A DNA stretch of 64,000 nt, taken from Azorinus chamasolen. Its lineage: Eukaryota; Mollusca; Bivalvia; Cardiida; Solecurtidae. The stretch spans positions 60,667,453 through 60,731,452 of the forward strand of contig OY755239.1 in the NCBI GenBank assembly GCA_963576725.1. Direction: 5' to 3'. The notes below the pieces were generated by a model, which saw only the letters and a list, made by a program, of their open reading frames with translations, ran no database searches and was not told the origin of the DNA. A program made the position numbers and the translations under genes. Positions 1 through 64,000 of this stretch are shown in pieces. Every line of letters starts with the position of its first letter. Within the stretch, counting starts at the first letter, position 1.

Positions 1-123
1 ATGCCATGGTTTTTTCACTATGCATCATTTTACGAATTATTATTTATTATGATGTGATACATGTTTGTGAACCATATTATGTTTTCTGTTTGCCGAAATA
101 AATTTATCTATCTATCTATCTAT
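1..123 (+). repeat. 3' tail of a non-LTR-type retroelement
   Basis: An AATAAA-containing end (GCCGAAATAAATTTATC) runs into a (TATC)n microsatellite at about 103-123, the usual form of a LINE or SINE 3' tail. The body lies outside the window, so the family is not identified. Confidence 0.5.
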
Positions 124-133
124 CATGAAACTC

Positions 134-190
134 GTTTACTATAATGAATATTATACTCGCTAAAGCTCGTGCCATATTATTATAGTAAAC
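134..190. repeat. Short inverted repeat
   Basis: GTTTACTATAATGAATAT and ATATTATTATAGTAAAC form imperfect arms around a 20-base spacer. No target duplication was identified. Confidence 0.6.
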
Positions 191-296
191 CCATTACACA
201 AATACAATGTGTAATGAACACTCATGTAAGATCCTCTATGTATATAATGACAATTGTATGCATGTATATAGTGTATTGACATGGGCTGCATGTATA

Positions 297-501
297 CAGT
301 AAAACCCCGCTAATACGACCACCAAAAAGGGGCATAATTCTGGGTGGCAGAGGCAGGTGGTAGCTTAATGCAGGACGAAAGTTATACAGAAAGCTCCTAT
401 AGGAGCTTTCTGCATAACGTTCGTCCTGCATTAAGCAACCACCTGCTTTAAACGACATCAGTGGCTGTTTATTAAGTGGTCGCATTAGCGGGGTTTCACT
501 G
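297..501. mobile_element. Family A palindromic MITE (A1)
   Basis: Terminal repeats CAGTAAAACCCCGC...GCGGGGTTTCACTG are flanked by TA (295-296, 502-503). The interior is a long hairpin with tip GCTCCTATAGGAGC and outer arms GTGGTAGCTTAATGCAGG / CCTGCATTAAGCAACCAC, which pair except for one A-A mismatch. The ends and TA target resemble pogo/Tigger-type transposons. It has no coding capacity and would depend on a transposase encoded elsewhere (inference). Confidence 0.88.
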
Positions 502-503
502 TA

Positions 504-854
504 TTTGTCAAATATATATATATATAAGAGACTTGCGTAAGCTTTTAGAGCTTGCTTTTGCAAACATGTTACCTCATCAGTGAACGTTCCAACGTGATTG
601 AATGTGATTTTAACATATGTAAATATATCTACTATTTCTATTTTTCTCCATTTATGTAAAACTCATTATGTTTACGTTTGCGCTTTTCGATTATTAAAGT
701 CTTTGTTTTTGTTACATTTATTGTTAGACCCCATTTTACAGACAAACACTCAAAAACGTCATAATTATAAATTTGGGGGTTCGTATTTTTATACAAATTT
801 GAATATTCCGGGGGAATATAAAACGGACAGAAAAACATATCTTTCTCACAGTTG
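504..854. other. No gene seen
   Basis: AT-rich sequence with a short (TA)n tract near 513-523. Open frames here have no recognisable domain. Confidence 0.6.
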
Positions 855-1139
855 CTAAAATGCAAGTTTAAACCACACTATACCGTTTTCATGCAGACGA
901 TCATATTGCTCCGTAACACGGTATGCGGTATCCTTGAGCTCTTCTGACGCACGTTTTTGTACCATCATTTTATCGGGGTAATCGTTGACTTTCATTGATG
1001 CGTCTGAATCGGTGATCCTTAACGTGTTTTCACAGAAATCTAATATTATAGTTTTGGCGCAGTTCTCATTTTGCCTTTCCTCAGACGAGTTACATTGCTG
1101 AAACCCCATGAAAAGGGGATTGTCACGCATAGAACGTGA
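855..1139 (-). pseudogene. L1-type LINE ORF1 fragment
   Basis: The minus strand reads SRSMRDNPLFMGF, then ENCAKTIILDFCENTLRI, then DYPDKMMVQKRASEELKDT. This order matches the RNA-binding (RRM and C-terminal) part of L1-type ORF1 proteins, which typically have SMRDNLLF, ENC...FC...L.I and DK..VR..A..LKDT. The segment between the second and third blocks that normally carries the HR.G motif is missing. A TAG lies directly upstream in frame (1140-1142) and a TAG ends the frame at 855-857. This is a truncated relic, not a working gene; ORF1 normally binds element RNA and acts as a chaperone. No adjacent endonuclease or reverse transcriptase was found. Assignment is from motif memory only. Confidence 0.55.
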
Positions 1140-1316
1140 CTAGACAGCCAACAAATCCTCGTTCAGCTTGTGAATCTTATTGCATTTACGAGAAAAATGA
1201 TCACAATACACAAAGCGATTCTTTGTCTAAATAATTAAAATTGGTCCCCCCTTTCTGAATACCAACGGCTTAAATATTGTATCTAACTTTATCACTGAGG
1301 AAAAGGAAGTTTATGA

Positions 1317-1382
1317 TAAACAGTGCAGAAACCGATCAAAGGGCTTCCCAGGAGCCATTTGATCTAGGTCCACACTGTTTGC
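1317..1382. repeat. Family L hairpin core, degraded
   Basis: AACAGTGCAGAAACCGATCA and TTTGATCTAGGTCCACACTG are the decayed arms of the L hairpin, with tip CTTCCCAGGAG. No TTAA ends are recognisable. Confidence 0.55.
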
Positions 1383-1952
1383 AGGTATTTTATATATTCG
1401 ATTTCCGCACATTAAGGGTTTATATTGAAACACTATGAAAAATAATGTTCAATAAGCCACGGCATACATATGAAAAATAGCAGACCTCCAGCCACATACA
1501 ACTACTTCCAGGCTGGAGTCATGAATCACTAAAATCAAATCGAGCTGAGTTGAGAAAAGAAAACAAATGATATAATATTAGTGTGTATAAAGATCTCGAG
1601 TTTGCATACTTAATAAAAGTATCTGATATACACACATGTACGCAGAATCCAATGTATTTGTTGAAAACTCATGTAAATATCTCAATCAAAGCAGATATCG
1701 ACGTTTTGCTGGGTAGATCGATTTAATATGCTTATTATTGTATTGAAATTAATTGTGTTTTAAGTATAATATGTTATACGTAAAATGACAAAGAAATAGA
1801 ACGGTAATATATAACTAAATCGACTAAGAAAACATATGTATTTATCTACTCTGCTGTGAATACAGGCGCCTTTAATGCCAACTGTCTGTACAATTAGGTT
1901 TGAACTGATGGTTTGACTTAACGTCTGTGAACAATACAGTTTGTGTACATAA
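1383..1952. other. No feature recognised
   Basis: AT-rich sequence without recognised repeats or plausible coding frames. Confidence 0.55.
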
Positions 1953-2024
1953 GGTCTGGTAGCTCCGTGGCATGGGATTCGATTGTCAATCTAGCGGTCT
2001 TAATTTTAAATTCGATCATTTGTT
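1953..2024 (+). repeat. tRNA-like SINE head or tRNA pseudogene
   Basis: TGGTAGCTCCGTGGCATG resembles a tRNA D-arm (box A). It is followed by CGATTGTCAATC, which would give a GTC (Asp-type) anticodon loop, and by a decayed box B (AAATTCGATC). Acceptor pairing is not evident, so an SINE head or pseudogene is more likely than a functional tRNA. Confidence 0.45.
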
Positions 2025-2213
2025 CGAGCGCAATATTTGACGTATTTGTCGGAAGAAGCCAGATGTATCTATAGCAACATTTGAACTCTTAAGCTGGTCC
2101 TCATGCAGAAAGAAGACGAACTTAGCAGCGTGTAATCAGTAATTAATGGTGTAATTTGCTCAGATAACCAATAATCTGTTCACCGTCTACATCTGTGTCG
2201 ACAATTACGCTCG

Positions 2214-2580
2214 GAATGAATAAAGTAACTCATTATCATATATGTGTATACAGAACTTCGGCTACGCTCGAAACGAATAGGGTAACTCATTGCGAGGTTA
2301 GGACGTCCGTAAACCGGGTTAAATGCAAGTGGTGGTTATGTCACTGTCCGTTTCAAGGCGGTAATCTCTTTGTCACCCTTGCTTTTATGTTTATTGGACG
2401 TCTTTGTGCTTTTGTGTTTTTGTTCGTAGATGTTTTCGTCTCCTGTGTTTGTGTGTGCGTGCGCACGAGTGTGTGTAACTGTGTGGATATGTTGCTTGTT
2501 TGCCGTTGGTATTTTGGTGTTGGTTGCGGTTTGTGTGTGTCTTTTCCTGCTTGATTTTATTACTTTTTCATTTACCATGA
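2214..2580 (+). repeat. Interspersed repeat I/K
   Basis: GAGGTTAGGACGTCCGTAAA, a decayed AAACCGGTTTAAA, CACTGTCCGTTTCAAGGCGG and a GT-rich stretch occur in this order. The same order is found at 7.9-8.4 (minus), 10.05-10.3, 47.9-48.2 (minus) and 52.6-52.9 kb. A 30-bp duplicated block (ACGCTCG..CGAAT..GTAACTCATT) lies at its 5' side. Long low-complexity frames here are repeat artefacts. Confidence 0.7.
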
Positions 2581-2908
2581 TTTTGGAGCGATATTATAAA
2601 AACATTACGGCAACACGTTTTCTTTTGTTCGCTCATCTGGTTGAAAGGATGAGCATTTTTACATAACTGCACAATTCCGAATAAGTCCATGAGTTGATCC
2701 TCTAACTGACTGGTATACTGTAAGTCAGACATCTGGCATGTTTAGTCATGCCTTAAGCTACCAAATGTCTTAAACCCCAATATTAAATATTTTGGAGGTC
2801 CTTGTATATTCTTATCTGTAAACCTTATTCTGTCGTATGCATACTCGTATATATCTTTTGCCGCCCATCACATGTTACTGCTGAAGAAAATAACTGATAA
2901 TGGAAATA
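2581..2908. other. No feature recognised
   Basis: AT-rich sequence with no recognised element. Confidence 0.5.
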
Positions 2909-3110
2909 CAGTAGAAACCCTCTATAGCGGCCACTAAATTACATTAAGTATTTTGTGTTAAAGACAGGTGGCTGCTTAAAGCACGGGGAAAGTAAAACAT
3001 CGCTCCTATAGGAGCATTCTGTTTTACTTTCACTTTGTTTTATGCTGCCACCTGCCCTAAATACCAACCAATTAACACAATTTAGTGGCCGTTATTGAGA
3101 TGTTTTAATG
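2909..3110. mobile_element. Family A MITE (A3)
   Basis: Ends CAGTAGAAACCCTCTAT...TGAGATGTTTTAATG with TA on both sides (2907-2908, 3111-3112). The A3 subtype has GCGGCCACTAAATTA next to the end and AAAGTAAAAC in the hairpin arms; tip GCTCCTATAGGAGC. Confidence 0.85.
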
Positions 3111-3149
3111 TACCTTCGATCCATTTGAAAAAGCTATCATTTTGGAAAG

Positions 3150-3580
3150 AGGAAAACACAACTCCTCCTTTAATCTGAAAGTTGTGCGGTTTATTTGTGG
3201 TGTAAATAATAACAACGAATGGTAATTTTCACGTGTTCAGCGCTGGGCATTGCAGAATTATCTCCACTTGAAATTTGAGTATTTTTGTCATTTTGGATTG
3301 AAACATGGAGAGTTGGTGTCACAAAATCCTCCTTCAGTTTTAAGTGATTGAATTTATATTTTGTATACGTACATAATAACCACGAATGGTAGATGTGCAA
3401 GAAGCAAATTTCCCGTGTTTCCCCTGTGGACATTACAGAATTATCTCCACTTGAACATTGAGTATTTTTGTCATTTGGTCTTGTTACATGGGCTGTTGGT
3501 GTGCCAAGCTTGGGTTTGCAATCAATGCTGCTGTGCGGGGGTATTCATCACCTTTAGTGATAGTTCTAGTTTGTTGCCGG
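3150..3580 (+). repeat. Helentron/'pearl'-like tandem-repeat element J, copy 1
   Basis: Two diverged units share ACGAATGGTA, GCATTGCAGAATTATCTCC, GAGTATTTTTGTCATTTGG and GTTGGTGTC at about 166-bp spacing. The right end (ACCTTTAGTGATAGTTCTAG) is shared with the larger array at 27.8-28.8 kb. The layout fits non-autonomous Helentron-type elements reported from bivalves. Confidence 0.6.
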
Positions 3581-4876
3581 AAATATTTCCATCTTGTTGC
3601 GGCTGTACGACTTCTTCCTCATCGTATATACATATTTGTTTGCATTTATGGGACTTTTATGTTGTTACGGAGCATTGTAAACACAACTCACCCACGCTCA
3701 ATATAGCGTATAAACTTACAGTAACTGTCGTCTTACAATATAGTGTTATTATATTTATATGAACAGGCGGTATTCATTGCATTCTTATTTTCTTTTAGCG
3801 TGCATGTATACATGTAAAGGCGATGTAAAGTTGTAATTACAAACCATGCAATAAGGTTGTAAAACTAGAAATTACTCTTTACTTCATGTTTACCTCGTCG
3901 TTCTTAATGTGTACCATTGTCCATCTTTAAATCAACTCTTTTCTAAAGCCATAACTGCATCAGCCATTTTCAAACATACATGTAGTAATATGTGCACAAA
4001 CACCAATTTGCAACGACAATTTCGTAAACCATATTTTGTTTTGAGGAAAATAAATTTTCAGAAATATAGTACCTAGTACTTTTTAGAAGTATGTATGCGG
4101 AATAATGCGGTCGTATAATTTCGAAACCAATTTTGAGAAACCGAAACCTGACAGACAGACACGTTTATAGATACTTCAAACATGTAGTGCTGTGTCGAGA
4201 AATCAAGGGTACTATTCCGCAGATATTGACAAAAAGAATGACCGTCGGCGATGGCATTATTTGGTTTTGCACTTGCATGTAATGTGGAGTCATCCAGTCT
4301 CTCATATTGAACAACATATTAGCAAGTTGAGCCAGTATTATTTAATGAATATTGCGCTATATTTGATATGTGGGCGTAAGACCACATTCTCATCTTTGAT
4401 TTATGTCGGTATGTTTTATTATACCTCAATTTAATTTACAATGTTACTCTCCAATAGGCCACCGTAACATAGAAATACTGTCAGACCCAGCGGGAAAAAA
4501 ATACTGTCGGAAATATACTGTCTCCCGCTACCAAAGGCACGAAACATCTAGATCAGTGAGCGCTTGTTCAATTGTGTGCGTGAAGTCATCCGATTGACGT
4601 GATCGACTGACGTCATCTGACGCTTGTAATTTGATCAACAAACGACATTTTGACAATTGTTTATGTTTAGGGAAATGTCGGAGGGGGTCTGTCAAGATTG
4701 GACAGTGAAAAGGACTCCTCGAGTACATGTACTAATAGCGTGTAATTAATAGAAATATGAAGCTGTTCAGCGATTTTTAAGCACCGATTCGCTCTATAGC
4801 TTTTGTTTCAAACTGTTGTCATTGAATAAATCTCTTTGCTGGCGAAATTGATTGCGCCCTTCGGTACAATAAAATA
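3581..4876. other. No gene seen
   Basis: AT-rich sequence. A possible retroelement tail (GGTACAATAAAATAAATATC) lies at about 4863-4882. Short open frames show no recognisable motif. Confidence 0.5.
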
Positions 4877-5015
4877 AATATCATATCATATGGAGAACGA
4901 CAGCACGTATTGTCAACCCTCATTATGATAATGTCCACCTCGGCTAATGCCACGGTGGACATAACGAACCTCGGGTTGACAATACATGCTGTCGCTCTCC
5001 ATAGGGTGTGATATT
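4877..5015. mobile_element. 139-bp palindromic element
   Basis: AATATCATATCATATGGAGA pairs with TCTCCATAGGGTGTGATATT, and ATTGTCAACCC with GGGTTGACAAT. The middle is GTCCACCTCGG...CACGGTGGAC. Its ends do not match families A-L. Confidence 0.75.
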
Positions 5016-5327
5016 TATATAATATACATTTTTAAAGATGCAGATAGAGCATCGAGTATGCAAACACGAATAATGAACTATGTGCATAATATCACACCAA
5101 GGATAAAACGAAACGAGAAAACTAATCCCTCCATTTACATTGCAGTGGCATATTTGAATTTAGACATATCAAGAATACTCGTATCGGTACAGATAACTGT
5201 GCAATATTAAAGCAAAGACATCACTGCAATATCCTGATAGCTTATGGTAATCACATTGATATTTACAGTATACGGTATTGTAGATAACTAACCTTTAAGT
5301 CACATGTACTTGCACACTCGTAACTTG

Positions 5328-5571
5328 TTAAACCTTTCCTTCATATAAACGTTTTTTTCACGTATATATGCAAACAGAGTAGACACAAATCAGACGGCGC
5401 CTATAGGAGCCGTCTGATCAGGGTCTGCTCTGTTTGCCAGTTTGAAATTAAAATATGTTTCTTTCTTTTCTCAAAAGGCTTTACTTTTCCAACTGCCATA
5501 TTTCATTATAACTATTTTGTCCATGAATATTCAGTATGTTTGGAATAAACATAGAACAGGGAAAGGGTTAA
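5328..5571 (+). mobile_element. Family C TTAA MITE
   Basis: Starts TTAAACCTTTCCTTC, ends AGGGAAAGGGTTAA. The hairpin is GCAAACAGAGTAGAC...GCCTATAGGAGCC...GGTCTGCTCTGTTTGC. The right arm carries family C's TCATGAATATTCA-like block. Terminal CCCTTT/AAAGGG with TTAA resembles piggyBac-type MITEs. Non-coding. Confidence 0.82.
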
Positions 5572-6136
5572 AAAAAGAGTTGAACACACGCCAGCGGTTC
5601 AATGTGTGCAAAACTATTTGACAGTCTGGAATGGAAGAAAATCAACATTGAGGATTGTAGAATATTACATATTTGGTGATGAGTTCTAACCAGCAATAAA
5701 CCGGCCACATTTCTAAGTATTGCGACCAACAAATACGTTGAGTGATACCTGAAACATCCCCAAGGCAAGTGCCAGATCGTTGGCCTCTGAAATATCGGTA
5801 ACCAGACTATAATAAATTGAAACTATAATGAACGACCATTGGTGTCTGTAATTGTTTCGTTTGATCTAAACAGATTTTTTAGTTTATGTAATTAGTGGTC
5901 TGCTGCCAGAAACATTCTCAACAGTATATAACAGAAATCGTCACATATATATCACGTTTCACCCTGATACAAATTCATTTAATGAATAGATACCATAGAA
6001 CATGTTTTATTGAAAACTCATATCGCCTATCTTATGATCAGATAGATAGCGTGAGACTAATTAGAGACTGTAAGCGGCAAGAAGCAATAAGTTGAGCTTT
6101 TTACCCTTTGAAACCTATGTTTGTTGGAAAGTAATA
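5572..6136. other. No feature recognised
   Basis: AT-rich; no repeat family or coding signal was recognised. Confidence 0.5.
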
Positions 6137-6342
6137 CAGTAAAACCCTTCTAAACCGAAATTCTAGTATAGAAGGATTTAGATACTTGTTGGCAGGTGAC
6201 TGCTTAATGCAGGATGAAAGTCATACAGAAAGCCCCCGGGGGAGCTTGCTGCATGCATTCATCCTGTATTAAGCTTCCGCCAGTCCCCAATGCCAATATT
6301 TATACTGAATTGAACGTCCAAGTTCAGAGAGGGATGTTTCTG
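6137..6342. mobile_element. Family A MITE (A2)
   Basis: CAGTAAAACCCTTCTAAACCG...GAGGGATGTTTCTG with TA on both sides. The A2 subtype has CGAAATTCTAGTA near the end. Hairpin arms are diverged; tip GCCCCCGGGGGAGC. Confidence 0.83.
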
Positions 6343-7120
6343 TAATGCCTTTGATTGAATTAATTATTAATAAAGTTCGTAATTTTGAAAGTCTCTCATT
6401 TATCACTTGCGTTGTGCTTTTTGATCGTCTATTTCAATTTGCACGTATATTTCAAATTCATAATTCAAATTTAAAAATAATAAAGTGGCTGCTGTGTTCA
6501 GGAATGCCGAATCATTTATTACTCGCCATATAATCAGTCACAGCGGTATATAGATTTATCTTGTTTAACTGACTCTAAGTAACTCTATGTCAATTTTATT
6601 TCCAATTAGCCTTATATCTCCGTTACTCGTACATAATGAAGAGTAACCCCTGACATGTGTGGGAAACAAACACATTTACCCATTCCCGGACAGAGTAGCA
6701 TGATGCGTCTCAATATAGCATTCGCTAAAAGTGTTCTTGATATTAAACTATTAACAATCCCAGACAACAAACAGTCCGGATTTAGAAAAGATACCGATCT
6801 CCACTTCCAAATACCGTCCAAACTGTTTGACATTCCGGTTATGTATGTATTGGAATAATATCAAAGAAGGTCTGCTTTGAAATCTGAAATAGACAACAAC
6901 TTTGCTGGCGAACATTGTTCAGCATGACCAATATGTTTTGCAGTATAACCGTATATAGACAGTATCGCCAAAATGGGGATCAGTGTCCCATGGACACAAA
7001 TCCGATTATGTATTAATTCAATAAACATGGTATGGTGTACCAAATTGTGTTATATGTATAACATTGACTGATATTCGACCCCAGTAACGCCGACAAGATA
7101 AATGTATTAAATATATGTAT
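6343..7120. other. No gene seen
   Basis: Overlapping frames at 6612-6858 on both strands have no recognisable motif. No repeat was identified. Confidence 0.5.
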
Positions 7121-7682
7121 AATCTGAAAATGGGTGATCCTTCGAAAGCAAAGTAAAAATGCAAAATGAGAAAATTGCAGACTCGGTTTTATTGAGTCTG
7201 TTCATGAGTAGTAATTAAAACTGCAACAATACTCACGCCCCCTAGCACCGGCTTAAGCAGCATTCAATTTTCAAAACAAATAACATCAACACTAATGATC
7301 CCGAAGGACCAGAAAATATAACAACACTGAGAATGAAGTACGGGGCGACTTTTTACAGCCGCCACACAAGCACTTAACACCTGCTGTTGTGAAGTACATA
7401 TAATCTGAAAATGGGTGATCCTTCGAAAGCAAAAGTAAAAATGCAAAATGAGAAAATTGCAGACTCGGTTTTATTGAGTCTGTTCATGAGTAGTAATTAA
7501 AACTGCAACACTACTCACGCCCCCTAGCACCGGCTTAAGCAGTATTCAATTTTCAAAACAAATAACATCAAAACTAATAATCCCGAAGGACCAGAAAATA
7601 TAACAACACTGAGAATGAAGTACGGGGCGACTTTTTACAGCCGCCACACAAGCACTTAACACCTGCTGTTGTGAAGTACATA
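7121..7682 (-). repeat. Family H tandem dimer (2 x 281 bp)
   Basis: Units at 7121-7401 and 7402-7682 are nearly identical. Each has GGGTGATCC, GCAGACTCGGTTTTATTG, CCCCCTAGCACCGGCTTAAG and a CACCTGCTGTTGTGAAG end. A second dimer lies at 54.6 kb, with fragments at 45.4, 47.4 and 52.4 kb. The strand is arbitrary: the minus strand holds the longer open frame (to 7264) without a known domain. It could be a satellite-like or Helentron-derived repeat. Confidence 0.8.
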
Positions 7683-7902
7683 TGATTAATGCAATTTCCT
7701 ATCTGAGATGTGTAACTATGAGATATGCTTATGCAGATATAATGCCATCATATATCAAAAACGTTTTATATTAAAGACTAAAATAATCAATAGATGGATT
7801 TGTCAGATTGAATTCAGCATAATGTACTTCACTAACAATTAATTATACCGGTATTTGCTAATAGCGATGTGTGTGAGGAGTACGAGACTGATTTAGTACT
7901 CT

Positions 7903-8118
7903 ATGAATGAAAAAGTAGTAAAGTCAAGCAGGAAAAGCCACACACAAAACGCCACCATCACCAAAACACGGACAGAAAGCAATTTATATAGCAATTTATA
8001 CACATACACACATACAGGAGAAAGTCACATACAAGACGCAATCACCTCCAACACATCAATAGACAGCATGTCACACACACACACACATACACACGCACGC
8101 ACGCACGCACGCACGCAC

Positions 8119-8154
<36 letters not shown>

Positions 8155-8415
8155 GCAAACAACCAAACACACGCAAACACACGAGAATAACACAGAAAGC
8201 ACAAAAAAATACACAGGCACCAGAGACAACCATGAAAAACACAAGCACAAAGACACAAGACAAACAAAAGTAAGGGTGACAAAGACAGAACCGCCTTGGC
8301 ACGGTCAGTACCACTGGGGGTTTAAACCGGTTTACGGACGTCCTAACCTCACACTTATCTCAAAGTCACCCTAGCTAAACAAACATTGTAAATAAAGGTA
8401 TCCCCGCCGGACTCC
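7903..8415 (-). repeat. Interspersed repeat I/K, long copy
   Basis: On the minus strand: GGGGATACCTTTATTTACAA, GAGGTTAGGACGTCCGTAAA, ACCGGTTTAAACCCCCAGTG, ACCGTGCCAAGGCGG, then a GT/GC-rich centre and CTTTTCCTGCTTGAC. Apparent frames of 60-95 codons are translations of the microsatellite. Confidence 0.72.
8071..8156. repeat. (CA)n then (CGCA)n microsatellite
   Basis: ACACACAC passes into nearly pure ACGC units inside the I/K repeat. It is prone to length change. Confidence 0.95.
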
Positions 8416-8458
8416 CCACAACATAGAAAACAGTAATTACAGTACAAAATGTAAAACC

Positions 8459-8548
8459 TAGCATAACAACTGTGAAAGTCCGTCAAATATGTACTCAAAA
8501 CAAAATAAAACATAGCATAATAACTGTGATAATCCGTCAAATATGTAC
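8459..8548. repeat. 54-bp tandem duplication
   Basis: TAGCATAACAACTGTGAAAG...GTCAAATATGTAC recurs 54 bp later with a few substitutions (second copy starts at 8513). Confidence 0.85.
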
Positions 8549-9314
8549 CCAATGACTTTTCTGAAGACAGAGCAACTGCAGGGAAGCCGTTAAGGGCACG
8601 ACAGAGAAAATGTAATACATGAGTCTGGTAAGTTCATCCCATTTCTGGGTTTAAGAGTATACCATCATAGAGTACTACCCTCGGCCTGTCATCGTGCAAG
8701 CAAAGAGGGAAGCGTAGCCACCGACTGTAATGGGGTCGATAACCAAACATGCAGTGTGTTGCAATGTAATAGGGTCATAACCTTTCTTCCTAAAAGTTTT
8801 AATGCGTTTAATAAACAAATCGTGAAAATGGATATGACCCCGAATGTTCCTGTAAATCAAGTCTGTATAACGTGGCTGGCTGCTCACTTGAAACAATAGC
8901 ATTATTCTTGCAGGTAGAATATTTGATTACAAAGATGAAAGAGGGTAATATAGCTCGTTACCGCCGCTATTAGCTATGGTTACCCGGTCCTTTTTTAATG
9001 TTCATGTGCGAAATACAAAGTGTGTTTATATTAATTAAATTGTTATATAGTGGCACGTTAAACGGGACAGTTTTGGCCATGGCAGAAACTATCAGGATTG
9101 GTGCCTATAGCACTTTAAGAGTCTGAGTACGTTTTCCTTCTCAAGCATTTTCCAAGTTATATTTTGACTAAAAATAACCTGGAGTATATACTAGCCTGAT
9201 ATACTACTCAATCATCAGATCAGTCAGATGTTGATTACCGATCTGGAGCTTAAGCACGATTTTGTTCTTCTGTTGACGATCTTAACAGTCGAAATATGAA
9301 AACTGAAAAGCTGC
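8549..9314. other. No gene seen
   Basis: AAACAAATCGTGAAAATGG plus ATATGACCCCGA (8815-8845) is repeated near 44385, so an unnamed repeat lies here. Nothing else was recognised. Confidence 0.5.
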
Positions 9315-9564
9315 TTAACCCTTCGCTTGCTGAATTTTAAAATACATTTCTCCTTCTTTACCCATGCCCTGTTTTATTATTACATATATCTTCACTGTGT
9401 ACACGTATTTCGCTGTGCAATCACCGCTGTGGAGTGCAATGGTTGCACAATCAACTTGTAAATAGTGCAAACCCTGATGAGACAGCTCCTGCAAGAGCTG
9501 TCTCATCTGGGTCTTCACTATTTACAGGTAGGTATATTGACGTGAATAGCAAGCGAATGGTTAA
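9315..9564 (-). mobile_element. Family B TTAA MITE
   Basis: TTAACCCTTCGCTTGCTGAA...AATAGCAAGCGAATGGTTAA, 250 bp. The hairpin is off-centre: ACCCTGATGAGACAGCTCC / GGAGCTGTCTCATCTGGGT (seen on '+'). The long flank beside the hairpin can be read as a 63-67 codon frame that ends in the terminal TTAA, most likely by chance. TTAA target and CCCTT ends point to piggyBac-type mobilisation. Confidence 0.88.
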
Positions 9565-10049
9565 GTAAGACTATAGATATCATAAACTAAGAAAAATGTT
9601 CTCTAAATTTTAGTATTGAAACTCGCTTATTGGCAAGTACATTTTAAGGCTCTCCAGGGACACGGTATTTCACATATTTAATTTTATGCTGATGTGATTT
9701 AAAAACTTCGTAAAAATATTGGACATTTCTCACCTTGTTCACTAAATGTATTAAACATTCATTAAAATGGGATATGATCCTATAGTACTACAACATATTG
9801 CAAGTCTCATTGTCAACCCTTTTACAGTTGGCAATCACGATGCCCTCTTTGAATGTACGCCGACAAGAAATGTTTATTTCTCTACGAAAGCGACCTCTTA
9901 AATCGGAAGGAGGGCGTTTTTGTCGTATCCTTTATTACTTTTCTACTGTTACTCTGCTTGCAGCTCAATCATTGAGTACACTAGCGATAGGTGGATACAG
10001 TTGTTTTCGTTTTACATGCACTTTACCATTGTATTTGCCATCGCGATTA
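9565..10049. other. No feature recognised
   Basis: No repeat family or credible coding frame seen. Confidence 0.5.
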
Positions 10050-10320
10050 GTCGGAGAGGGGATACGTTTATTTACACTGTTTGTCTTTTAGGGTGGGGAT
10101 AGAATCGATGTGAGGTTCGGTGCCCCTAAACCGGTTTAAATCCAAAGTGACATTTGTCACTGACCGTTCCAATGCGGTACTTCCATCTCCCCCTATTGTT
10201 TGATTGTTATGTATTTGTGTGTCACTTTTTTGTTTTTTATATACATATACATTTTGTTTTTTTCGTCGTGGTGCTGTTTGGGCGGTTGTGCGTTTTGCAT
10301 GCGGTGTTTCCTGCATGACT
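10050..10320 (+). repeat. Interspersed repeat I/K
   Basis: GGGGATACGTTTATTTACAC, AAACCGGTTTAAATCC, CACTGACCGTTCCAATGCGG and a T/GT-rich segment ending TTTCCTGCATGAC align with the 7.9-8.4 kb copy on the other strand. Confidence 0.68.
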
Positions 10321-10394
10321 GACTCTTACATGTGCTTTTAGTACTCAGACTCAAAAAGTTTGCAAAGAAGTAAATATACATTAAGTAAAGGTAA

Positions 10395-10540
10395 ACAGGT
10401 GGCAGCTTAATTCTGATTGAACGTCATGCCGAAAACTCACAAAGGCGTTGTTGGTATGACTTTCATCCTGCATTCAGCAGCTAACTGCATAAATATATTT
10501 AGTCCACGTTACCAAAATTTCGGTTTATAGGGGGTTTCTG
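10395..10540. mobile_element. Family A MITE, left end lost
   Basis: The hairpin starts AACAGGTGGCAGCTTAAT and the right end is intact (CGGTTTATAGGGGGTTTCTG followed by TA). The left terminal repeat is absent. Confidence 0.75.
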
Positions 10541-10932
10541 TACAGTGTAATCAATGATACAAGAGTATGATTTGAAACACCAGTCCAATACTTCAGGCAC
10601 TGGTTTCATTAGTTCTGACACTACTCTTCTATCGAGCATCTGTCAAGAAACTATCCAGTATCCTTCTGTTTCCAGAACAAGACACAGTGACGTATGTTAT
10701 GAGTATGCAAATGAGGCGTAGGCGCTTCATACTTTTTCAGCAGCAACTCTATGTAATTATGTAATGCGTATTTCAATTGCACATTCGTCAAATACCAAAG
10801 CCGGTAACCTATAATTTATTCCATAAATAGTTAAAAAATAAATTATGTATTGTGATCTGTAACGGAGTGTGTATTTGGTTTGTTTATACCATATTACAAA
10901 TGTAATATGAATCTCAAACAAAGGTAAATATA
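10541..10932. other. No gene seen
   Basis: Contains an octamer-like ATGCAAAT at 10708-10715 with no supporting context. Otherwise unremarkable. Confidence 0.45.
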
Positions 10933-11033
10933 CAGTAAACCCCCTATAAACAAGAATTCTAGTAGAGGAGAATTTAGATACCTTTAGGCACAAAGCTGCT
11001 TAATGCTGGCTGAAAGTCATGCAGAAAGTTCCT
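10933..11033. mobile_element. Family A (A2) half element
   Basis: Left end CAGTAAACCCCCTATAAAC preceded by TA, then AGAATTCTAGTAGAGGAG. The hairpin breaks off just after GCAGAAAGTTCC, at the tip, so the right half is missing. Confidence 0.78.
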
Positions 11034-11034
11034 T

Positions 11035-11120
11035 ATCATCTAAGTATCACAAATATTTATTTTCACTGACAAGATAAATCATCTAAGTATCACATATATT
11101 TATTTTCATTGACAAGATAA
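11035..11120. repeat. 43-bp tandem duplication
   Basis: Two units starting ATCATCTAAGTATCACA at 11035 and 11078, directly at the break of the half A element. Confidence 0.88.
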
Positions 11121-11266
11121 ATCATTTTATTACCACTTTAGTTATTTATAATACATTTATAGATTTCAAAGGAAATTGTAAGTCATTCAAATGTTGCACT
11201 ATTTCTTTTTTTTCTCTATTTTTGTTTCTGTTACCGTAATCAGATACGTAAGAAAAGTAAAGTCAT

Positions 11267-11520
11267 TTAACCATTAAAAACATTTCACCGCCAATGTCGC
11301 ATGAATATACCACGACAAATAGTGCAGACCCAGATCAAACGCCGCCTTTCCAAGGCGGCAACTGATCAGGGACTTCACTTTTTGTTTCAATCTCCATTTC
11401 TATACCTGGACAATATTCTTTTGAAATTTGCATTTATATATCTCAGTTCCTTATTTTACTGAATGATTTGACAAACTTGGATTGCAGACGACAATTAGAA
11501 TTTGGCGCCGAAAGGGTTAA
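11267..11520 (+). mobile_element. Family D TTAA MITE
   Basis: TTAACCATTAAAAAC...TTGGCGCCGAAAGGGTTAA. The hairpin GACCCAGATCAAACGCCGCC / GGCGGCAACTGATCAGGGAC keeps the A-opposite-A position. The right arm contains TTGCAGACGACAATTAGAA, a family D signature. Confidence 0.82.
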
Positions 11521-12365
11521 ACGTTATAGCTTAACCTTTATTTTATTTCTAATACAATCAACACATTAACGCCAACAGTAAAAACATCCTTCAACAGGAT
11601 TTGTAGAAACACTGGCATATACTGTAAGGATTGATACATATTTATTGTACTAATTGTTTCACAAGGTGACGCATGATTACTAAATCAAACTAAAGGGTTG
11701 TGTACGAACACATGCTTTACCGAAAATATTTGTTTCGCTATGTGAAATTTTGCGTTGTTGTTTTAACAACACTCAATATACTTTCTATATACATTCTCAG
11801 AAAAAAAGGTTTTCTTTAATTCTGTTGTGCTTCCAGCGATGGCATACTGGGTTTACCATTTGATAATTGGGGCTGTAATTGGTTTGCACTTATGGCCTAA
11901 AAACATCATTATGAAACAAACGAGTTTAGGAACTATGTGTGAATATACTGTATAGTCTGCAGAAAGACGGAACAAATTAACTGCCATATGAAACATAATC
12001 CAATGTGTTGTTAATGAAGAAAATGGATTGGTTTATCCAACAAGCGTTTAAGCTACAGAATAAAATATGCATGTCTATGAAAGATACAGTGAATACATAT
12101 ACGAAATACACAGGGCATGTCAGCTTCATATCATCATGAACATTAACTTATAACTTATATTTAAAGAAAAAACATTTTTATTTTAGCATGTTACATGAAT
12201 GAACAAAGGAAAAAAGGCTGTCATTAGAATGAACCAATATTAGGCGTAACTGCCATTCAGTATTATTGTTACACGATTATTATGTCTGCTCAAATGGAAA
12301 CCCATCAGCGTTGTCGTCTAAAATAGAATTGAAATCAACCAGGAGATGCCAAACGAAACTCCAAT
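11521..12365. other. No gene seen
   Basis: AT-rich, with no recognised element. Confidence 0.5.
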
Positions 12366-12500
12366 GCAACTTCAGAAAGAAAAAAAAAAACAATGAAGTG
12401 CGTGCGCCCGCGTACACATATAATCGAACACCTTCACATAATCATTCATTCTCCTCATCATCGAAAACACAATGCAGTTCATGACGTCATAACTTACATA
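12366..12500 (-). repeat. I/K-related fragment
   Basis: GTGCGTGCGCCCGCGTACAC and CTCATCATCGAAAACACA also occur near 46.35-46.42 kb (GTGCGTGCGCCCAC, CCATCATCGAGATAAAACAC) and 33.19-33.21 kb, marking a shared dispersed repeat. Confidence 0.5.
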
Positions 12501-12840
12501 TTTAATGTGATTAAACACCTTCCTTAGAAGCTGCATCGGTAATCCCATGCTGGTGCCAGATTTAAATAATAATGCATTGTATATGTCATTGGTCAAAGAA
12601 TGAATTTGAAGGAATTTGTGCCTCGTATATTATCAATATACATGAATTGGAATTCTTCTTTAATTTAAGAGTTCGAGCTGCGCTGTACATGTGGTCGGAC
12701 TCGTCACTTTTGAATGCTATATGCAAGTTTCATGCACGTACGACCATCCAGTAAGCCATGTAGGCTAATATTCAACAAACCACAGTTTAATAAAAAAGTG
12801 TCCGGCTCGTATTAGAAGAAACTATTATTGACACAATATA
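12501..12840. other. No feature recognised
   Basis: No repeat or credible coding frame was recognised. Confidence 0.45.
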
Positions 12841-13037
12841 CAGCAAACCCTTCAGGGGACGCTAAATGTAACATTATCGGTCTTTGAGACACATAGCAGC
12901 TTAATGCATGGCAAAAGGCAAGCAGAACGCCACTAGATGAATTTTCTGCATGACTTTCATCCTGCATGAAGCAGTCATCTGCCTAAAAGTATTTAATTTC
13001 TTCGCTACTAGAATTCCGGTTTAGAGGCGTTTTACTG
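12841..13037. mobile_element. Family A MITE (A2), diverged
   Basis: CAGCAAACCCTTCAGGGGAC...TAGAGGCGTTTTACTG between TA dinucleotides. The interior keeps AGCAGCTTAATGCATGG and TGCATGACTTTCATCCTGCA; the tip has decayed. Confidence 0.8.
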
Positions 13038-13134
13038 TACTACCTGACGAGACAAAGTTTTTGTATTTTGATCATGAAACATGATACTACACCATTATTT
13101 TGGCAGAATATTACACTGTAGATATGGTAAAACC

Positions 13135-13319
13135 CCGCTAATGCGACCACCTAAAAGAGGTATAATTATTGGTGCTAGATGCAGGTGGTAGCTTAATACA
13201 GGACAAAAGTAATACAGAAAGCTCCTAGATGAGCTTTCTGCGTTTATTTTGTCCTGCATTAAGCAACCACCTGCTTATAAAGACACACGTGTTTATTCAT
13301 TAAGTGGTCGCATCTACTG
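13135..13319. mobile_element. Family A MITE (A1), right end shortened
   Basis: TGGTAAAACCCCGCTAATGC at the left and GTGGTCGCAT then CTACTG at the right, with the GCGGGGTTT block deleted. Tip AGCTCCTAGATGAGCT. Arms keep GGTAGCTTAAT / ATTAAGCAACC with the A-A mismatch. Confidence 0.8.
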
Positions 13320-13455
13320 TATATTTATATATTTACATTCGCCCTGCAATGTCCTTATATAACCTTATTCTAAAAAGAAAGTTGCATTTTCCCATGAACG
13401 TTCATTTCAATACCCCATCCGTTGAAATATAAGAAATCCAATGGAATATAAATAT

Positions 13456-13613
13456 AAGAAATGAATGACTTGCTCCCGTAGTTCACGAGGTTATGCAACG
13501 CATAGCTTTACGAGCAAAGATTTACGTGAAGCCTTTCGGGCTTCACTAACTTTACTTGTAAAGTTATGCGTTGCATAACCTCATGAACACCGGGAGCACG
13601 TCATTCATTCCTT
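13456..13613. mobile_element. 158-bp palindromic element
   Basis: AAGAAATGAATGAC pairs with GTCATTCATTCCTT, GAGGTTATGCAACGCATA with TATGCGTTGCATAACCTC, and GTGAAGCC with GGGCTTCAC at the tip. Unrelated to families A-L. Confidence 0.82.
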
Positions 13614-13909
13614 AAATGAACATGCTTGACGGTTACTTATACTCGTACATTCTGTCACATTTGATCAAGTACACTTGTTGTTATTCCATCTCATGATTCG
13701 ACAATCCTTTTTTGTTCGTTTTGTTTCTATTATAATCGAAATGGTGGCGTGAGTGAGTCACGTTTGACCCCAATACATTATTCAGCAAAACCATTGTCTT
13801 AACTAATATACAGGAAGCGACTTCCACCTTAATGGATATGGTAATGACTGACAATTGTCATGTTAATGAATGAATCCTTATTATGCTAAGCGCTATCTTA
13901 CTGCCATCA

Positions 13910-13970
13910 ACAAACACAATGACCCAGATGTAACCCAGAGTAAGTCGGCGTCTCATCAGGATATGAGCTG
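13910..13970 (+). repeat. Family E-like hairpin remnant
   Basis: CAAACACAATGACCCAGATG and GTCGGCGTCTCATCAGGAT match parts of the E hairpin, with the left arm degraded. Confidence 0.45.
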
Positions 13971-14151
13971 TAAGACAAATCGGTCAATAAATTATCCAAA
14001 ACCTTAAATGAGCTGGAAGTAGGTTTAATAATATACTATATCGGCGTTTCAGCAGTGTGAAAGTTCAAAATGACAAAAAACCATGCGGTGATAAAACATA
14101 CTTCTTGTTTTAAATGTTAATGCACGGCATCAATCTTCAGATTAACCTTTT

Positions 14152-14513
14152 CAACGCTGAATATTCAAATGGACTATTCCCATATGCAAACAGCTTAAGC
14201 TTATCATGAATATTCAGGGATTAGTTGTTGACGAAAGGTGTAATGTGACAAACAGTGAAGACCCCGATGACCCTAGACCTCCTCTAGGAGCCCTCTAATC
14301 CTGGGTCCATGCTTATAAAACTTTTTAGTTGAGTATGAGTTCGTTTTTAAGCTTTTGCTTGGTCAGATTTGAGTTCTCAAGCTTTTTATTGGTTAGATTT
14401 GAACCTTTGGCCTTTGGCTCAAATCTGACCAATCAAAAACTTGAGAACGAACTCAGACTCAACTAAAAGTTTTATAAGCATGGATACTGGTCTACACTGT
14501 TTGCTAAGAATAT
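14152..14513 (+). mobile_element. Family L TTAA element with a large palindrome inserted
   Basis: Starts TTAACCTTTTCAACGCTGA, followed by ATTCAAATGGACTATTCCC. The hairpin has ACAAACAGTGAAGACC, tip CCTCCTCTAGGAGCCC and CTACACTGTTTGC, but a separate 179-bp palindrome splits its right arm. The right terminus is not resolved. Confidence 0.65.
14306..14484. mobile_element. 179-bp palindrome inside an L element
   Basis: TCCATGCTTATAAAACTTTT pairs with AAAAGTTTTATAAGCATGGA. Further in, GAGTTCTCAAG pairs with CTTGAGAACGAACTC; the tip is CCTTTGGCCTTTGG. The left arm also carries a direct duplication (GGTCAGATTTGAGTTCTCAAG, GGTTAGATTTGAA). Confidence 0.8.
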
Positions 14514-14663
14514 AACCGACTCTGTTTCCGTACTGTTATGGGTAAGAGTAGCAGTTCAATATATACTGACCCCTTTACATGCTAGAAATGGCCTGGCTAG
14601 AGTTAGCAAACAGCTTGGAACCAGATCAGATCATGGGAATATATCATTATGTCATTGCGCTCA

Positions 14664-15038
14664 GGGTTAGCCTGTTTCAACTCGAAATGTTCAAGTGGAC
14701 TATTCAAAGATTCAAACAAGTCAAACTTAGCTTGAATATTCAGGGAATTTTTTAACCCTTTCTCTTAGGGAAGTGCTTTTTCACGCATGTGCAAACAGAG
14801 AAGACCAAGATCAGACGCCTCTTATATGAGCCGTCTGATCAGGGTCTGCTCTGTTTGCTTTTGTTGTAATAAAGATATGGTTCTACATCGTCTGCCGGAG
14901 CTAAAATGTCATTGTGTCCATATGCCATTATGAACAAATTATTAATATTCAAGACGTCACTGGTTCTTACATGCATATACAGCAGGGAAAGGGTTAAAGC
15001 CCTCAGGAGCCCTCTCATATTGGTCTACACTGTTTGCA
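14664..15038 (+). mobile_element. Family L remnant hosting a C element
   Basis: TTTCAACTCGAAATGTTCAA and GTGGACTATTC are L left-arm sequence. After the C insertion, AGCCCTCAGGAGCCCTCT and GGTCTACACTGTTTGC resume the L hairpin. Confidence 0.6.
14752..14997 (+). mobile_element. Family C TTAA MITE nested in L
   Basis: TTAACCCTTTCTCTTAGGG...GCAGGGAAAGGGTTAA. Hairpin GCAAACAGAGAAGACC...GGGTCTGCTCTGTTTGC. TTAA is present at both junctions. Confidence 0.85.
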
Positions 15039-15187
15039 CATATGTTAGTGACTCGTTTCCCGCACTAAAAAAATTACCCTAAAAAATACACGTTGCATTA
15101 TGTGATATATCCGTTCATTATAATAACACACATACGTCTAAGTAATTAATGACACGTCTATATGTACATAGGTGTATTAGAGCCCCT

Positions 15188-15420
15188 TTAACCCTTTCGG
15201 TGCCAAATTTCTAATTGTCGTCTGCAATCCAAGTTTGTTAAATCATTCGGTAAAATAGATAAAGGCAAATTTCAAAGGAATAAAGCACATATTTAGAAAT
15301 AGAGTTTGAGACAAAAAGTGAAGTTCCTGAGCAGAAGCCGCTTTGAAAAGTCGGCGTCTGATCTGGGACTGCACTATTTGGCGTGGTGCATTTATGCGAC
15401 ATTGTCGGTGAAAGGGTTAA
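15188..15420 (-). mobile_element. Family D TTAA MITE nested in A
   Basis: TTAACCCTTTCGGTGCCAAA...GGTGAAAGGGTTAA with an AAGCCG / CGGC-type hairpin. It sits in the left terminal repeat of an A element at TTAA. Confidence 0.85.
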
Positions 15421-15445
15421 AGCGACCACTTAAGTAACATATGTC

Positions 15446-15694
15446 TTAACCCTTCGTTTGCTGAATTTTAAAATACATTTCTCCTTCTTTACCCATGTCC
15501 TGTTGTATAATTACATATATATTCACTGTGTACAAGTATTTCGCTGTGCAATCACTGCTGTGGGGTGCACTGGTTGCACAATCAACTTTTAAATAGTGCA
15601 GACCCTGATGAGACAGCTCCTGCAGGAGCTGTCTCATTTGGGTCTTCACTAATTACAGGTAGGTATATTGACGCGAATAGCAAGGAAGGGTTAA
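15446..15694 (-). mobile_element. Family B TTAA MITE nested in A
   Basis: TTAACCCTTCGTTTGCTGAA...AGCAAGGAAGGGTTAA. The hairpin is intact (GACAGCTCCTGCAGGAGCTGTC). Second insertion in the same A host. Confidence 0.87.
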
Positions 15695-15971
15695 AAGCAG
15701 TTGTCTACTTAACGCATGGCAAAAGCAATGTCATATACAAGCAGTCTGCATAACGTTCGAACTACGTTAAAGTGCCATCAACCTCTACAAACCAGAATTA
15801 AATTTAAACCTATCTGTAGTGGTTGCAGTAGAGGACACTTTATTTCACCACAGAGCGCTAGAAAAATATCCTTGGTTATTGTTAAAATCTGATTCTAGAG
15901 ACGGTCTCTAAAATTATCGTATTGTTTTTTGCTAAGACAGTAGGGTAACTGCATAGCCTTTCATCGAAATA

Positions 15972-16268
15972 CAGTTGGACTTCGATATCTCGATCTCGGA
16001 TAACTCGAAGTCGATTTAACTCGCAATAAAAGTTCAGTCCTTCCAAAAGTTGCTAAGCTGCTCTAAAATATATCTTCTTAATGCAGGTCAAAAGTAATGC
16101 CGAGAGCTCCTACAGGAAGTGAACTAAGTGAACTTTAGACATTGTCCAGATCAGAAAACTACTATGTGAACTTCATACATTGTCTAGATCAGAAACCGGA
16201 TAACACGACTTCTGTTATCTCGAACTAATTTGTATGGTCCATTGAAGTTCGAGATATCAAATTTCACG
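15972..16268. mobile_element. Pogo/Tigger-like MITE with CGATATCTCGA ends
   Basis: CAGTTGGACTTCGATATCTC...GTTCGAGATATCAAATTTCACG between TA dinucleotides (15970-15971, 16269-16270). The interior keeps the family A words CTTAATGCAGG, AAAAGTAATGC and GAGCTCCTACAGGA, then an internal duplication (GTGAACTTYAKACATTGTC, AGATCAGAAA). Confidence 0.7.
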
Positions 16269-16405
16269 TAGAGTAGCAAATTTACTATTCCAAAGCCGAA
16301 GATTCAGAGTGGAATAGCCGATTAGTGATAAACAATTGAATTGATACATTATTGAGTGCAATCAGTATGAAATGCTTGTATTTACGAGAGGGCTTTTACT
16401 GACAA
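16269..16405 (+). repeat. Family L left-arm remnant
   Basis: ACTATTCCAAAGCCGAAGAT and AGAGTGGAATAGCC, then ACGAGAGGGCTTTTACTGAC, parallel the L copy near 20.46-20.57 kb. Confidence 0.5.
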
Positions 16406-17045
16406 ACTCTGGTCAGACATTGCATCTACAACGTTTGCAAATGACAATATTTTAACTCCGTTAATTATTTACAGTACAACTGATTATAAAGCATATCGCC
16501 GGAACGTTGACATGGAGTCCAGTATGTGCTCCTTTCATATCAATCACTCCCATTGTTCTATAACGAGGAATAATCGGGCAATAGAGCGGTAGGTGACCTA
16601 CAATATGCATCGTGTTCTCGTATCATTGACCCATTTCCAATTGGAATTACATGCACGATAATAGAAGTCAATTTTTATTTGATTAAAACTCGACATGGAA
16701 AGAGATGAAAAAGGATTGGCATGGTAATTATCGGGTAATTCGCATGCTATAGAATAAAAATTGCATTTTTTAGGAGATTGTATCGTACATATATGTATAT
16801 GTAAAATTAGACATAGACACGCCAGTAGATGGATCTGCAGAAGCTAGTACTATTCAATTGCTGAGTGTTTGTCAAGTATTGTAGAACTCCATATCAATAG
16901 CACAAGGTCCATGTATCACATGAAACAAATGCCCTTGTCTCTAATTATATATAATTCAACATTGTCATAACATATCTTCATCGTGGATCAGTTGAAAGTT
17001 ATATGCATAATGTCTGCAATAAGTCCAGAGGTCTAGCTAAGATGC
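16406..17045. other. No feature recognised
   Basis: AT-rich, no recognised element. Confidence 0.5.
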
Positions 17046-17290
17046 TTAACCCTTCGCTTGCTGATTTTTAAAATACATTTCTCCTTCTTTGCCCATGTCC
17101 TGTTGTATAATTACATATATCTGTGTTCAAGTATTTCGCTGTGCAATCACTGCTGTGGAGTGCACTGGTTGTACAATCAACTTGTAAATAGTGCAGACCC
17201 TGATGAGACAGCTTCTGCATGAGCTGTCTCATCTGGGTCTTCACTATTTACAGGGACGTATATTGACGTGAATAGCAAGCGAAGGGTTAA
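17046..17290 (-). mobile_element. Family B TTAA MITE
   Basis: TTAACCCTTCGCTTGCTGAT...AGCAAGCGAAGGGTTAA. A short deletion after ACATATATC shortens the flank. Hairpin GACAGCTTCTGCATGAGCTGTC. Confidence 0.88.
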
Positions 17291-17430
17291 AATAAAACGT
17301 CTTCAAGTATAACTTCTTTATTTCTTCACCAAACCCTATGTTGTGACCATGATTCTTTAAAAGCTGAGTATGCACATTTATCTGAGTACGCATATTCATC
17401 TTTTGCTCTGGGGTATGTACATTTTATTCA
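17291..17430 (-). repeat. Family M fragment
   Basis: CTTCTTTATTTCTTCACCAA, CCCTATGTTGTGACCA and GAGTACGCATATTCATC match the M palindromes at 26.1 and 53.0 kb. Confidence 0.5.
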
Positions 17431-17929
17431 ACTCTTGTTATGGCATGCGCAACGTAAAGTATAAGTGTCGCCATATACGTGTTTTCATTTTATTCATTAA
17501 GTTTTGAACATGAAAACAACATTGATCTTAATCCTTTACTTGGTAGCTCCGCATTTTGTACGTATGCAAACACAGATCCAGCAGCAAGTCTGGTCAGTGT
17601 ACATGTACTCTTTGTTTCGTGGTTTTGGTCGCATGCTCTGTTGTTTCTCATGACAATAAATGAGCTTGTTTTCATACTTGATACATTATGTAAATAATAT
17701 TCGTCATTGGCGAAGTTTTGAATAAATGTTCATTAAGTATAGTGTTGATGGATACAGTAATGACTCAAAATGGCCACTGCGTTGTATAAAGCATTATCAC
17801 GTTAAACGCGACCGTCATTAACAAATTGATTCCATGCAAATTAGACACCGCACAAGTCCGCGTCTCATTAGAATCCAACGGGTTTGACCCTCGATCTATA
17901 GCTATGTAGAACATTGAAAGGTTCGAAAG
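17431..17929. other. No gene seen
   Basis: The frame at 17479-17697 has a reverse-strand mirror and no domain. GTCCGCGTCTCATTAGAATCC (17856-17876) is a scrap of an E-type hairpin arm. Confidence 0.45.
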
Positions 17930-18159
17930 TTAAACCCTTTCCTTCATATAAACGCATTTTCACGCGTTGTCAAACAGAGTAGTATTGGAGCCGTCTAACC
18001 AGGGTCTGTTATGTTTGCTTTGGATTTGATATAGATCTGATTCTTCAGTTTTTGTTAAATAAAACAATTTCTTGACAAGTTAACATTACAAAAATGCAGC
18101 TAATAAATATTCATGGTGTCCTTATTTGTAACATGAATATTGAACAGGGAAAGGGTTAA
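17930..18159 (+). mobile_element. Family C TTAA MITE, hairpin shortened
   Basis: TTAAACCCTTTCCTTCATAT...ACAGGGAAAGGGTTAA. The left hairpin arm after AAACAGAGTAG is deleted, leaving GGAGCCGTCTAACCAGGG. Confidence 0.82.
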
Positions 18160-18371
18160 GCGGATATGGTTTTATAGCATGAATTTCTTAAATGTGTTGA
18201 TATAAATGTTCTATTTATTTTAAGTGATAAATGCATCACATCCATCTTCAGATTAACAATTTCAGTAACATTCACTCTTACACTATTGCATTCCTGAATC
18301 ACCCACATGAAACTTGTTATTACACGTTGACATACATCTAGTGGGCTAAAATACTGTATATATAGCTTATA

Positions 18372-18574
18372 TACAGTAGAACCCTCTAACCCGACCACTT
18401 AATGAATAAACATGGTTTTTTATAAGCAGGTGGTTGCTTAATGCAGGGCAAAAGTAATGCACAAAGCTCCGGTAGGAGATTTTTCCATTACTTTTGTCCT
18501 ACATCAAGCTACCACCTGCATCTAGCACCCATAATTAAACCTCTTTTAGATGGTCAGATTAGAGGTGTTTACTG
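18372..18574. mobile_element. Family A MITE (A1)
   Basis: CAGTAGAACCCTCTAACCCG...TTAGAGGTGTTTACTG; TA at the left, TG at the right. Arms GGTTGCTTAATGC / AAGCTACCACC keep the mismatch as T-T (reverse orientation). Tip GCTCCGGTAGGAG. Confidence 0.83.
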
Positions 18575-18659
18575 TGTATACAAAAGTTGTCATTCGCTCA
18601 TATGCTGTTACATACTTACATTCGAATATTTTTCAACTTGGTCCCATTGATGATCCTTT

Positions 18660-18845
18660 TTTACCCTATTGCAAACAGGCAGAGTATACCTTCATCAGAC
18701 AGTTCATACATCAATTGCCTGTTCCATTTGCGTATATAATTATATAGATCTGATTCTAAAGTGTGTGTCACACATCATTATACAACGTCAGCAGACAGAT
18801 CTACATGGTGACATTGTTCCTTACATGAATATTCACAAGGTAATG
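18660..18845 (+). mobile_element. Degenerate family C copy
   Basis: TTGCAAACAGGCAGAGTATA, TCATCAGACAGTTC, AGATCTGATTCTAAAG and TTACATGAATATTCACAAGG follow the order of a C element; ends are unclear. Confidence 0.55.
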
Positions 18846-19026
18846 TAAAGTGAATTACCATTTAGTAATAATACTCTAAATAATGGGGGTATGATGTAAA
18901 TAAACCAAGGGGTTCTTGGCGATGTTTTTCGGTCAAGGCATGCAGTGTTTGGGTATACGCTTTCTTATAAAAATTATATAGTAAACAATTATTCAGCAAA
19001 AATATGCAAATGTGGGATTGTCACTC

Positions 19027-19880
19027 TTAACCCTTTTGGCGCCAAATTTCTAATTGTCGTCTGCAGTCCAAGTTTGTTAAATCATTCAGTAAAATAAGGA
19101 AATGAGATAGATAGATGCAAATTTCAAAGGAATAAATCACATATATAGAAATAGAGTTTGAGACAAATAGTGAAGTCCCTGATCAGACGCCGCCTTGAAA
19201 AGGCGGCTTCTGATCTGGGACTGCACTATTTGTCGTGGTGCATTTATGTGTAAACCGGGGTTAGGAAGTAGTCAACACCCGAGCAAGTTCGATGAAGTTT
19301 ATTAATGAAGTAATCTATGGAAAAGACTGTAATATAAACGAGAAACAATATACTAACTAACTATTGGTGTCTATAACAATTTAAAGAGTTCAACAGTACA
19401 TAGCCGCGCGATACCGAAACAGAATAAACTTACTAAATACATTCAACACCGACTTCGCTCAGTACTTATCAGACACATGGGCTATAGTTGACTTATTACA
19501 AATGTATTATTAAAACTGTTGTCGAGAGACAACAAAGTACAAGTAACTATAAATTATCTATATAACTATATATCTAGATGTTGCCATCAAGATGGACTGG
19601 AGCGCACTGAGCTTAGACAGCGGGAACGCATAGGAAGAAGATAGAGAGAAAGTCGGTGCAAAGCATGTGTAAATGTAATTTCGTGCATCTCATCTATCTC
19701 TCTCTCAATCATGCTCTCATACTCTAATGTATACGTGATATAACGAGATATACATGAAAGCAGATGGCATTCCAATCATTCTGATTATATGGAGCCATGG
19801 ATCCATAAAACTAAAGCAGACTACACTTTATTAATATGAAACCCTGGTTACATATGCGACTACGGCGGTGAAAGGGTTAA
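19027..19880 (-). mobile_element. Family D MITE interrupted by a solo LTR
   Basis: TTAACCCTTTTGGCGCCAAA...CGGCGGTGAAAGGGTTAA. The hairpin AGACGCCGCC / GGCGGCTTCTGATCTGGGAC is intact. GTGCATTTATG and TATGCGAC flank the insertion; D copies elsewhere have the uninterrupted GCATTTATGCGAC. Confidence 0.87.
19249..19852 (-). mobile_element. Solo LTR of a retrotransposon (604 bp)
   Basis: It begins TGTAAACCGGGGTT and ends AACCCTGGTTACA (TG...CA ends with short inverted repeats). TATG is duplicated at 19245-19248 and 19853-19856. On the minus strand AATAAA lies about 55 bases before the CA end, as expected of a polyadenylation signal in an LTR. No internal coding region or primer-binding site is present, so it looks like the product of LTR-LTR recombination. 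A 4-bp duplication fits Ty3/gypsy-type elements but does not prove the class. Confidence 0.75.
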
Positions 19881-20159
19881 GTATATTCAACTAATCAGAA
19901 TTGGGAGTGTCCACTCCCCACAATCTAAACAGGTAATCGATTGAGAGATGAGAGATTAATTACAAAACATGTTTGTGACAGCCTTAAGTGAGGTCCCTAT
20001 AAGGTCCCCAATGTTAACGATCAAACGAATGGTCTGATTGCTAAACAACGATAAAAACAACAACAGTTGAAGTAATATTCTGAGGCAGTGTGATAAAATC
20101 ATTTTATGCATTGCTGTCAAACGGTATTATTTTTGCAATATTATAATATAATGAAACTA
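19881..20159. other. Unassigned spacer
   Basis: No recognised element between the D and A copies. Confidence 0.4.
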
Positions 20160-20397
20160 CAGTAAAACTCGAAACTATGAAATTCTAATAACGAAAGATT
20201 TATGTAGGCTATTTGTAGTCAAGTGGCTACTTAATGCAGGGTGAAAGCCGTGCAGAAAGCTCTCTGTCTTTCAACCTGCATTAAGATGTCACCTCTAGAA
20301 GCTTTCTGCATGACTTTCATCCTGCATTAAGCAGCCACATGTGTTAATGGTCAATAATGGTACGTATTTGAGAGTTCGAATTATCGAGTTTTTACTG
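20160..20397. mobile_element. Family A MITE (A4), with internal duplication
   Basis: CAGTAAAACTCGAAACTATG...AATTATCGAGTTTTTACTG between TA dinucleotides. An extra CAACCTGCATTAAGATGTCACC lies inside the hairpin, so the right arm is partly duplicated. Confidence 0.83.
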
Positions 20398-20458
20398 TAT
20401 ACGGAATTCGTCAATATTGAGCTCGAAAGAAAGCATTGGAATAGTGCTGCTAATATCA

Positions 20459-20605
20459 TTATCCCATTTCAACGCTGAAATTTCAAAGTGGAATAGTCTA
20501 TTATTGTTTTGGTAGAGTTCATACAGCATGAAATGGTAGAATTAGCGAGAGGACTTTGAATGACAAACCGTGCAGACCATGACCAGAAGGATCCTCTAGG
20601 TTAGT
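20459..20605 (+). repeat. Family L partial copy
   Basis: CCATTTCAACGCTGAAATTT, CAAAGTGGAATAGTC, GACAAACCGTGCAGACCATG and GGATCCTCTAGG: left arm and first half of the hairpin. Confidence 0.6.
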
Positions 20606-20647
20606 AAAATTTTAATGACAGTACCCTCGTTCTCCGTATTCAAATAG

Positions 20648-20870
20648 TTAACTCTTTCCTCCATAAATACGCCTTTCTATGCCTCTGTAAAAGTCACTTT
20701 ATGAAACCATTGTGATAAATAGAGCATTTGCTCCTATAGGAGCAAATGCTCTATTTATCACAATGTTTTCAAAACTACACCACTTGTAAACTTTTCCTTT
20801 TCTCTAGTAAATGCTCCTAGATGTATTCAAAGAGATTGGGTCTAACAAAAGCCAATGGGGAAAGGGTTAA
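20648..20870 (-). mobile_element. Family F TTAA MITE with perfect hairpin
   Basis: TTAACTCTTTCCTCCATAAA...CCAATGGGGAAAGGGTTAA. ATTGTGATAAATAGAGCATT extends to tip GCTCCTATAGGAGC; the 56 bases form an uninterrupted palindrome with 28-bp arms and no spacer. Confidence 0.88.
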
Positions 20871-20963
20871 AACGATGACGGTACTTTGATTTCGGTATAT
20901 ACTAATATTTACATCTATCATTACAGGATAACTGCGTCATTAGTTGTACTTTTATGCTTTTTA

Positions 20964-21213
20964 TTAACCCTTCGCTTGCTAATCACGTCAATATACGTAC
21001 CTGTAAATAGTGAAGACCCAGATGAGACAGCTCCTGCAGGAGCTGTCTCATCAGGGTCTGCACTATTTACAAGTTGATTGTGCAACCAGTGCACTGCACA
21101 GCAATGATTACACAGCGAATTACTTGTACACCGTGAAAATATATGTAATTATACAACAGGACATGGGTAAAGAAGGAGAAATGTATTTTAAAATTCAGCA
21201 AGCGAAGGGTTAA
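20964..21213 (+). mobile_element. Family B TTAA MITE
   Basis: TTAACCCTTCGCTTGCTAAT...CAGCAAGCGAAGGGTTAA; hairpin GACAGCTCCTGCAGGAGCTGTC. The 63-codon frame from ATG 21022 is open and stops in the terminal TTAA. Confidence 0.9.
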
Positions 21214-21309
21214 AATGATAACGAAAACTTGAAAATCAGCAGTACCAATATTCATTATTATTTTCAATGAAGATAATAATCCTAAAGAATTAAGATATTA
21301 CATAAATGT

Positions 21310-21450
21310 CGCTGGATCAACACGGTTCTCTTTGATCTTATGGCTGAATGCATACATACCAAACATATGACGTGTATTTTGACATGATAATCTCGGAAAA
21401 GGGCCCGTAATGGTCGAAATATTAAGTCAGAGCTATTCAAGTATTTATGC
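21310..21450 (-). repeat. Half copy of palindrome O
   Basis: TCTTTGATCTTATGGCTGAA, GACGTGTATTTTGACATGAT, AAAAGGGCCCGTAATGGTCG and CAAGTATTTATGC match the right arm of the 234-bp palindrome at 53.8-54.0 kb. Confidence 0.72.
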
Positions 21451-21460
21451 ATTATTATTT

Positions 21461-21666
21461 TAGTAGAACCTGTTTTAAGCGGTCAGCAAAAAGAGGTCTA
21501 CTAATGGTTCTGTAAGGCATGTGGTAGCTTAAGGCAGCTTAAAAGTAATACAGAAAGCTCCTTTAGGATTTTTCTTGGTTATGTTTTGCCCAGCATTAAG
21601 CAAACACCTGGTTTTTAAGACTCCTGTGTTCAATAAATGAACGGCCGCTTAGGACATGTTCTACTG
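21461..21666. mobile_element. Family A MITE (A1)
   Basis: TAGTAGAACCTGTTTTAAGC...CTTAGGACATGTTCTACTG. Arms GTGGTAGCTTAAGGCAG / CAGCATTAAGCAAACAC keep the A-A mismatch. The stretch TTTTTAAGACTCCTGTGTTC matches the empty site of the insertion at 50857. Confidence 0.82.
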
Positions 21667-21701
21667 TATATTTATCTTGTTTTCACAAATTTGCATTTCT
21701 G

Positions 21702-21847
21702 TTAACCCTTCTCTTGCTATTCACGTCAATATACCTACCTGTAAATAGTGAAGACCCAGTCTCATCAGGGTCTGCACTATTTACAAGTTGATTGTGCAAC
21801 CAGTGCACTCCACAGCAGTGATTTCACAGCGAAATATTTGTACACAG

Positions 21848-21929
<82 letters not shown>

Positions 21930-21994
21930 AATAACAACAAGGCATGGGTAAAGAAGGAGAAATGTATTTTAAAATTCAGCAATAGAAGGGTTAA
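21702..21994 (+). mobile_element. Family B TTAA MITE, hairpin arm lost, (TA)n expanded
   Basis: TTAACCCTTCTCTTGCTATT...AGCAATAGAAGGGTTAA. GAAGACCCAG joins TCTCATCAGGGTC directly, so the left arm after CCAG and the tip are gone. The normal ATATATGTAATTA site has become a long (TA)n. Confidence 0.85.
21851..21926. repeat. (AT)38 microsatellite
   Basis: 76 uninterrupted bases of alternating AT inside a B element. Confidence 0.97.
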
Positions 21995-22436
21995 ACAGTG
22001 TTGTGTCTGTGTTATGGCGGGTATGTCATGTACGCTCGCATACAGTTAAATGGACTTCAGAGCTTTCTAAACATAATGACAATACGTTGTACTAATGGGT
22101 CAAACGGAATTTCACTTAGTAAGATTTGACAGTGTCTGTGACTCAATGAATGTGCTTGATTAAACTTGACATAGCTAACACTGCTACGTTGCATTACCTT
22201 TGAAATAGAAAATGACATTTGTTTAAAACTGATTATACTTTTTGCCCATATTAGTCTACCAGTCAATATTCATTTGGTAAACTATTTCATATCTACAGAA
22301 TTATGATTCTTTGATCTTCAATATAATGTATAACGTTCTATTACACTTGTTTCTATGTATTTAAATCTAAACCGTCTATCGTTATGTAAGCACATTCCCG
22401 TAAATTCCCCATATTCTGTAAGTATACAGTAAAACT
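21995..22436. other. No feature recognised
   Basis: No repeat or convincing frame. Confidence 0.45.
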
Positions 22437-22629
22437 CCCCATACCGGAATTCTAGTAGAGAAGAAGTTAGATAATTATAGGCTGGTGGCTGCTTCATGCA
22501 GGGAGAAAATCGTGCAGAAAGCTCCTAGAGGAAATTTCTGTATTACTTTCACCCTGTATTAAGCTGTAACCTATTTCCAAGATCGACATTTATATTAAAG
22601 TTAACGTCCGGTTTAGAGCGGTTTTACTG
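22437..22629. mobile_element. Family A MITE (A2)
   Basis: CAGTAAAACTCCCCATACCG...GGTTTAGAGCGGTTTTACTG, TA on both sides. GAATTCTAGTAGAGAAG lies near the left end; tip GCTCCTAGAGGAAAT. Confidence 0.85.
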
Positions 22630-22776
22630 TATCTTTTAGACGTTTGTCGACTCGGTACATCTATCCTTTCAAGAACTAAAATTTAAACTCGATTAGAACA
22701 ATTGTCAATTTAAGTTCGCTTTGGTGACTCATTTTAATCGAGTATTTTGGTGGTTTTCTTTTAAGTGTTCAACATA

Positions 22777-22979
22777 CAGTGAAACCCCTCTAAACCGGAA
22801 TTTCAGTACAAAGAAAAGTTAATCTTCTTAGGTACTTGGCTGCTTCATGCAGGATGAACGTCATGCAGAAAGCTCAATTGGGAGCTTTCCGTGTGACTTT
22901 CACCCCACATTAAGCTGCCACCTGTCATCCAGACTTGCATTAATACTAATTTAACCATGCGTTTAGATGTGTTGTTCTG
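22777..22979. mobile_element. Family A MITE (A2)
   Basis: CAGTGAAACCCCTCTAAACC...TTAGATGTGTTGTTCTG, TA on both sides. Tip GCTCAATTGGGAGC is a perfect palindrome of a variant sequence. Confidence 0.85.
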
Positions 22980-23212
22980 TATTTCAGTATGTTTGAATGT
23001 AACGCTACTCATAAAATATACCGAATTTATAGTTCGTTGAAACACAATTAGGGTGATACTTAGACTCTAATGTAAAACGTAAATCTAGGTCATCGAGCCC
23101 ACTTTACAGCATCGTTCTCGTGCCATCTGTTACCAAAGTCGAAATCCAGGTCATCGAGGAACTGAAAACCGACGTTGCTTTTACGACTGTCTTGCCAGCT
23201 TTTTAATGATTA

Positions 23213-23462
23213 TTAACCATTCGCTTGCTGAATTTTAAAATACATTTCTCCTTCTTTACCCATGCCCTGTTGTATAATTACATATATCGTCACTGTGTAC
23301 AAGTAGTTCGCTGTGCAATCACTGCTGTTGAGTGCACTGGTTGCACAATCAACTTATAAATAGTGCAGACCCTGATGAGACAGCTCCTGCAGGAGCTGTC
23401 TCATCTGGGTCTCCACTATTTAAAGGTAGGTATATTGACGTAAATAGCAAGCGAAGGGTTAA
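23213..23462 (-). mobile_element. Family B TTAA MITE
   Basis: TTAACCATTCGCTTGCTGAA...AGCAAGCGAAGGGTTAA. Hairpin GACAGCTCCTGCAGGAGCTGTC. A TAA (from CAACTTATAAATAG) interrupts the frame seen in other copies. Confidence 0.88.
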
Positions 23463-23601
23463 TATAAAGCGGTACGGCACGGAATAATGGAATGTAGATA
23501 GACAATGTCTGTAAAGTATTTATCTTAATCACTTATTTCTTAGTAAATTATGTCTCCTTTGCACCGAAATACGGATTTATATTACCTAAGGTCCCTAAAT
23601 A

Positions 23602-23826
23602 CAGTAAAACCCCTTTAAACCGGACGTTTAAATTTGGCATGCATATAGATATTAGAAACAGGTGGCAGCTTGATGCTGGGTGCACGTAATGCAGGGTGAA
23701 CGTCATGCATATATCTCCTCTAGAAGATGTCTGCATGACTCTTACCCTGCATTAAGCTGCCATCTGCCTGAAAGTATCTAAATTCTTCTCTGCTAGAATT
23801 ACGGTTCAGATCGGGTTATTACACTG
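23602..23826. mobile_element. Family A MITE (A2), internal duplication
   Basis: CAGTAAAACCCCTTTAAACC at the left and a decayed right end (CGGTTCAGATCGGGTTATTA). AATGCAGGGTGAACG follows a near copy GATGCTGGGTGCACG. Tip TCTCCTCTAGAAGA. Confidence 0.78.
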
Positions 23827-23932
23827 GTCAATATGCTAACCTAATTTGTTTTTAATGACACTATATATTGGACAACACTATTGATGTATTCTCCAGTGGG
23901 AAACGTATTATCTTGGAATTCGTTATGTAATA

Positions 23933-24184
23933 TAAACACTTCCCTCATACAAATGTGTTTTCACGCAGTTGCAAACAGAGTAGACCAAGATCAGACGGCT
24001 CCTATAGGAGCCGTCTGATCAGGGTCTGCTCTATTTGCTAATGGAATTGAAAGATCTGTTTCTTTTACTTTCTAACATGGCTACGATGTTCCATTTTCAA
24101 TATTTCATATTAACTACTTTGTTCATGAATATTCAGTAGCTATTGAAATTTTGAATAAACATAGAACAGGAAGGAAAGGATTAA
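23933..24184 (+). mobile_element. Family C TTAA MITE
   Basis: Left end decayed (TAAACACTTCCCTCATAC); right end GGAAGGAAAGGATTAA. The hairpin is well preserved: TCAGACGGCTCC, tip CTATAG, GGAGCCGTCTGA. Confidence 0.8.
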
Positions 24185-24265
24185 ATACATAGCCACTCTC
24201 GTCTAAATATTGAATATGATACAAACTAAAAATACAAATTAAATGTGAATGCAAAATTCAATATA

Positions 24266-24455
24266 CAGTAAACCCCCGATAGTACGAACAATAAACCAAT
24301 GTTCATGATTGGTTTACAAGGCAAATGGTAGCCTAATGCAGGGTAAAAGTCATACAGAAAGCTCTCCTAGCAGATTTCTGCATGACATTTGCCATGCATT
24401 GATCAGCCACCTATATAAATTGTTCCCAATTTCTCATTACTATTAAGATTTTATC
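24266..24455. mobile_element. Family A MITE (A4), right end decayed
   Basis: CAGTAAACCCCCGATAGTAC after TA; interior GCAAATGGTAGCCTAATGCA. The right terminus reads only ACTATTAAGATTTTA. Confidence 0.68.
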
Positions 24456-24890
24456 GCACCATTATTTTACATGTGCTTTCAATGTGTATTGATAATTGTA
24501 ATTGTGCACCTTAATATTACTTAATTCTAATATTGTAAATGAATTATTTTCTGAAGCTTTAATACTAAGTACATGTACATATATTAAGTATTTACACACA
24601 CGCTAAGCATGAAGTACAACCCTCGTGCACTTTTGTCACAGTGATTGCAACCTGCAAAATGCTTTTCAATCATAATTGCCCAGGTTAAATTTGTCCTATC
24701 GTAGACTGAATTTCAGGTCGTCCAATTACTTGATCAAGATTAACAAACGGTGTTAGTTCTAATCGTTGGTTAATTCATATACAATCACGGATTCGAAAAC
24801 AAATCGAAATATAGGCCAACGGTCACCGCATATGACTATTTAGAATGTTTTATATTCATAAACATTGCGTACTTGTTTGCTTAAATCAAA
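24456..24890. other. No feature recognised
   Basis: AT-rich; nothing assigned. Confidence 0.45.
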
Positions 24891-24990
24891 ACATGTTGAT
24901 GACAAAGCAATCATGTATGCATATGTTGATGTTTCTCAAAACATGTTCAGGACAAAGCAAACATGTATGCATATGTTGATGTTTCTCAAA
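24891..24990. repeat. 50-bp tandem duplication
   Basis: ACATGTTGATGACAAAGCAA and ACATGTTCAGGACAAAGCAA start two 50-bp units that end GATGTTTCTCAAA. Confidence 0.92.
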
Positions 24991-25024
24991 CGTTTAACAC
25001 GCTATGGGAACTGTGAACCAAGGC

Positions 25025-25269
25025 TTAACCCTTTCGGCGCCAAATTTCTTATGTCGTCTGCAATCCAAGTTTGTTAAATCATCCAGTAAAATAAGGAAAT
25101 GAGATAAATATAATCAAATTTCAAAGGAATAAAGCACATATATAGAAATAGAGATTGAGACAAATAGTGAAGTCCCTGATCAGACGCCGCCTTGAAAAGG
25201 CGGCGTCTGATCTGGAACTGCACTATTTGTCGTGGTGCATTTATGCGACTGCAGCGGTGAAAGGGTTAA
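25025..25269 (-). mobile_element. Family D TTAA MITE
   Basis: TTAACCCTTTCGGCGCCAAA...GCGGTGAAAGGGTTAA. Hairpin CAGACGCCGCCTTG / AAAAGGCGGCGTCTG. Confidence 0.9.
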
Positions 25270-25340
25270 TGCCATAGATGTGTTCAACTATAGATATTTT
25301 ATTATATGTCACAGTCAGACTCATCAATAGACGGTGGTCA

Positions 25341-25543
25341 ATAACTCTTTCGCTGCCAATTTCGCATATGTGATTACCAATGCAAACAGTTTGGACCCCG
25401 ATCAGACGCCGAGTTTCTCGGCGTCTCATCAGATCCGAACTCTGTGTTACTGAGACAATGGTTTTTGAAACAAAAATGACGAAAAAAAGTTGTAACAGAC
25501 AACAAAGTTTGCAGACGACAACATCTGGCAGCGAAAGGCTTAA
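25341..25543 (+). mobile_element. Family E TTAA MITE
   Basis: ATAACTCTTTCGCTGCCAAT...GGCAGCGAAAGGCTTAA. Hairpin AGACGCCGAGTTTCTCGGCGTCT. The right arm has CAGACAACAAAGTTTGCAGACGAC, the unit that is expanded in other E copies. Confidence 0.85.
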
Positions 25544-26129
25544 CTAAATATAAGACATTGTTACCCCAATTTTCCCTGGCCAAGTCTAGCATTCAAAAAC
25601 AACCAGACAACAATATAAATTGGAAGGAGATAATCGACGTGGGAGGAACCAATTTGAAATAAAACTAAGGCAAACTAATCTGGTGAAAGAAATACTATTA
25701 AGTGCATCATTCTATTTGTTCAAGTCTTTTATAGAAACTAGTTATATTTCAGCCTTTGACACTAATCACAAGTTGTTGCACGCGTATGACCTTTATGTCA
25801 GGATTGTACTTCTGGAATGAGCTATGGGAAATTTACAAATCAAAAATCGCTTACTGTTTGAAAAGAGAGACACATTTCACATCTGTGAAAAAATAAACTT
25901 AACCCATATTGATTTGTTTATTGATATATTACATGAACATAATATTGTGTATCAATTTTCAAGTGACATACATATTACATTCTATAACGTTGGAAAATGT
26001 GAAATGGGCAACTATTTTCTGTCTGTTACTGATTGAACATATAAATGTATATGCTTTCACTACACGAGACGATAAAAGGAAACGTTTCTTTCAGAGCAAC
26101 AGATAACAACAGATACTTACTCAACTATT
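25544..26129 (+). other. Long open stretch with one stop, no known domain
   Basis: One plus-strand frame runs from 25620 to 26036 interrupted only by TGA at 25818-25820. The predicted residues show no motif I recognise and the DNA is AT-rich, so chance is a fair explanation. There is no Kozak-like start or clear splice site. Confidence 0.25.
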
Positions 26130-26260
26130 AAAATCGTCATTTCTCCACCAAACTCCATGTAGTGACTACTCTTTAGTACATGTACCGTCTCTTCGAGACG
26201 ATTCTAAGGAATTGTCACTACATATGGATTGGTGGAGAAGTAAAGGGGTTATTCTTGAAA
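26130..26260. mobile_element. Palindromic repeat M
   Basis: TTTCTCCACCAAACTCCATG pairs with CATATGGATTGGTGGAGAA, and TAGTGAC with GTCACTA; tip CGTCTCTTCGAGACG. Related pieces lie at 17.3, 53.0 and 60.5 kb. Confidence 0.72.
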
Positions 26261-26580
26261 ATGTTTTAATCTAAGCATCTTATCTGGATCTTTAGGTTTT
26301 TGCAATCACTATTTCTAGGATTGTGAAAACATACGAACGACAAAATATGTTGCTATGTGTTTTGGGTTTATTTCTATTCAGCCGTTTCCAAGATTATTGC
26401 ACGATGTTAAGAGAGGAATCAAAACCACTTTCTGCCTTAATTATACTATACCCTATTCTGCAGTGTTATCAAATGGTATTTGTATTGGGTTGGTTCGGTA
26501 TGCGTGTTGTGAATAATATAAGAACATATATCATATGCATTCAATGTGCTAAATGATCATCCAACCGGACAATTTATAAC

Positions 26581-26658
26581 CCTATTGATGTAGGTATTAC
26601 TAGTATCACTTGTGCTGATGCCTCCGCTGTCGGATATGGAGGTGGTTTCTTACAGTGA
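26581..26658 (+). pseudogene. Scrap resembling a retroelement RNase H motif
   Basis: The plus strand encodes ITCADASAVGYGGGFLQ before TGA at 26656. DAS..GYGG is the first catalytic-aspartate motif of RNase H domains in several retroelements, including DIRS/Ngaro types. No reverse transcriptase motif lies upstream and the frame closes at once, so this is at most a small relic and could be coincidence. Confidence 0.28.
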
Positions 26659-26793
26659 AGTTTGTAGTAGATGTAACTTGACTATTTAATTGGAGATGTC
26701 AGAGCCCGTGTGATTCTGATTATCCTGAATGGCCGTTACACATAATGCGTGACCTATTGTTAATAGTAAATCGTTCAAATAGGTAAGTAATAC

Positions 26794-27005
26794 TTAACCC
26801 ATTTGCTCTCACGATCCCATATATGGGATGTAGGCAAACAGTGTAGACTCTAATCAGACGCCGCATACTGCGGCGTCTGATCAGAGTCTACACTGTTTGC
26901 TGATAGGAAATTCAAAACGAAATTGAAAAGTTAGGCCATGCACCCCTTAGATGAACTAATCCAATATAGAAACATGCAAGAATGCACTGGGCGCAAATGG
27001 GTTAA
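26794..27005. mobile_element. Family G TTAA MITE
   Basis: TTAACCCATTTGCTCTCACG...TGGGCGCAAATGGGTTAA. Hairpin CAAACAGTGTAGACTC, CAGACGCCGCATACTGCGGCGTCTG, GAGTCTACACTGTTTG. Only copy in the window and very well paired. Confidence 0.88.
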
Positions 27006-27334
27006 ATTGTGGAGAACAATAAATCTTCTTCGTGTGTATCCTTACCCTGCTGTGAGAAAGATAATGGGTCTGTAGTGGCTCTGATTTCAGCAATAAAACA
27101 GGTAGAATATCTGTGTCAGTATCAGAGGTACGCATGTTTGTTCACTAAAGGCATACGCTAGTATTAGTTAGTAGAGTTGTTATTTGTGTTTCTTATAAAT
27201 CATTTTATATCGTTTTATTGTTTTATGTTTTGTCTTGTGGCTTTATCGTTTCTCGTTAGATGGTGTTTGATGCGGTGTCATTCCGTGTGTGGCTCTCCCT
27301 GTTTGACTATTTTTCCATATTTACATGTATATAA

Positions 27335-27625
27335 TCAGGGAGCCTACATAGCCGATTGGTTATTGTCTTCGACTGACAATCGATTAGCCCCATCATTGAT
27401 GTGGTTGAAATCCAGGCCTAGGCATTTCTTTTCGTATGTGAGAAAGCATTCCAGCTTGACTGATATAGGTGTTTCTAGGTTTTGACAGTGTTTCTTTTGT
27501 TAACGAAATAATGTAATATGTTCCGTGCACGGCAAATCCTCCGGATCTTCCTCCATCTGTAATTAGTTGGACGTCGCAGTATGACTGAATTACTGTTAAG
27601 GTGCGTCAAGCCTCCATACAAACAA
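27335..27625 (+). mobile_element. tRNA-derived SINE
   Basis: TAGCCGATTGGTTATTG (box A-like), CTTCGACTGACAATCG and GGTTGAAATCC (box B-like) form the tRNA head. The body GTGAGAAAGCATTCCAGCTT, GAAATAATG, CCGTGCACGG, TCTTCCTCCATCTG and GGTGCGTCAAGCC follows the order of a SINE I know from bivalves. Copied by LINE machinery; RNA polymerase III promoter boxes are internal. Confidence 0.62.
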
Positions 27626-27779
27626 GCATACAAAGTACATGCTCTGCTGTGTTAACCGCCATTATTGTTGCAGATCAGTTGGATGGGATTATATCACTTT
27701 ACACTGTTCGTCGGACTAGGTGAAGATGGAAATCTGAAGTGGAGATCCTGAAATCACCCTATTTTTATAAACAAGTTTG

Positions 27780-28795
27780 CGGGGGCATACTGGAATCACC
27801 CTGTCCGCCGGTCGGTCGGTCGGTCGATCGGTCAGTTGGTCGGTCGCTCTATCGATCGAGCGGTCGGTCGGTCCTCCGCATTTGAACATGGATAGTTGGT
27901 GTCGCGAATTTTCTTTCAATTTAAAGGTTAATGATCTTATATGTGGTATACATAATCATCACAAATGGTAGATGTGCAAACACAATCTTCACATATCTAC
28001 TACTGACCATTGCAGACTTATCTCCCCCTAAACGTTTGAGGGTTTTTTTCTTTGTTACAAATGTATCTTTTCATTAAACATGAGTAGTTGGTGTCGCAAA
28101 CTCCTCCTTAAATCTGAAAGTTTATATTTGATATGCATGTACATATTAACGATGAATGGTAGATGTGCAAGACGCATTTTTTACGTGTTTAGCACTGGGC
28201 ATTGCAGAATTATCTCCCCCTGAACTAGAAATATGAAGACTTTGTGTCGCACACTCCTCCTTCAGTTTTAAAGTTATTGATTTTATATTTGGTATATATA
28301 ATACCCACGAATGGTAGATGTGCAAGACGCTATTTTCATTTGACTGTTTAAAGCTTGCCATTGCATAATTATCTCCACCTGAACTTTGAATATTGTTTTC
28401 ATGAAACTTGAGGAGTTGGTGTCGTTAACTCCTTCAGTTTTCAAGTTATTAAATTTATTTTTAGTATACATAATAACCACGATAGGTAGATGTGCAAGAC
28501 ACAATTTGTTTTACATGTGTTTACGGCTGGCCATTGCAGAATTATCTCCCCCTGAACTTTGAATATTTTTGTCATTTTGGCCTGAAACATTGGGAGTTTG
28601 TGAAATGTACACGTGCAAGACATGATTTGCTAGTGTTTAGTGGCAGCAATTACAGAATTATCTCCACTTGAACATTGAGTATGTTTGTCATTTGGCCCTG
28701 TTACGTTGGTAATTGGTGTCACAAACTTGGATTTGCAATCACGATTGTCGTGCGGTTGTATTTACCACCTTTAGTGATAGTTCTAGTTTGTTCTG
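27780..28795 (+). repeat. Helentron/'pearl'-like element J, copy 2
   Basis: A (GGTC)n microsatellite (27809-27873) precedes at least four units of about 155-190 bp. Each unit has GTTGGTGTCGC, CTCCTTCAGTTTTAAAG, GAATGGTAGATGTGCAAGAC and GCATTGCAGAATTATCTCC. The right end ACCTTTAGTGATAGTTCTAG matches copy 1. Microsatellite plus tandem core is the reported plan of bivalve 'pearl' elements. Frames found inside are repeat translations. Confidence 0.68.
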
Positions 28796-29300
28796 GTTAT
28801 ATTTTGTGTGTTTTTTCTTTATTCGAAAGGAAGTATGAATGTGTATGTGTGTGCATGCGTCCGTGCGTATGTGTGTTGTACCATCTCGTTCGGCGCTATA
28901 TGGCATGTTCATTGTCGATCTTCCTAAACCCTTATCAGTGTCGTAGCACACTAAATAACAATCTGTCCACTTCTGTGTCACCGTCCCCTATAATCCAGCC
29001 TATTATTCCATCCATAAAAAGAGACTTTACTGAAATACGGTCTATAACGATGCCATATATTGTCTTACTCTCATGTATGTCTCATGTCTCGCATAATTGT
29101 TCCAGTTAAGATAATGCTGGGCACAGTTATTTGAGTGTGTGTGTGTGATCACGTGCGTGCGCGTTTGTGATACATTTGTATGAGCGCGTATATGCGCACT
29201 CGTGTGTGTCTGCGCGGGTCTGTATATGTCTGTGTATATATGTGTCTGTGTGTGTCATTGTTTCTGTGTCCCTGTGTCTAACAAAGGGTATTTATACTTC
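28796..29300 (+). repeat. I/K-type GT-rich repeat with GGCGCTATATGG tail
   Basis: GT-rich tracts (28838-28875, 29130-29270) flank TTCGGCGCTATATGGCATG and CAGTGTCGTAGCACAC, parts of the K tail. The 144-codon frame 28675-29109 spans J and K sequence and is not credible as a gene. Confidence 0.5.
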
Positions 29301-29629
29301 TGGGGCGGTTGTGCATGTTACATGGCGTATCACGTTCTATATCTGCTTGGATCCTGACGAGACACCGAGGGTCACAACTAGACGGGTAAGGGTTTACATT
29401 GTACGTAAAAGGTTATATAAAGTGTGTAAATCTTCACGAGATTATTCTTAAGGAACGATAAGGATGAGTCGTTATTACGGATGCAACCTAAATAAAGCTC
29501 AGAGTATAGATGTGCCCCATTCTCGTATCTTTGTACAAAACCCCCCAACTATTTCCCATGTAATTAAATACAAGCAGATATAAATGGATGGATCTCGTCA
29601 TACAAAACATACAAAATAACGAGTAGTCC
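29301..29629. other. E hairpin scrap only
   Basis: CTTGGATCCTGACGAGACAC (29347-29366) is an E-type hairpin arm. Nothing else was recognised. Confidence 0.4.
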
Positions 29630-29803
29630 GCATCTGCAAACAGGACAGACCCAGATCAGAGGGCTCCTAGAGGATTCCTCTGATCAGGGTCTGCACTGTT
29701 TGTCATACAAACTCTTCTAGCAAGATTAAGCCTTTCATACGAAGGGACTTTATAGTTAAACACTGGCTATTCCACTTTGAAACTGCACGGTTGAACGGGT
29801 TAA
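29630..29803 (-). mobile_element. Family L TTAA element
   Basis: GCAAACAGGACAGACCCAGA, TCAGAGGGCTCCTAGAGG, CCTCTGATCAGGGTCTGCAC. The right side CTATTCCACTTTGAAACTG and GGTTGAACGGGTTAA is the L terminus reversed. The left terminus is unclear. Confidence 0.72.
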
Positions 29804-30582
29804 ACTGTACTCAGTATGGTATATCTGAAGCATAAACCACTGTTGTACGATGTTGTAGGGTGCATTTCAAATCAGTATAAAAATGTCCTGGTACGCCGAC
29901 AGTCCTCTTTCCCAGCTGTTATTAAGTCGTTGGTAAGCTTGTCCATTGTATGCACATGCAAACATTGGTTTGTTTCCTATTTTGTCCCATTTTTTGGTCC
30001 TTTTGAAACAAATGCAGTCCTTGTCATGATGAAACAGTTCATATTTAAGACACCATATAAAATCGACTCACTAAACCATCGTATATGAAATATTTCAAAG
30101 CGACAGTATCTACAATAAATGCATAGTTTTTAATAAAATCATTAAACATGGTGTTGGTAATGTCCAATAATTGCTATAAAAATATCAATTTGAGCCTATA
30201 AAATTATGTCCCATTTGATCCATAACAACCCGTTATCATCGATGCATATAATTGTTTGCTATACAACAAAATATTATCGGCCTATTTTTAACAGTTAAGA
30301 AACTAGAACGCAACCCAAATGAATGTATTACACTGGATCTTCGATATCAATCACTTGAATCTTGTCCTCCGTGTTTATTCGATCGGTTTCGTTGCTATAC
30401 AGTTTTTTTTCAGAATATAAAAGACAACTGATTTATACATTGTAGGCGTTGCAAGTACGAACTACTGTTGTAACCATTAACCATAGAATTGAATTTGCTA
30501 TACAGATATATTTTCTGAGCAGGTTATTTGTTTCTAAGTATTTTGACAACTATATTGTTTTGTATTTTTAATCAACATAATA
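29804..30582. other. No gene seen
   Basis: A 90-codon frame (29816-30088) has no recognisable motif. AT-rich. Confidence 0.45.
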
Positions 30583-30987
30583 CTGTAAAACCACGATACT
30601 ACGAATATTCAAATAGGTATCAGTATTGATCCTTAACACGGGTGGCTGTTTAATACAGGGTTGGCAGTCATGCAGAAAGCTCCTTTAGGAGCTTTCTGCA
30701 TGACTGCCAACCTGTATTAAGCAGCCATCTGCCTACAAAGATAGAAAGTCCTCAAGTACAACATGCACTAAGCAGCCATCTGCCTACAAAGACAGAAATT
30801 CATTATTTAAATGTCGTAGTATCGATTTGGTATTTTGGGCAGGTGGTTGCTTAAAGCAAGGTGAAAGTAAAACAGAACGCTCCTATAGGAACGTTCTGTT
30901 TTACTTTCACCTTGCTTTAAGTATCCACGTGCATTTAACACAAAGTACTTGATGTAATTTAGTGGTCGTTATAGAGAGGTTTTACTG
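30583..30987. mobile_element. Two fused family A elements (A4 + A3)
   Basis: Left end CTGTAAAACCACGATACTAC (A4) after TA; right end TTATAGAGAGGTTTTACTG (A3) before TA. Between the hairpins, GTCGTAGTATCGATTTGG (A4 right end) runs into GTATTTTGGGCAGGTGG (A3 left interior), so both inner termini are lost at about 30826. TAAGCAGCCATCTGCCTAC is duplicated. First hairpin: perfect 26-bp arms, tip TCCTTTAGGA. Confidence 0.8.
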
Positions 30988-31414
30988 TAGTTAATTGGAT
31001 TGAATTTATAAACGAACAATATTTTCTTCTACTACTGAACATCAACCGTTTTTGCAACCTCCAGCATTCTAGTTATAAAGTGTCTGTAGCTTTCTGAAAC
31101 ATTTTTAATCATTATGAAATAGATTCCGTGTCTGTGCCTTATCACATAAAGGCACTGGTATATTCTGGTCCAAATGACATAGCTTTTACCTGAAAACTGA
31201 AGTGCACAATCAACGTTTATGCGCCAATGCTCACAGGAATAGCTCAAGAGAGTCTGAATCCAGACAAAGAGATACCTTCTGGTACTTAAATGTATTCATA
31301 CCTCGTTTATAATGTATGAGATAAGCTGTGGTTTGTCAGGGCATTTTTATAATATTGGGAAAGGAAATTGCTTTATTGAGACACCATACATTCAATTAAT
31401 TCGACTCAATTCGA
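30988..31414. other. No feature recognised
   Basis: No recognised repeat or gene. Confidence 0.4.
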
Positions 31415-31457
31415 CTAATTAACACAATTTAGTGGTCGTTATAGAGAGGTTTTACTG
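31415..31457. repeat. Solo family A3 right end
   Basis: GACTAATTAACACAATTTAG then TGGTCGTTATAGAGAGG and TTTTACTG followed by TA; no left part. Confidence 0.8.
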
Positions 31458-32235
31458 TACTATGAAGCACATTTAGAGAAAGTATGCGCATGTTACTACA
31501 TGTATTACACATGGCTTATTCTATACATCCGGTTCACCCTATCAGTGTCATCATTGTCGTCTGAAGGTCACATTTTCGTCTGCTTTATCTATTTCGCTGC
31601 CACTGTCGCATCGAGCTAGTCTGGTGTTTGCATATGCTATATGTTTGCATACATATATGACCCCACAGACCCGTCGTCATGGCACTGAACCGTTTAACAT
31701 CAATATGTGACAAGCTGTAAAGAGTTCCTTCATAAAAAATAAATCCCGATGTCTGTTTTAGTTTGTTTGAAACGAAGATGTTCGTGTTCTGCCTATAGCA
31801 AAATGCACAGACACTCGCCGTATTAATGTTTTGCTCTAAGCTTGCACCATGTGGCATGTTAGGTTGTGTTTGTTCTTGTCACGTCTAGACTGTTTTTGTA
31901 TTAAAGTGGTATAGTGTGGACCCGTGTTCATTTACAAAGAGCTTATAATGCTGACATTGATTGTACTGGCAGTAGAAACCAATGTTAATTCTAATTTACT
32001 ATAAGCATTTATTGTATCTTGTCTCTGTGTGTTTTCTATGTATATGTGTTGATAATTGTTATCTTCTCTCTAAAGACATTGACAGAATGGTAAGCAGATA
32101 TATCCCAAAGATACGCCAAATAACCAATATTATTATCGAAAGCTAGATATCGTTATCGAAGTTGTTACTTATTCATTGTGATGTCGAGTTGATCATACTA
32201 GTTACGAAATAGGGAACATAATTATTTAACGTGTA
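31458..32235. other. No gene; small E scrap
   Basis: TATTTCGCTGCCACTGTCGC (31588-31607) resembles the E left end. No other feature was recognised. Confidence 0.45.
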
Positions 32236-32651
32236 CAGCAGAAAATATTTAATGCAATGCGACTACTCAATGAATAAACAAATATCCAATATCTGGTGGC
32301 TGCTTAACCCATTCCCTCTTAGACTACGTTTAGGCACAACCTCTTTGAATAAATGTACTGAAAAAAGCATTTACTAGCAAAAATGAATATTTTAGACATG
32401 TATACTTTTGAAACCAATGTGACAAATAGAATATTTGCTCCTGTTGAGCAAATGCTTTATTTATTACAATGGCTTCAACAAACGACTTTTACAGAAATGT
32501 CATAAGACGCAAGTAGGAGGGAATGGGTTAATGCAGCATGGGAGTAGTGCATAAAAGTATATAAAATGTCACCCTTCAACAAAGCTTTATCTGCCTCTAC
32601 GTTCCAGAATTAGACCGCTGTTTTGGTGGTCGCGTTACAGGTGCTTTACCG
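32236..32651. mobile_element. Family A MITE hosting an F element
   Basis: Left end CAGCAGAAAATATTTAATGC after TA; right end GCGTTACAGGTGCTTTACCG before TA. The interior GTGGCTGCTTAA / TTAATGCAGCATGGGAG is split exactly at TTAA. Confidence 0.82.
32304..32531 (+). mobile_element. Family F TTAA MITE nested in A
   Basis: TTAACCCATTCCCTCTTAGA...GGAGGGAATGGGTTAA. Hairpin ACCAATGTGACAAATAGAAT, TTTGCTCCTGTTGAGCAAA. TTAA at both edges; the A element supplies the pre-insertion site CTGCTTAATGCAG. Confidence 0.92.
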
Positions 32652-32663
32652 TAGTTAGTCATA

Positions 32664-32867
32664 CAGTAAAAACTCGATGCCACGAAAGTTTAGTAATGAA
32701 GAAGTTATGTCTTTGTAGGCAGGTGACTGCTTAATGCAGGATAAAAGTCACGCAGTAAGCACCTAGAGGAATGTTCTGCGCGACTTTCTCCATGCTTTAA
32801 GTTGCCAGCGGTCTTAAATATCGATAATGATACGTATTTAAGTGTTCGTAGAATCAAGATTTTAATG
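32664..32867. mobile_element. Family A MITE (A4)
   Basis: CAGTAAAAACTCGATGCCAC...TAGAATCAAGATTTTAATG between TA. Arms GCTTAATGCAGGATAAAAG / CTTTCTCCATGCTTTAAG; tip GCACCTAGAGGAAT. Confidence 0.84.
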
Positions 32868-32939
32868 TATATCACGCCTCACCATATTAAGCCATATTCA
32901 ATGATAATTTGAATATGATTCTGCAGTTTACTCTGCATC

Positions 32940-33215
32940 AAAGAAGCAAAACTATGTTGTATATACAATATCTGTCATCACACACCAGCAGTATACAGTT
33001 TAAATGAAAGTCAAACAGGAAGTGTACACCAAGGTCCAAATAAACCCCAAGAGAAACACAAGTGAAGACCTTCACTAAAAAGATAAAAACACACCAGCGC
33101 ACGCGCACGCACTCACGCTCGTACACGCGCACAGACGCACGGGCAGACGCACGCACACACGCACAGCCTTCGCAGAACAATCCATTGCCTGCTCATCATC
33201 GAGAACAACAGAATA
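32940..33215 (-). repeat. I/K-related AC-rich repeat
   Basis: GCGCACGCGCACGCACTCAC and neighbours followed by TGCTCATCATCGAGAACAA, as at 12.4 and 46.4 kb. The minus-strand frame 32938-33180 is cysteine/arginine low complexity from the repeat. Confidence 0.5.
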
Positions 33216-34087
33216 TTTCTATTACGAATGACAGAAATAACTGCTACGTTTGCAAATCAACATGAACATTTTCTATGAAACTTACTCAGATATAAAATTT
33301 GACATTTATATTTATACTGACACCAAGATTACCAGATGTCTGACTTCTATGTAAATCGTGTGCTATTATAGATACACGTCTGTCACAAATGAAGACAGCG
33401 TAGAGGAACCTAAAATTGTAATTGAATACAGGATTGATTACAGACTGACAAATGAGGTAAGTTTCTACATACTTAGCTGTTAGTAATAGCTTGACCAAGT
33501 ATGTGCCATGCCCGTTATTTCATTAAGTCTGGCAGCTCGAATAACATATCGCTTTTTCCCGTCTGGACAAATAGCAACACTATAAACGAGACCAGCATTT
33601 GCACAATAACTAAAATTTAAAATTGTCATGACTAACCAGGTATATTTAGAACGTACGCATGCAGTCTTAACTTATAACAAAGAAGGCACACTTTATTCTC
33701 CATGGTATTGCTTACAGCTGTTACTTTATACAGCTTCATCTATATATATCAGTCTTTATTTCGGGAAATACATAACAGTGTTCATGTATTACTTCATTTA
33801 TTTACGTACAGTGGTAGATTACATACTATTTAATGTTCGCAAGATATTAGAATTGCAGTGTTTCGTATGAATTTGAAAGTAATCAATATTTACAGATTTA
33901 AACAGAACACTGTCAACCCTTCAAATCACAGAAGAAACATTGCATTGGTGATGCAGAGCGCATGGCAATATATTTGTAATTGATGTTCAGCATGACATGA
34001 GCGTAGCCGAATCCAAATGTATTGTACGCACCGTGTCTATAGGGGTCTGGGTGCATGTCCACGACAAAATTTAGAATTGTGTAGATG
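33216..34087. other. No gene seen
   Basis: Two AT-rich open frames (33286-33498 minus, 33628-33870 plus) carry no recognised motif. Confidence 0.45.
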
Positions 34088-34158
34088 TGAAACCATTGCG
34101 ATAAATAGAGGATTTGTTCATATCGGAGAAATGCTCTATTCATAACAATGGTTTCAAA
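34088..34158. repeat. Family F hairpin core only
   Basis: GAAACCATTGCGATAAATAG and ATGCTCTATTCATAACAATG, tip TTCATATCGGAGAA. No TTAA ends. Confidence 0.72.
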
Positions 34159-34280
34159 TGGTGGCCATATGAGGAAATGGTATACAACTTACATGGCAAG
34201 ACAGAACACTTTTTAAAGTCTACTACCTTCACTTTCGAGTTTTGTTCTATTTTGGCTATAATGATATTTTCTTCTTTCAG

Positions 34281-34418
34281 ATTGATATTACGTATCTCTA
34301 GCTACGCCCAGGGTGGGTGGCTACCGGAAGCTGATTCTGCCAATACATTTCGCTACAATACAGCGTACATGTACTGGATCAAAGTCACCGAACATCCTTC
34401 CATTTAGATTTTGTCATC
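34281..34418 (+). other. Weak exon-like segment
   Basis: A pyrimidine-rich acceptor (TTTTCTTCTTTCAG) precedes and a consensus donor (ATCGTGAGTATG) follows a GC-richer 138-bp stretch. Two frames are open over most of it (YAQGGWLPEADSANTF; TPRVGGYRKLILPIHF), but the first stops 12 bases before the donor and neither has a known domain. It may be an exon of a gene lying outside the window, a non-coding exon, or chance. Confidence 0.2.
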
Positions 34419-34881
34419 GTGAGTATGTTATGTTAAATCCAACTGGCAATGAAATCGTGCAGTCGCGGCAATGTAGGAAAATGCCGAGGTTCTTATCTAG
34501 GTCTAATCTTCGGTTAAAATGAACAATCATCTATTTCGTATGTTTTTAAAATGACTATCCCACAAATAAAGAAACTGGAGTGGTGGATTTCTGTTAAAGA
34601 AGGAAATATTCAATTTACTACGTAAATGAACGGACACCCTGATAACGGCAAAGTCCATTATAAACTTTTACAATCTATCTAAATGCGGTTTGGCATACTT
34701 TCATATCTCGGAGAAAATTATTAAGGATCTAAGTGACCAAAATGTTTTTTGTTCATATTTTATGCCAATCTATTATACATAAAAAACTTTATTGTAACTC
34801 TTTGGATTTATTCAAAAGAAAATATATAGGTAAATATTTTATATCACATGATTATTCCGTAGTTTCGAAAACGGATATGCA
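34419..34881. other. No feature recognised
   Basis: AT-rich; nothing assigned. Confidence 0.4.
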
Positions 34882-35116
34882 TTAACCCTTTGCTTGCTAT
34901 TCACGTCAATATACCTACCTGTAAATAGTGAAGACCCAGATGAGACAGCTCCTGCAGGAGCTGTCTCATCAGGGTCTTCACTATTTACAAGTTGATTGTG
35001 CAACCAGTGATTGCACAGCGAAATACTTGTACACAGAGAAGATATATGTAATTATACAACAGGGCATTGGTAAAGAAGGAGAAATATATTTTAAAATTCA
35101 GCAAGCGTATGGTTAA
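34882..35116 (+). mobile_element. Family B TTAA MITE
   Basis: TTAACCCTTTGCTTGCTATT...AGCAAGCGTATGGTTAA. A 15-base deletion after GCAACCAGTG keeps the frame open. Hairpin GACAGCTCCTGCAGGAGCTGTC. Confidence 0.88.
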
Positions 35117-36436
35117 TATCGTAGCATACACATATGATATTATATTGCTCTGTTATCACACTATATTTAAATGTTACACTAGTTATATACGAGTATAAGA
35201 CAAGACATATGTTTCAAGACTACCCTCGCTGACCTTGACATTTAAACTAGTGGCATATGTTTTTATATCGACGAACCCTCTACACATATAATCACGTGTG
35301 CCAAATTCCACAAATGTATGATATGGAACAATACCGTTTTCTTAAATACATTCGTGACAATGCATTCGTAGTAACTGATTTCAAATGTTTCTTCCAAAGT
35401 ACCAGTATACACTATAGGTGCAATACATAACATGTACCATGGAAATGTAGTGCAGTCATACCTCTCATTGTCATTCATATAAATGGGAGTCTGCTTTTAA
35501 TATTTTTTCTCTCTCCCGTTCTCTTTAAAACATGTATTACAATTGATATATGTCTGATTTGCTGAGGGATTCCGGAATACGGTCAACTGTTGCCAGGGGC
35601 TTTTACAGTTTGTAATGTTAAGCTAGGTAAAAGAATAACAAATGTAATGCTGTGTAATTGAAATCCACTACTTGTATATCCCAGTATTCTCTATTTTATT
35701 ATTGGATATCAAAAGATATGCACTGCATTCCTCAGTACGAATTATTTATATCGCATAAACAACTGATGTTCAACATGGAGTCAGTTGTCATGATGGTTAC
35801 AGCATAACGGCACCTAATGTGTTATCATAATACTAGCAATTAATGCCCATTCAAAAGACTTGATTTATATGGCATGAGCAAATACATGTTGAATATTGTC
35901 ATTTCGCTATAACTGATTAACAAAGTGAACCAGATATCTTGATTACATATCAGTATATGTCATAGGTCAACTATTTGAAATTATACATGCGGAGTATAAA
36001 TGCCTGTATGTGTATATTATAAGAAGGGAATACCAGTTAAATAAAACTTCATTATTCATGTGATCAGTATACGTGATATGCTGCCCTGTAAATATGTGTT
36101 TATACTTTGAGATAACTGATTCTGAAATCCCAGAAGGATTGAAGTTAATAACGGCCTCCATTTCCCGAGTAGTATTGATTTATATTGATTTGTTTGCCTT
36201 GCTTTTATTAACGATTTATAGATGAGGTACGTACGAGTAAAAATAGTCCAGTTATTAGTTTTCGTGATATATCTACTATCAAAGTTATTTGCATAAAACC
36301 ATACTATAGATGCATGTAACCGTAAATGTAAACACCATGTAAATAGCGATAAAATACTGTTAAAGCAACAAACAAAACGTGTCTGGCTTGATAAAGTCAA
36401 TACATGTAATTATATTTAGATATCGGGCCATGGTAT
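35117..36436. other. No gene seen
   Basis: Several short minus-strand frames (for example 35263-35478, 36056-36400) show no domain; AT-rich. Confidence 0.45.
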
Positions 36437-36572
36437 GGGTGTAAAATAGTAAAGCCCATTAAGAAAAGACACACTACCAAACTACCAATATACCGATAGA
36501 AAAAAGTGAAACACACATTTACAGTCTTACACCAACACTCACGCACGCACTCACGCACACACACAAACGAGA
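36437..36572 (-). repeat. I/K fragment
   Basis: GTAAAATAGTAAAGCCCATT and ACTCACGCACGCACTCACGC match the AC-rich strand of the 7.9 kb copy (GTAGTAAAGTCAAGCAGG). Confidence 0.5.
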
Positions 36573-36714
36573 TATGCAAAAATCTTAAACGTAATGTATG
36601 CCGTTTGTAGTGTTGGATATAATGTTAATGAACCCTAATGTCATATTCTGATATATATATTCATTTGGTAAACCAAAGCACAATAGCATGCTCAGTGTTA
36701 CACCGACACGCTGT

Positions 36715-37015
36715 AGATTTACATGTTTATCATATTCAAACAGTTTGGATCCAGATAAGACGCCTAGTCGCTCGGCTTCTCATCAGGATCAAACTATTTG
36801 ACACTCTCTTCATCTTTTTATAAAGTGATTTAAGAACTGCCCGCTCTAAAACTTGAAACAGATGAAAATGTGTCCAGCAGACGAAGATGTGTCCAGCGGA
36901 CAACAATGTGTCATACGGACGACATTGTGTCCAGTGGACAATGTGTCCAGTGGACGATAATATGTCCAGCTGACGACAATGTGTCCATTTGAACAATATT
37001 GGCACTAGATGGGTT
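36715..37015 (+). mobile_element. Family E element with expanded minisatellite
   Basis: Hairpin CAAACAGTTTGGATCCAGAT, AAGACGCCTAGTCGCTCGGC, CTCATCAGGATCAAACTATTTG. At 36867-36990 about seven imperfect units of ATGTGTCCAGYRGACGA follow, where other E copies have one or two CAGACGACAA units. The end GGCACTAGATGGGTTATT is a decayed terminus. Confidence 0.68.
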
Positions 37016-37124
37016 ATTGCTGTTTGGTCATAACAAATCGTGATTCTGTAATCATACCTTTAATCGCACTTTAATTTGACATGTTGATGTATGCCTCTTT
37101 TTAATAATATGATAATATTTAGTG

Positions 37125-37310
37125 CTTTCCTAGTTGAATATTCATGTAAGAAATAACTTCACGACGAATATTTATTAGCTGAAATGTCATAATGACATGT
37201 GTACATGGGTTTATTTTGGTACTGTAAGAAACAGAGTCAGCTAGTTTATAATTTTATAAGCAAACAAAGAAACCCCTGACCAGACTACTTCTACCGCTTC
37301 TGACCTTGAT
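37125..37310 (-). mobile_element. Degenerate family C copy
   Basis: GTTGAATATTCATGTAAGAA, AATGTCATAATGACATG, AAGAAACAGAGTCAGC, TAAGCAAACAAAGAAACCCC and TGACCAGAC keep C order in reverse orientation. Confidence 0.58.
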
Positions 37311-37671
37311 CTATTCTATCTGCAAATACTCGAAAAGGCATTTGAATGATTGGATCGGTAAACACAGCTCACAATGAAGACGAAACACATTCCGAAATAA
37401 CAGGTCAGTACGGAAAAGGCAATACATAGTAGAACATGTAAATCATTGTGTTCCCTTTGGGTTTTTTCGTAATTGTTTTACTGCCGTGTTAAGCATTTTA
37501 TGATTATGATTGCTGATTTGTTGGACTAATCCAGTAAACCCCGTGGGAGAACGGCTCGAAATTACTGGCCAATATATGGTTGGACACTTTAAAAAAGCAC
37601 TATTGCACTTAATTGATATGGCACCAGGAATTTAGCTAATCCAAATGTAATATGCACATCGAGGTCTAAGG
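37311..37671. other. No feature recognised
   Basis: Nothing assigned. Confidence 0.4.
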
Positions 37672-37774
37672 GGTTGTGTAGTTTTGAAAACATTGTGATG
37701 AACATTATTATGGCAATTGTTTCAACAGGTGTCTTTTGCAGAGACGTGAAAAGGGAAATGATGGAATGGGTTTA
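37672..37774 (+). mobile_element. Degenerate family F right part
   Basis: TTTTGAAAACATTGTGATGA, CAATTGTTTCAACAGG, GAGACGTGAAAAGG and GATGGAATGGGTTTA. Confidence 0.55.
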
Positions 37775-38078
37775 AGCATACTTGACTGAATATGTATCAA
37801 TGTCTACCCCACTTAGCCGTCTAGTTTTTCTATTTTGGCCATACTAATGATTAAAACACACTATGCTTCAAATGCTTAGTAACTGCGACGTTGTAAATAG
37901 TAACGAGTATATGTGAGTTGTATGGCGTTCAATGCTTGTTTAAAATGCTGATATTTATTCTTCGTTCGATTTTCTGGAGGTCGTTTTGCCATTTCTTACC
38001 TTGTAAACAGACGCAAGGTATCGAAAATTAGATCAGTTTGAATAGTAGGCTAAAGGTTAACTCACTTTGAGAACTATT
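37775..38078. other. No feature recognised
   Basis: Nothing assigned. Confidence 0.4.
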
Positions 38079-38320
38079 TTAATCCTTCGCCGCTTGCTAT
38101 TCACGTCAATATACCTACCTGTAAATAGTGAAGACCCAGATGAGACAGCTCCTGCAGGAACTGTCTCATCAGTGTCTGCACTATTTACAAGTTGATTGTG
38201 CAACCAGTGCACTCCATAGCAGTGATTGCACAGTGACATACTTGTACACAGTGGAGATATATGTAATTATTCAACAGGGCATGGGAAATGTGTTTTAAAA
38301 TTCAGCAAGCGAAGGGTTAA
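38079..38320 (+). mobile_element. Family B TTAA MITE
   Basis: TTAATCCTTCGCCGCTTGCT...AGCAAGCGAAGGGTTAA. A deletion in GGGCATGGGAAATGTG breaks the common frame. Hairpin GACAGCTCCTGCAGGAACTGTC. Confidence 0.87.
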
Positions 38321-39140
38321 TATCTAATGAGTTGATTATGCACCGACGCGCGATTCCTCAAAGCAATCCTATTGTGCAAATGTATTCTTTCCCTGCAATC
38401 ACATCATATAACCTATATATAATTTGGTGTCTGCAGGTCACAATATATAATTGGTAAATTATGAATGATCACTATAAACTACTGATGATTTGTATTAAAC
38501 TTTGTTTGAAAACATAATTTTGTCATTCTGATATTTTCCTAGTTGTCCTTAGAACATGCATTGCAAGCTTAGGATTTCCGTGTCCCTGGGAATCAATAAT
38601 TGCTGTATCTGGGTACTATTTTTTGTTCAGTCTAGTGTCCACAACAGCTGTTTTTTAAAGCATGCATCATAGTCGTCTGGCAAGGAAATATTTCTGTTGG
38701 TGTGTTTTCGATGGCAAGATGAGAATAGTAGATATCTGTTGATTTATTACGAATATCTGTTTCAATCCTGCCATTTTTCAAGTATGACCAAATTATCTAG
38801 AACTGGATGTGTATTATTGCCAATAGCCGTTATAAATCATTCGTTAGGACACAACTAGCTAAATCATTAACGCAGTTTATATGTTATGACCAGATGTACC
38901 GGATAATGCCGATACTATCCATGAATTGTTTTTGGTTTTGTATACGGTGCTGTCCAAAAGGTGCGCCGTGTTTAAGATTTGAAAGTGTAAAATTGATAAT
39001 TCATTGAAATAGTTACTGGTAATATCTATCAATGGAAAGAGCCTATCATGGGAACAATATTTGCACTAGTACATGTATATGAAGACCCCTGGAATACAGG
39101 TTAGAAAAATACAAAAAGTGTTCCTGAAAGAAACATAAGA
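38321..39140. other. No gene seen
   Basis: AT-rich; no element or domain recognised. Confidence 0.45.
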
Positions 39141-39240
39141 CACTTATCACTAAAACATTACGTGAATATTCACGGAGTAGAATGGCAAACTAGGAGCCCA
39201 CCTTATCAAACTCTGCACTGTTTGTTGACCTTTAACCTGC
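39141..39240 (-). repeat. Family C fragment
   Basis: ATTACGTGAATATTCACGG, GGCAAACTAGGAGCCCACCT and ACTCTGCACTGTTTGTTGAC: deleted C/L hairpin. Confidence 0.45.
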
Positions 39241-39312
39241 TGAGCAAATCAGTTTTACAGAATTGTATACCTACTACATTTTCAAAATTCAAGCTATAAT
39301 CAATTTGTTTAC

Positions 39313-39402
39313 CAATATGCAATCAGGGTGTCAAACAGTTTGGATCCTGATGAGAGGCCGAGTTACTCGGCGTCTCATCTGGATTCAAACTGTTTGCAAA
39401 GG
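39313..39402 (+). repeat. Family E hairpin core
   Basis: CAAACAGTTTGGATCCTGAT, GAGAGGCCGAGTTACTCGGC, GTCTCATCTGGATTCAAACTG. Unlike most E copies it reads CCTGAT...ATCTGG, so the fixed mismatch here is T-T. Confidence 0.72.
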
Positions 39403-39519
39403 TATCCACTCATCCGCCCATAGCAGGCTAAATGTTAAGGATATTAGTGACTCAATTCCCGCACTAAAATGGTAAAAGTAGAAACTATTATTGTCAATTA
39501 TAAATTGAGCCGTTACTTA

Positions 39520-39640
39520 TTAACCATTTTCCAGCTAGTCGCATTTGCAAACAGATTGGATCCAGACAAGTCGCCGAGTAAGTTGCCGTCCCATCAGGTC
39601 CTGTGTGTGGCTTTTCCTGTTTGCCTTTATCATCATTTTT
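39520..39640 (+). mobile_element. Family E 5' part
   Basis: TTAACCATTTTCCAGCTAGT, GCAAACAGATTGGATCCAGA, AAGTCGCCGAGTAAGTTGCC, GTCCCATCAGGTCC. The right terminus is missing. Confidence 0.58.
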
Positions 39641-40130
39641 ACGCATATTATGTTCACAACACTCAAATGCCAATTCTATTCTAGTGAATATTATTTTCAA
39701 GAGACTTTAGGCGTTAAATTAAAGTAATATGGAATGATGCGTAGGCGCACATTATTTTAAAATAAACTGTTCATCTGTTGCCTTAGGGGAAACTTGTTAT
39801 GACTAGGCAAGAGAAAGCATTTTCGTTAAAGGTTACTTTGATCGGCTTATTTTCGATAGCCGTAAACAATGAATGAGGTATGATAGCACAAATGAATTGT
39901 ATTAAACATTTAATAATATTTCTGATTACTTGACAATACTATTTGTATCAATAGGAATGTTAAGCACTCGTCGTGAGAATATACACATAAGAACTGGATT
40001 TCAGCTATGTCATAGCAATTAATCAGACCAGTACGCACCAAAGAGGTACAACAGGCATGCAGTGCGAATGGAAGACCGATTCACTAACGGGAAAGCTAAC
40101 GTAGCACTGAATCTACTATAAATATATCAT
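39641..40130. other. No feature recognised
   Basis: Nothing assigned. Confidence 0.4.
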
Positions 40131-40346
40131 AAGCTATTTTAGATACAACCTCTTTGAATAAATCTACCGAAAAAGAGCATTAACTAGAGAAAAGAAATGT
40201 CTAGAATTATGTAGTTTGAAACCATTGTGATGAATATAGCATTTGCTCCTATAGGAAAATGAAAATGAAAATCATATAAAAATAATCTTACTTATATTCA
40301 TGACGTCATTATTTCTTACATGAATATTCATCAGAGAAAGGGTTAA
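40131..40346 (+). mobile_element. F/C chimeric TTAA element
   Basis: Left half is F (CAACCTCTTTGAATAAATCT, GTTTGAAACCATTGTGATGA, GCATTTGCTCCTATAGGA). From about 40256 it is the C right half (ATCATATAAAAATAATCTTA, TTATATTCATGACGTCATTA, TTACATGAATATTCATCAG, AAAGGGTTAA). The switch lies at the hairpin tip that both families share. Confidence 0.78.
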
Positions 40347-40349
40347 CAG

Positions 40350-40430
40350 ATTTGTAAACAGAGTTAACCTAAATCAGACGGATTCTGTACGAGACGGCTG
40401 GTCACGGTCTTCTCTGTTTTCTGTCTTACC
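40350..40430 (+). repeat. Family C hairpin remnant
   Basis: TTGTAAACAGAGTTAACC, AAATCAGACGGATTCTG, GACGGCTGGTCACGGTCTTC and TCTGTTTTCTG. Confidence 0.6.
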
Positions 40431-40478
40431 AACAATTGTTGTGTTCAATTGTCAGTAACAAACACCGACTGCTAAATA

Positions 40479-40672
40479 CAGTAGAGACCCTCTAATGCGA
40501 ACACTTAATGAATAAACATGGTGTCTTTATAAACGAGTGGTTGCTTAATGCAGGACAAAAGTAATACATAAAGCTCCTTCTACATTACTTTTGTCCTGTA
40601 TTAAGCTATCAACTGGATCTAGCACCCAGAATTATAATTGTTTTAGGTGGTCGCATTAGCGGGGTTTTACTG
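40479..40672. mobile_element. Family A MITE (A1)
   Basis: CAGTAGAGACCCTCTAATGC...GCATTAGCGGGGTTTTACTG between TA. Half of the tip is deleted (AAGCTCCTTCTACATT). Arms keep T-T (GGTTGCTTAAT / ATTAAGCTATC). Confidence 0.85.
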
Positions 40673-40889
40673 TACTCGCATAAATATGATTTCAGAGAAC
40701 ATAACTACCTTGCCGTGGTTCTGGGGCTTAATTGTCACAGGGGATGTTTTTGTTTATTTGACGGAGATTATCCCCTCTGCCAGCCAAGAATTAAAAAGGA
40801 AGGCATGTCGGTGGTTTTGATCCCATGTACTGCTTTGCAGCGAATGCGATTAGCCGAAATCATCTTCCTGATACATGTACCATACCTCA

Positions 40890-40985
40890 TCATTATGTGA
40901 TCTCATTCATCGGCGCTATATGACCTACAATGTAGTCAGTGTCGCAGTGCCGTAAAACCCAACCCACTCACTCACTCACATTATA
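40890..40985 (+). repeat. K tail of a mollusc-type short repeat
   Basis: TCGGCGCTATATGACCTACA, CAGTGTCGCAGTGCCGTAAA, ACCCAACCCACTCACTCAC. This tail is common at the ends of bivalve and gastropod repeats (from memory). Confidence 0.6.
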
Positions 40986-41084
40986 ACTAACACCGCTGTC
41001 AAAACATAATGTCTGTTCAAATTCGGGTATGGTGAAATTTTGTCTATTTCCGATTTGCACAAGCTTTGTAGGACTTATTGTCCG

Positions 41085-41130
41085 AGTGATAAACAGTTTG
41101 GATACTGGTGAAAGACCGAGTTACACGGTG
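41085..41130 (+). repeat. Family E hairpin scrap
   Basis: AAACAGTTTGGATACTGGTG and AAGACCGAGTTACACGG. Confidence 0.45.
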
Positions 41131-41187
41131 TTGTTTTACCTTGACCTAATCGCGGTTATCGGGATACGGGTCGATGTTAAACATATA

Positions 41188-41590
41188 CAGTAAAACCTCT
41201 CTATAACGGCCACTAAATTGTGTTAAGTAATTCGCATTTTAGGGCAGGTGGCTGCTTAAAGCAAGGTCAAAGTAAAACAGAACGCTCCTATAGGAGCGTT
41301 CTGTTTTTCTTTCACCTTGCTCTAAGCAGCCACCTGCCTTTAACACGAACTACAGTAGAACCCCTCTAATGCGACCACTTAATGAATAAGCATGGCTGTC
41401 TTTATAAGCAGGTGGTTGCTTAATGCAGGGCAAAAGTAATGCAGAAAGCTCCTCTAGGAGCTTTCTGCATTACTTGTGTCCTGCATTAAGCTACCACCTG
41501 CATCTAGCACCCAGAATTGTTTAGGTGGTCGCATTAGCGGGGTTTTACTGTACTTGATGTAATATAGTACGTTATAGAGATGTTTTACTG
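41188..41590. mobile_element. Family A3 MITE hosting an A1 MITE
   Basis: CAGTAAAACCTCTCTATAAC...GTTATAGAGATGTTTTACTG between TA. AACACGAAC-TA and TA-CTTGATGTAAT join to give the ACACAAAGTACTTGATGTAA seen uninterrupted at 30.94 kb. Confidence 0.9.
41353..41550. mobile_element. Family A1 MITE nested in A3
   Basis: CAGTAGAACCCCTCTAATGC...GCATTAGCGGGGTTTTACTG with TA at 41351-41352 and 41551-41552. Tip GCTCCTCTAGGAGC; arms keep T-T. Confidence 0.93.
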
Positions 41591-41699
41591 TAATTAACAG
41601 TTTTATGTGTATGGTATATGAGTATGATGTGTATATGAGCGTTCTACGTTTGCTGCGAATCTGCTTTTGTAGAGTTCCTTTAGGTTCTACATCATTGGA

Positions 41700-41866
41700 C
41701 ACTACGTGATATTTTAGTGTCGCAGTGCCCTACTTGATACTTGTGTTGAGCAGGGAATTGATAGTCTAAGAAGGTCGTGTGCGAGCAAACTTTTCATTTG
41801 TGCTTCTGGTATTGCTGTGCATTGTCGTGTGCCATATCTAAATGTTCTGCCCGACTTCTATCCTAT
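41700..41866 (+). repeat. K repeat, 3' half
   Basis: GTGTCGCAGTGCCCTAC, TTTGTGCTTCTGGTATTGCT, TTGTCGTGTGCCATATC and GCCCGACTTCTATCCTATTT; the same order is seen at 52.75, 58.5 and 63.5 kb. Confidence 0.6.
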
Positions 41867-42081
41867 TTAACCCTTTCGCTGCCAATGCCGGATCTGTGAT
41901 TACCTATGCAAACAGTTTGGATCCAGATGAGACGCCGAGTAACTCGGCGTCTCATCAGCATCCAAACTGTTTGTTACTGTTACTATGTTTTTGAAACAAA
42001 AATGAAGAAAATAAAAAAAAAGAAATTTTGTAGCAGACGACAAAGTTAGCAGATGACAGAATTTGGTAGCGAAAGGGTTAA
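41867..42081 (+). mobile_element. Family E TTAA MITE
   Basis: TTAACCCTTTCGCTGCCAAT...TTGGTAGCGAAAGGGTTAA. Hairpin GGATCCAGATGAGACGCCGA, tip GTAAC, CGGCGTCTCATCAG. Best-preserved E copy. Confidence 0.92.
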
Positions 42082-42603
42082 CCAATATGCATGTGATGAC
42101 GATGTTGAACACTTTAGACTGTTAGAATGCTCAGTTTGCCCGATGTGCATTGGTGTATATAGCTGAAGCGTTTAAAGACGATATGGCGTACACCGAGGAT
42201 GTATTTCATTGCTTAGAAGTGCGTGTCAGTAATGAAACTATGATTATTCATAATGCGTCTATACTTGCGTCACATGATCAAGTCTAGACAAACATATTTT
42301 TATGATCTAATATCAAACTAGATGTTTGCCACGGACAACAATTACGCCATCTGTTAAAGTAATATGGACTTTGGTTTATCATCTCGTTATAGCTGCTGAT
42401 GAAAACAGTCATAATTGCCACATAACACTGCCACGTTTAGTTCGACTTTTGAGCAATGTTATGGCAATGTTTCAATCCACACATAACTCCTATTACATGA
42501 CTTTGTTTTGGGGGCATATCAGTTACTCCTACACGCGGTCATATAGGTGGAAGGTTATTAGAATGGAATACAGTGACTTAACCTCAAAATTATAAAGCAA
42601 ATA
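42082..42603. other. No gene seen
   Basis: The 89-codon frame at 42326-42595 has no recognised motif. Confidence 0.45.
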
Positions 42604-42808
42604 CAGTAAAACCCCTCTAATGCGACCACCAAAATGGGGTATCATTCTGGGTCTTAGAAGCAGGTGGTAGCTTAATGCAGGATGAAAGTAATGCAGAAAG
42701 CTCCTGTAGGAGCTTTCTGCATTACTTTCGTCCTGCATTAAGCAACCACTTGCTTTTAAATACACTAATATCTACTAATTAGGTGGTCGCTTTAGAGGGG
42801 TTTCACTG
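42604..42808. mobile_element. Family A MITE (A1), intact
   Basis: CAGTAAAACCCCTCTAATGC...TTTAGAGGGGTTTCACTG between TA. Arms are almost perfect; tip GCTCCTGTAGGAGC; A-A mismatch at GGTAGCTT / AAGCAACC. A good reference copy for A1. Confidence 0.93.
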
Positions 42809-42816
42809 TACCAGTT

Positions 42817-42993
42817 TTAACTATCTCGCTGCCAACGTCGCATCTGCAATTACCTATGCAAACCGTTTGAACCCAGATGAGATGCCGAGTAACTCGGCGT
42901 CTCATCAGGATTTGAACTTAATGTAACTGTGACTATATCTTTTGAAACAAAAATGAAGAAATGTAAAAACCTAAAATTGCAGCAGACGACAAG
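42817..42993 (+). mobile_element. Family E, 3' truncated
   Basis: TTAACTATCTCGCTGCCAAC, CATCTGCAATTACCTATGC, GATGAGATGCCGAGTAACTC, GGCGTCTCATCAGGAT. Breaks off in CAGCAGACGACAAG. Confidence 0.8.
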
Positions 42994-43361
42994 AGAATAA
43001 ACTGTTTCCATTGAATTATTCAATGTGGAGAAATGAAACTTACTGCTAATTATTAATTATACATAATACATATTAACAGATACTTAACAGACAACAAATA
43101 CGTATGGAAAGATTGTCCGGCACTTTGCTATATTCAGGCACATTGATATCCGGGGAGAATGTAACATATACTCCTGAAACTCTACTCCTGAACTCCTGCT
43201 TTGAATGAATCGTTATCTGGAATAAACCCGACTGTCTCATTTCCTCTCGGAACGCATACACATACAACACGTTTGAGTATTATTTTATATTTCAATTAAT
43301 CAAACTCTTTAATTTTCGAAAAAACAACTGCTGTCGTTTACCGGTGATTCAGTAGTGATAA
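42994..43361. other. No feature recognised
   Basis: AT-rich; nothing assigned. Confidence 0.4.
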
Positions 43362-43609
43362 TTAACCCTTTCCCTGATGAATATTCATGTAGGAAATAAT
43401 GACGTCATGAATATAAATAAGATTATTTTTATAATGGCATATGAACACAGGACATTTTGGCTCAGCCAGAAGCTGTAGAATCAGATCTATATTACACCAT
43501 TAGCAAACAGAGCAGACCCTGGTCAGACGGCCCGTATATGAGCCATCTGATCTGGGTCTGCTCTGTTTGCAGATGCGTCAAAATGCGCTTACATAAAAGA
43601 GAGGGTTAA
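43362..43609 (-). mobile_element. Family C TTAA MITE
   Basis: TTAACCCTTTCCCTGATGAA...ACATAAAAGAGAGGGTTAA. Contains AATGACGTCATGAATAT (a TGACGTCA palindrome). Hairpin GCAAACAGAGCAGACCC...GGGTCTGCTCTGTTTGC. Confidence 0.88.
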
Positions 43610-44515
43610 TCAAGTTATTTCTTTCAGAGACGATACACTATCTACAGATTTTGAACAGTGTATGTACTTCATCTGTGTCTCTAGGGTTGGTAGGGAGTTT
43701 TACTACGTATTTATTTTTTCTTTTATTCTGTTTCAGAATTGATGTGATGTAAAAACATATGGAATCGAATTTTTGGTTACTGAATAGATCAATAAAAAGC
43801 AATAACAAACAGATGCATGTACAAGATCTAAAACTGGATCTTTCGATTTGAACGTCACTTGTAGAACACCGTTCTTACGATAGCTATTTTATGATATATT
43901 TTCAGGATAACAATGTTATATTTAATTAAACTGAATCATGACCACTAAATCAGTGTAATCACCTTTTGTGGGAGTCAATTAACACGGTGGTATATTGCTT
44001 GAAACATATGTATTATATATCATTGTTTGACATTTGATTTCGAAGCCTAATTTCGCACTATGTTATCTTTCAGCATGGCGTTTATCAATTATATTCCATA
44101 AGTCCATAAGTCCATTGTCGGACGCTGACAAATACTACGTGGCCTCCTGCACTTTACAAACAGTAATTATTTATGAGTGTGTACTGTCTACATATGATGC
44201 AGTTGAAGCTTTAGTATACACGTGTAGTTTGTATGCCTGGGTGACATAATTATGTTTTTAGATAATTTATCCATTGCACTACTATTAAGCGTTTAACACA
44301 AGTCAAAGGATTTTTATCAGTAGGAACCCATTATAAGACATTGTAACGTCGATAATTGTTTAGCGATAATTATTTGACAAAACAAATCATGAAAATGGAC
44401 ATGACCCCGATTTGACTATGTAAACAACTATGAAGACTATGTTGACTAGATAAGGGTATACATGTATCTAACAAATCTGCGAATAATACCTTAATTACAT
44501 TCCATCACCAAATCA
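43610..44515. other. No gene; one shared repeat scrap
   Basis: AAACAAATCATGAAAATGG with ACATGACCCCGA (44383-44413) matches 8.82 kb. Otherwise no feature. Confidence 0.45.
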
Positions 44516-44750
44516 TATATCTCAGTCATATAGAGCATTCGCCCACGACGTGGAAGGACAGAGGTTCAATTCGTGATCGGGTCATACTAAATACTTCACA
44601 AATTTTATGGTTGTTCCTTTTCCAACATATGAGAAAATCACTATGACCAGTGGGTCTGGTGTCATGGTACCGTGCTAGCAGCCACACAACAACCAATGGT
44701 CGTCTTTATAAATCGTTTACGTGCTTCCATATCATGCCGGAATGTCATAA
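44516..44750 (+). mobile_element. tRNA-derived SINE (V-SINE/RUDI-like)
   Basis: CTCAGTCATATAGAGCATTC (box A region) and GGTTCAATTCGTG (box B) form the head. The body GATCGGGTCATACTAAATAC, TATGGTTGTTCCTTTTCC and GACCAGTGGGTCTGGTGTCA resembles molluscan V-SINEs of the RUDI type as I remember them. The 3' end is uncertain. Confidence 0.55.
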
Positions 44751-45149
44751 ACTGCATAAAGATGCAGGCAATAGAACAGAGAATAGAATAATAATTTGTT
44801 TTTGTCTCAAGTGGCACGTACGACATACACATATATGATTTTAAAAAGCACTGCATGATACATTAATTCACCATTGAAAGACTGTTGGTACCAACAGGAA
44901 CACAATTTGCATTTTGTTAGAAAATGGTTGGGTTATCAAACAAGGTTCTAGCCAGTTCAGTGCATGTCAAACACACAACATTAGACAACGGCAAAACACA
45001 TTTCGACTTCAACCAGATTATTCTAAACATTTTAAAAACAGATCAACATACGTATAATGAAACTGCAAAGACTAGTTTACCTGGGCATAGATCAGTAGAT
45101 GAAAATTTCATCATATGGTCGTGTTTAACACTTAAGTATATAGATAACA
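44751..45149. other. No gene seen
   Basis: A 94-codon frame (44924-45208) runs into the K tail and shows no domain. Confidence 0.4.
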
Positions 45150-45235
45150 TTCTAATAGTCATCGTATCAGTGAAACTGTACGAGATATCAAACGTCGTAG
45201 CGCCATAAACCAAAACCACTTACTCACATTCAGTT
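45150..45235 (+). repeat. K-like tail
   Basis: GTCGTAGCGCCATAAACCAA, AACCACTTACTCACATTCAG: diverged form of the 40.9 kb tail. Confidence 0.45.
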
Positions 45236-45435
45236 TCCATGGACAATTACGAATGTATTAAGGCAGTTTGGTTCACAACATCTTCCACACATTTGCTTTC
45301 CGGAATGAAATAACAACATGTTTTCAGCATGGCTACGTGCAATATTGTGTTTCGATGTTGGTATACACTGTCATGTGTGATGTGCAGTCATACATATTCA
45401 TCTAGTGTACTTTAAATACATTTGCCAATTGCAAT

Positions 45436-45603
45436 ACACAATTACGGTTTTATTGAAGTTGTTCATGAGCAGTTATTCAAAGTGCAACACTCCTCGCCCC
45501 AACCCCGCAACACTGACTTTAGTGATAATCACTTTTTGAAACCAATAACATAGAAACTAATTATCCTTAAGGACCAGAAATTATAACACTGAAAATGAAG
45601 TCT
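45436..45603 (-). repeat. Family H partial unit
   Basis: GTTCATGAGCAGTTATTCAA, GTGCAACACTCCTCGCCCC, ATAACATAGAAACTAAT, AAGGACCAGAAATTATAACA, GAAAATGAAG. Confidence 0.65.
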
Positions 45604-45724
45604 AAATATGATTTGTTTTCTTTCCAGTGTGCAATATATAATAGTATTTATAGACATGCATATTGTCTTTTGTTTAAACACATATCGTTAGTAATGTGAT
45701 ATTTATCTTGGAAATGTATGAATG

Positions 45725-45909
45725 TTAACCCAATTCGCTGTCAAGTACTTTTATACTTGACACAGTGTGCCATAACAGAGCTGCAAATAGTTTGGATACT
45801 GATAAGACCGCGAGTTAATCCGCGTCTCATCCGGGTCCAAACTGTATGTCTGTCTTTCCACTTTTTTATGATATCACAACCATGTCTACATAGCATTTGA
45901 AGGAGTTAA
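45725..45909 (+). mobile_element. Family E TTAA MITE, diverged
   Basis: TTAACCCAATTCGCTGTCAA...ATTTGAAGGAGTTAA. Hairpin TTTGGATACTGATAAGACCG, CGAGTTAATCCGC, TCTCATCCGGGTCCAAACTG. Confidence 0.78.
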
Positions 45910-47436
45910 ACAAGCGTGGATCCAAATTAAACTAAAAATTGGGCAGAGAGTCTCAACCATTAATGTAGAATGATCAAACTAATGCCGACGTGAATCGCAT
46001 TTCCAGGGTAAATCAGACCTCTCACCATGCTGTGTAACACTCTGAAAATCGTTTTGTCAATATATTAAACGATTTGCAAGTGAAAACAAATTGCAACCAT
46101 GGTTCAAAATCAAACTTCAATTAGTCTACTAGCTATTATATTATCATATATTGCGTGTCTTAAAATAGCTCATAATCTTTAATGTTCTGAATCTCTGTAA
46201 TATATGGAATTAACTTGCAATGACATTTGTAATCGGACTATAAGTCTATAATTTTAAGAGATCATACCGGAAAGCAATGAAAATAAGGAATAATGAGTGA
46301 AATACCACACGAAAGGTCATGGCAACCCCAGAAGCACAACAGTTAATGATGTGCGTGCGCCCACATAAATATACAACATTCATAGAGTTGTACCTTCCCT
46401 GCCCATCATCGAGATAAAACACACCGCGCTACATGACCATTGGCGCTACAAGATTAATGTGATGAATTATCAATGCTGTAATGTGTACTCAGTTTGGAAT
46501 ATCTGTCTTACTACACATTACTCCCTATCTTACCGACGTTGCGATAGGAATAATCTCGATCTTGATTGACAAGTAATCATCAAATAATATTGTTGACTTA
46601 AGATAATATTTTGAATATCTCATATTGATGTAAATCGTACAAGCCCATCCACGATTTCAACAATTGTCTATCACGAACTATTCTTTGTACAAAGTAAATA
46701 GAGAGTGGGTTTTGAAAGGACTGTCGTTAACAGAACATAAGTACTGAGCAACAGGTTTGCAGTTATAGATCACCTAATTAATGTTTGTGTTAACTGTTAA
46801 CGGCGATGTACCCGTCTTTTGACGATATAAATGAACGAGTAAACTTTCCTTGACATGTATTACGTTTATCATACGTAAATCTTGGCTTAGGAGGAACTTC
46901 AATAAATATTGTAGTATTTAGCTCGCTTTAGCACACGATTTTGTGACCGACGTTTGGTGTATCACATATTATGAATGTAGTTAATTTTCACTATTAACCG
47001 TCGTATAAGTTGTTGGAATTCGGATTAAAACATCATTTGGAAGGAATGTTTCTGAGGTAACTTGATACACAAATGATTCCGACAACAAAACAATATTGCT
47101 GCCAGACGATTTCTGACCACCATATTACGATAATGATCAAGTTGATAAAGCAATATCTAAATCCACCAAGTCCATTATCATGACGCCTGACCAACACGTC
47201 CTAGGACTTTAATCGACACCCACAATACAGATAACATTTTAAGCGGCTCTAACCAGATGATGATACATTGTCGTACCCTACCATTGTCTGTCTCCAGTCT
47301 CTTCTGATAAATTCTGCATATTCTCATTTAGGTTTTCCGTTTGAGTTAATGTTTGTGTTATTATCAGGTCCGAAAGTATATGCATTTATAAAAAAAGATC
47401 AGTGAATTTCTTACATGACATTCAGCCAAATATAAA
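45910..47436. other. No gene; I/K scrap near 46.35-46.46 kb
   Basis: GTGCGTGCGCCCACATAAAT and GCCCATCATCGAGATAAAAC match the repeat at 12.4 kb. The rest is AT-rich without recognised elements. Confidence 0.45.
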
Positions 47437-47518
47437 TATTCTGAAAATGGGTGATCCCTCGAAAGCAAAAGAAGAAATGCAAAAAGAGAAAATTGCAGAC
47501 TCGGTTTTAACGAGCATA
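47437..47518 (-). repeat. Family H fragment
   Basis: ATTCTGAAAATGGGTGATCC to GCAGACTCGGTTTTAACGAG; truncated after the first 80 bases. Confidence 0.75.
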
Positions 47519-47854
47519 CGTAGTATGCATGTTCTGTCTTGATTTAGAATAGCTCCTACAGGAAAATCAGTAGAAACTAATAATTGAATACATTTTTCAG
47601 AAGACGTTTCCGACAACTCTATAGGTCAATGCAATTATTGAGGCAGGGATTCCTAGTGCAGAAACTACAACATGGGTTGGACCATCACCATCTGCACATT
47701 CACATTATGTGTCTTAAATGCAGTATCAAGCTGCCGACGGGAAGTGCCGACGACCACGTAGCAGGAGATTGCGCGTGATCGTCGTCTCATTTCCGTCAAT
47801 TGGAAATTAAGTTATATGTCCATATTTCCTTTAATCCATCATTAGTATAAAGTG
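47519..47854. other. No feature recognised
   Basis: A 64-codon plus-strand frame (47584-47778) has no recognised domain. Confidence 0.35.
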
Positions 47855-48180
47855 AAAAAAGTAGTAAAGCAACGCAGGAAGAGCCACACACAATGCGCAG
47901 TTACGAGTACTACCAAAAACATCAATAGAAAACATGTTACACTCCCATAACCACACACACAAGCACACAAACAAATGCACTCACATAAGAGATGGACACC
48001 TCGAACATCAACACAGGGACACGTACAAGAGATTAACATTTCAAACATCAACAAACGAACAAATACAAAGACATAAAACAAACATAAAAGTTAGGATGAC
48101 AAAGAGAGTACTGCCAGGACGGTCAGTGGCAAACACCAATGGGGGTTTAAACCAGTTTACGGACAGCGGACGGCAATTTT
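47855..48180 (-). repeat. Interspersed repeat I/K
   Basis: AGTAGTAAAGCAACGCAGGA, an AC-rich middle, TAGGATGACAAAGAGAG, CCAGGACGGTCAGTGGCA, TGGGGGTTTAAACCAGTTTA: the same blocks as at 7.9-8.3 kb and on the same strand. Confidence 0.72.
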
Positions 48181-49283
48181 AAACAGCGGACGAATCACGA
48201 ATACTGACCTTGTGTATGCTGCCACTATTTTGTTTAGCAGAGTGATAACAGGGAGTTTGATAAACATTTTAGTATTATGTTAATAGACCGCGTGACAGGT
48301 ATACCAGTCAATGCAACGAATGACCCTAACGTACTGCTTTCAATTATATTATATTTTGTTTATTCACGTCAACTTCCTCTCAATGTCTTAAAATCTATTC
48401 AGTTTACCCGATCTTGTTTATAGCGCCATTGACCGCAATACATGTTAACTACATCTTGTATCTTCTTATCAGTATATACTCCACATGTGCTAGACAATGG
48501 TAAGCTCCAAGGTTAAATTGAGTATGTGCGTATTACGTTATATTACGACCAATTTTCAAAATACAACTGGTCGACTTAGCATGTAGAAAATACATTTTCG
48601 GTGATGTTACCGCCTGGAAAACAGGAATATTTAGCGTTGATTTCGGATAAACATAAACACTGTTTGCTTTTGGTTTTCTGATTCCTTAACGCGCCAAATT
48701 CGCTAGACAATAGAATGATTGTCAATAATTTAATGGAGGCATATTATTGACGCTGTTCGACATATTGCAAACTAAGATGAAAACATAGCGTAACTTTGAT
48801 TAATGAATATATTGGGTTTGAGAAGAGAACATATTTACAGGGTATGTATCCTTAACATTCAAAAAACAAATGTAATTTGTGTTCGTCAACTTTATTTTCA
48901 TAATAAAAAGTACAATTTATATTAATATGTTCATACATGTTGCGACAAACAGCTGCTAATGTAGTAACCACTTCGTTTATGATTATTATGCTTAATATTT
49001 ATACAGTCGATGTGTGGCGGGATGTTTTGTAAAAACCAACGTGCCATCGTCTTATACTTGTGTCTCCTTACATCTTATTGTTTACATTCATTCAGTTGTC
49101 GTTTTATTCTCTGTTGTTGTTTTTTGTTTGTTTTTCTCTGATTTGTTGTAAAAATTATGCATGTGTTAATTATACTGACCTATAATTGGGCATTTAATTA
49201 CTTGTCGTTGCATCGATAACCATATTCTTGGCGTATATACTCACAAAATCACTGTTACAATCTTTACTCCATAGATGTACGTT
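48181..49283. other. No gene seen
   Basis: AT-rich; nothing assigned. Confidence 0.45.
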
Positions 49284-49362
49284 TTAAGCCTTTGTCAACG
49301 GAGTAGATTCAGATGAGACGATTCCTGTAGTAGTCTGATCATGGCTTGTTTTGTTTGCTCGT
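49284..49362 (+). repeat. Family C hairpin remnant
   Basis: CAACGGAGTAGATTCAGATG, GACGATTCCTGTAGTAG, TCTGATCATGGCTTG and TTTTGTTTGC. Confidence 0.58.
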
Positions 49363-49624
49363 GAAATTGTACATTTTCAGCCATAGCCAACGACTTATGC
49401 CTTCAGAATATTATACCATTATAAAACTTATCAATCAAAATTCATACTTAGATTATTTCTTACATGACTGGGTTAACACTAGACCAAACCACATTCCATC
49501 AGTTACTTACATTACCATACATGCAGCAAAGAAGGCATGGCTGTAGTTTATATCAAACCGTGATAGCTGTATTATTAAAAAAACTAAATATACTTCGCAA
49601 GTATTTCCCTGCCATTTTTTGTTT
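49363..49624. other. Unassigned spacer
   Basis: No recognised element. Confidence 0.35.
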
Positions 49625-49812
49625 TTGTTTATTAGACTGTACCGGGATTACCATCGCTTTAACAGTATTTTTAAACCACCGACCTACCGCTAGACAGCGA
49701 AGACAGCTGTAAGTCTTCCTCACATGAATAATTCAAATGCCAATGGCGGTATTCGAACTACAGAGGTGAGAGACTGGTTGTCAGTCGAATACCACAACTA
49801 CTCGGTCAAGAT
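49625..49812 (-). mobile_element. tRNA-derived SINE
   Basis: On the minus strand: GACCGAGTAGTTGTGG (box A), TATTCGACTGACAACC, TAGTTCGAATACC (box B), then ATGTGAGGAAGACTTACAGC and GGTAGGTCGGTGGTTTAAA. The head and GTGAGGAAG body match the SINE at 27.3 kb; 3' part missing. Confidence 0.62.
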
Positions 49813-49925
49813 GTGATTACTTATGCAAACAGTGAGGATCCAGATCATGTTTTTTCAAATATAAGAAAAGAAAATTACAGCAGACAATGCTATTTAGCAG
49901 TGACAGGGCTATTACGACGACAACA
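49813..49925 (+). repeat. Family E degenerate copy
   Basis: TGTGATTACTTATGCAAACA, GAGGATCCAGATCATG, TTACAGCAGACAATGC, TTTAGCAGTGACAGGG; the hairpin tip is lost. Confidence 0.55.
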
Positions 49926-50107
49926 CGTCAAGGTAGGTTACATATGTGTCACAGTGCTAAACAGAGAAGTCAGTATTGTGCATATAACCAAATACAAATG
50001 ATAAGACAAATATGTATACACAGTCGCCTCGTAAACGAAAGGTATCATTTGAAATAATGATAATTTCGTTACCTACCATTATTGCACACATCATATGCAT
50101 TTTATTA

Positions 50108-50311
50108 CAGTAAACCCTCTCTATAACGACCACTAAATTACATCAATTATTTTGTTTTAAAGGCAGGGTGATGCTCAAAGCAAGGTGAAAGTAAAACAGA
50201 ACGCTCCTATTGGAGCGTTCTGTTTTACTTTCACCTTGCTTTAAGCAGCCACCTGCCCAAAATACCAACTAATTAGCACAATTGAGTGGTCGTTATAGAG
50301 AGGTTTTATTG
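50108..50311. mobile_element. Family A MITE (A3)
   Basis: CAGTAAACCCTCTCTATAAC...TTATAGAGAGGTTTTATTG between TA. Arms AGGTGAAAGTAAAACAGAAC / GTTCTGTTTTACTTTCACCT are perfect; tip GCTCCTATTGGAGC. Confidence 0.9.
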
Positions 50312-50319
50312 TATTTCGC

Positions 50320-50420
50320 TGACATTGGCGAATTCGTGATTACTTTTTCAAACAGATTGGTTCCAGATGAAATGTCGTGAAATTTACCATGATCAAACCG
50401 TTCGTTACTCTTACAATGTA
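50320..50420 (+). repeat. Family E degenerate copy
   Basis: CGCTGACATTGGCGAATTCG, TTCAAACAGATTGGTTCCAG, GATCAAACCGTTCGTTACTC. Confidence 0.5.
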
Positions 50421-50422
50421 TT

Positions 50423-50672
50423 TTAACCCTTCGCTTGCTATTCACGTCAATATACCTACCTGTAAATAGTGAAGACCCAGATGAGACAGCTCCTGCAGGA
50501 GCTGTCTCATCAGGGTCTGCACCATTTACAAGCTGATTGTGCAACCAATGCACTCCGCAGCAGTGATTGCACAGCGATATACTTGTACACAGTGAAGATA
50601 TATGTAATTATACAACAGGGCATGGGTAAAGAAGGAGAAATGTATTTTAAAATTCAGCAAGAGAAGGGTTAA
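50423..50672 (+). mobile_element. Family B TTAA MITE
   Basis: TTAACCCTTCGCTTGCTATT...CAGCAAGAGAAGGGTTAA. Intact hairpin and open 63-codon frame. Inverted relative to the copy 180 bp downstream. Confidence 0.9.
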
Positions 50673-50699
50673 AAGCTAATGGAAGAAGCTTATATTATA

Positions 50700-51154
50700 C
50701 AGTAGAACCTGTCTTAAATGGTCATCAAAAGGAGGTATAGTTATCATGGATCATTTAAGGCAGGCGGTAGCTTAATGCAGACGAACAGTTATACAGAAAT
50801 ATCCGATATGAGTTTGCTACATTACCTTTGTCATGCATTAAGCAACCGCATGCTTTTTAACCCTTCTCTTGCTGAATTTTAAAATACATTTCTCCTTCTT
50901 TACCCATGCCCTGTTGTAGAATTACATATATCTTCACTGTGTACAAGTATTTCTCTGTGCAATCACTGCTGTGGAGTGCACTGGTTGCACAATCAACTTG
51001 TAAATAGTGCAGACCCTGATGAGACAGCTCCTGCAGGAGCTGTCTCATCTGGGTCTTCACTATTTACAGGTAGGTATATTGACGCGAATAGCAAGCGAAG
51101 GGTTAAGACCCATTTGTTCAATACATTAATACCCGCTTAGGAAAGGCTCTACTG
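50700..51154. mobile_element. Family A MITE hosting a B element
   Basis: CAGTAGAACCTGTCTTAAAT...TTAGGAAAGGCTCTACTG after TA. The host resumes as TTAAGACCCATTTGTTCAAT, matching the uninterrupted TTAAGACTCCTGTGTTCAAT at 21.62 kb. Confidence 0.87.
50857..51106 (-). mobile_element. Family B TTAA MITE nested in A
   Basis: TTAACCCTTCTCTTGCTGAA...AGCAAGCGAAGGGTTAA, TTAA at both edges. Hairpin GACAGCTCCTGCAGGAGCTGTC. Confidence 0.92.
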
Positions 51155-51829
51155 CATTATTCAATGTATAGCGAATGACAGATGTTGCAGACGACAATAT
51201 ATTGTAGGATAAACTCGTATGGTTTTTATAAAACTAGCCATTCAACCATCAAATACGCCTGCTAAAAGCTTCGTTCGTTCTATTTACAAAAGGTAACCAG
51301 AAGGTCATGCATTTTGTATAATACTGAAATGCCGTATTAGTGCAAAGGTTATCACGACCAACGCTTGAAGTTAAATCCGTTCTTCTCAACGGGTAGCTTT
51401 CCAGAAATAACAGACTATCAAATGCTGAGATATTGCATTAGCACTATGTGGGTATTAATTGATGATTCAAGTTTATGAGCAGTGTCTATTTGAACTACAG
51501 TAAGTCTATTATTGCAATATATGTCTCGTCGCCTTATTTGGAAGCCCATTTACAAAGCTTGGAAGAAAATGACATAAAGTGAAAGTTAATGATCACAGGG
51601 GATGGAAACTGGCATTCAACAGTCGGTAATGATGGAAATCATCGTCATTCGTGTAAATAAAATGAATGTTATTAATGGTGGAGTATGGCATAACGGGAAA
51701 CTGTATGGCCTAGTCTATTGACATACTTTAGTACATATAGTGTTACATTAATTGAATATAACCTGTTACTCCGGGTATATTTACGCCGCAAATAATAATG
51801 CTAGCAATATGTTCATTAACTATATGTTT
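51155..51829. other. No gene seen
   Basis: GTTGCAGACGACAATATATT (51185-51204) is an E/D right-arm scrap. Nothing else was recognised. Confidence 0.42.
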
Positions 51830-51975
51830 ATAATGGCACTATGAGCAGTTGAAGTTTCATCCTGGCAAAAATCTGTAGCACCAGATCGGTAATTATCAAT
51901 TGTAATTATCAATAGTAATTATCAATTAGCAAACAGAGCAGACTTTAATCAGACGGCTCTTAAAGGAGTAGTCAA
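51830..51975 (-). repeat. Family C remnant with AATTATCAAT triplication
   Basis: ATAATGGCACTATGAGCAG, TTAGCAAACAGAGCAGAC, AATCAGACGGCTCTTAAAGG. Three GTAATTATCAAT-type units sit in front of the hairpin. Confidence 0.6.
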
Positions 51976-52145
51976 AATGTAAGCATGTGTATTTATCTCG
52001 GAACTATTTCTATATGAAATGGTCGGCAAGTATTTTTTGACAAGTTAGTAGCACATGCTCACAGATGGTCTAATACTAGAGTCTATACCGGTTTCATTTT
52101 GGATACTTGTTGAACAACGACATAACTAAACCAACTTTTCCATAA

Positions 52146-52374
52146 TTAACTCATTCTCTCCTAGACTAATTTTAAACTCTACCTCTTTGAATTAATCTAT
52201 CAAAAAGGAGCGTTGACTACAGAAAAGGAGAATTTTAGAACTGTGTTGTTTTGAAACCATTGTGATAAATAGAGCATTTGCTCATGTGGAGCAAATGCTC
52301 TATTTACCACAATGGTTTCAATAAGTGAGTTTTACAGAGGCGCAAAAAGGCGTCAGTAGGAGAGAATGGGTTAA
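52146..52374 (+). mobile_element. Family F TTAA MITE
   Basis: TTAACTCATTCTCTCCTAGA...GTAGGAGAGAATGGGTTAA. Hairpin CATTGTGATAAATAGAGCAT, TTGCTCATGTGGAGCAA, ATGCTCTATTTACCACAATG. Confidence 0.9.
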
Positions 52375-52453
52375 AATTCTGAAGAGAGGTGATCCCCTGA
52401 AAGCAAAAATTGCAACACAAAAAGAGAAAATTACAGACTCGGTTTTATTGTTA
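52375..52453 (-). repeat. Family H fragment abutting F
   Basis: TTCTGAAGAGAGGTGATCCC...GACTCGGTTTTATTG starts directly after the F terminus. Confidence 0.72.
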
Positions 52454-52599
52454 AGTCATTATTGTGAGTACAATTGTATATCTATTTCCATGAATGACAA
52501 TGCTTCCATCATTTTTCTATACGTTCCTTGTTTTACATGCATATATACCGCAGTCGTGCGGGGTTTATATTTATAAACGCTGTTCGTATGGATGTAGAT

Positions 52600-52880
52600 G
52601 GAATAAGCGCAGAGTTTGGGCACATCCCCTAACCATGGTTTAAATCCCAGTGGTAATTTTACCACTGAATATTCCAAGGCGGAACTCTTTTCTTCACTCT
52701 AGTTTGTGTTTGTATCGTGCATCTTTCATAGCTTTGTACTGTATGGTGTGTGTGGGTGTCCTACTGCTGTGCACGAGCGCGCATTTCATTTGTGATTCTG
52801 ATACTGTCTTGTGTTATTTTCAAATTGCCTACGTGCCTTCTATTCTATTAATTTATGAACAGCTACAACAAATGACAGTA
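52600..52880 (+). repeat. I/K repeat with K 3' half
   Basis: CCATGGTTTAAATCCCAGTG, GAATATTCCAAGGCGGAACT, GTGTGTGGGTGTCC, ATTTGTGATTCTGATACTGT, GCCTTCTATTCTATT. This copy shows I and K as one continuous element. Confidence 0.6.
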
Positions 52881-53019
52881 GAGATAATCTCACAAGTCCG
52901 CTATTATTTGTAGCGTAGATGTGATCGCACGTGTTCATTTTGAAGCATGTTACTGCTTTGTTGGCTCACATAGACAAAGGTTCAGATCAGTAAGGTTCAG
53001 ATGCGTAAATTTAGACACT

Positions 53020-53160
53020 TTCAAAAATAGCTCCTTTATTTATCCACCAAAATATGTACTGTGACCACTCAAAGTGACGATTCAAAAGGATTTTCACAGA
53101 ATAGGGTTTGATGGAGAAATGACGATTTAGTATTTGAGTACGCACCTTTATCTGTAGCTC
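53020..53160 (-). repeat. Palindromic repeat M, diverged
   Basis: CTCCTTTATTTATCCACCAA, ATGTACTGTGACCACTC, ATAGGGTTTGATGGAGAAAT, TTGAGTACGCACCTTTATC. Confidence 0.58.
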
Positions 53161-53180
53161 TGATAGATATACACTTCGAG

Positions 53181-53237
53181 GGTGCAAAACTATTGTAACT
53201 CCTTCACAAAGTGAAGGAGTTACAATAGTTTTGCACC
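53181..53237. repeat. Near-perfect 57-bp palindrome N
   Basis: 27-bp arms GGTGCAAAACTATTG...CCTTCAC and GTGAAGG...CAATAGTTTTGCACC pair without mismatch around AAA. CTTCGAGGG / CCCTCGA extends the symmetry with one interruption. Confidence 0.9.
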
Positions 53238-53265
53238 AAGCCCTCGACTTGTATTCACATTTAAT

Positions 53266-53442
53266 TTAACCCTTTCATCGCAAATGTCGCATAAATGCAC
53301 CAAGAAAAATAGTACAGTCCCAGATAAGGGACTTCACTTTTTGTCTTTTTGCATTTATTTATCTCATTTCCTTATTTTACCGTATAATTAAACAAAATTG
53401 GTTTGCAGACGACAATTAGAAATTTTGTGCCGAAAGGGTTAA
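53266..53442 (+). mobile_element. Family D MITE lacking its hairpin tip
   Basis: TTAACCCTTTCATCGCAAAT...TGTGCCGAAAGGGTTAA. GTCCCAGAT joins AAGGGACTTCAC directly, so the paired CAGACGCCGCC / GGCGGCGTCTG segment is deleted. Confidence 0.85.
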
Positions 53443-53464
53443 TGACGTAATTATGGAAAAAATA

Positions 53465-53532
53465 AGATAAACACAGTTGGTAGATAAACACAGTTGGTAG
53501 ATAAACACAGTTGGTAGATAAACACAGTTGGT
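53465..53532. repeat. 17-bp minisatellite, four units
   Basis: AGATAAACACAGTTGGT repeated four times without change. Confidence 0.97.
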
Positions 53533-53806
53533 CTTCTTTCTTTTTGATTGTATATTATCTTCTCTCTGCATAGTATGCTTATTATTTTGTATGCATGCAG
53601 TGACACGTGATATTAATAATAAGACACAATAAACTACAGTGAAATAAGAACGAGACGTTCCAGCATTCCGCATTCTGATCCCATGTGTATTAATCAAATA
53701 CACTAGTATCCTCGAATATCCGTCATAATAGAACGAGTGGTTATTTTTATTTTAAAAACAATTTCACAATGAAGAAAATATTCCAAAATAGGGAATTAAT
53801 ATACTA

Positions 53807-54040
53807 CATAAATACTTGAACTGATGTGATCTAATATTTCGACCACCAAGGGCCTTTTTCAAAGAGTAGCATGTCAAAATACATGTCACATTTTTATTAC
53901 ATGCATTCAGCTATAAAATCCTCTTTGATTTTATGGCTGAGTGCATGTAATAAAAATGTGACGTGTATTGTGACATGACAATCTTTGAAAAGGGCCCTTC
54001 GTGTTCGAAATATTAGATCAGAGCAGTTCAAGTATTTATG
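53807..54040. mobile_element. 234-bp palindrome O
   Basis: CATAAATACTTGAACT pairs with AGTTCAAGTATTTATG, AAGGGCCTTTTTCAAAGA with TTTGAAAAGGGCCCTT, ATGTCACATTTTTATTACAT with ATGTAATAAAAATGTGAC; tip AAAATCCTCTTTGATTTT. Half a copy lies at 21.3 kb. Confidence 0.85.
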
Positions 54041-54115
54041 TAAAAACAATTAGCAGATTTAGTATACCATGCTACTAGGCTATGAGCACCGTCTCCTTGA
54101 CGAATCCTTATCCCA

Positions 54116-54238
54116 TTAACCGCTATCTGTTTCGCATTTGCAAACAATTTGAATCCAGATGATGAGTAACAGACGACAAAATGTGCAGACGTGCAGACGA
54201 CAAAATGTGCAGACGACATTATTTGGCAGCGAAAGGGA
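54116..54238 (+). mobile_element. Family E deletion derivative
   Basis: TTAACCGCTATCTGTTTCGC, GCAAACAATTTGAATCCAGA, then TGATGAGTAA and three CAGACGACAAAATGTG-type units before GGCAGCGAAAGGG. The hairpin is lost. Confidence 0.72.
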
Positions 54239-54401
54239 AGATGTAACAGATGTTTTGTTTTGTTGCAATATGGTGTCATGGTTATGCTACCTTCATCACA
54301 TGTATCATTCGCGCCATTATAACACCATTATCATTATGATTTATAACATATGTCATTTACTTACATTTAATTACAGTTCACAAATATAGTATATTTTTTG
54401 G

Positions 54402-54589
54402 TTAAACCCTTTCCTTCATATAAACGCTTTTTCACGCATTTGCAAACAGAGTAGACCCAGATCAGACGGCTCCTAGAGCCGTCTGATCAGGGTATGCTCT
54501 GTTTGCTAATGGACTTTGATAGATCTGTTTCTTTAGTGTATAAAATGGCTATTGGAATTGGATTAAATTTAGAACAGGGGAAGGGTTAA
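54402..54589 (+). mobile_element. Family C TTAA MITE
   Basis: TTAAACCCTTTCCTTCATAT...ACAGGGGAAGGGTTAA. Hairpin GACCCAGATCAGACGGCTCC, TAGAGCCGTCTGATCAGGGT. The right arm is shortened. Confidence 0.9.
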
Positions 54590-54643
54590 AGTACATACAT
54601 GTAGTTTACACAGTACAAAAATGATATACATCCTTTCAAAAAT

Positions 54644-55148
54644 AAATTCTGAAGGGTGGTGATCCCCCGAAAGCAAACATTGCAACACAAAAAGAGAAAA
54701 TTGCAGACTCGGTTTTATTGAGTCTGTTCATGAGCAGTAATTGAAAGTGCAACACTGCTCACGCCCCCTAGCACCGGCTTAAGCGGTATTCAATTTTCAG
54801 AACAAGAAGTACTGAAATTCATGATCTCGAAGGATCAGAAGGTATAACAATACTGAGAATGAAATACGGGGCGACGTTTTACGGCCGCCACACAAGCACT
54901 TAACACCTGCTGTTGTGAAGATTATAAATTCTGAAGGGTAGTGATCCCCCGAAAGCAAAAATTGCAACACAAAAAGAGAAAATTGCAGACTCGGTTTTAT
55001 TGAGTCTGTTCATGAGCAGTAATTGAAAGTGCAACACTACGCACACCCCCTAGCACCGGCTTAAGCGGTATTCAAGTTTCAGAACAAGAAGTACTGAAAT
55101 TCATGATCTCGAAGGATCAGAAGGTATAACAACACTGAGAATGAAGTA
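54644..55148 (-). repeat. Family H tandem dimer (282 bp + partial)
   Basis: Units start AAATTCTGAAGGGTGGTG (54644) and AAATTCTGAAGGGTAGTG (54926). The second stops at GAGAATGAAGTA, before CGGGGCGAC. Confidence 0.82.
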
Positions 55149-55392
55149 AACCATATTTGTTCTGATATTACTGATATAGGTTTTACGTGCAGTGAAAACG
55201 GAATTAAACCGTGGACAATTTCACGTAATATAATTCTAATATAATGGATATAATGCTCCATTAAAATAAGTAGCCCATCTTATATAAATATCTGTTTACG
55301 CACCGTATACCAATGACATCAGAAATAGGATAATCTAAGGCGATGGTCGTGTCATTATGGGTTGTTTGTTTGTAGCAGTGTTTTACATCACT

Positions 55393-55563
55393 TTAACTCT
55401 TTCCCTGATGAATATCCATGTAGGAAATAATGACGTCATGAATATTAATAAGATTTTTTTAAAATGGCATTTGAGCTTAGGACATTTTGGCTCAGGCAGA
55501 AGCTGTAGAATCAGATCTATATTACACCATAAGCAAACAGAGCAGACCCTGAGCAGCTTCTCT
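55393..55563 (-). mobile_element. Family C, truncated in the hairpin
   Basis: TTAACTCTTTCCCTGATGAA, ATGACGTCATGAATATTAAT, AAGCAAACAGAGCAGACCC; breaks off in TGAGCAGCTTCTC. Confidence 0.8.
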
Positions 55564-55599
55564 AGTGACGTAATAAAGGGGTGCGGATAAACTTTGGTT

Positions 55600-55700
55600 T
55601 CTTAGAATAGAATAGAATATATATTAGGTTTTATTTACCAACCATGGACCCTCTTGGGTTACAAATGAATGCTTACTAAAACATTTATGATTAAAATAAT
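55600..55700 (-). repeat. Non-LTR retroelement 3' end
   Basis: On the minus strand: CAAGAGGGTCCATGGTTGG, TAAATAAAACCTAATATATA, then (TTCTA)n. AATAAA followed by a pentanucleotide tail is typical of bivalve LINE/SINE ends. The upstream body (55700-56000) was not recognised. Confidence 0.5.
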
Positions 55701-56062
55701 TGACATGAAACTAAAGCATGTGTATCATATCTTAGACACATATTGGTAAATCACATACATGTATAAACAACAATACATTTTATTCATCTTGCTTCCTCGT
55801 GAAGATCTAAGGCACATGGACACACCAGTCAAAACATTGGTTTATGTATCTGGCAAGCACTTCCAAGTGAGCTAGATCATCCTATTAGGTTTCTTCCGGT
55901 AGTATCTAGAATGTTTAGTGATACTACTAGCCGTTTCTAGGGCATAATGATCCTTAACAATGTAAGTACATGTATTTCAATTTTCTGTAAATATGCATAT
56001 GTTGATGGAATAACGGGAAAAATCCCCAATAGAATTATACAAATAAGAAAAGAAAATTGTTT
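55701..56062. other. No gene seen
   Basis: May belong to the element whose 3' end is at 55.6 kb; no reverse-transcriptase motif seen. Confidence 0.35.
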
Positions 56063-56163
56063 TGGGGGGTTATAGTTGGATTCGAACCTACGCTAGGTCA
56101 TACAAAACGTAAACTGAAAAGCTTTTTCTCCAACGGCTTAGCCCGCACGGCTACTCCGCCACC
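56063..56163 (-). repeat. tRNA-Leu/Ser-like sequence
   Basis: Minus strand GGCGGAGTAGCCGTGCGGGC then TAAGCCGTTGG resembles the D-arm of class II tRNAs. GGTTCGAATCC (56078-56088) is a perfect box B. The anticodon stem and acceptor do not fold cleanly and the length is too great, so it is a pseudogene or SINE head. Confidence 0.5.
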
Positions 56164-57375
56164 GACGGTAAACATCGCTGATTTATCACTTTTATCAACT
56201 TAATCCGCCGCTGGAGAAACGAGGTTTAATAAGAATCAAGTAGGAAAGCAAAGATTATAGATAAAAAGTACATTTTTCCATTCTACTCGCATGCTAATTG
56301 GATTAAGAAGCTCTTAAAAGGACGGAAATGGCATAGACCTAAATAATATGTTCAGCTCCATCGATTTATGAGTAGGTCAATCTAAAAATAGAAACTGAGC
56401 CTTCCGTTACTCGAATGTTATACGGAATGCAAAAATCATTGCACTTTGTTCTGGGATAAAACAATCATGTCCATTTGAATTAAAATATCGACAATCTGGA
56501 TTCAACTGATCCTATTGTTCAAATTCAATCACGTTTTCTGTAAATACTTTAATATTCAAACTCCTTTGTTAGTGATAGTTTGACTGCGTATTTTTTAAAT
56601 AACCAAAACTCGCGCATGCAAATACCCACAACTCGTCCTGTCCGGTAGACAGCGATATTCATTTTACTATCCCAATTCAAAACTCCTTGAGATACATTGT
56701 AAACAATCCCAGAATACGCCGACATCCAATTCCAACACTGTGGAGAAAGACGGAGGGGTCTCTCCAATATGTCATTATGAAACATCGACTAATAAATAGC
56801 CATGAGGTCATTATTTCTTACATATCGGGAGATTCAGCTAATGGCATTTGGAAGAAAGGCCCCAGAAGGTTTTTCGGTGCATTTCACAAATAAGATTGTT
56901 TCGTGTATAGGATACAGAAGAACATCGGGTAGATCTACTGACCTACGGCAAGTCGGATGGAAGACTTTCTTATATGAAACATCAAAATGCCCAGATGTGT
57001 AATTTCGAATGAGCGTGAATTGCACAATAGTGATTTACCATGTACACCTTTCAACGAGTCTGTTCTAATTCATAGCATCATCTGTCGTAAATTAATATTT
57101 AATCTGTGATTTATATCTTTGGTAATGAAAATCAAATCAAATTGGTAAATCGGATGAAATTAACTGTTCGGCAGATACTTATGCTGTTAATGCTGTATGG
57201 TTATCTACCTCCTCGTATGTCAGTTGCATTGCATATCAATTGATGACATAAAGATTGTTCATGTAATGTATTCAACGTTTAACTACATACAGTTATTCTT
57301 TTATTTATTTCCACATTGTTCAAGTACAATCCGTCATATTCTGGTACCATTCACTTGTCATGTTCAAGGCGAAAT
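56164..57375. other. No gene seen
   Basis: Frames at 56549-56785 (minus) and 56687-57025 (both strands) show no recognised motif; this is slightly GC-richer spacer DNA. Confidence 0.4.
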
Positions 57376-57600
57376 TTAACCCTTTCACTATTCTATATTT
57401 ATTCCAAATTTTAATACCTACTGCATATTCATGGACAAAATATGGAAGGTGGAACATTGTAGCAATAAATAAACAGATCTATCAAACTCCTTTAGTAAAC
57501 AGAGCAGACCCTGATCAGACGGCTCCTATATGAGCCGTAAGATCTGGGTCTACATTGTTTGCAGATGCATGAAAAGCTTTTATATGAGGGAAAGGGTTAA
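57376..57600 (-). mobile_element. Family C TTAA MITE
   Basis: TTAACCCTTTCACTATTCTA...TATGAGGGAAAGGGTTAA. Hairpin AACAGAGCAGACCCTGATC, GACGGCTCCTATATGAGCCG, GATCTGGGTCTACATTG. Confidence 0.9.
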
Positions 57601-57687
57601 ACAAAATATATGTATATGACACTTCATCCAAAAAGATTGGTGACCGATATTTGACAGAGAATGCTCTGCCATTATACCGCAGTTAAA

Positions 57688-57928
57688 TTAACCCTTTCGG
57701 TGCCAAATTTCTAATTGTCGTCTGCAAGTTTGTTAAATCATTCAGTAAAATAAGGAAATGAGATAAATAAATGCAAATTTCAAATTAATAAAGCATTGAT
57801 ATAGAAATAGAGATTGACACAAAAAGTGAAGTCCTCGATCAGATGCCGACTTGAAAAGGCGGCGTCTGATCTGGGACTGTACTATTTGTCTTGGTGCATT
57901 TATACAACATTGGCGGTGAAAGGGTTAA
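57688..57928 (-). mobile_element. Family D TTAA MITE
   Basis: TTAACCCTTTCGGTGCCAAA...GGCGGTGAAAGGGTTAA. Hairpin CAGATGCCGACTTG / AAAAGGCGGCGTCTG. Confidence 0.88.
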
Positions 57929-58124
57929 AAACAACACGATTGTACATTTTTAAAAGTATCACACTTAGTGTCGATGTGCCCTAGACACAGCCAAGCCGAT
58001 ATTTACTTTTCAGTAAGGCCTTTTGTGACGTTATGTCTTTTCTCACATACATTCCCCTTATCTCCGAGTTAGAACAACGGGTTAAGATTCCCTGATCTGT
58101 AACACGTGTAAGATCACTTTAGAA

Positions 58125-58151
58125 CATATATGACGTCATACGTCATATATG
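58125..58151. promoter_or_regulatory. Paired TGACGTCA-type palindrome
   Basis: CATATATGACGT-CAT-ACGTCATATATG: 12-bp perfect arms containing a CRE/ATF-like TGACGTCA and a second ACGTCA. No gene is adjacent, so a regulatory role is unsupported. Confidence 0.3.
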
Positions 58152-58239
58152 ACATCAAACCATGGAAACCGATGTTTACATGTCATTTAAACGGCGAAAA
58201 TACACCTTTTTGTTATGTGAGAAAAAGAATCTGATGCTC

Positions 58240-58335
58240 GTTGTCTTTTAAGATCACATGTTCCTATACTCAATAAGGTTCGCTTAATGACATTTTCTAA
58301 GGCTCGTTTAGGAAAATGTGATCTTAAAAGACAAC
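58240..58335. repeat. 96-bp imperfect palindrome
   Basis: GTTGTCTTTTAAGATCACAT pairs with ATGTGATCTTAAAAGACAAC; the middle holds AAGGTTCGCTTA and AAGGCTCGTTTA. Confidence 0.78.
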
Positions 58336-58399
58336 TCGCAACAGATCCTCTATATCATACTATTGCGTAAGTTGTGGCATCATATCGTGTCTTTTGTTT

Positions 58400-58575
58400 T
58401 TGATGAGCTTGGTTGAGGTTTGGTTTTACGGCACTGCTAATATGACGTTGGCACGGTACATACAATGAACAGGTAGTGTATGTGTTAGCGTGTATTTAAT
58501 TTGTGCTTCTAGTGTTGATGTACACTATCGTGTGCCATTTCCAAATTTCTGGCCTGACTTTTACTCTATTTATAT
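58400..58575. repeat. K repeat pieces
   Basis: GAGGTTTGGTTTTACGGCAC is the reversed K tail. It is followed by TTTGTGCTTCTAGTGTTGAT and CTATCGTGTGCCATTTCC in plus orientation, so two K parts meet head to head. Confidence 0.5.
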
Positions 58576-58590
58576 TAAATTTATGTATTC

Positions 58591-58838
58591 TCAACTCTTT
58601 CCCTTATGTAAGCGCATGTTTACGCATCTGCAAACAGAGTAGTCCCAGATCAGAGGCTCCTATAGGAGCCGTCTGATCAGGGTCTGCCCTGTTTGCTTTT
58701 GACATAATATAGGTCTGATTTTACAGTTTTTGACAAAGCGAAAATACCCCTTGAAAAGTATATATTAAACTAATTGAGCTTACAAATATTCACCCTGTCA
58801 TTAGTTCTTGCAATAATACTGAAGAGGGAAAAGGTTAA
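58591..58838 (+). mobile_element. Family C TTAA MITE
   Basis: TCAACTCTTTCCCTTATGTA...AGAGGGAAAAGGTTAA (left TTAA mutated to TCAA). Hairpin CAGATCAGAGGCTCCTATAG / GGAGCCGTCTGATCAGGG. Confidence 0.87.
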
Positions 58839-58929
58839 ACATTTGTCTGTGTCAAGTGATACTTACTTCCGAGTCGGTCAAACTTAAACGAATCATATGA
58901 CCAAGTATAGAACAGTAAGCAAATATAAG

Positions 58930-59120
58930 ACATTTGCAAACTGGGTAGACCTAGATCAAAGGGATCCGGGGGGGGGGGGGTTTCATTGATTAGAATGTAC
59001 ACTGTTAATCATAAATAATACTTTCGTCGGTGATATATTTTGATTGTTCTATTTGTTTAGTTAATATTTAGAAAGAAAGGGAGGTTCCAATTTTAATTAT
59101 TCATCCATTTAAGGGTTAAG
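58930..59120. mobile_element. Family L/C-like element with G14 tract
   Basis: GCAAACTGGGTAGACCTAGA, TCAAAGGGATCC, then 14 G (58967-58980), GATTAGAATGTACACTGTTA and CATTTAAGGGTTAAG. The hairpin tip is replaced by the G run. Confidence 0.5.
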
Positions 59121-59650
59121 ATCATTTGTTAGTAGGTTGTTTCATCTAGGTTCATAAGGCGTTCGTATATATATTACATCTTCCGCTGTACAATTCCCAA
59201 GACACTTTCGTAATGAGGACTAGCCGAACGTTGCTTATGTTCCACGTAAAATTTGATGGATTGTTGTCAATGTGTATTAATCCGAAAATGACAGTTAAAG
59301 CTAATAAATAATTTAAACTCACAATCAGTGCACGATTGATTACATTATGAGTTCTTATAGGTCATACAAAATGTTCACAGCGGTATACTTATCGATATCA
59401 GCGCTAAACAAAGCTAATGACTGATCAAACTCCTTTCTGTATTAAACTAAACTTACTTCTAATTCATTTCAGCTTTGAAGAAACCATTGAAAGATGGTCA
59501 GATAACTTGGATCAAATGAGATTTTCCAATTATTATGTCAGTACATGCGTTTAGCATTGACATTAAATACACTTTTGCGGAGTACAGGCAGACCACTGGA
59601 ATATCATGAATAAGGTTTTTTCTTTAACAAGACCGACAGTGTCATAAATA
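59121..59650. other. No feature recognised
   Basis: Nothing assigned. Confidence 0.42.
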
Positions 59651-59837
59651 CAGTAAAACCACTCTAAACGAAACGTTGAATTAGTATCAAAACAGATCTT
59701 CCATACCATACAGGTCGCAGTTTAATGCAGGTTGAAAAGCTTGTAGTAAGCTCCGAAGGGAACATTCTGCATGACTTGAACCCAGCATGAAGCAGTCAGC
59801 TACCTGTAAAATTCTGGTTTAAAGGGTTCTTAACATC
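59651..59837. mobile_element. Family A MITE (A2), right end decayed
   Basis: CAGTAAAACCACTCTAAACG after TA; GCAGTTTAATGCAGGTTGAA, TGCATGACTTGAACCCAGC; right end TTCTGGTTTAAAGGGTTCTT. Confidence 0.75.
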
Positions 59838-60299
59838 TCTCTTTTACAGTGCATTGTTGACATGAAACTCGTGCACTAACAACCGTTTGGCTGCTAGACC
59901 ACCGACAAATGTTTGCGAAATAAGAACCATTGTGTTGAATGCTACAACAGAAATTTGCTACCAAACAAAACGCCCACATGCTGCGAAACAACCACAATAA
60001 TGAGTTGAACTGTAAATTATTCCCCGCGGTAAAAATGTACATCTGAAACCGATATTTCAGACAATTAATTGGAAGTCGACTGACAGTAATATGTTAACGA
60101 CGTTGGTCATTATTCTTACAGGGTAAGGTATTCTCACAATACTGATAAATTACATCAGACTGTTTCAAAGTATTCTTGCAATCTAAGACAAATTGCGGTT
60201 ATAACTTCTTAATTATTTTACGGTGTATTGCGATAGTCTTGTAATTAGTGTTCACCGTCCGTCTTCCGCCATCCGTCGTGTGTCGTCCACCGTAATATA
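59838..60299. other. No gene seen
   Basis: The minus-strand frame 59830-60042 has no recognised motif. Confidence 0.42.
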
Positions 60300-60598
60300 T
60301 ACGTATTTACAAACAGAGTAGGGCCAAATCAGAATGTCGTGATCTGTTCTGCTAGCTAATGAAATGACATAGACCAGATTCTACAGTTCTGCAGTAAAAT
60401 ACTCTTGTCCATAGTGCCATTTGAACATACATTTAATACAGAGCAACATATAAAGGTGCGTACTCAAATAATAAAATCGTTCTTTCTGGTGTAGAAATAA
60501 GGAAGTTATTCTTGAAACTATTTTAATTAACCCATTTTATCTGGAGATCAGTAATAAATATTCATAGTCATTATTTCTTACACAAACATTCAGGTTAA
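60300..60598 (+). mobile_element. Degenerate family C with M sequence inside
   Basis: TTTACAAACAGAGTAGGGCC and ATAGACCAGATTCTACAG begin a C copy; ATATTCATAGTCATTATTTC, CAAACATTCAGGTTAA ends it. Between them AAGGTGCGTACTCAAATAAT and GGAAGTTATTCTTGAAAC belong to repeat M. Confidence 0.6.
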
Positions 60599-60804
60599 CC
60601 CATTCCCTCATAGGCTCTTTTAGACTCAAGCTCTTTGAATAACCAAAAAGGAACATTTACTAGAGAAAAGGACCTTTTTAGAATTGTGTAGTCTTGGAAC
60701 CATTGTGATAAATAGAGCATTTGCTCCTATGGAGCAAATGCTCTATTTATCATAATGGTTTCAAAAAGTAACGTGAATTTATGGAGGAAACAGTTAAGGG
60801 TTAA
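60595..60804 (+). mobile_element. Family F TTAA MITE abutting C
   Basis: TTAACCCATTCCCTCATAGG...AACAGTTAAGGGTTAA. Hairpin CATTGTGATAAATAGAGCAT, TTGCTCCTATGGAGCAA. Its left TTAA is also the right TTAA of the C copy. Confidence 0.88.
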
Positions 60805-61499
60805 AGAACATCGTTTAGCGACTGTGCTAACTTAAGTATTTCTTAATACCAGATGTCTTCACTACTTGCCACCCATGCGTATTTGGAAATCATATTCTTA
60901 GATATTACCAGTGCTTGCTTTCAAAATAGTTTATAGGCGTACATGTATACCGAATTCCTTCATATTGCTATTGATATAACAAATATACATGACTTTCACG
61001 AACAGAGATATCTTCCTATTACGGCTAGATTGTGACATTCAAACACCCCCATTCCCAACATAAGCGGTCCAATTCAAGCAATGAAAATGTCGTACAAAAC
61101 CTTTAAGACACAATGGGAATATAAAACAACTTCACCGAAATGGTTAAATTAGTTAATTAAGTACACAATACATGAACATTATCTTCAAAAGAAAAGTAAT
61201 AGCCTCGAATGATGCTAGCTTTCTATATACGGTTCTCAGAATCTGAATCATTTGTACGGATGGGTTCCTCGCAGTGTCATCTATCAAAGTCATTTCAAAT
61301 ATATTTGCATAGGAATACAAAAATAACGTGAGGGGTAAGGATAGTGTTTCATATATGGTTATATACGTTTTCACTTTCAAAAGTATTACTTTCAGAAAGG
61401 AATTATCCGCAGGCCAAACTGAGAAAGTTAGAGACATACTTACGCGATTGTGTTTTGTCAGTGCATTTAGATATCTTACTTACTAAGGTCTGCATTGTA
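60805..61499. other. No gene seen
   Basis: A 94-codon minus-strand frame (61153-61437) has no recognised motif. Confidence 0.42.
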
Positions 61500-61899
61500 C
61501 CTGGTCTCCTGATGATACATCCATATGTCAAATATTTAAGAGCTATGTCATAAGACAAGACAGTTCTGGCACATACAATAGTTTCCTACTTAAGGTATAC
61601 AAATGTGGCCTCTAGGTCACAGGTCAAGGTCACATAAAGGTCCTCATGGTTTCTAACGCTCATAATGATACATCCACAGTCTCAAGTATCTAAACCTTTG
61701 ATAAAAATACAAAAAAAAAACGTTCTGGCACGGACAATAGTTTCCAATTTAAGGTAATTTATAAATTTAACCCCGGTGTCACAGATGAAGGTCGTCATGG
61801 TTTGAGACCCTGGTTCCCACCATGATACATTCACATGTCAAATATCTAAGGCCTATCTCAAAGATCAAACAAGTTCTGGAACGGATACTATTTATCTAT

Positions 61900-62142
61900 T
61901 TAACCCTTTCCCTTATATAAACGTGTTTTCACGCAAACAGAGTAGACCCAGATCCTAGAGGAGCCGCCTGATCAGGGTCTGCGCTGTTTGCTTATGGAAA
62001 TTGGTAGACCTGTTTCTTTAGTTTCTAAAATGGCTACAATATTCCACCTTGCATATTTCAATATTCATGTGTACCTATTTCGTCAATAAATATTCAGTAG
62101 GTAATGAAAGTTGGAATAAACACAGAACAGGGACAGTGTTAA
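61900..62142 (+). mobile_element. Family C TTAA MITE (first of a tandem pair)
   Basis: TTAACCCTTTCCCTTATATA...CAGGGACAGTGTTAA. The left hairpin arm is shortened (CCAGATCCTAGAGGAGCC). Confidence 0.87.
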
Positions 62143-62394
62143 CCATTTCCTTTATGTAAGCGCATTTTCGCGCATCTGAAAACAGGGTAGACCCAGATCA
62201 AACGGCTCCCATAGGAGCCGTCTGATCAGTGTCCGCTCTGTTTGCTTATGGTGTAATATAGATCTGAATCTATAGATGCTGCCGGAGCCAAAATATCATG
62301 TGTTCATATGCCATTATAAAATAATCTTATTAATATTTATGACGTAATTATTTTTACATGAATATTCAACAGGGAAATGGTTAAGGTACATACA
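62139..62394 (+). mobile_element. Family C TTAA MITE (second of a tandem pair)
   Basis: TTAACCATTTCCTTTATGTA...CAACAGGGAAATGGTTAA, sharing TTAA 62139-62142 with the first. Hairpin CAAACGGCTCCCATAGGAGC, CGTCTGATCAGTGTCC. Confidence 0.9.
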
Positions 62395-62660
62395 TTTGGT
62401 ATTGAGTTCAAAGGTCAATGTCAGCATGATACGCGGTACTTCGATACATGTCAAATGTTTAAGCCTTAAATCAAAGGACAAGAAAAGAAAAGTTCTAGCC
62501 CGGACAAGGTTTAAGTGAGAAGAACGGGAAGAACGGGAAGAACGAGAGGAACTAAAACAATATATCTCCCTTCTGGGAAGGGGAGACATAATCATACACC
62601 AGGCTGTATTCGGATGGTATTTAGAACAAATTACACGCGCGTGTGGCATAATCATTTCCA

Positions 62661-63040
62661 AGTATTGGAGGGTATTTCACTTTCAGTTTTGTTGATGGAT
62701 TCTTTAAAATTGTAAATTGTTCGTTTGTTTGTTTGAGTTGATTAACGACCGTTTCTGCTCACTGTGGGCTAATTGGACGCCCGGAGAGAGAGGAGAGAGG
62801 ATACAGAGAAACCCGGGCGCTATGCCTTTCTCTTATTATCGACAGAGGTTCTCTGGTTCATTTAGATGCTCAGTGTATAGCACTGATACATCAGACCTCG
62901 GTTTATAATCTCGTCCGAAATACTTGGTTTGGCGGGGATCGAACCCGGGACCACTGGAATTGTAGTCGAGCGCGTTATCATTGGAGGGTAATTCACTTTC
63001 ACTTTTGTTGATGGTTTCTTTAAAATTATAAATTGTGTTT
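62661..63040. repeat. 326-bp spaced direct repeats flanking SINE sequence
   Basis: TTGGAGGGTATTTCACTTTC (62665) recurs as TTGGAGGGTAATTCACTTTC (62991), both followed by TTGTTGATG and TTTCTTTAAAATT, over about 50 bp. Confidence 0.85.
62740..62988 (-). mobile_element. tRNA-derived SINE, 5' truncated
   Basis: Minus strand GATAACGCGCTCGACTACAA, CCAGTGGTCCCGGGTTCGAT and CCCCGCC form the 3' part of a tRNA head (box B at 62937-62947). AACCAGAGAACCTCTG and GGCATAGCGCCCGGGTTTC follow in the body. Box A is cut by the direct-repeat junction. Confidence 0.55.
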
Positions 63041-63179
63041 TAGATATAGGTGACCCTTGCTAAATTGAGTGTTTATTGCATCTAATTGTATGTGTATAGT
63101 TACAATACTTCTACTATTCTCTTTATCACAAATAGGCCATGTTGCTGCATTAAGATACACTTTACATAGCGTGCCATTT

Positions 63180-63610
63180 GTGACGATACGTTTTTTGTTT
63201 TGTTTTTAAATAGTTTGGGTATGGATCAATGTACTGTTTTCAATTCAATGTTTGTATTACATCCTCACAGGCAGTTTATCCAATCATTTACCGTTGATCT
63301 TGATATTTAAGCAAATTACTCTGTGTTTATCCAGAAAGCTATCATGTACTGAATACCAGAATATTTGCTCATTTTTCAAATTGCCTATATGTAGTTCAAA
63401 TCGAATAGAAACTTTCAGTTTAATTGAACATTGGATACGCCGTGACGCATAGTGTTTAGCTATAATTATGCTGTCGTTGTTGAGCAAGCACGGAACAGTT
63501 TTATGAAGGTTGTATGTGTATCGGTGTGCGACAATTTCATTTCTGCTTTTTATGTTGTTATGAACTTTCTTGTACCATCTCCAGCTTGACTTTTATTCCA
63601 TATGTTTAAC
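63180..63610 (+). repeat. K-like repeat, diverged
   Basis: GTGTATCGGTGTGCGACAAT, TTTCATTTCTGCTTTTTATG, TTCTTGTACCATCTCCAGC, TTGACTTTTATTCCATATG follow the order of the K 3' half. The 5' boundary is uncertain. Confidence 0.42.
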
Positions 63611-64000
63611 TAAATACACTGGGAAATCTGGAATAGCAAACGGATATATGAGTTGGATAATGTAGCGAAATCCACATGAGAAATCCATTTTGTCTTCTCC
63701 GATACCGATATCTGACATCTTAAAGTGGTATTATTATACACAAACGGAACAGAAATCTGACGTTGTTAATCAAATTTGTTGCAAAGTAGCAATAAAGAAT
63801 TCCTTAATGGAAATGGGATATTCAGATTGTTTTGTATCATAGGAAACTTTCAAAGATTGCATTAATTTGTTTATTGTAAATGTTTATGACTGACTAATAC
63901 TGTCATATTGTAAAACAACGCACTCTTAATCCTGATATTACATATGTAGCAATTCAAAATTGTGAAACATTACAAATAGTAAAAACAATATAAAATAACG
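63611..64000. other. No feature recognised
   Basis: AT-rich to the window edge. Confidence 0.45.

Follow-up and report, generated by a model that had tools for sequence, protein, structure and literature searches.

Here, I report that one 14-base hairpin tip, GCTCCT-N2-AGGAGC, is carried by short palindromic MITEs of two insertion classes in the genome of Azorinus chamasolen, and that, to judge from the sequences, tips and stems vary independently in both directions, three tips being found on one stem and three stems with one tip. A core shared among elements with differing TTAA ends has a precedent in corals (PMC2872659); the unusual part appears to be that a TA-flanked lineage, A, has the same tip on a stem otherwise without significant similarity to the TTAA stems. 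An exchange of the palindromic centre, between lineages and between tip types, is the reading I favour, at somewhat less than even confidence, with selection on the tip as a close rival and chance third.

Distribution of the tip

In the window (the whole stretch of 64 kb that was analysed) the exact motif occurs 15 times, and it is absent from 100 shuffles; near-perfect palindromes of the window have it at their centre, and four of these were folded. The whole genome (1.72 Gb) holds 389,419 exact copies, or one per 4.4 kb, against 58 for a reversed pattern of equal composition, which contains CpG and is possibly rarer on that account. Of the 155 palindromes found in the window plus 200 kb, 111 belong by motif alone to families A, B, C and F, low-complexity palindromes being excluded from the lists. 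Once duplicates were removed (104 reduced to 80), all 80 distinct tip-bearing copies at hand were assigned to A, B, C or F, and with ten loci with odd flanks also read, two tip-bearing lineages were found. There may be a small third tip-bearing family beside A and the TTAA complex, the candidate being 771 places with flanks mostly GAGCTCCT among those listed.

The elements of the window are as follows (no strand assigned).

297-501: A1 element, TA-flanked, ends CAGTAAAACC and CAGTGAAACC (reverse complement), tip 393-406
3002-3015: A2 element, tip only
30679-30692: A3-type element, tip only, within palindrome 30659-30712
41188-41590: A2 element, tip 41284-41297, interrupted at a duplicated TA by a nested A1 element at 41353-41550, tip 41448-41461
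42604-42808: A1 element of the initial annotation, tip 42700-42713
15616-15629: B element, TTAA type, tip only
20999-21074: B palindrome of the initial annotation, tip 21030-21043
23357-23422: B palindrome, tip 23383-23396
34917-34992: B palindrome, tip 34948-34961
50461-50530: B palindrome, tip 50489-50502
50996-51071: B palindrome, tip 51027-51040
23971-24038: C palindrome of the initial annotation, tip 23998-24011, folded
58656-58669: C element, tip only
20699-20774: F palindrome of the initial annotation, tip 20730-20743, folded
60694-60764: F palindrome, odd centre GCTCC-TAT-GGAGC
29637-29702: L palindrome, imperfect tip GGGCTCCT-AG-AGGATTCC (GCTCCT-AG-AGGATT)
19162-19234: D palindrome, TTAA-complex stem, tip GCCGCCTT-GAA-AAGGCGGC
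25159-25231: D palindrome, tip identical to that at 19162
26834-26900: E palindrome, TTAA-complex stem, tip GCCGCA-TAC-TGCGGC
41909-41973: G palindrome, TTAA-complex stem, tip GCCGAGT-A-ACTCGGC
39332: G palindrome, TTAA-complex stem

The initial annotation had placed the tip in five families, and its named A, B, C and F elements do carry it; L does not, its right arm at 29637-29702 being other than AGGAGC. That annotation did not include D, E and G, the TTAA palindromes in which the stem of B, C and L bears a different tip.

The A consensus has the end TA-CAGTAAAACC and shows the TA target duplication (TACAGT...ACTGTA), as does the nested A1, which has TA on both sides; an uninterrupted A2 copy (L052) provided the comparison for the nested pair. 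The A elements are thus probably TA-inserting MITEs of Tc1/mariner type, the superfamily name being drawn from the TA site. The A2 consensus is palindromic over its full length, so that its ends and core seem to belong together; on the same ground, the idea that A arose when a hairpin entered a TA element was rejected. Nor is it claimed that the A end recurs within the A stem (P=0.036 for A1, 0.55 for A2, 0.82 for A3). Among the A places listed, 59 of 62 have the tip within 4 substitutions of its 12 fixed bases (29 exactly). The divergence of tips that the initial annotation had put forward as a refutation is therefore not seen in A, nor on the C-type stem (see below).

Searches beyond the motif gave little. 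No Rfam family reached its gathering score in the window; viral contigs contained neither the C-type tip nor the TTAA-stem pattern (0 matches each), and genome contigs had one match to the latter, L001, with a tip unlike GCTCCT. The translated B hairpin matched one protein (P0001) and the translated A element none. GCTCCTATAGGAGC was not found printed in the literature text searched, a scope that excluded supplements, figures and split sequence.

Stems and ends of the TTAA families

The B, C and F consensus sequences, with ends TTAA-CCCTTCGC, TTAA-CCCTTTCC and TTAA-CCCATTCC, respectively, all start TTAA-CCC, in keeping with a TTAA target duplication; the 46 TTAA...TTAA elements were gathered by a search that demanded TTAA. 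The piggyBac terminal motif CC[C/T]T (PMC2872659) is present in B (CCCTTCGC) and C (CCCTTTCC) and absent from F, which starts CCCATT, as does the coral AmiPB4 (PMC2872659); F is placed in the TTAA complex because of an end match to C, its right end resembling the C left end (P=0.001, one of 28 comparisons). No significant similarity links the C left end to those of B or E (B-left to E-left, P=0.047), and F and C, with end and tip in common, have no detectable stem likeness. A 30-nt stem can be aligned among B, C and L and is common also to D, E and G, whose tips differ. Given this common stem and the F/C end match, the TTAA elements seem to form a single piggyBac-like MITE complex built on one core, and its tip-bearing families most likely inherited their tip. 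The five independent families of the initial annotation are accordingly an over-count, and its statement that the sequence next to the tip differs by family is misleading; an unexpected sharing of the centre by unrelated lineages holds for A versus the TTAA complex and largely gives way to common descent among the TTAA families.

The stem pair GATCAGAC...GTCTGATC occurs at 135,601 places (control, 7). Among 100 listed places with a C-type stem, the tip is of GCTCCT type (at most 4 substitutions among the 12 fixed bases) in 73, 38 of them exact, of E type in 11, of D type in 10 and other in 6. The central dinucleotide also varies: among exact A tips at the places listed it is AT in 20 of 21 A2 and AG/CT in six of eight A3, and among distinct copies it is GC in 15 of 21 B, and AT, AG and AC in 14, 8 and 8 of 32 C.

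Consensus seeds included the tip, whole or in part; the seeds of the copy-conservation survey, of the GATCAGAC...GTCTGATC survey and of two further searches were tip-free. The A seeds overlap mutually, as do some of L002-L031, so that some copies are counted twice. Windows with N, or less than 170 bases from a locus end, were left out of consensus building, and the alignments comprise the orientable copies for B (17 of 32) and F (15 of 36) and the first 60 of 128 for C. Copy conservation was based on pairs of equal length, namely 25 of 35 for A1, 32 of 39 for A2, 37 of 56 for A3, 49 of 59 for B, 91 of 133 for C and 9 of 34 for F.

Exchange of the centre and its rivals

In the favoured exchange, two lineages of short, non-autonomous palindromic MITEs would take part, i.e. 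the TA-inserting A1-A3 and the TTAA-inserting, piggyBac-like B, C, L, F, D, E and G, and the unit replaced, without the stem, would be the palindromic centre. One arm of a hairpin might be templated by its other arm or by a neighbouring hairpin in a short-patch exchange, which would bring in a new centre and leave the arms complementary. The density of tips and the nested element at 41188-41590 point to an opportunity for such exchange. The sequences show one tip on A and TTAA stems that have no detectable likeness, and several tips on a single stem; one origin of the A and TTAA tips, its direction and the copying step are what I infer, from the genome of one species. Several observations count against it: (i) no clear chimera was found, 29 of 29 intact TA-ended elements having the A core; (ii) D- or E-type tips occur at none of the 62 A places listed; (iii) only one match between A and TTAA is at issue, with a chance estimated at about 1e-3; and (iv) mutation plus arm copying could alone give different tips on one stem.

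C copies with apparent TA ends proved to be loose matches. One C-like hairpin adjoins an A-type right end, the left end missing, and one TTAA-flanked stretch looks like part of A1; neither was counted as a chimera.

Selection on the tip, as a symmetric binding site or a structure aiding mobility or persistence that the MITEs converged on or kept, is possible but somewhat less probable. The central dinucleotide varies by family between arms that stay constant; F and C are alike in end and tip and not detectably in stem; the tip-bearing families predominate among palindromes; and GC content is higher in tips than in stems in 10 of 11 families. Yet such GC-rich tips are general rather than peculiar to GCTCCT, tip conservation among copies (0.76-1.00) is not clearly above that of the stem, and D, E and G thrive without the tip, those of E and D sitting on the same stem.

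A coincidence, in which the unrelated A and TTAA lineages agree by accident in 7 bases of each arm, the remainder being common descent, seems improbable. The tip was found in two lineages only, and 7-base identical runs do arise between unrelated arms away from the tip register, twice in 65,989 compared positions. Few such matches are expected; 22 cross-lineage pairs times 4^-7 gives about 0.0013, a post hoc figure for one match. Chance matching, which the initial annotation had named as a refutation, is to that extent unlikely. F, with a stem unrelated to that of C, would moreover require either a second coincidence or that nothing but its tip was kept.

Least probable is that A and TTAA elements descend from a single palindrome and have since lost all recognisable likeness in ends and stem: in the consensus arms of A and C, CAG and CAGA lie equally far from the centre, AAACAGA is common to A2 and C, albeit off register, and the best local stem score, A2-C, has P=0.053 (dinucleotide shuffles) or 0.14 (mononucleotide shuffles), but neither the A stem, tip omitted, against the stems of B/C/D/E/G/L and F, nor the A2/A3 ends against the TTAA ends, show significant similarity, and A2 seems one unit throughout. 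Among the causes proposed in the initial annotation (exchange, ancestral hairpin or selection), sharing within the TTAA families is thus mostly descent of a common core, and for A versus TTAA exchange is at present the likeliest of the three.

Known elements and the role of the centre

By description rather than sequence, the TTAA complex is like the coral CMITE, with a TTAA target, piggyBac-type ends and varied ends round a conserved internal region, which its authors suggest may matter for transposition; its copy number is estimated at about 1600 (PMC2872659). Unlike the present case, CMITE elements are all TTAA, and the available passages on them describe neither a TA lineage with the internal region nor a palindromic tip (PMC2872659). 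The MITE-like consensus 1 of the Lucina pectinata haemoglobin genes (210 bp, 30-bp inverted ends, 77-bp palindromic centre) has the architecture of A, again by description rather than sequence; unlike A, no target duplication was found in it, according to the available text (PMC4732748). Kolobok elements, present in bivalves, also duplicate TTAA, but their termini are given as 5'-RR...YY-3' (PMC9587614), and the elements here start with CC.

In the question of how some MITEs reach copy numbers in the hundreds of thousands, attention has gone mostly to their ends. A tip found across two insertion classes, and varying on one stem, directs attention to the element's centre as something exchanged or selected. 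It is even conceivable, though doubtful, that GCTCCT-NN-AGGAGC is a working part in MITEs of two superfamilies, passed between them as a replaceable cap and partly behind their several hundred thousand copies in this genome; such a part might bind a protein symmetrically, or its structure might protect the hairpin or prime it.

The GCTCCT tip among palindromes of the genome

The assembly to which the window belongs (1,723,440,353 bases, 137 contigs) holds 389,419 copies of the hairpin tip GCTCCT-N2-AGGAGC, one exact tip per 4.4 kb, versus 58 of the same pattern read backwards, a control of equal composition but containing CpG. A systematic scan of the window found 45 palindromes; adding 200 kb taken from 20 places in the genome (35.6% GC) brought the number to 155. 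The recurrence of the tip at palindrome centres, already pointed out in the initial annotation, is borne out by its 15 occurrences in the window against none in shuffles; with 37 more in the 200-kb sample it is the commonest palindrome with 6-base arms (n=52), followed, once shifted pieces of the tip are excluded, by ATGAATATTCAT (n=22). Folded as single-stranded DNA, four window hairpins have a 4-base loop. In 10 of the 11 palindrome families of the window, the six bases adjacent to the loop are richer in GC than the remaining stem (0.50-0.67 vs 0.27-0.54). A palindrome unrelated to the tip families lies at 53805-54042 (116-nt arms, 90% complementary, 6-nt loop), and at 50415-51114 two inverted B elements stand 180 bases apart (260-nt arms, 96% complementary).

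Stems and their relationships

Families were defined from arms aligned in register from the palindrome centre outwards and from consensuses of copies. A1, A2 and A3 are flanked by TA, start with CAGTAAAACC and mostly measure 190-220 bp (24 of 29 intact elements, in 10-base length classes). B, C, L, D, E and G are of TTAA type with the stem AAAYAG...GAYCC.GATSAGA; F is also of TTAA type, with a different stem. When the tip is excluded, A1-A3 are mutually related, as are B, C, D, E, G and L (0 to 3 of 1000 shuffles), and the shuffle test detects no significant similarity among A, the B/C/D/E/G/L group and F, the lowest P being that of A1 with E (0.07 with mononucleotide, 0.052 with dinucleotide shuffles). 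A local stem test is concordant, its lowest value, A2 with C, being not significant (P=0.14 and 0.053, respectively). Past the first six bases, the right end of F resembles the left end of C (P=0.001, 2000 shuffles; one of 28 comparisons, about 0.03 corrected); the C end has no significant resemblance to the F left end (P=0.40) or the B end (P=0.28). Because of these stem and end comparisons, B, C and L are, as judged from sequence, a single stem group, to which F should probably be added. The five families initially annotated as having one tip in common are thus fewer, although the A stem does stand apart from the rest without significant similarity; the tip itself is common to A, B, C and F, and imperfect in L.

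An open reading frame at 50293-50607 (-) runs through a B hairpin and is 94% identical to a predicted 134-aa protein from an ENA contig; therefore, such MITEs reach protein databases. In MUIB01000095.1, a contig filed as a spirochaete MAG, a hairpin of the TTAA complex whose tip is of GCCACA type lies near the start of the stretch analysed (positions 1-90); it is probably animal DNA that ended up attached to a bacterial contig.

Conservation of the tip across copies

With seeds placed on outer stems only, tip positions match the consensus in 0.76-1.00 of arms and stem positions in 0.36-1.00, low values occurring where subfamilies diverge. At the innermost base F agrees in 0.89 of arms and the A, B and C families in 0.47-0.69. 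The centre of F is more often odd (31 bases, 16 of 34 pairs) than even (32 bases, 9 of 34). With one change per arm tolerated, GCTCC stands in both arms of 35/51 A pairs, 27/29 F pairs, 86/141 pairs with the AAAYAG.G.AGACCC stem and none of 22 with the G-type stem, other pairs having it in one arm only, a different tip, a deletion, or decay.

Genome-wide there are 49,331 GTGAAAGT arm pairs (A2/A3; control 28) and 135,601 GATCAGAC arm pairs (control 7). Among the matches listed, a non-random sample starting at the beginning of one contig, the tip lies within 4 substitutions in 59 of 62 GTGAAAGT places (29 exact) and 73 of 100 GATCAGAC places (38 exact), so that the A and TTAA tips, first noted as alike in the window, still agree when many copies are gathered. 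Three of the 62 have lost the tip by deletion and none carries a GCCG tip; the remaining GATCAGAC places comprise 11 E tips, 10 D tips and 6 others. The palindrome at 21737-21788 and some A copies lack the tip, or the inner portion of just one arm, as if centres had been trimmed after insertion.

A tolerant classifier, which may interchange B and C, assigned 80 distinct exact tips to A (19), B (21), C (32) and F (8). Two sets of tips have two-base flanks that differ on both sides from those of the main families. The first comprises 1,453, of which ten examined were four A2 variants and six TTAA-type stems, and the second 771; there may be a small third tip-bearing family, since this second set, mostly with GAGCTCCT flanks among the matches listed, stays unassigned to A, B, C or F.

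Origin of a shared centre

For the TTAA side of the pattern there is a precedent in coral TTAA MITEs, which the account in PMC2872659 describes as having a conserved internal region inside differing ends. A mollusc repeat combines inverted ends with a palindromic centre in the description of PMC4732748, and MITEs are reported as abundant in bivalves (PMC10294476). Identity with Kolobok, given RR/YY termini in PMC9587614, was rejected. No report of a single hairpin tip common to TA and TTAA MITEs was found in the literature searched.

A chance match of the tip between the A and TTAA lineages stays a rival, because the estimate against it is post hoc and there is only one match between lineages: if A contributes one tip, the TTAA complex four and the other palindrome families J, K and H one apiece, there are 22 cross-lineage pairs and, by simple arithmetic, 22/4^7, or about 0.0013, expected matches of 7 bases per arm. 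Unrelated arms compared at all offsets show a similar rate, with 2 runs of 7 besides the tip in 65,989 positions. If a symmetric site with a free spacer were under selection, that would account for a central dinucleotide that varies by family between constant arms, yet the tip is not clearly better conserved in copies than the stem, and families without GCTCCT exist.

That three tips occur on one stem and one tip on three stems suggests that palindromic centres were replaced as units. The tip density offers opportunity for such exchange, as does one element inside another:

41188-41590: A1 within A2, TA duplicated, by comparison with L052, a locus with an uninterrupted A2

Against exchange, no A element bearing a tip of D or E type is among the matches listed, and there is no clear chimera, the A core being present in 29/29 intact TA elements. 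If centres are replaced as units, copying one arm off the other would make the new palindrome centre symmetric.
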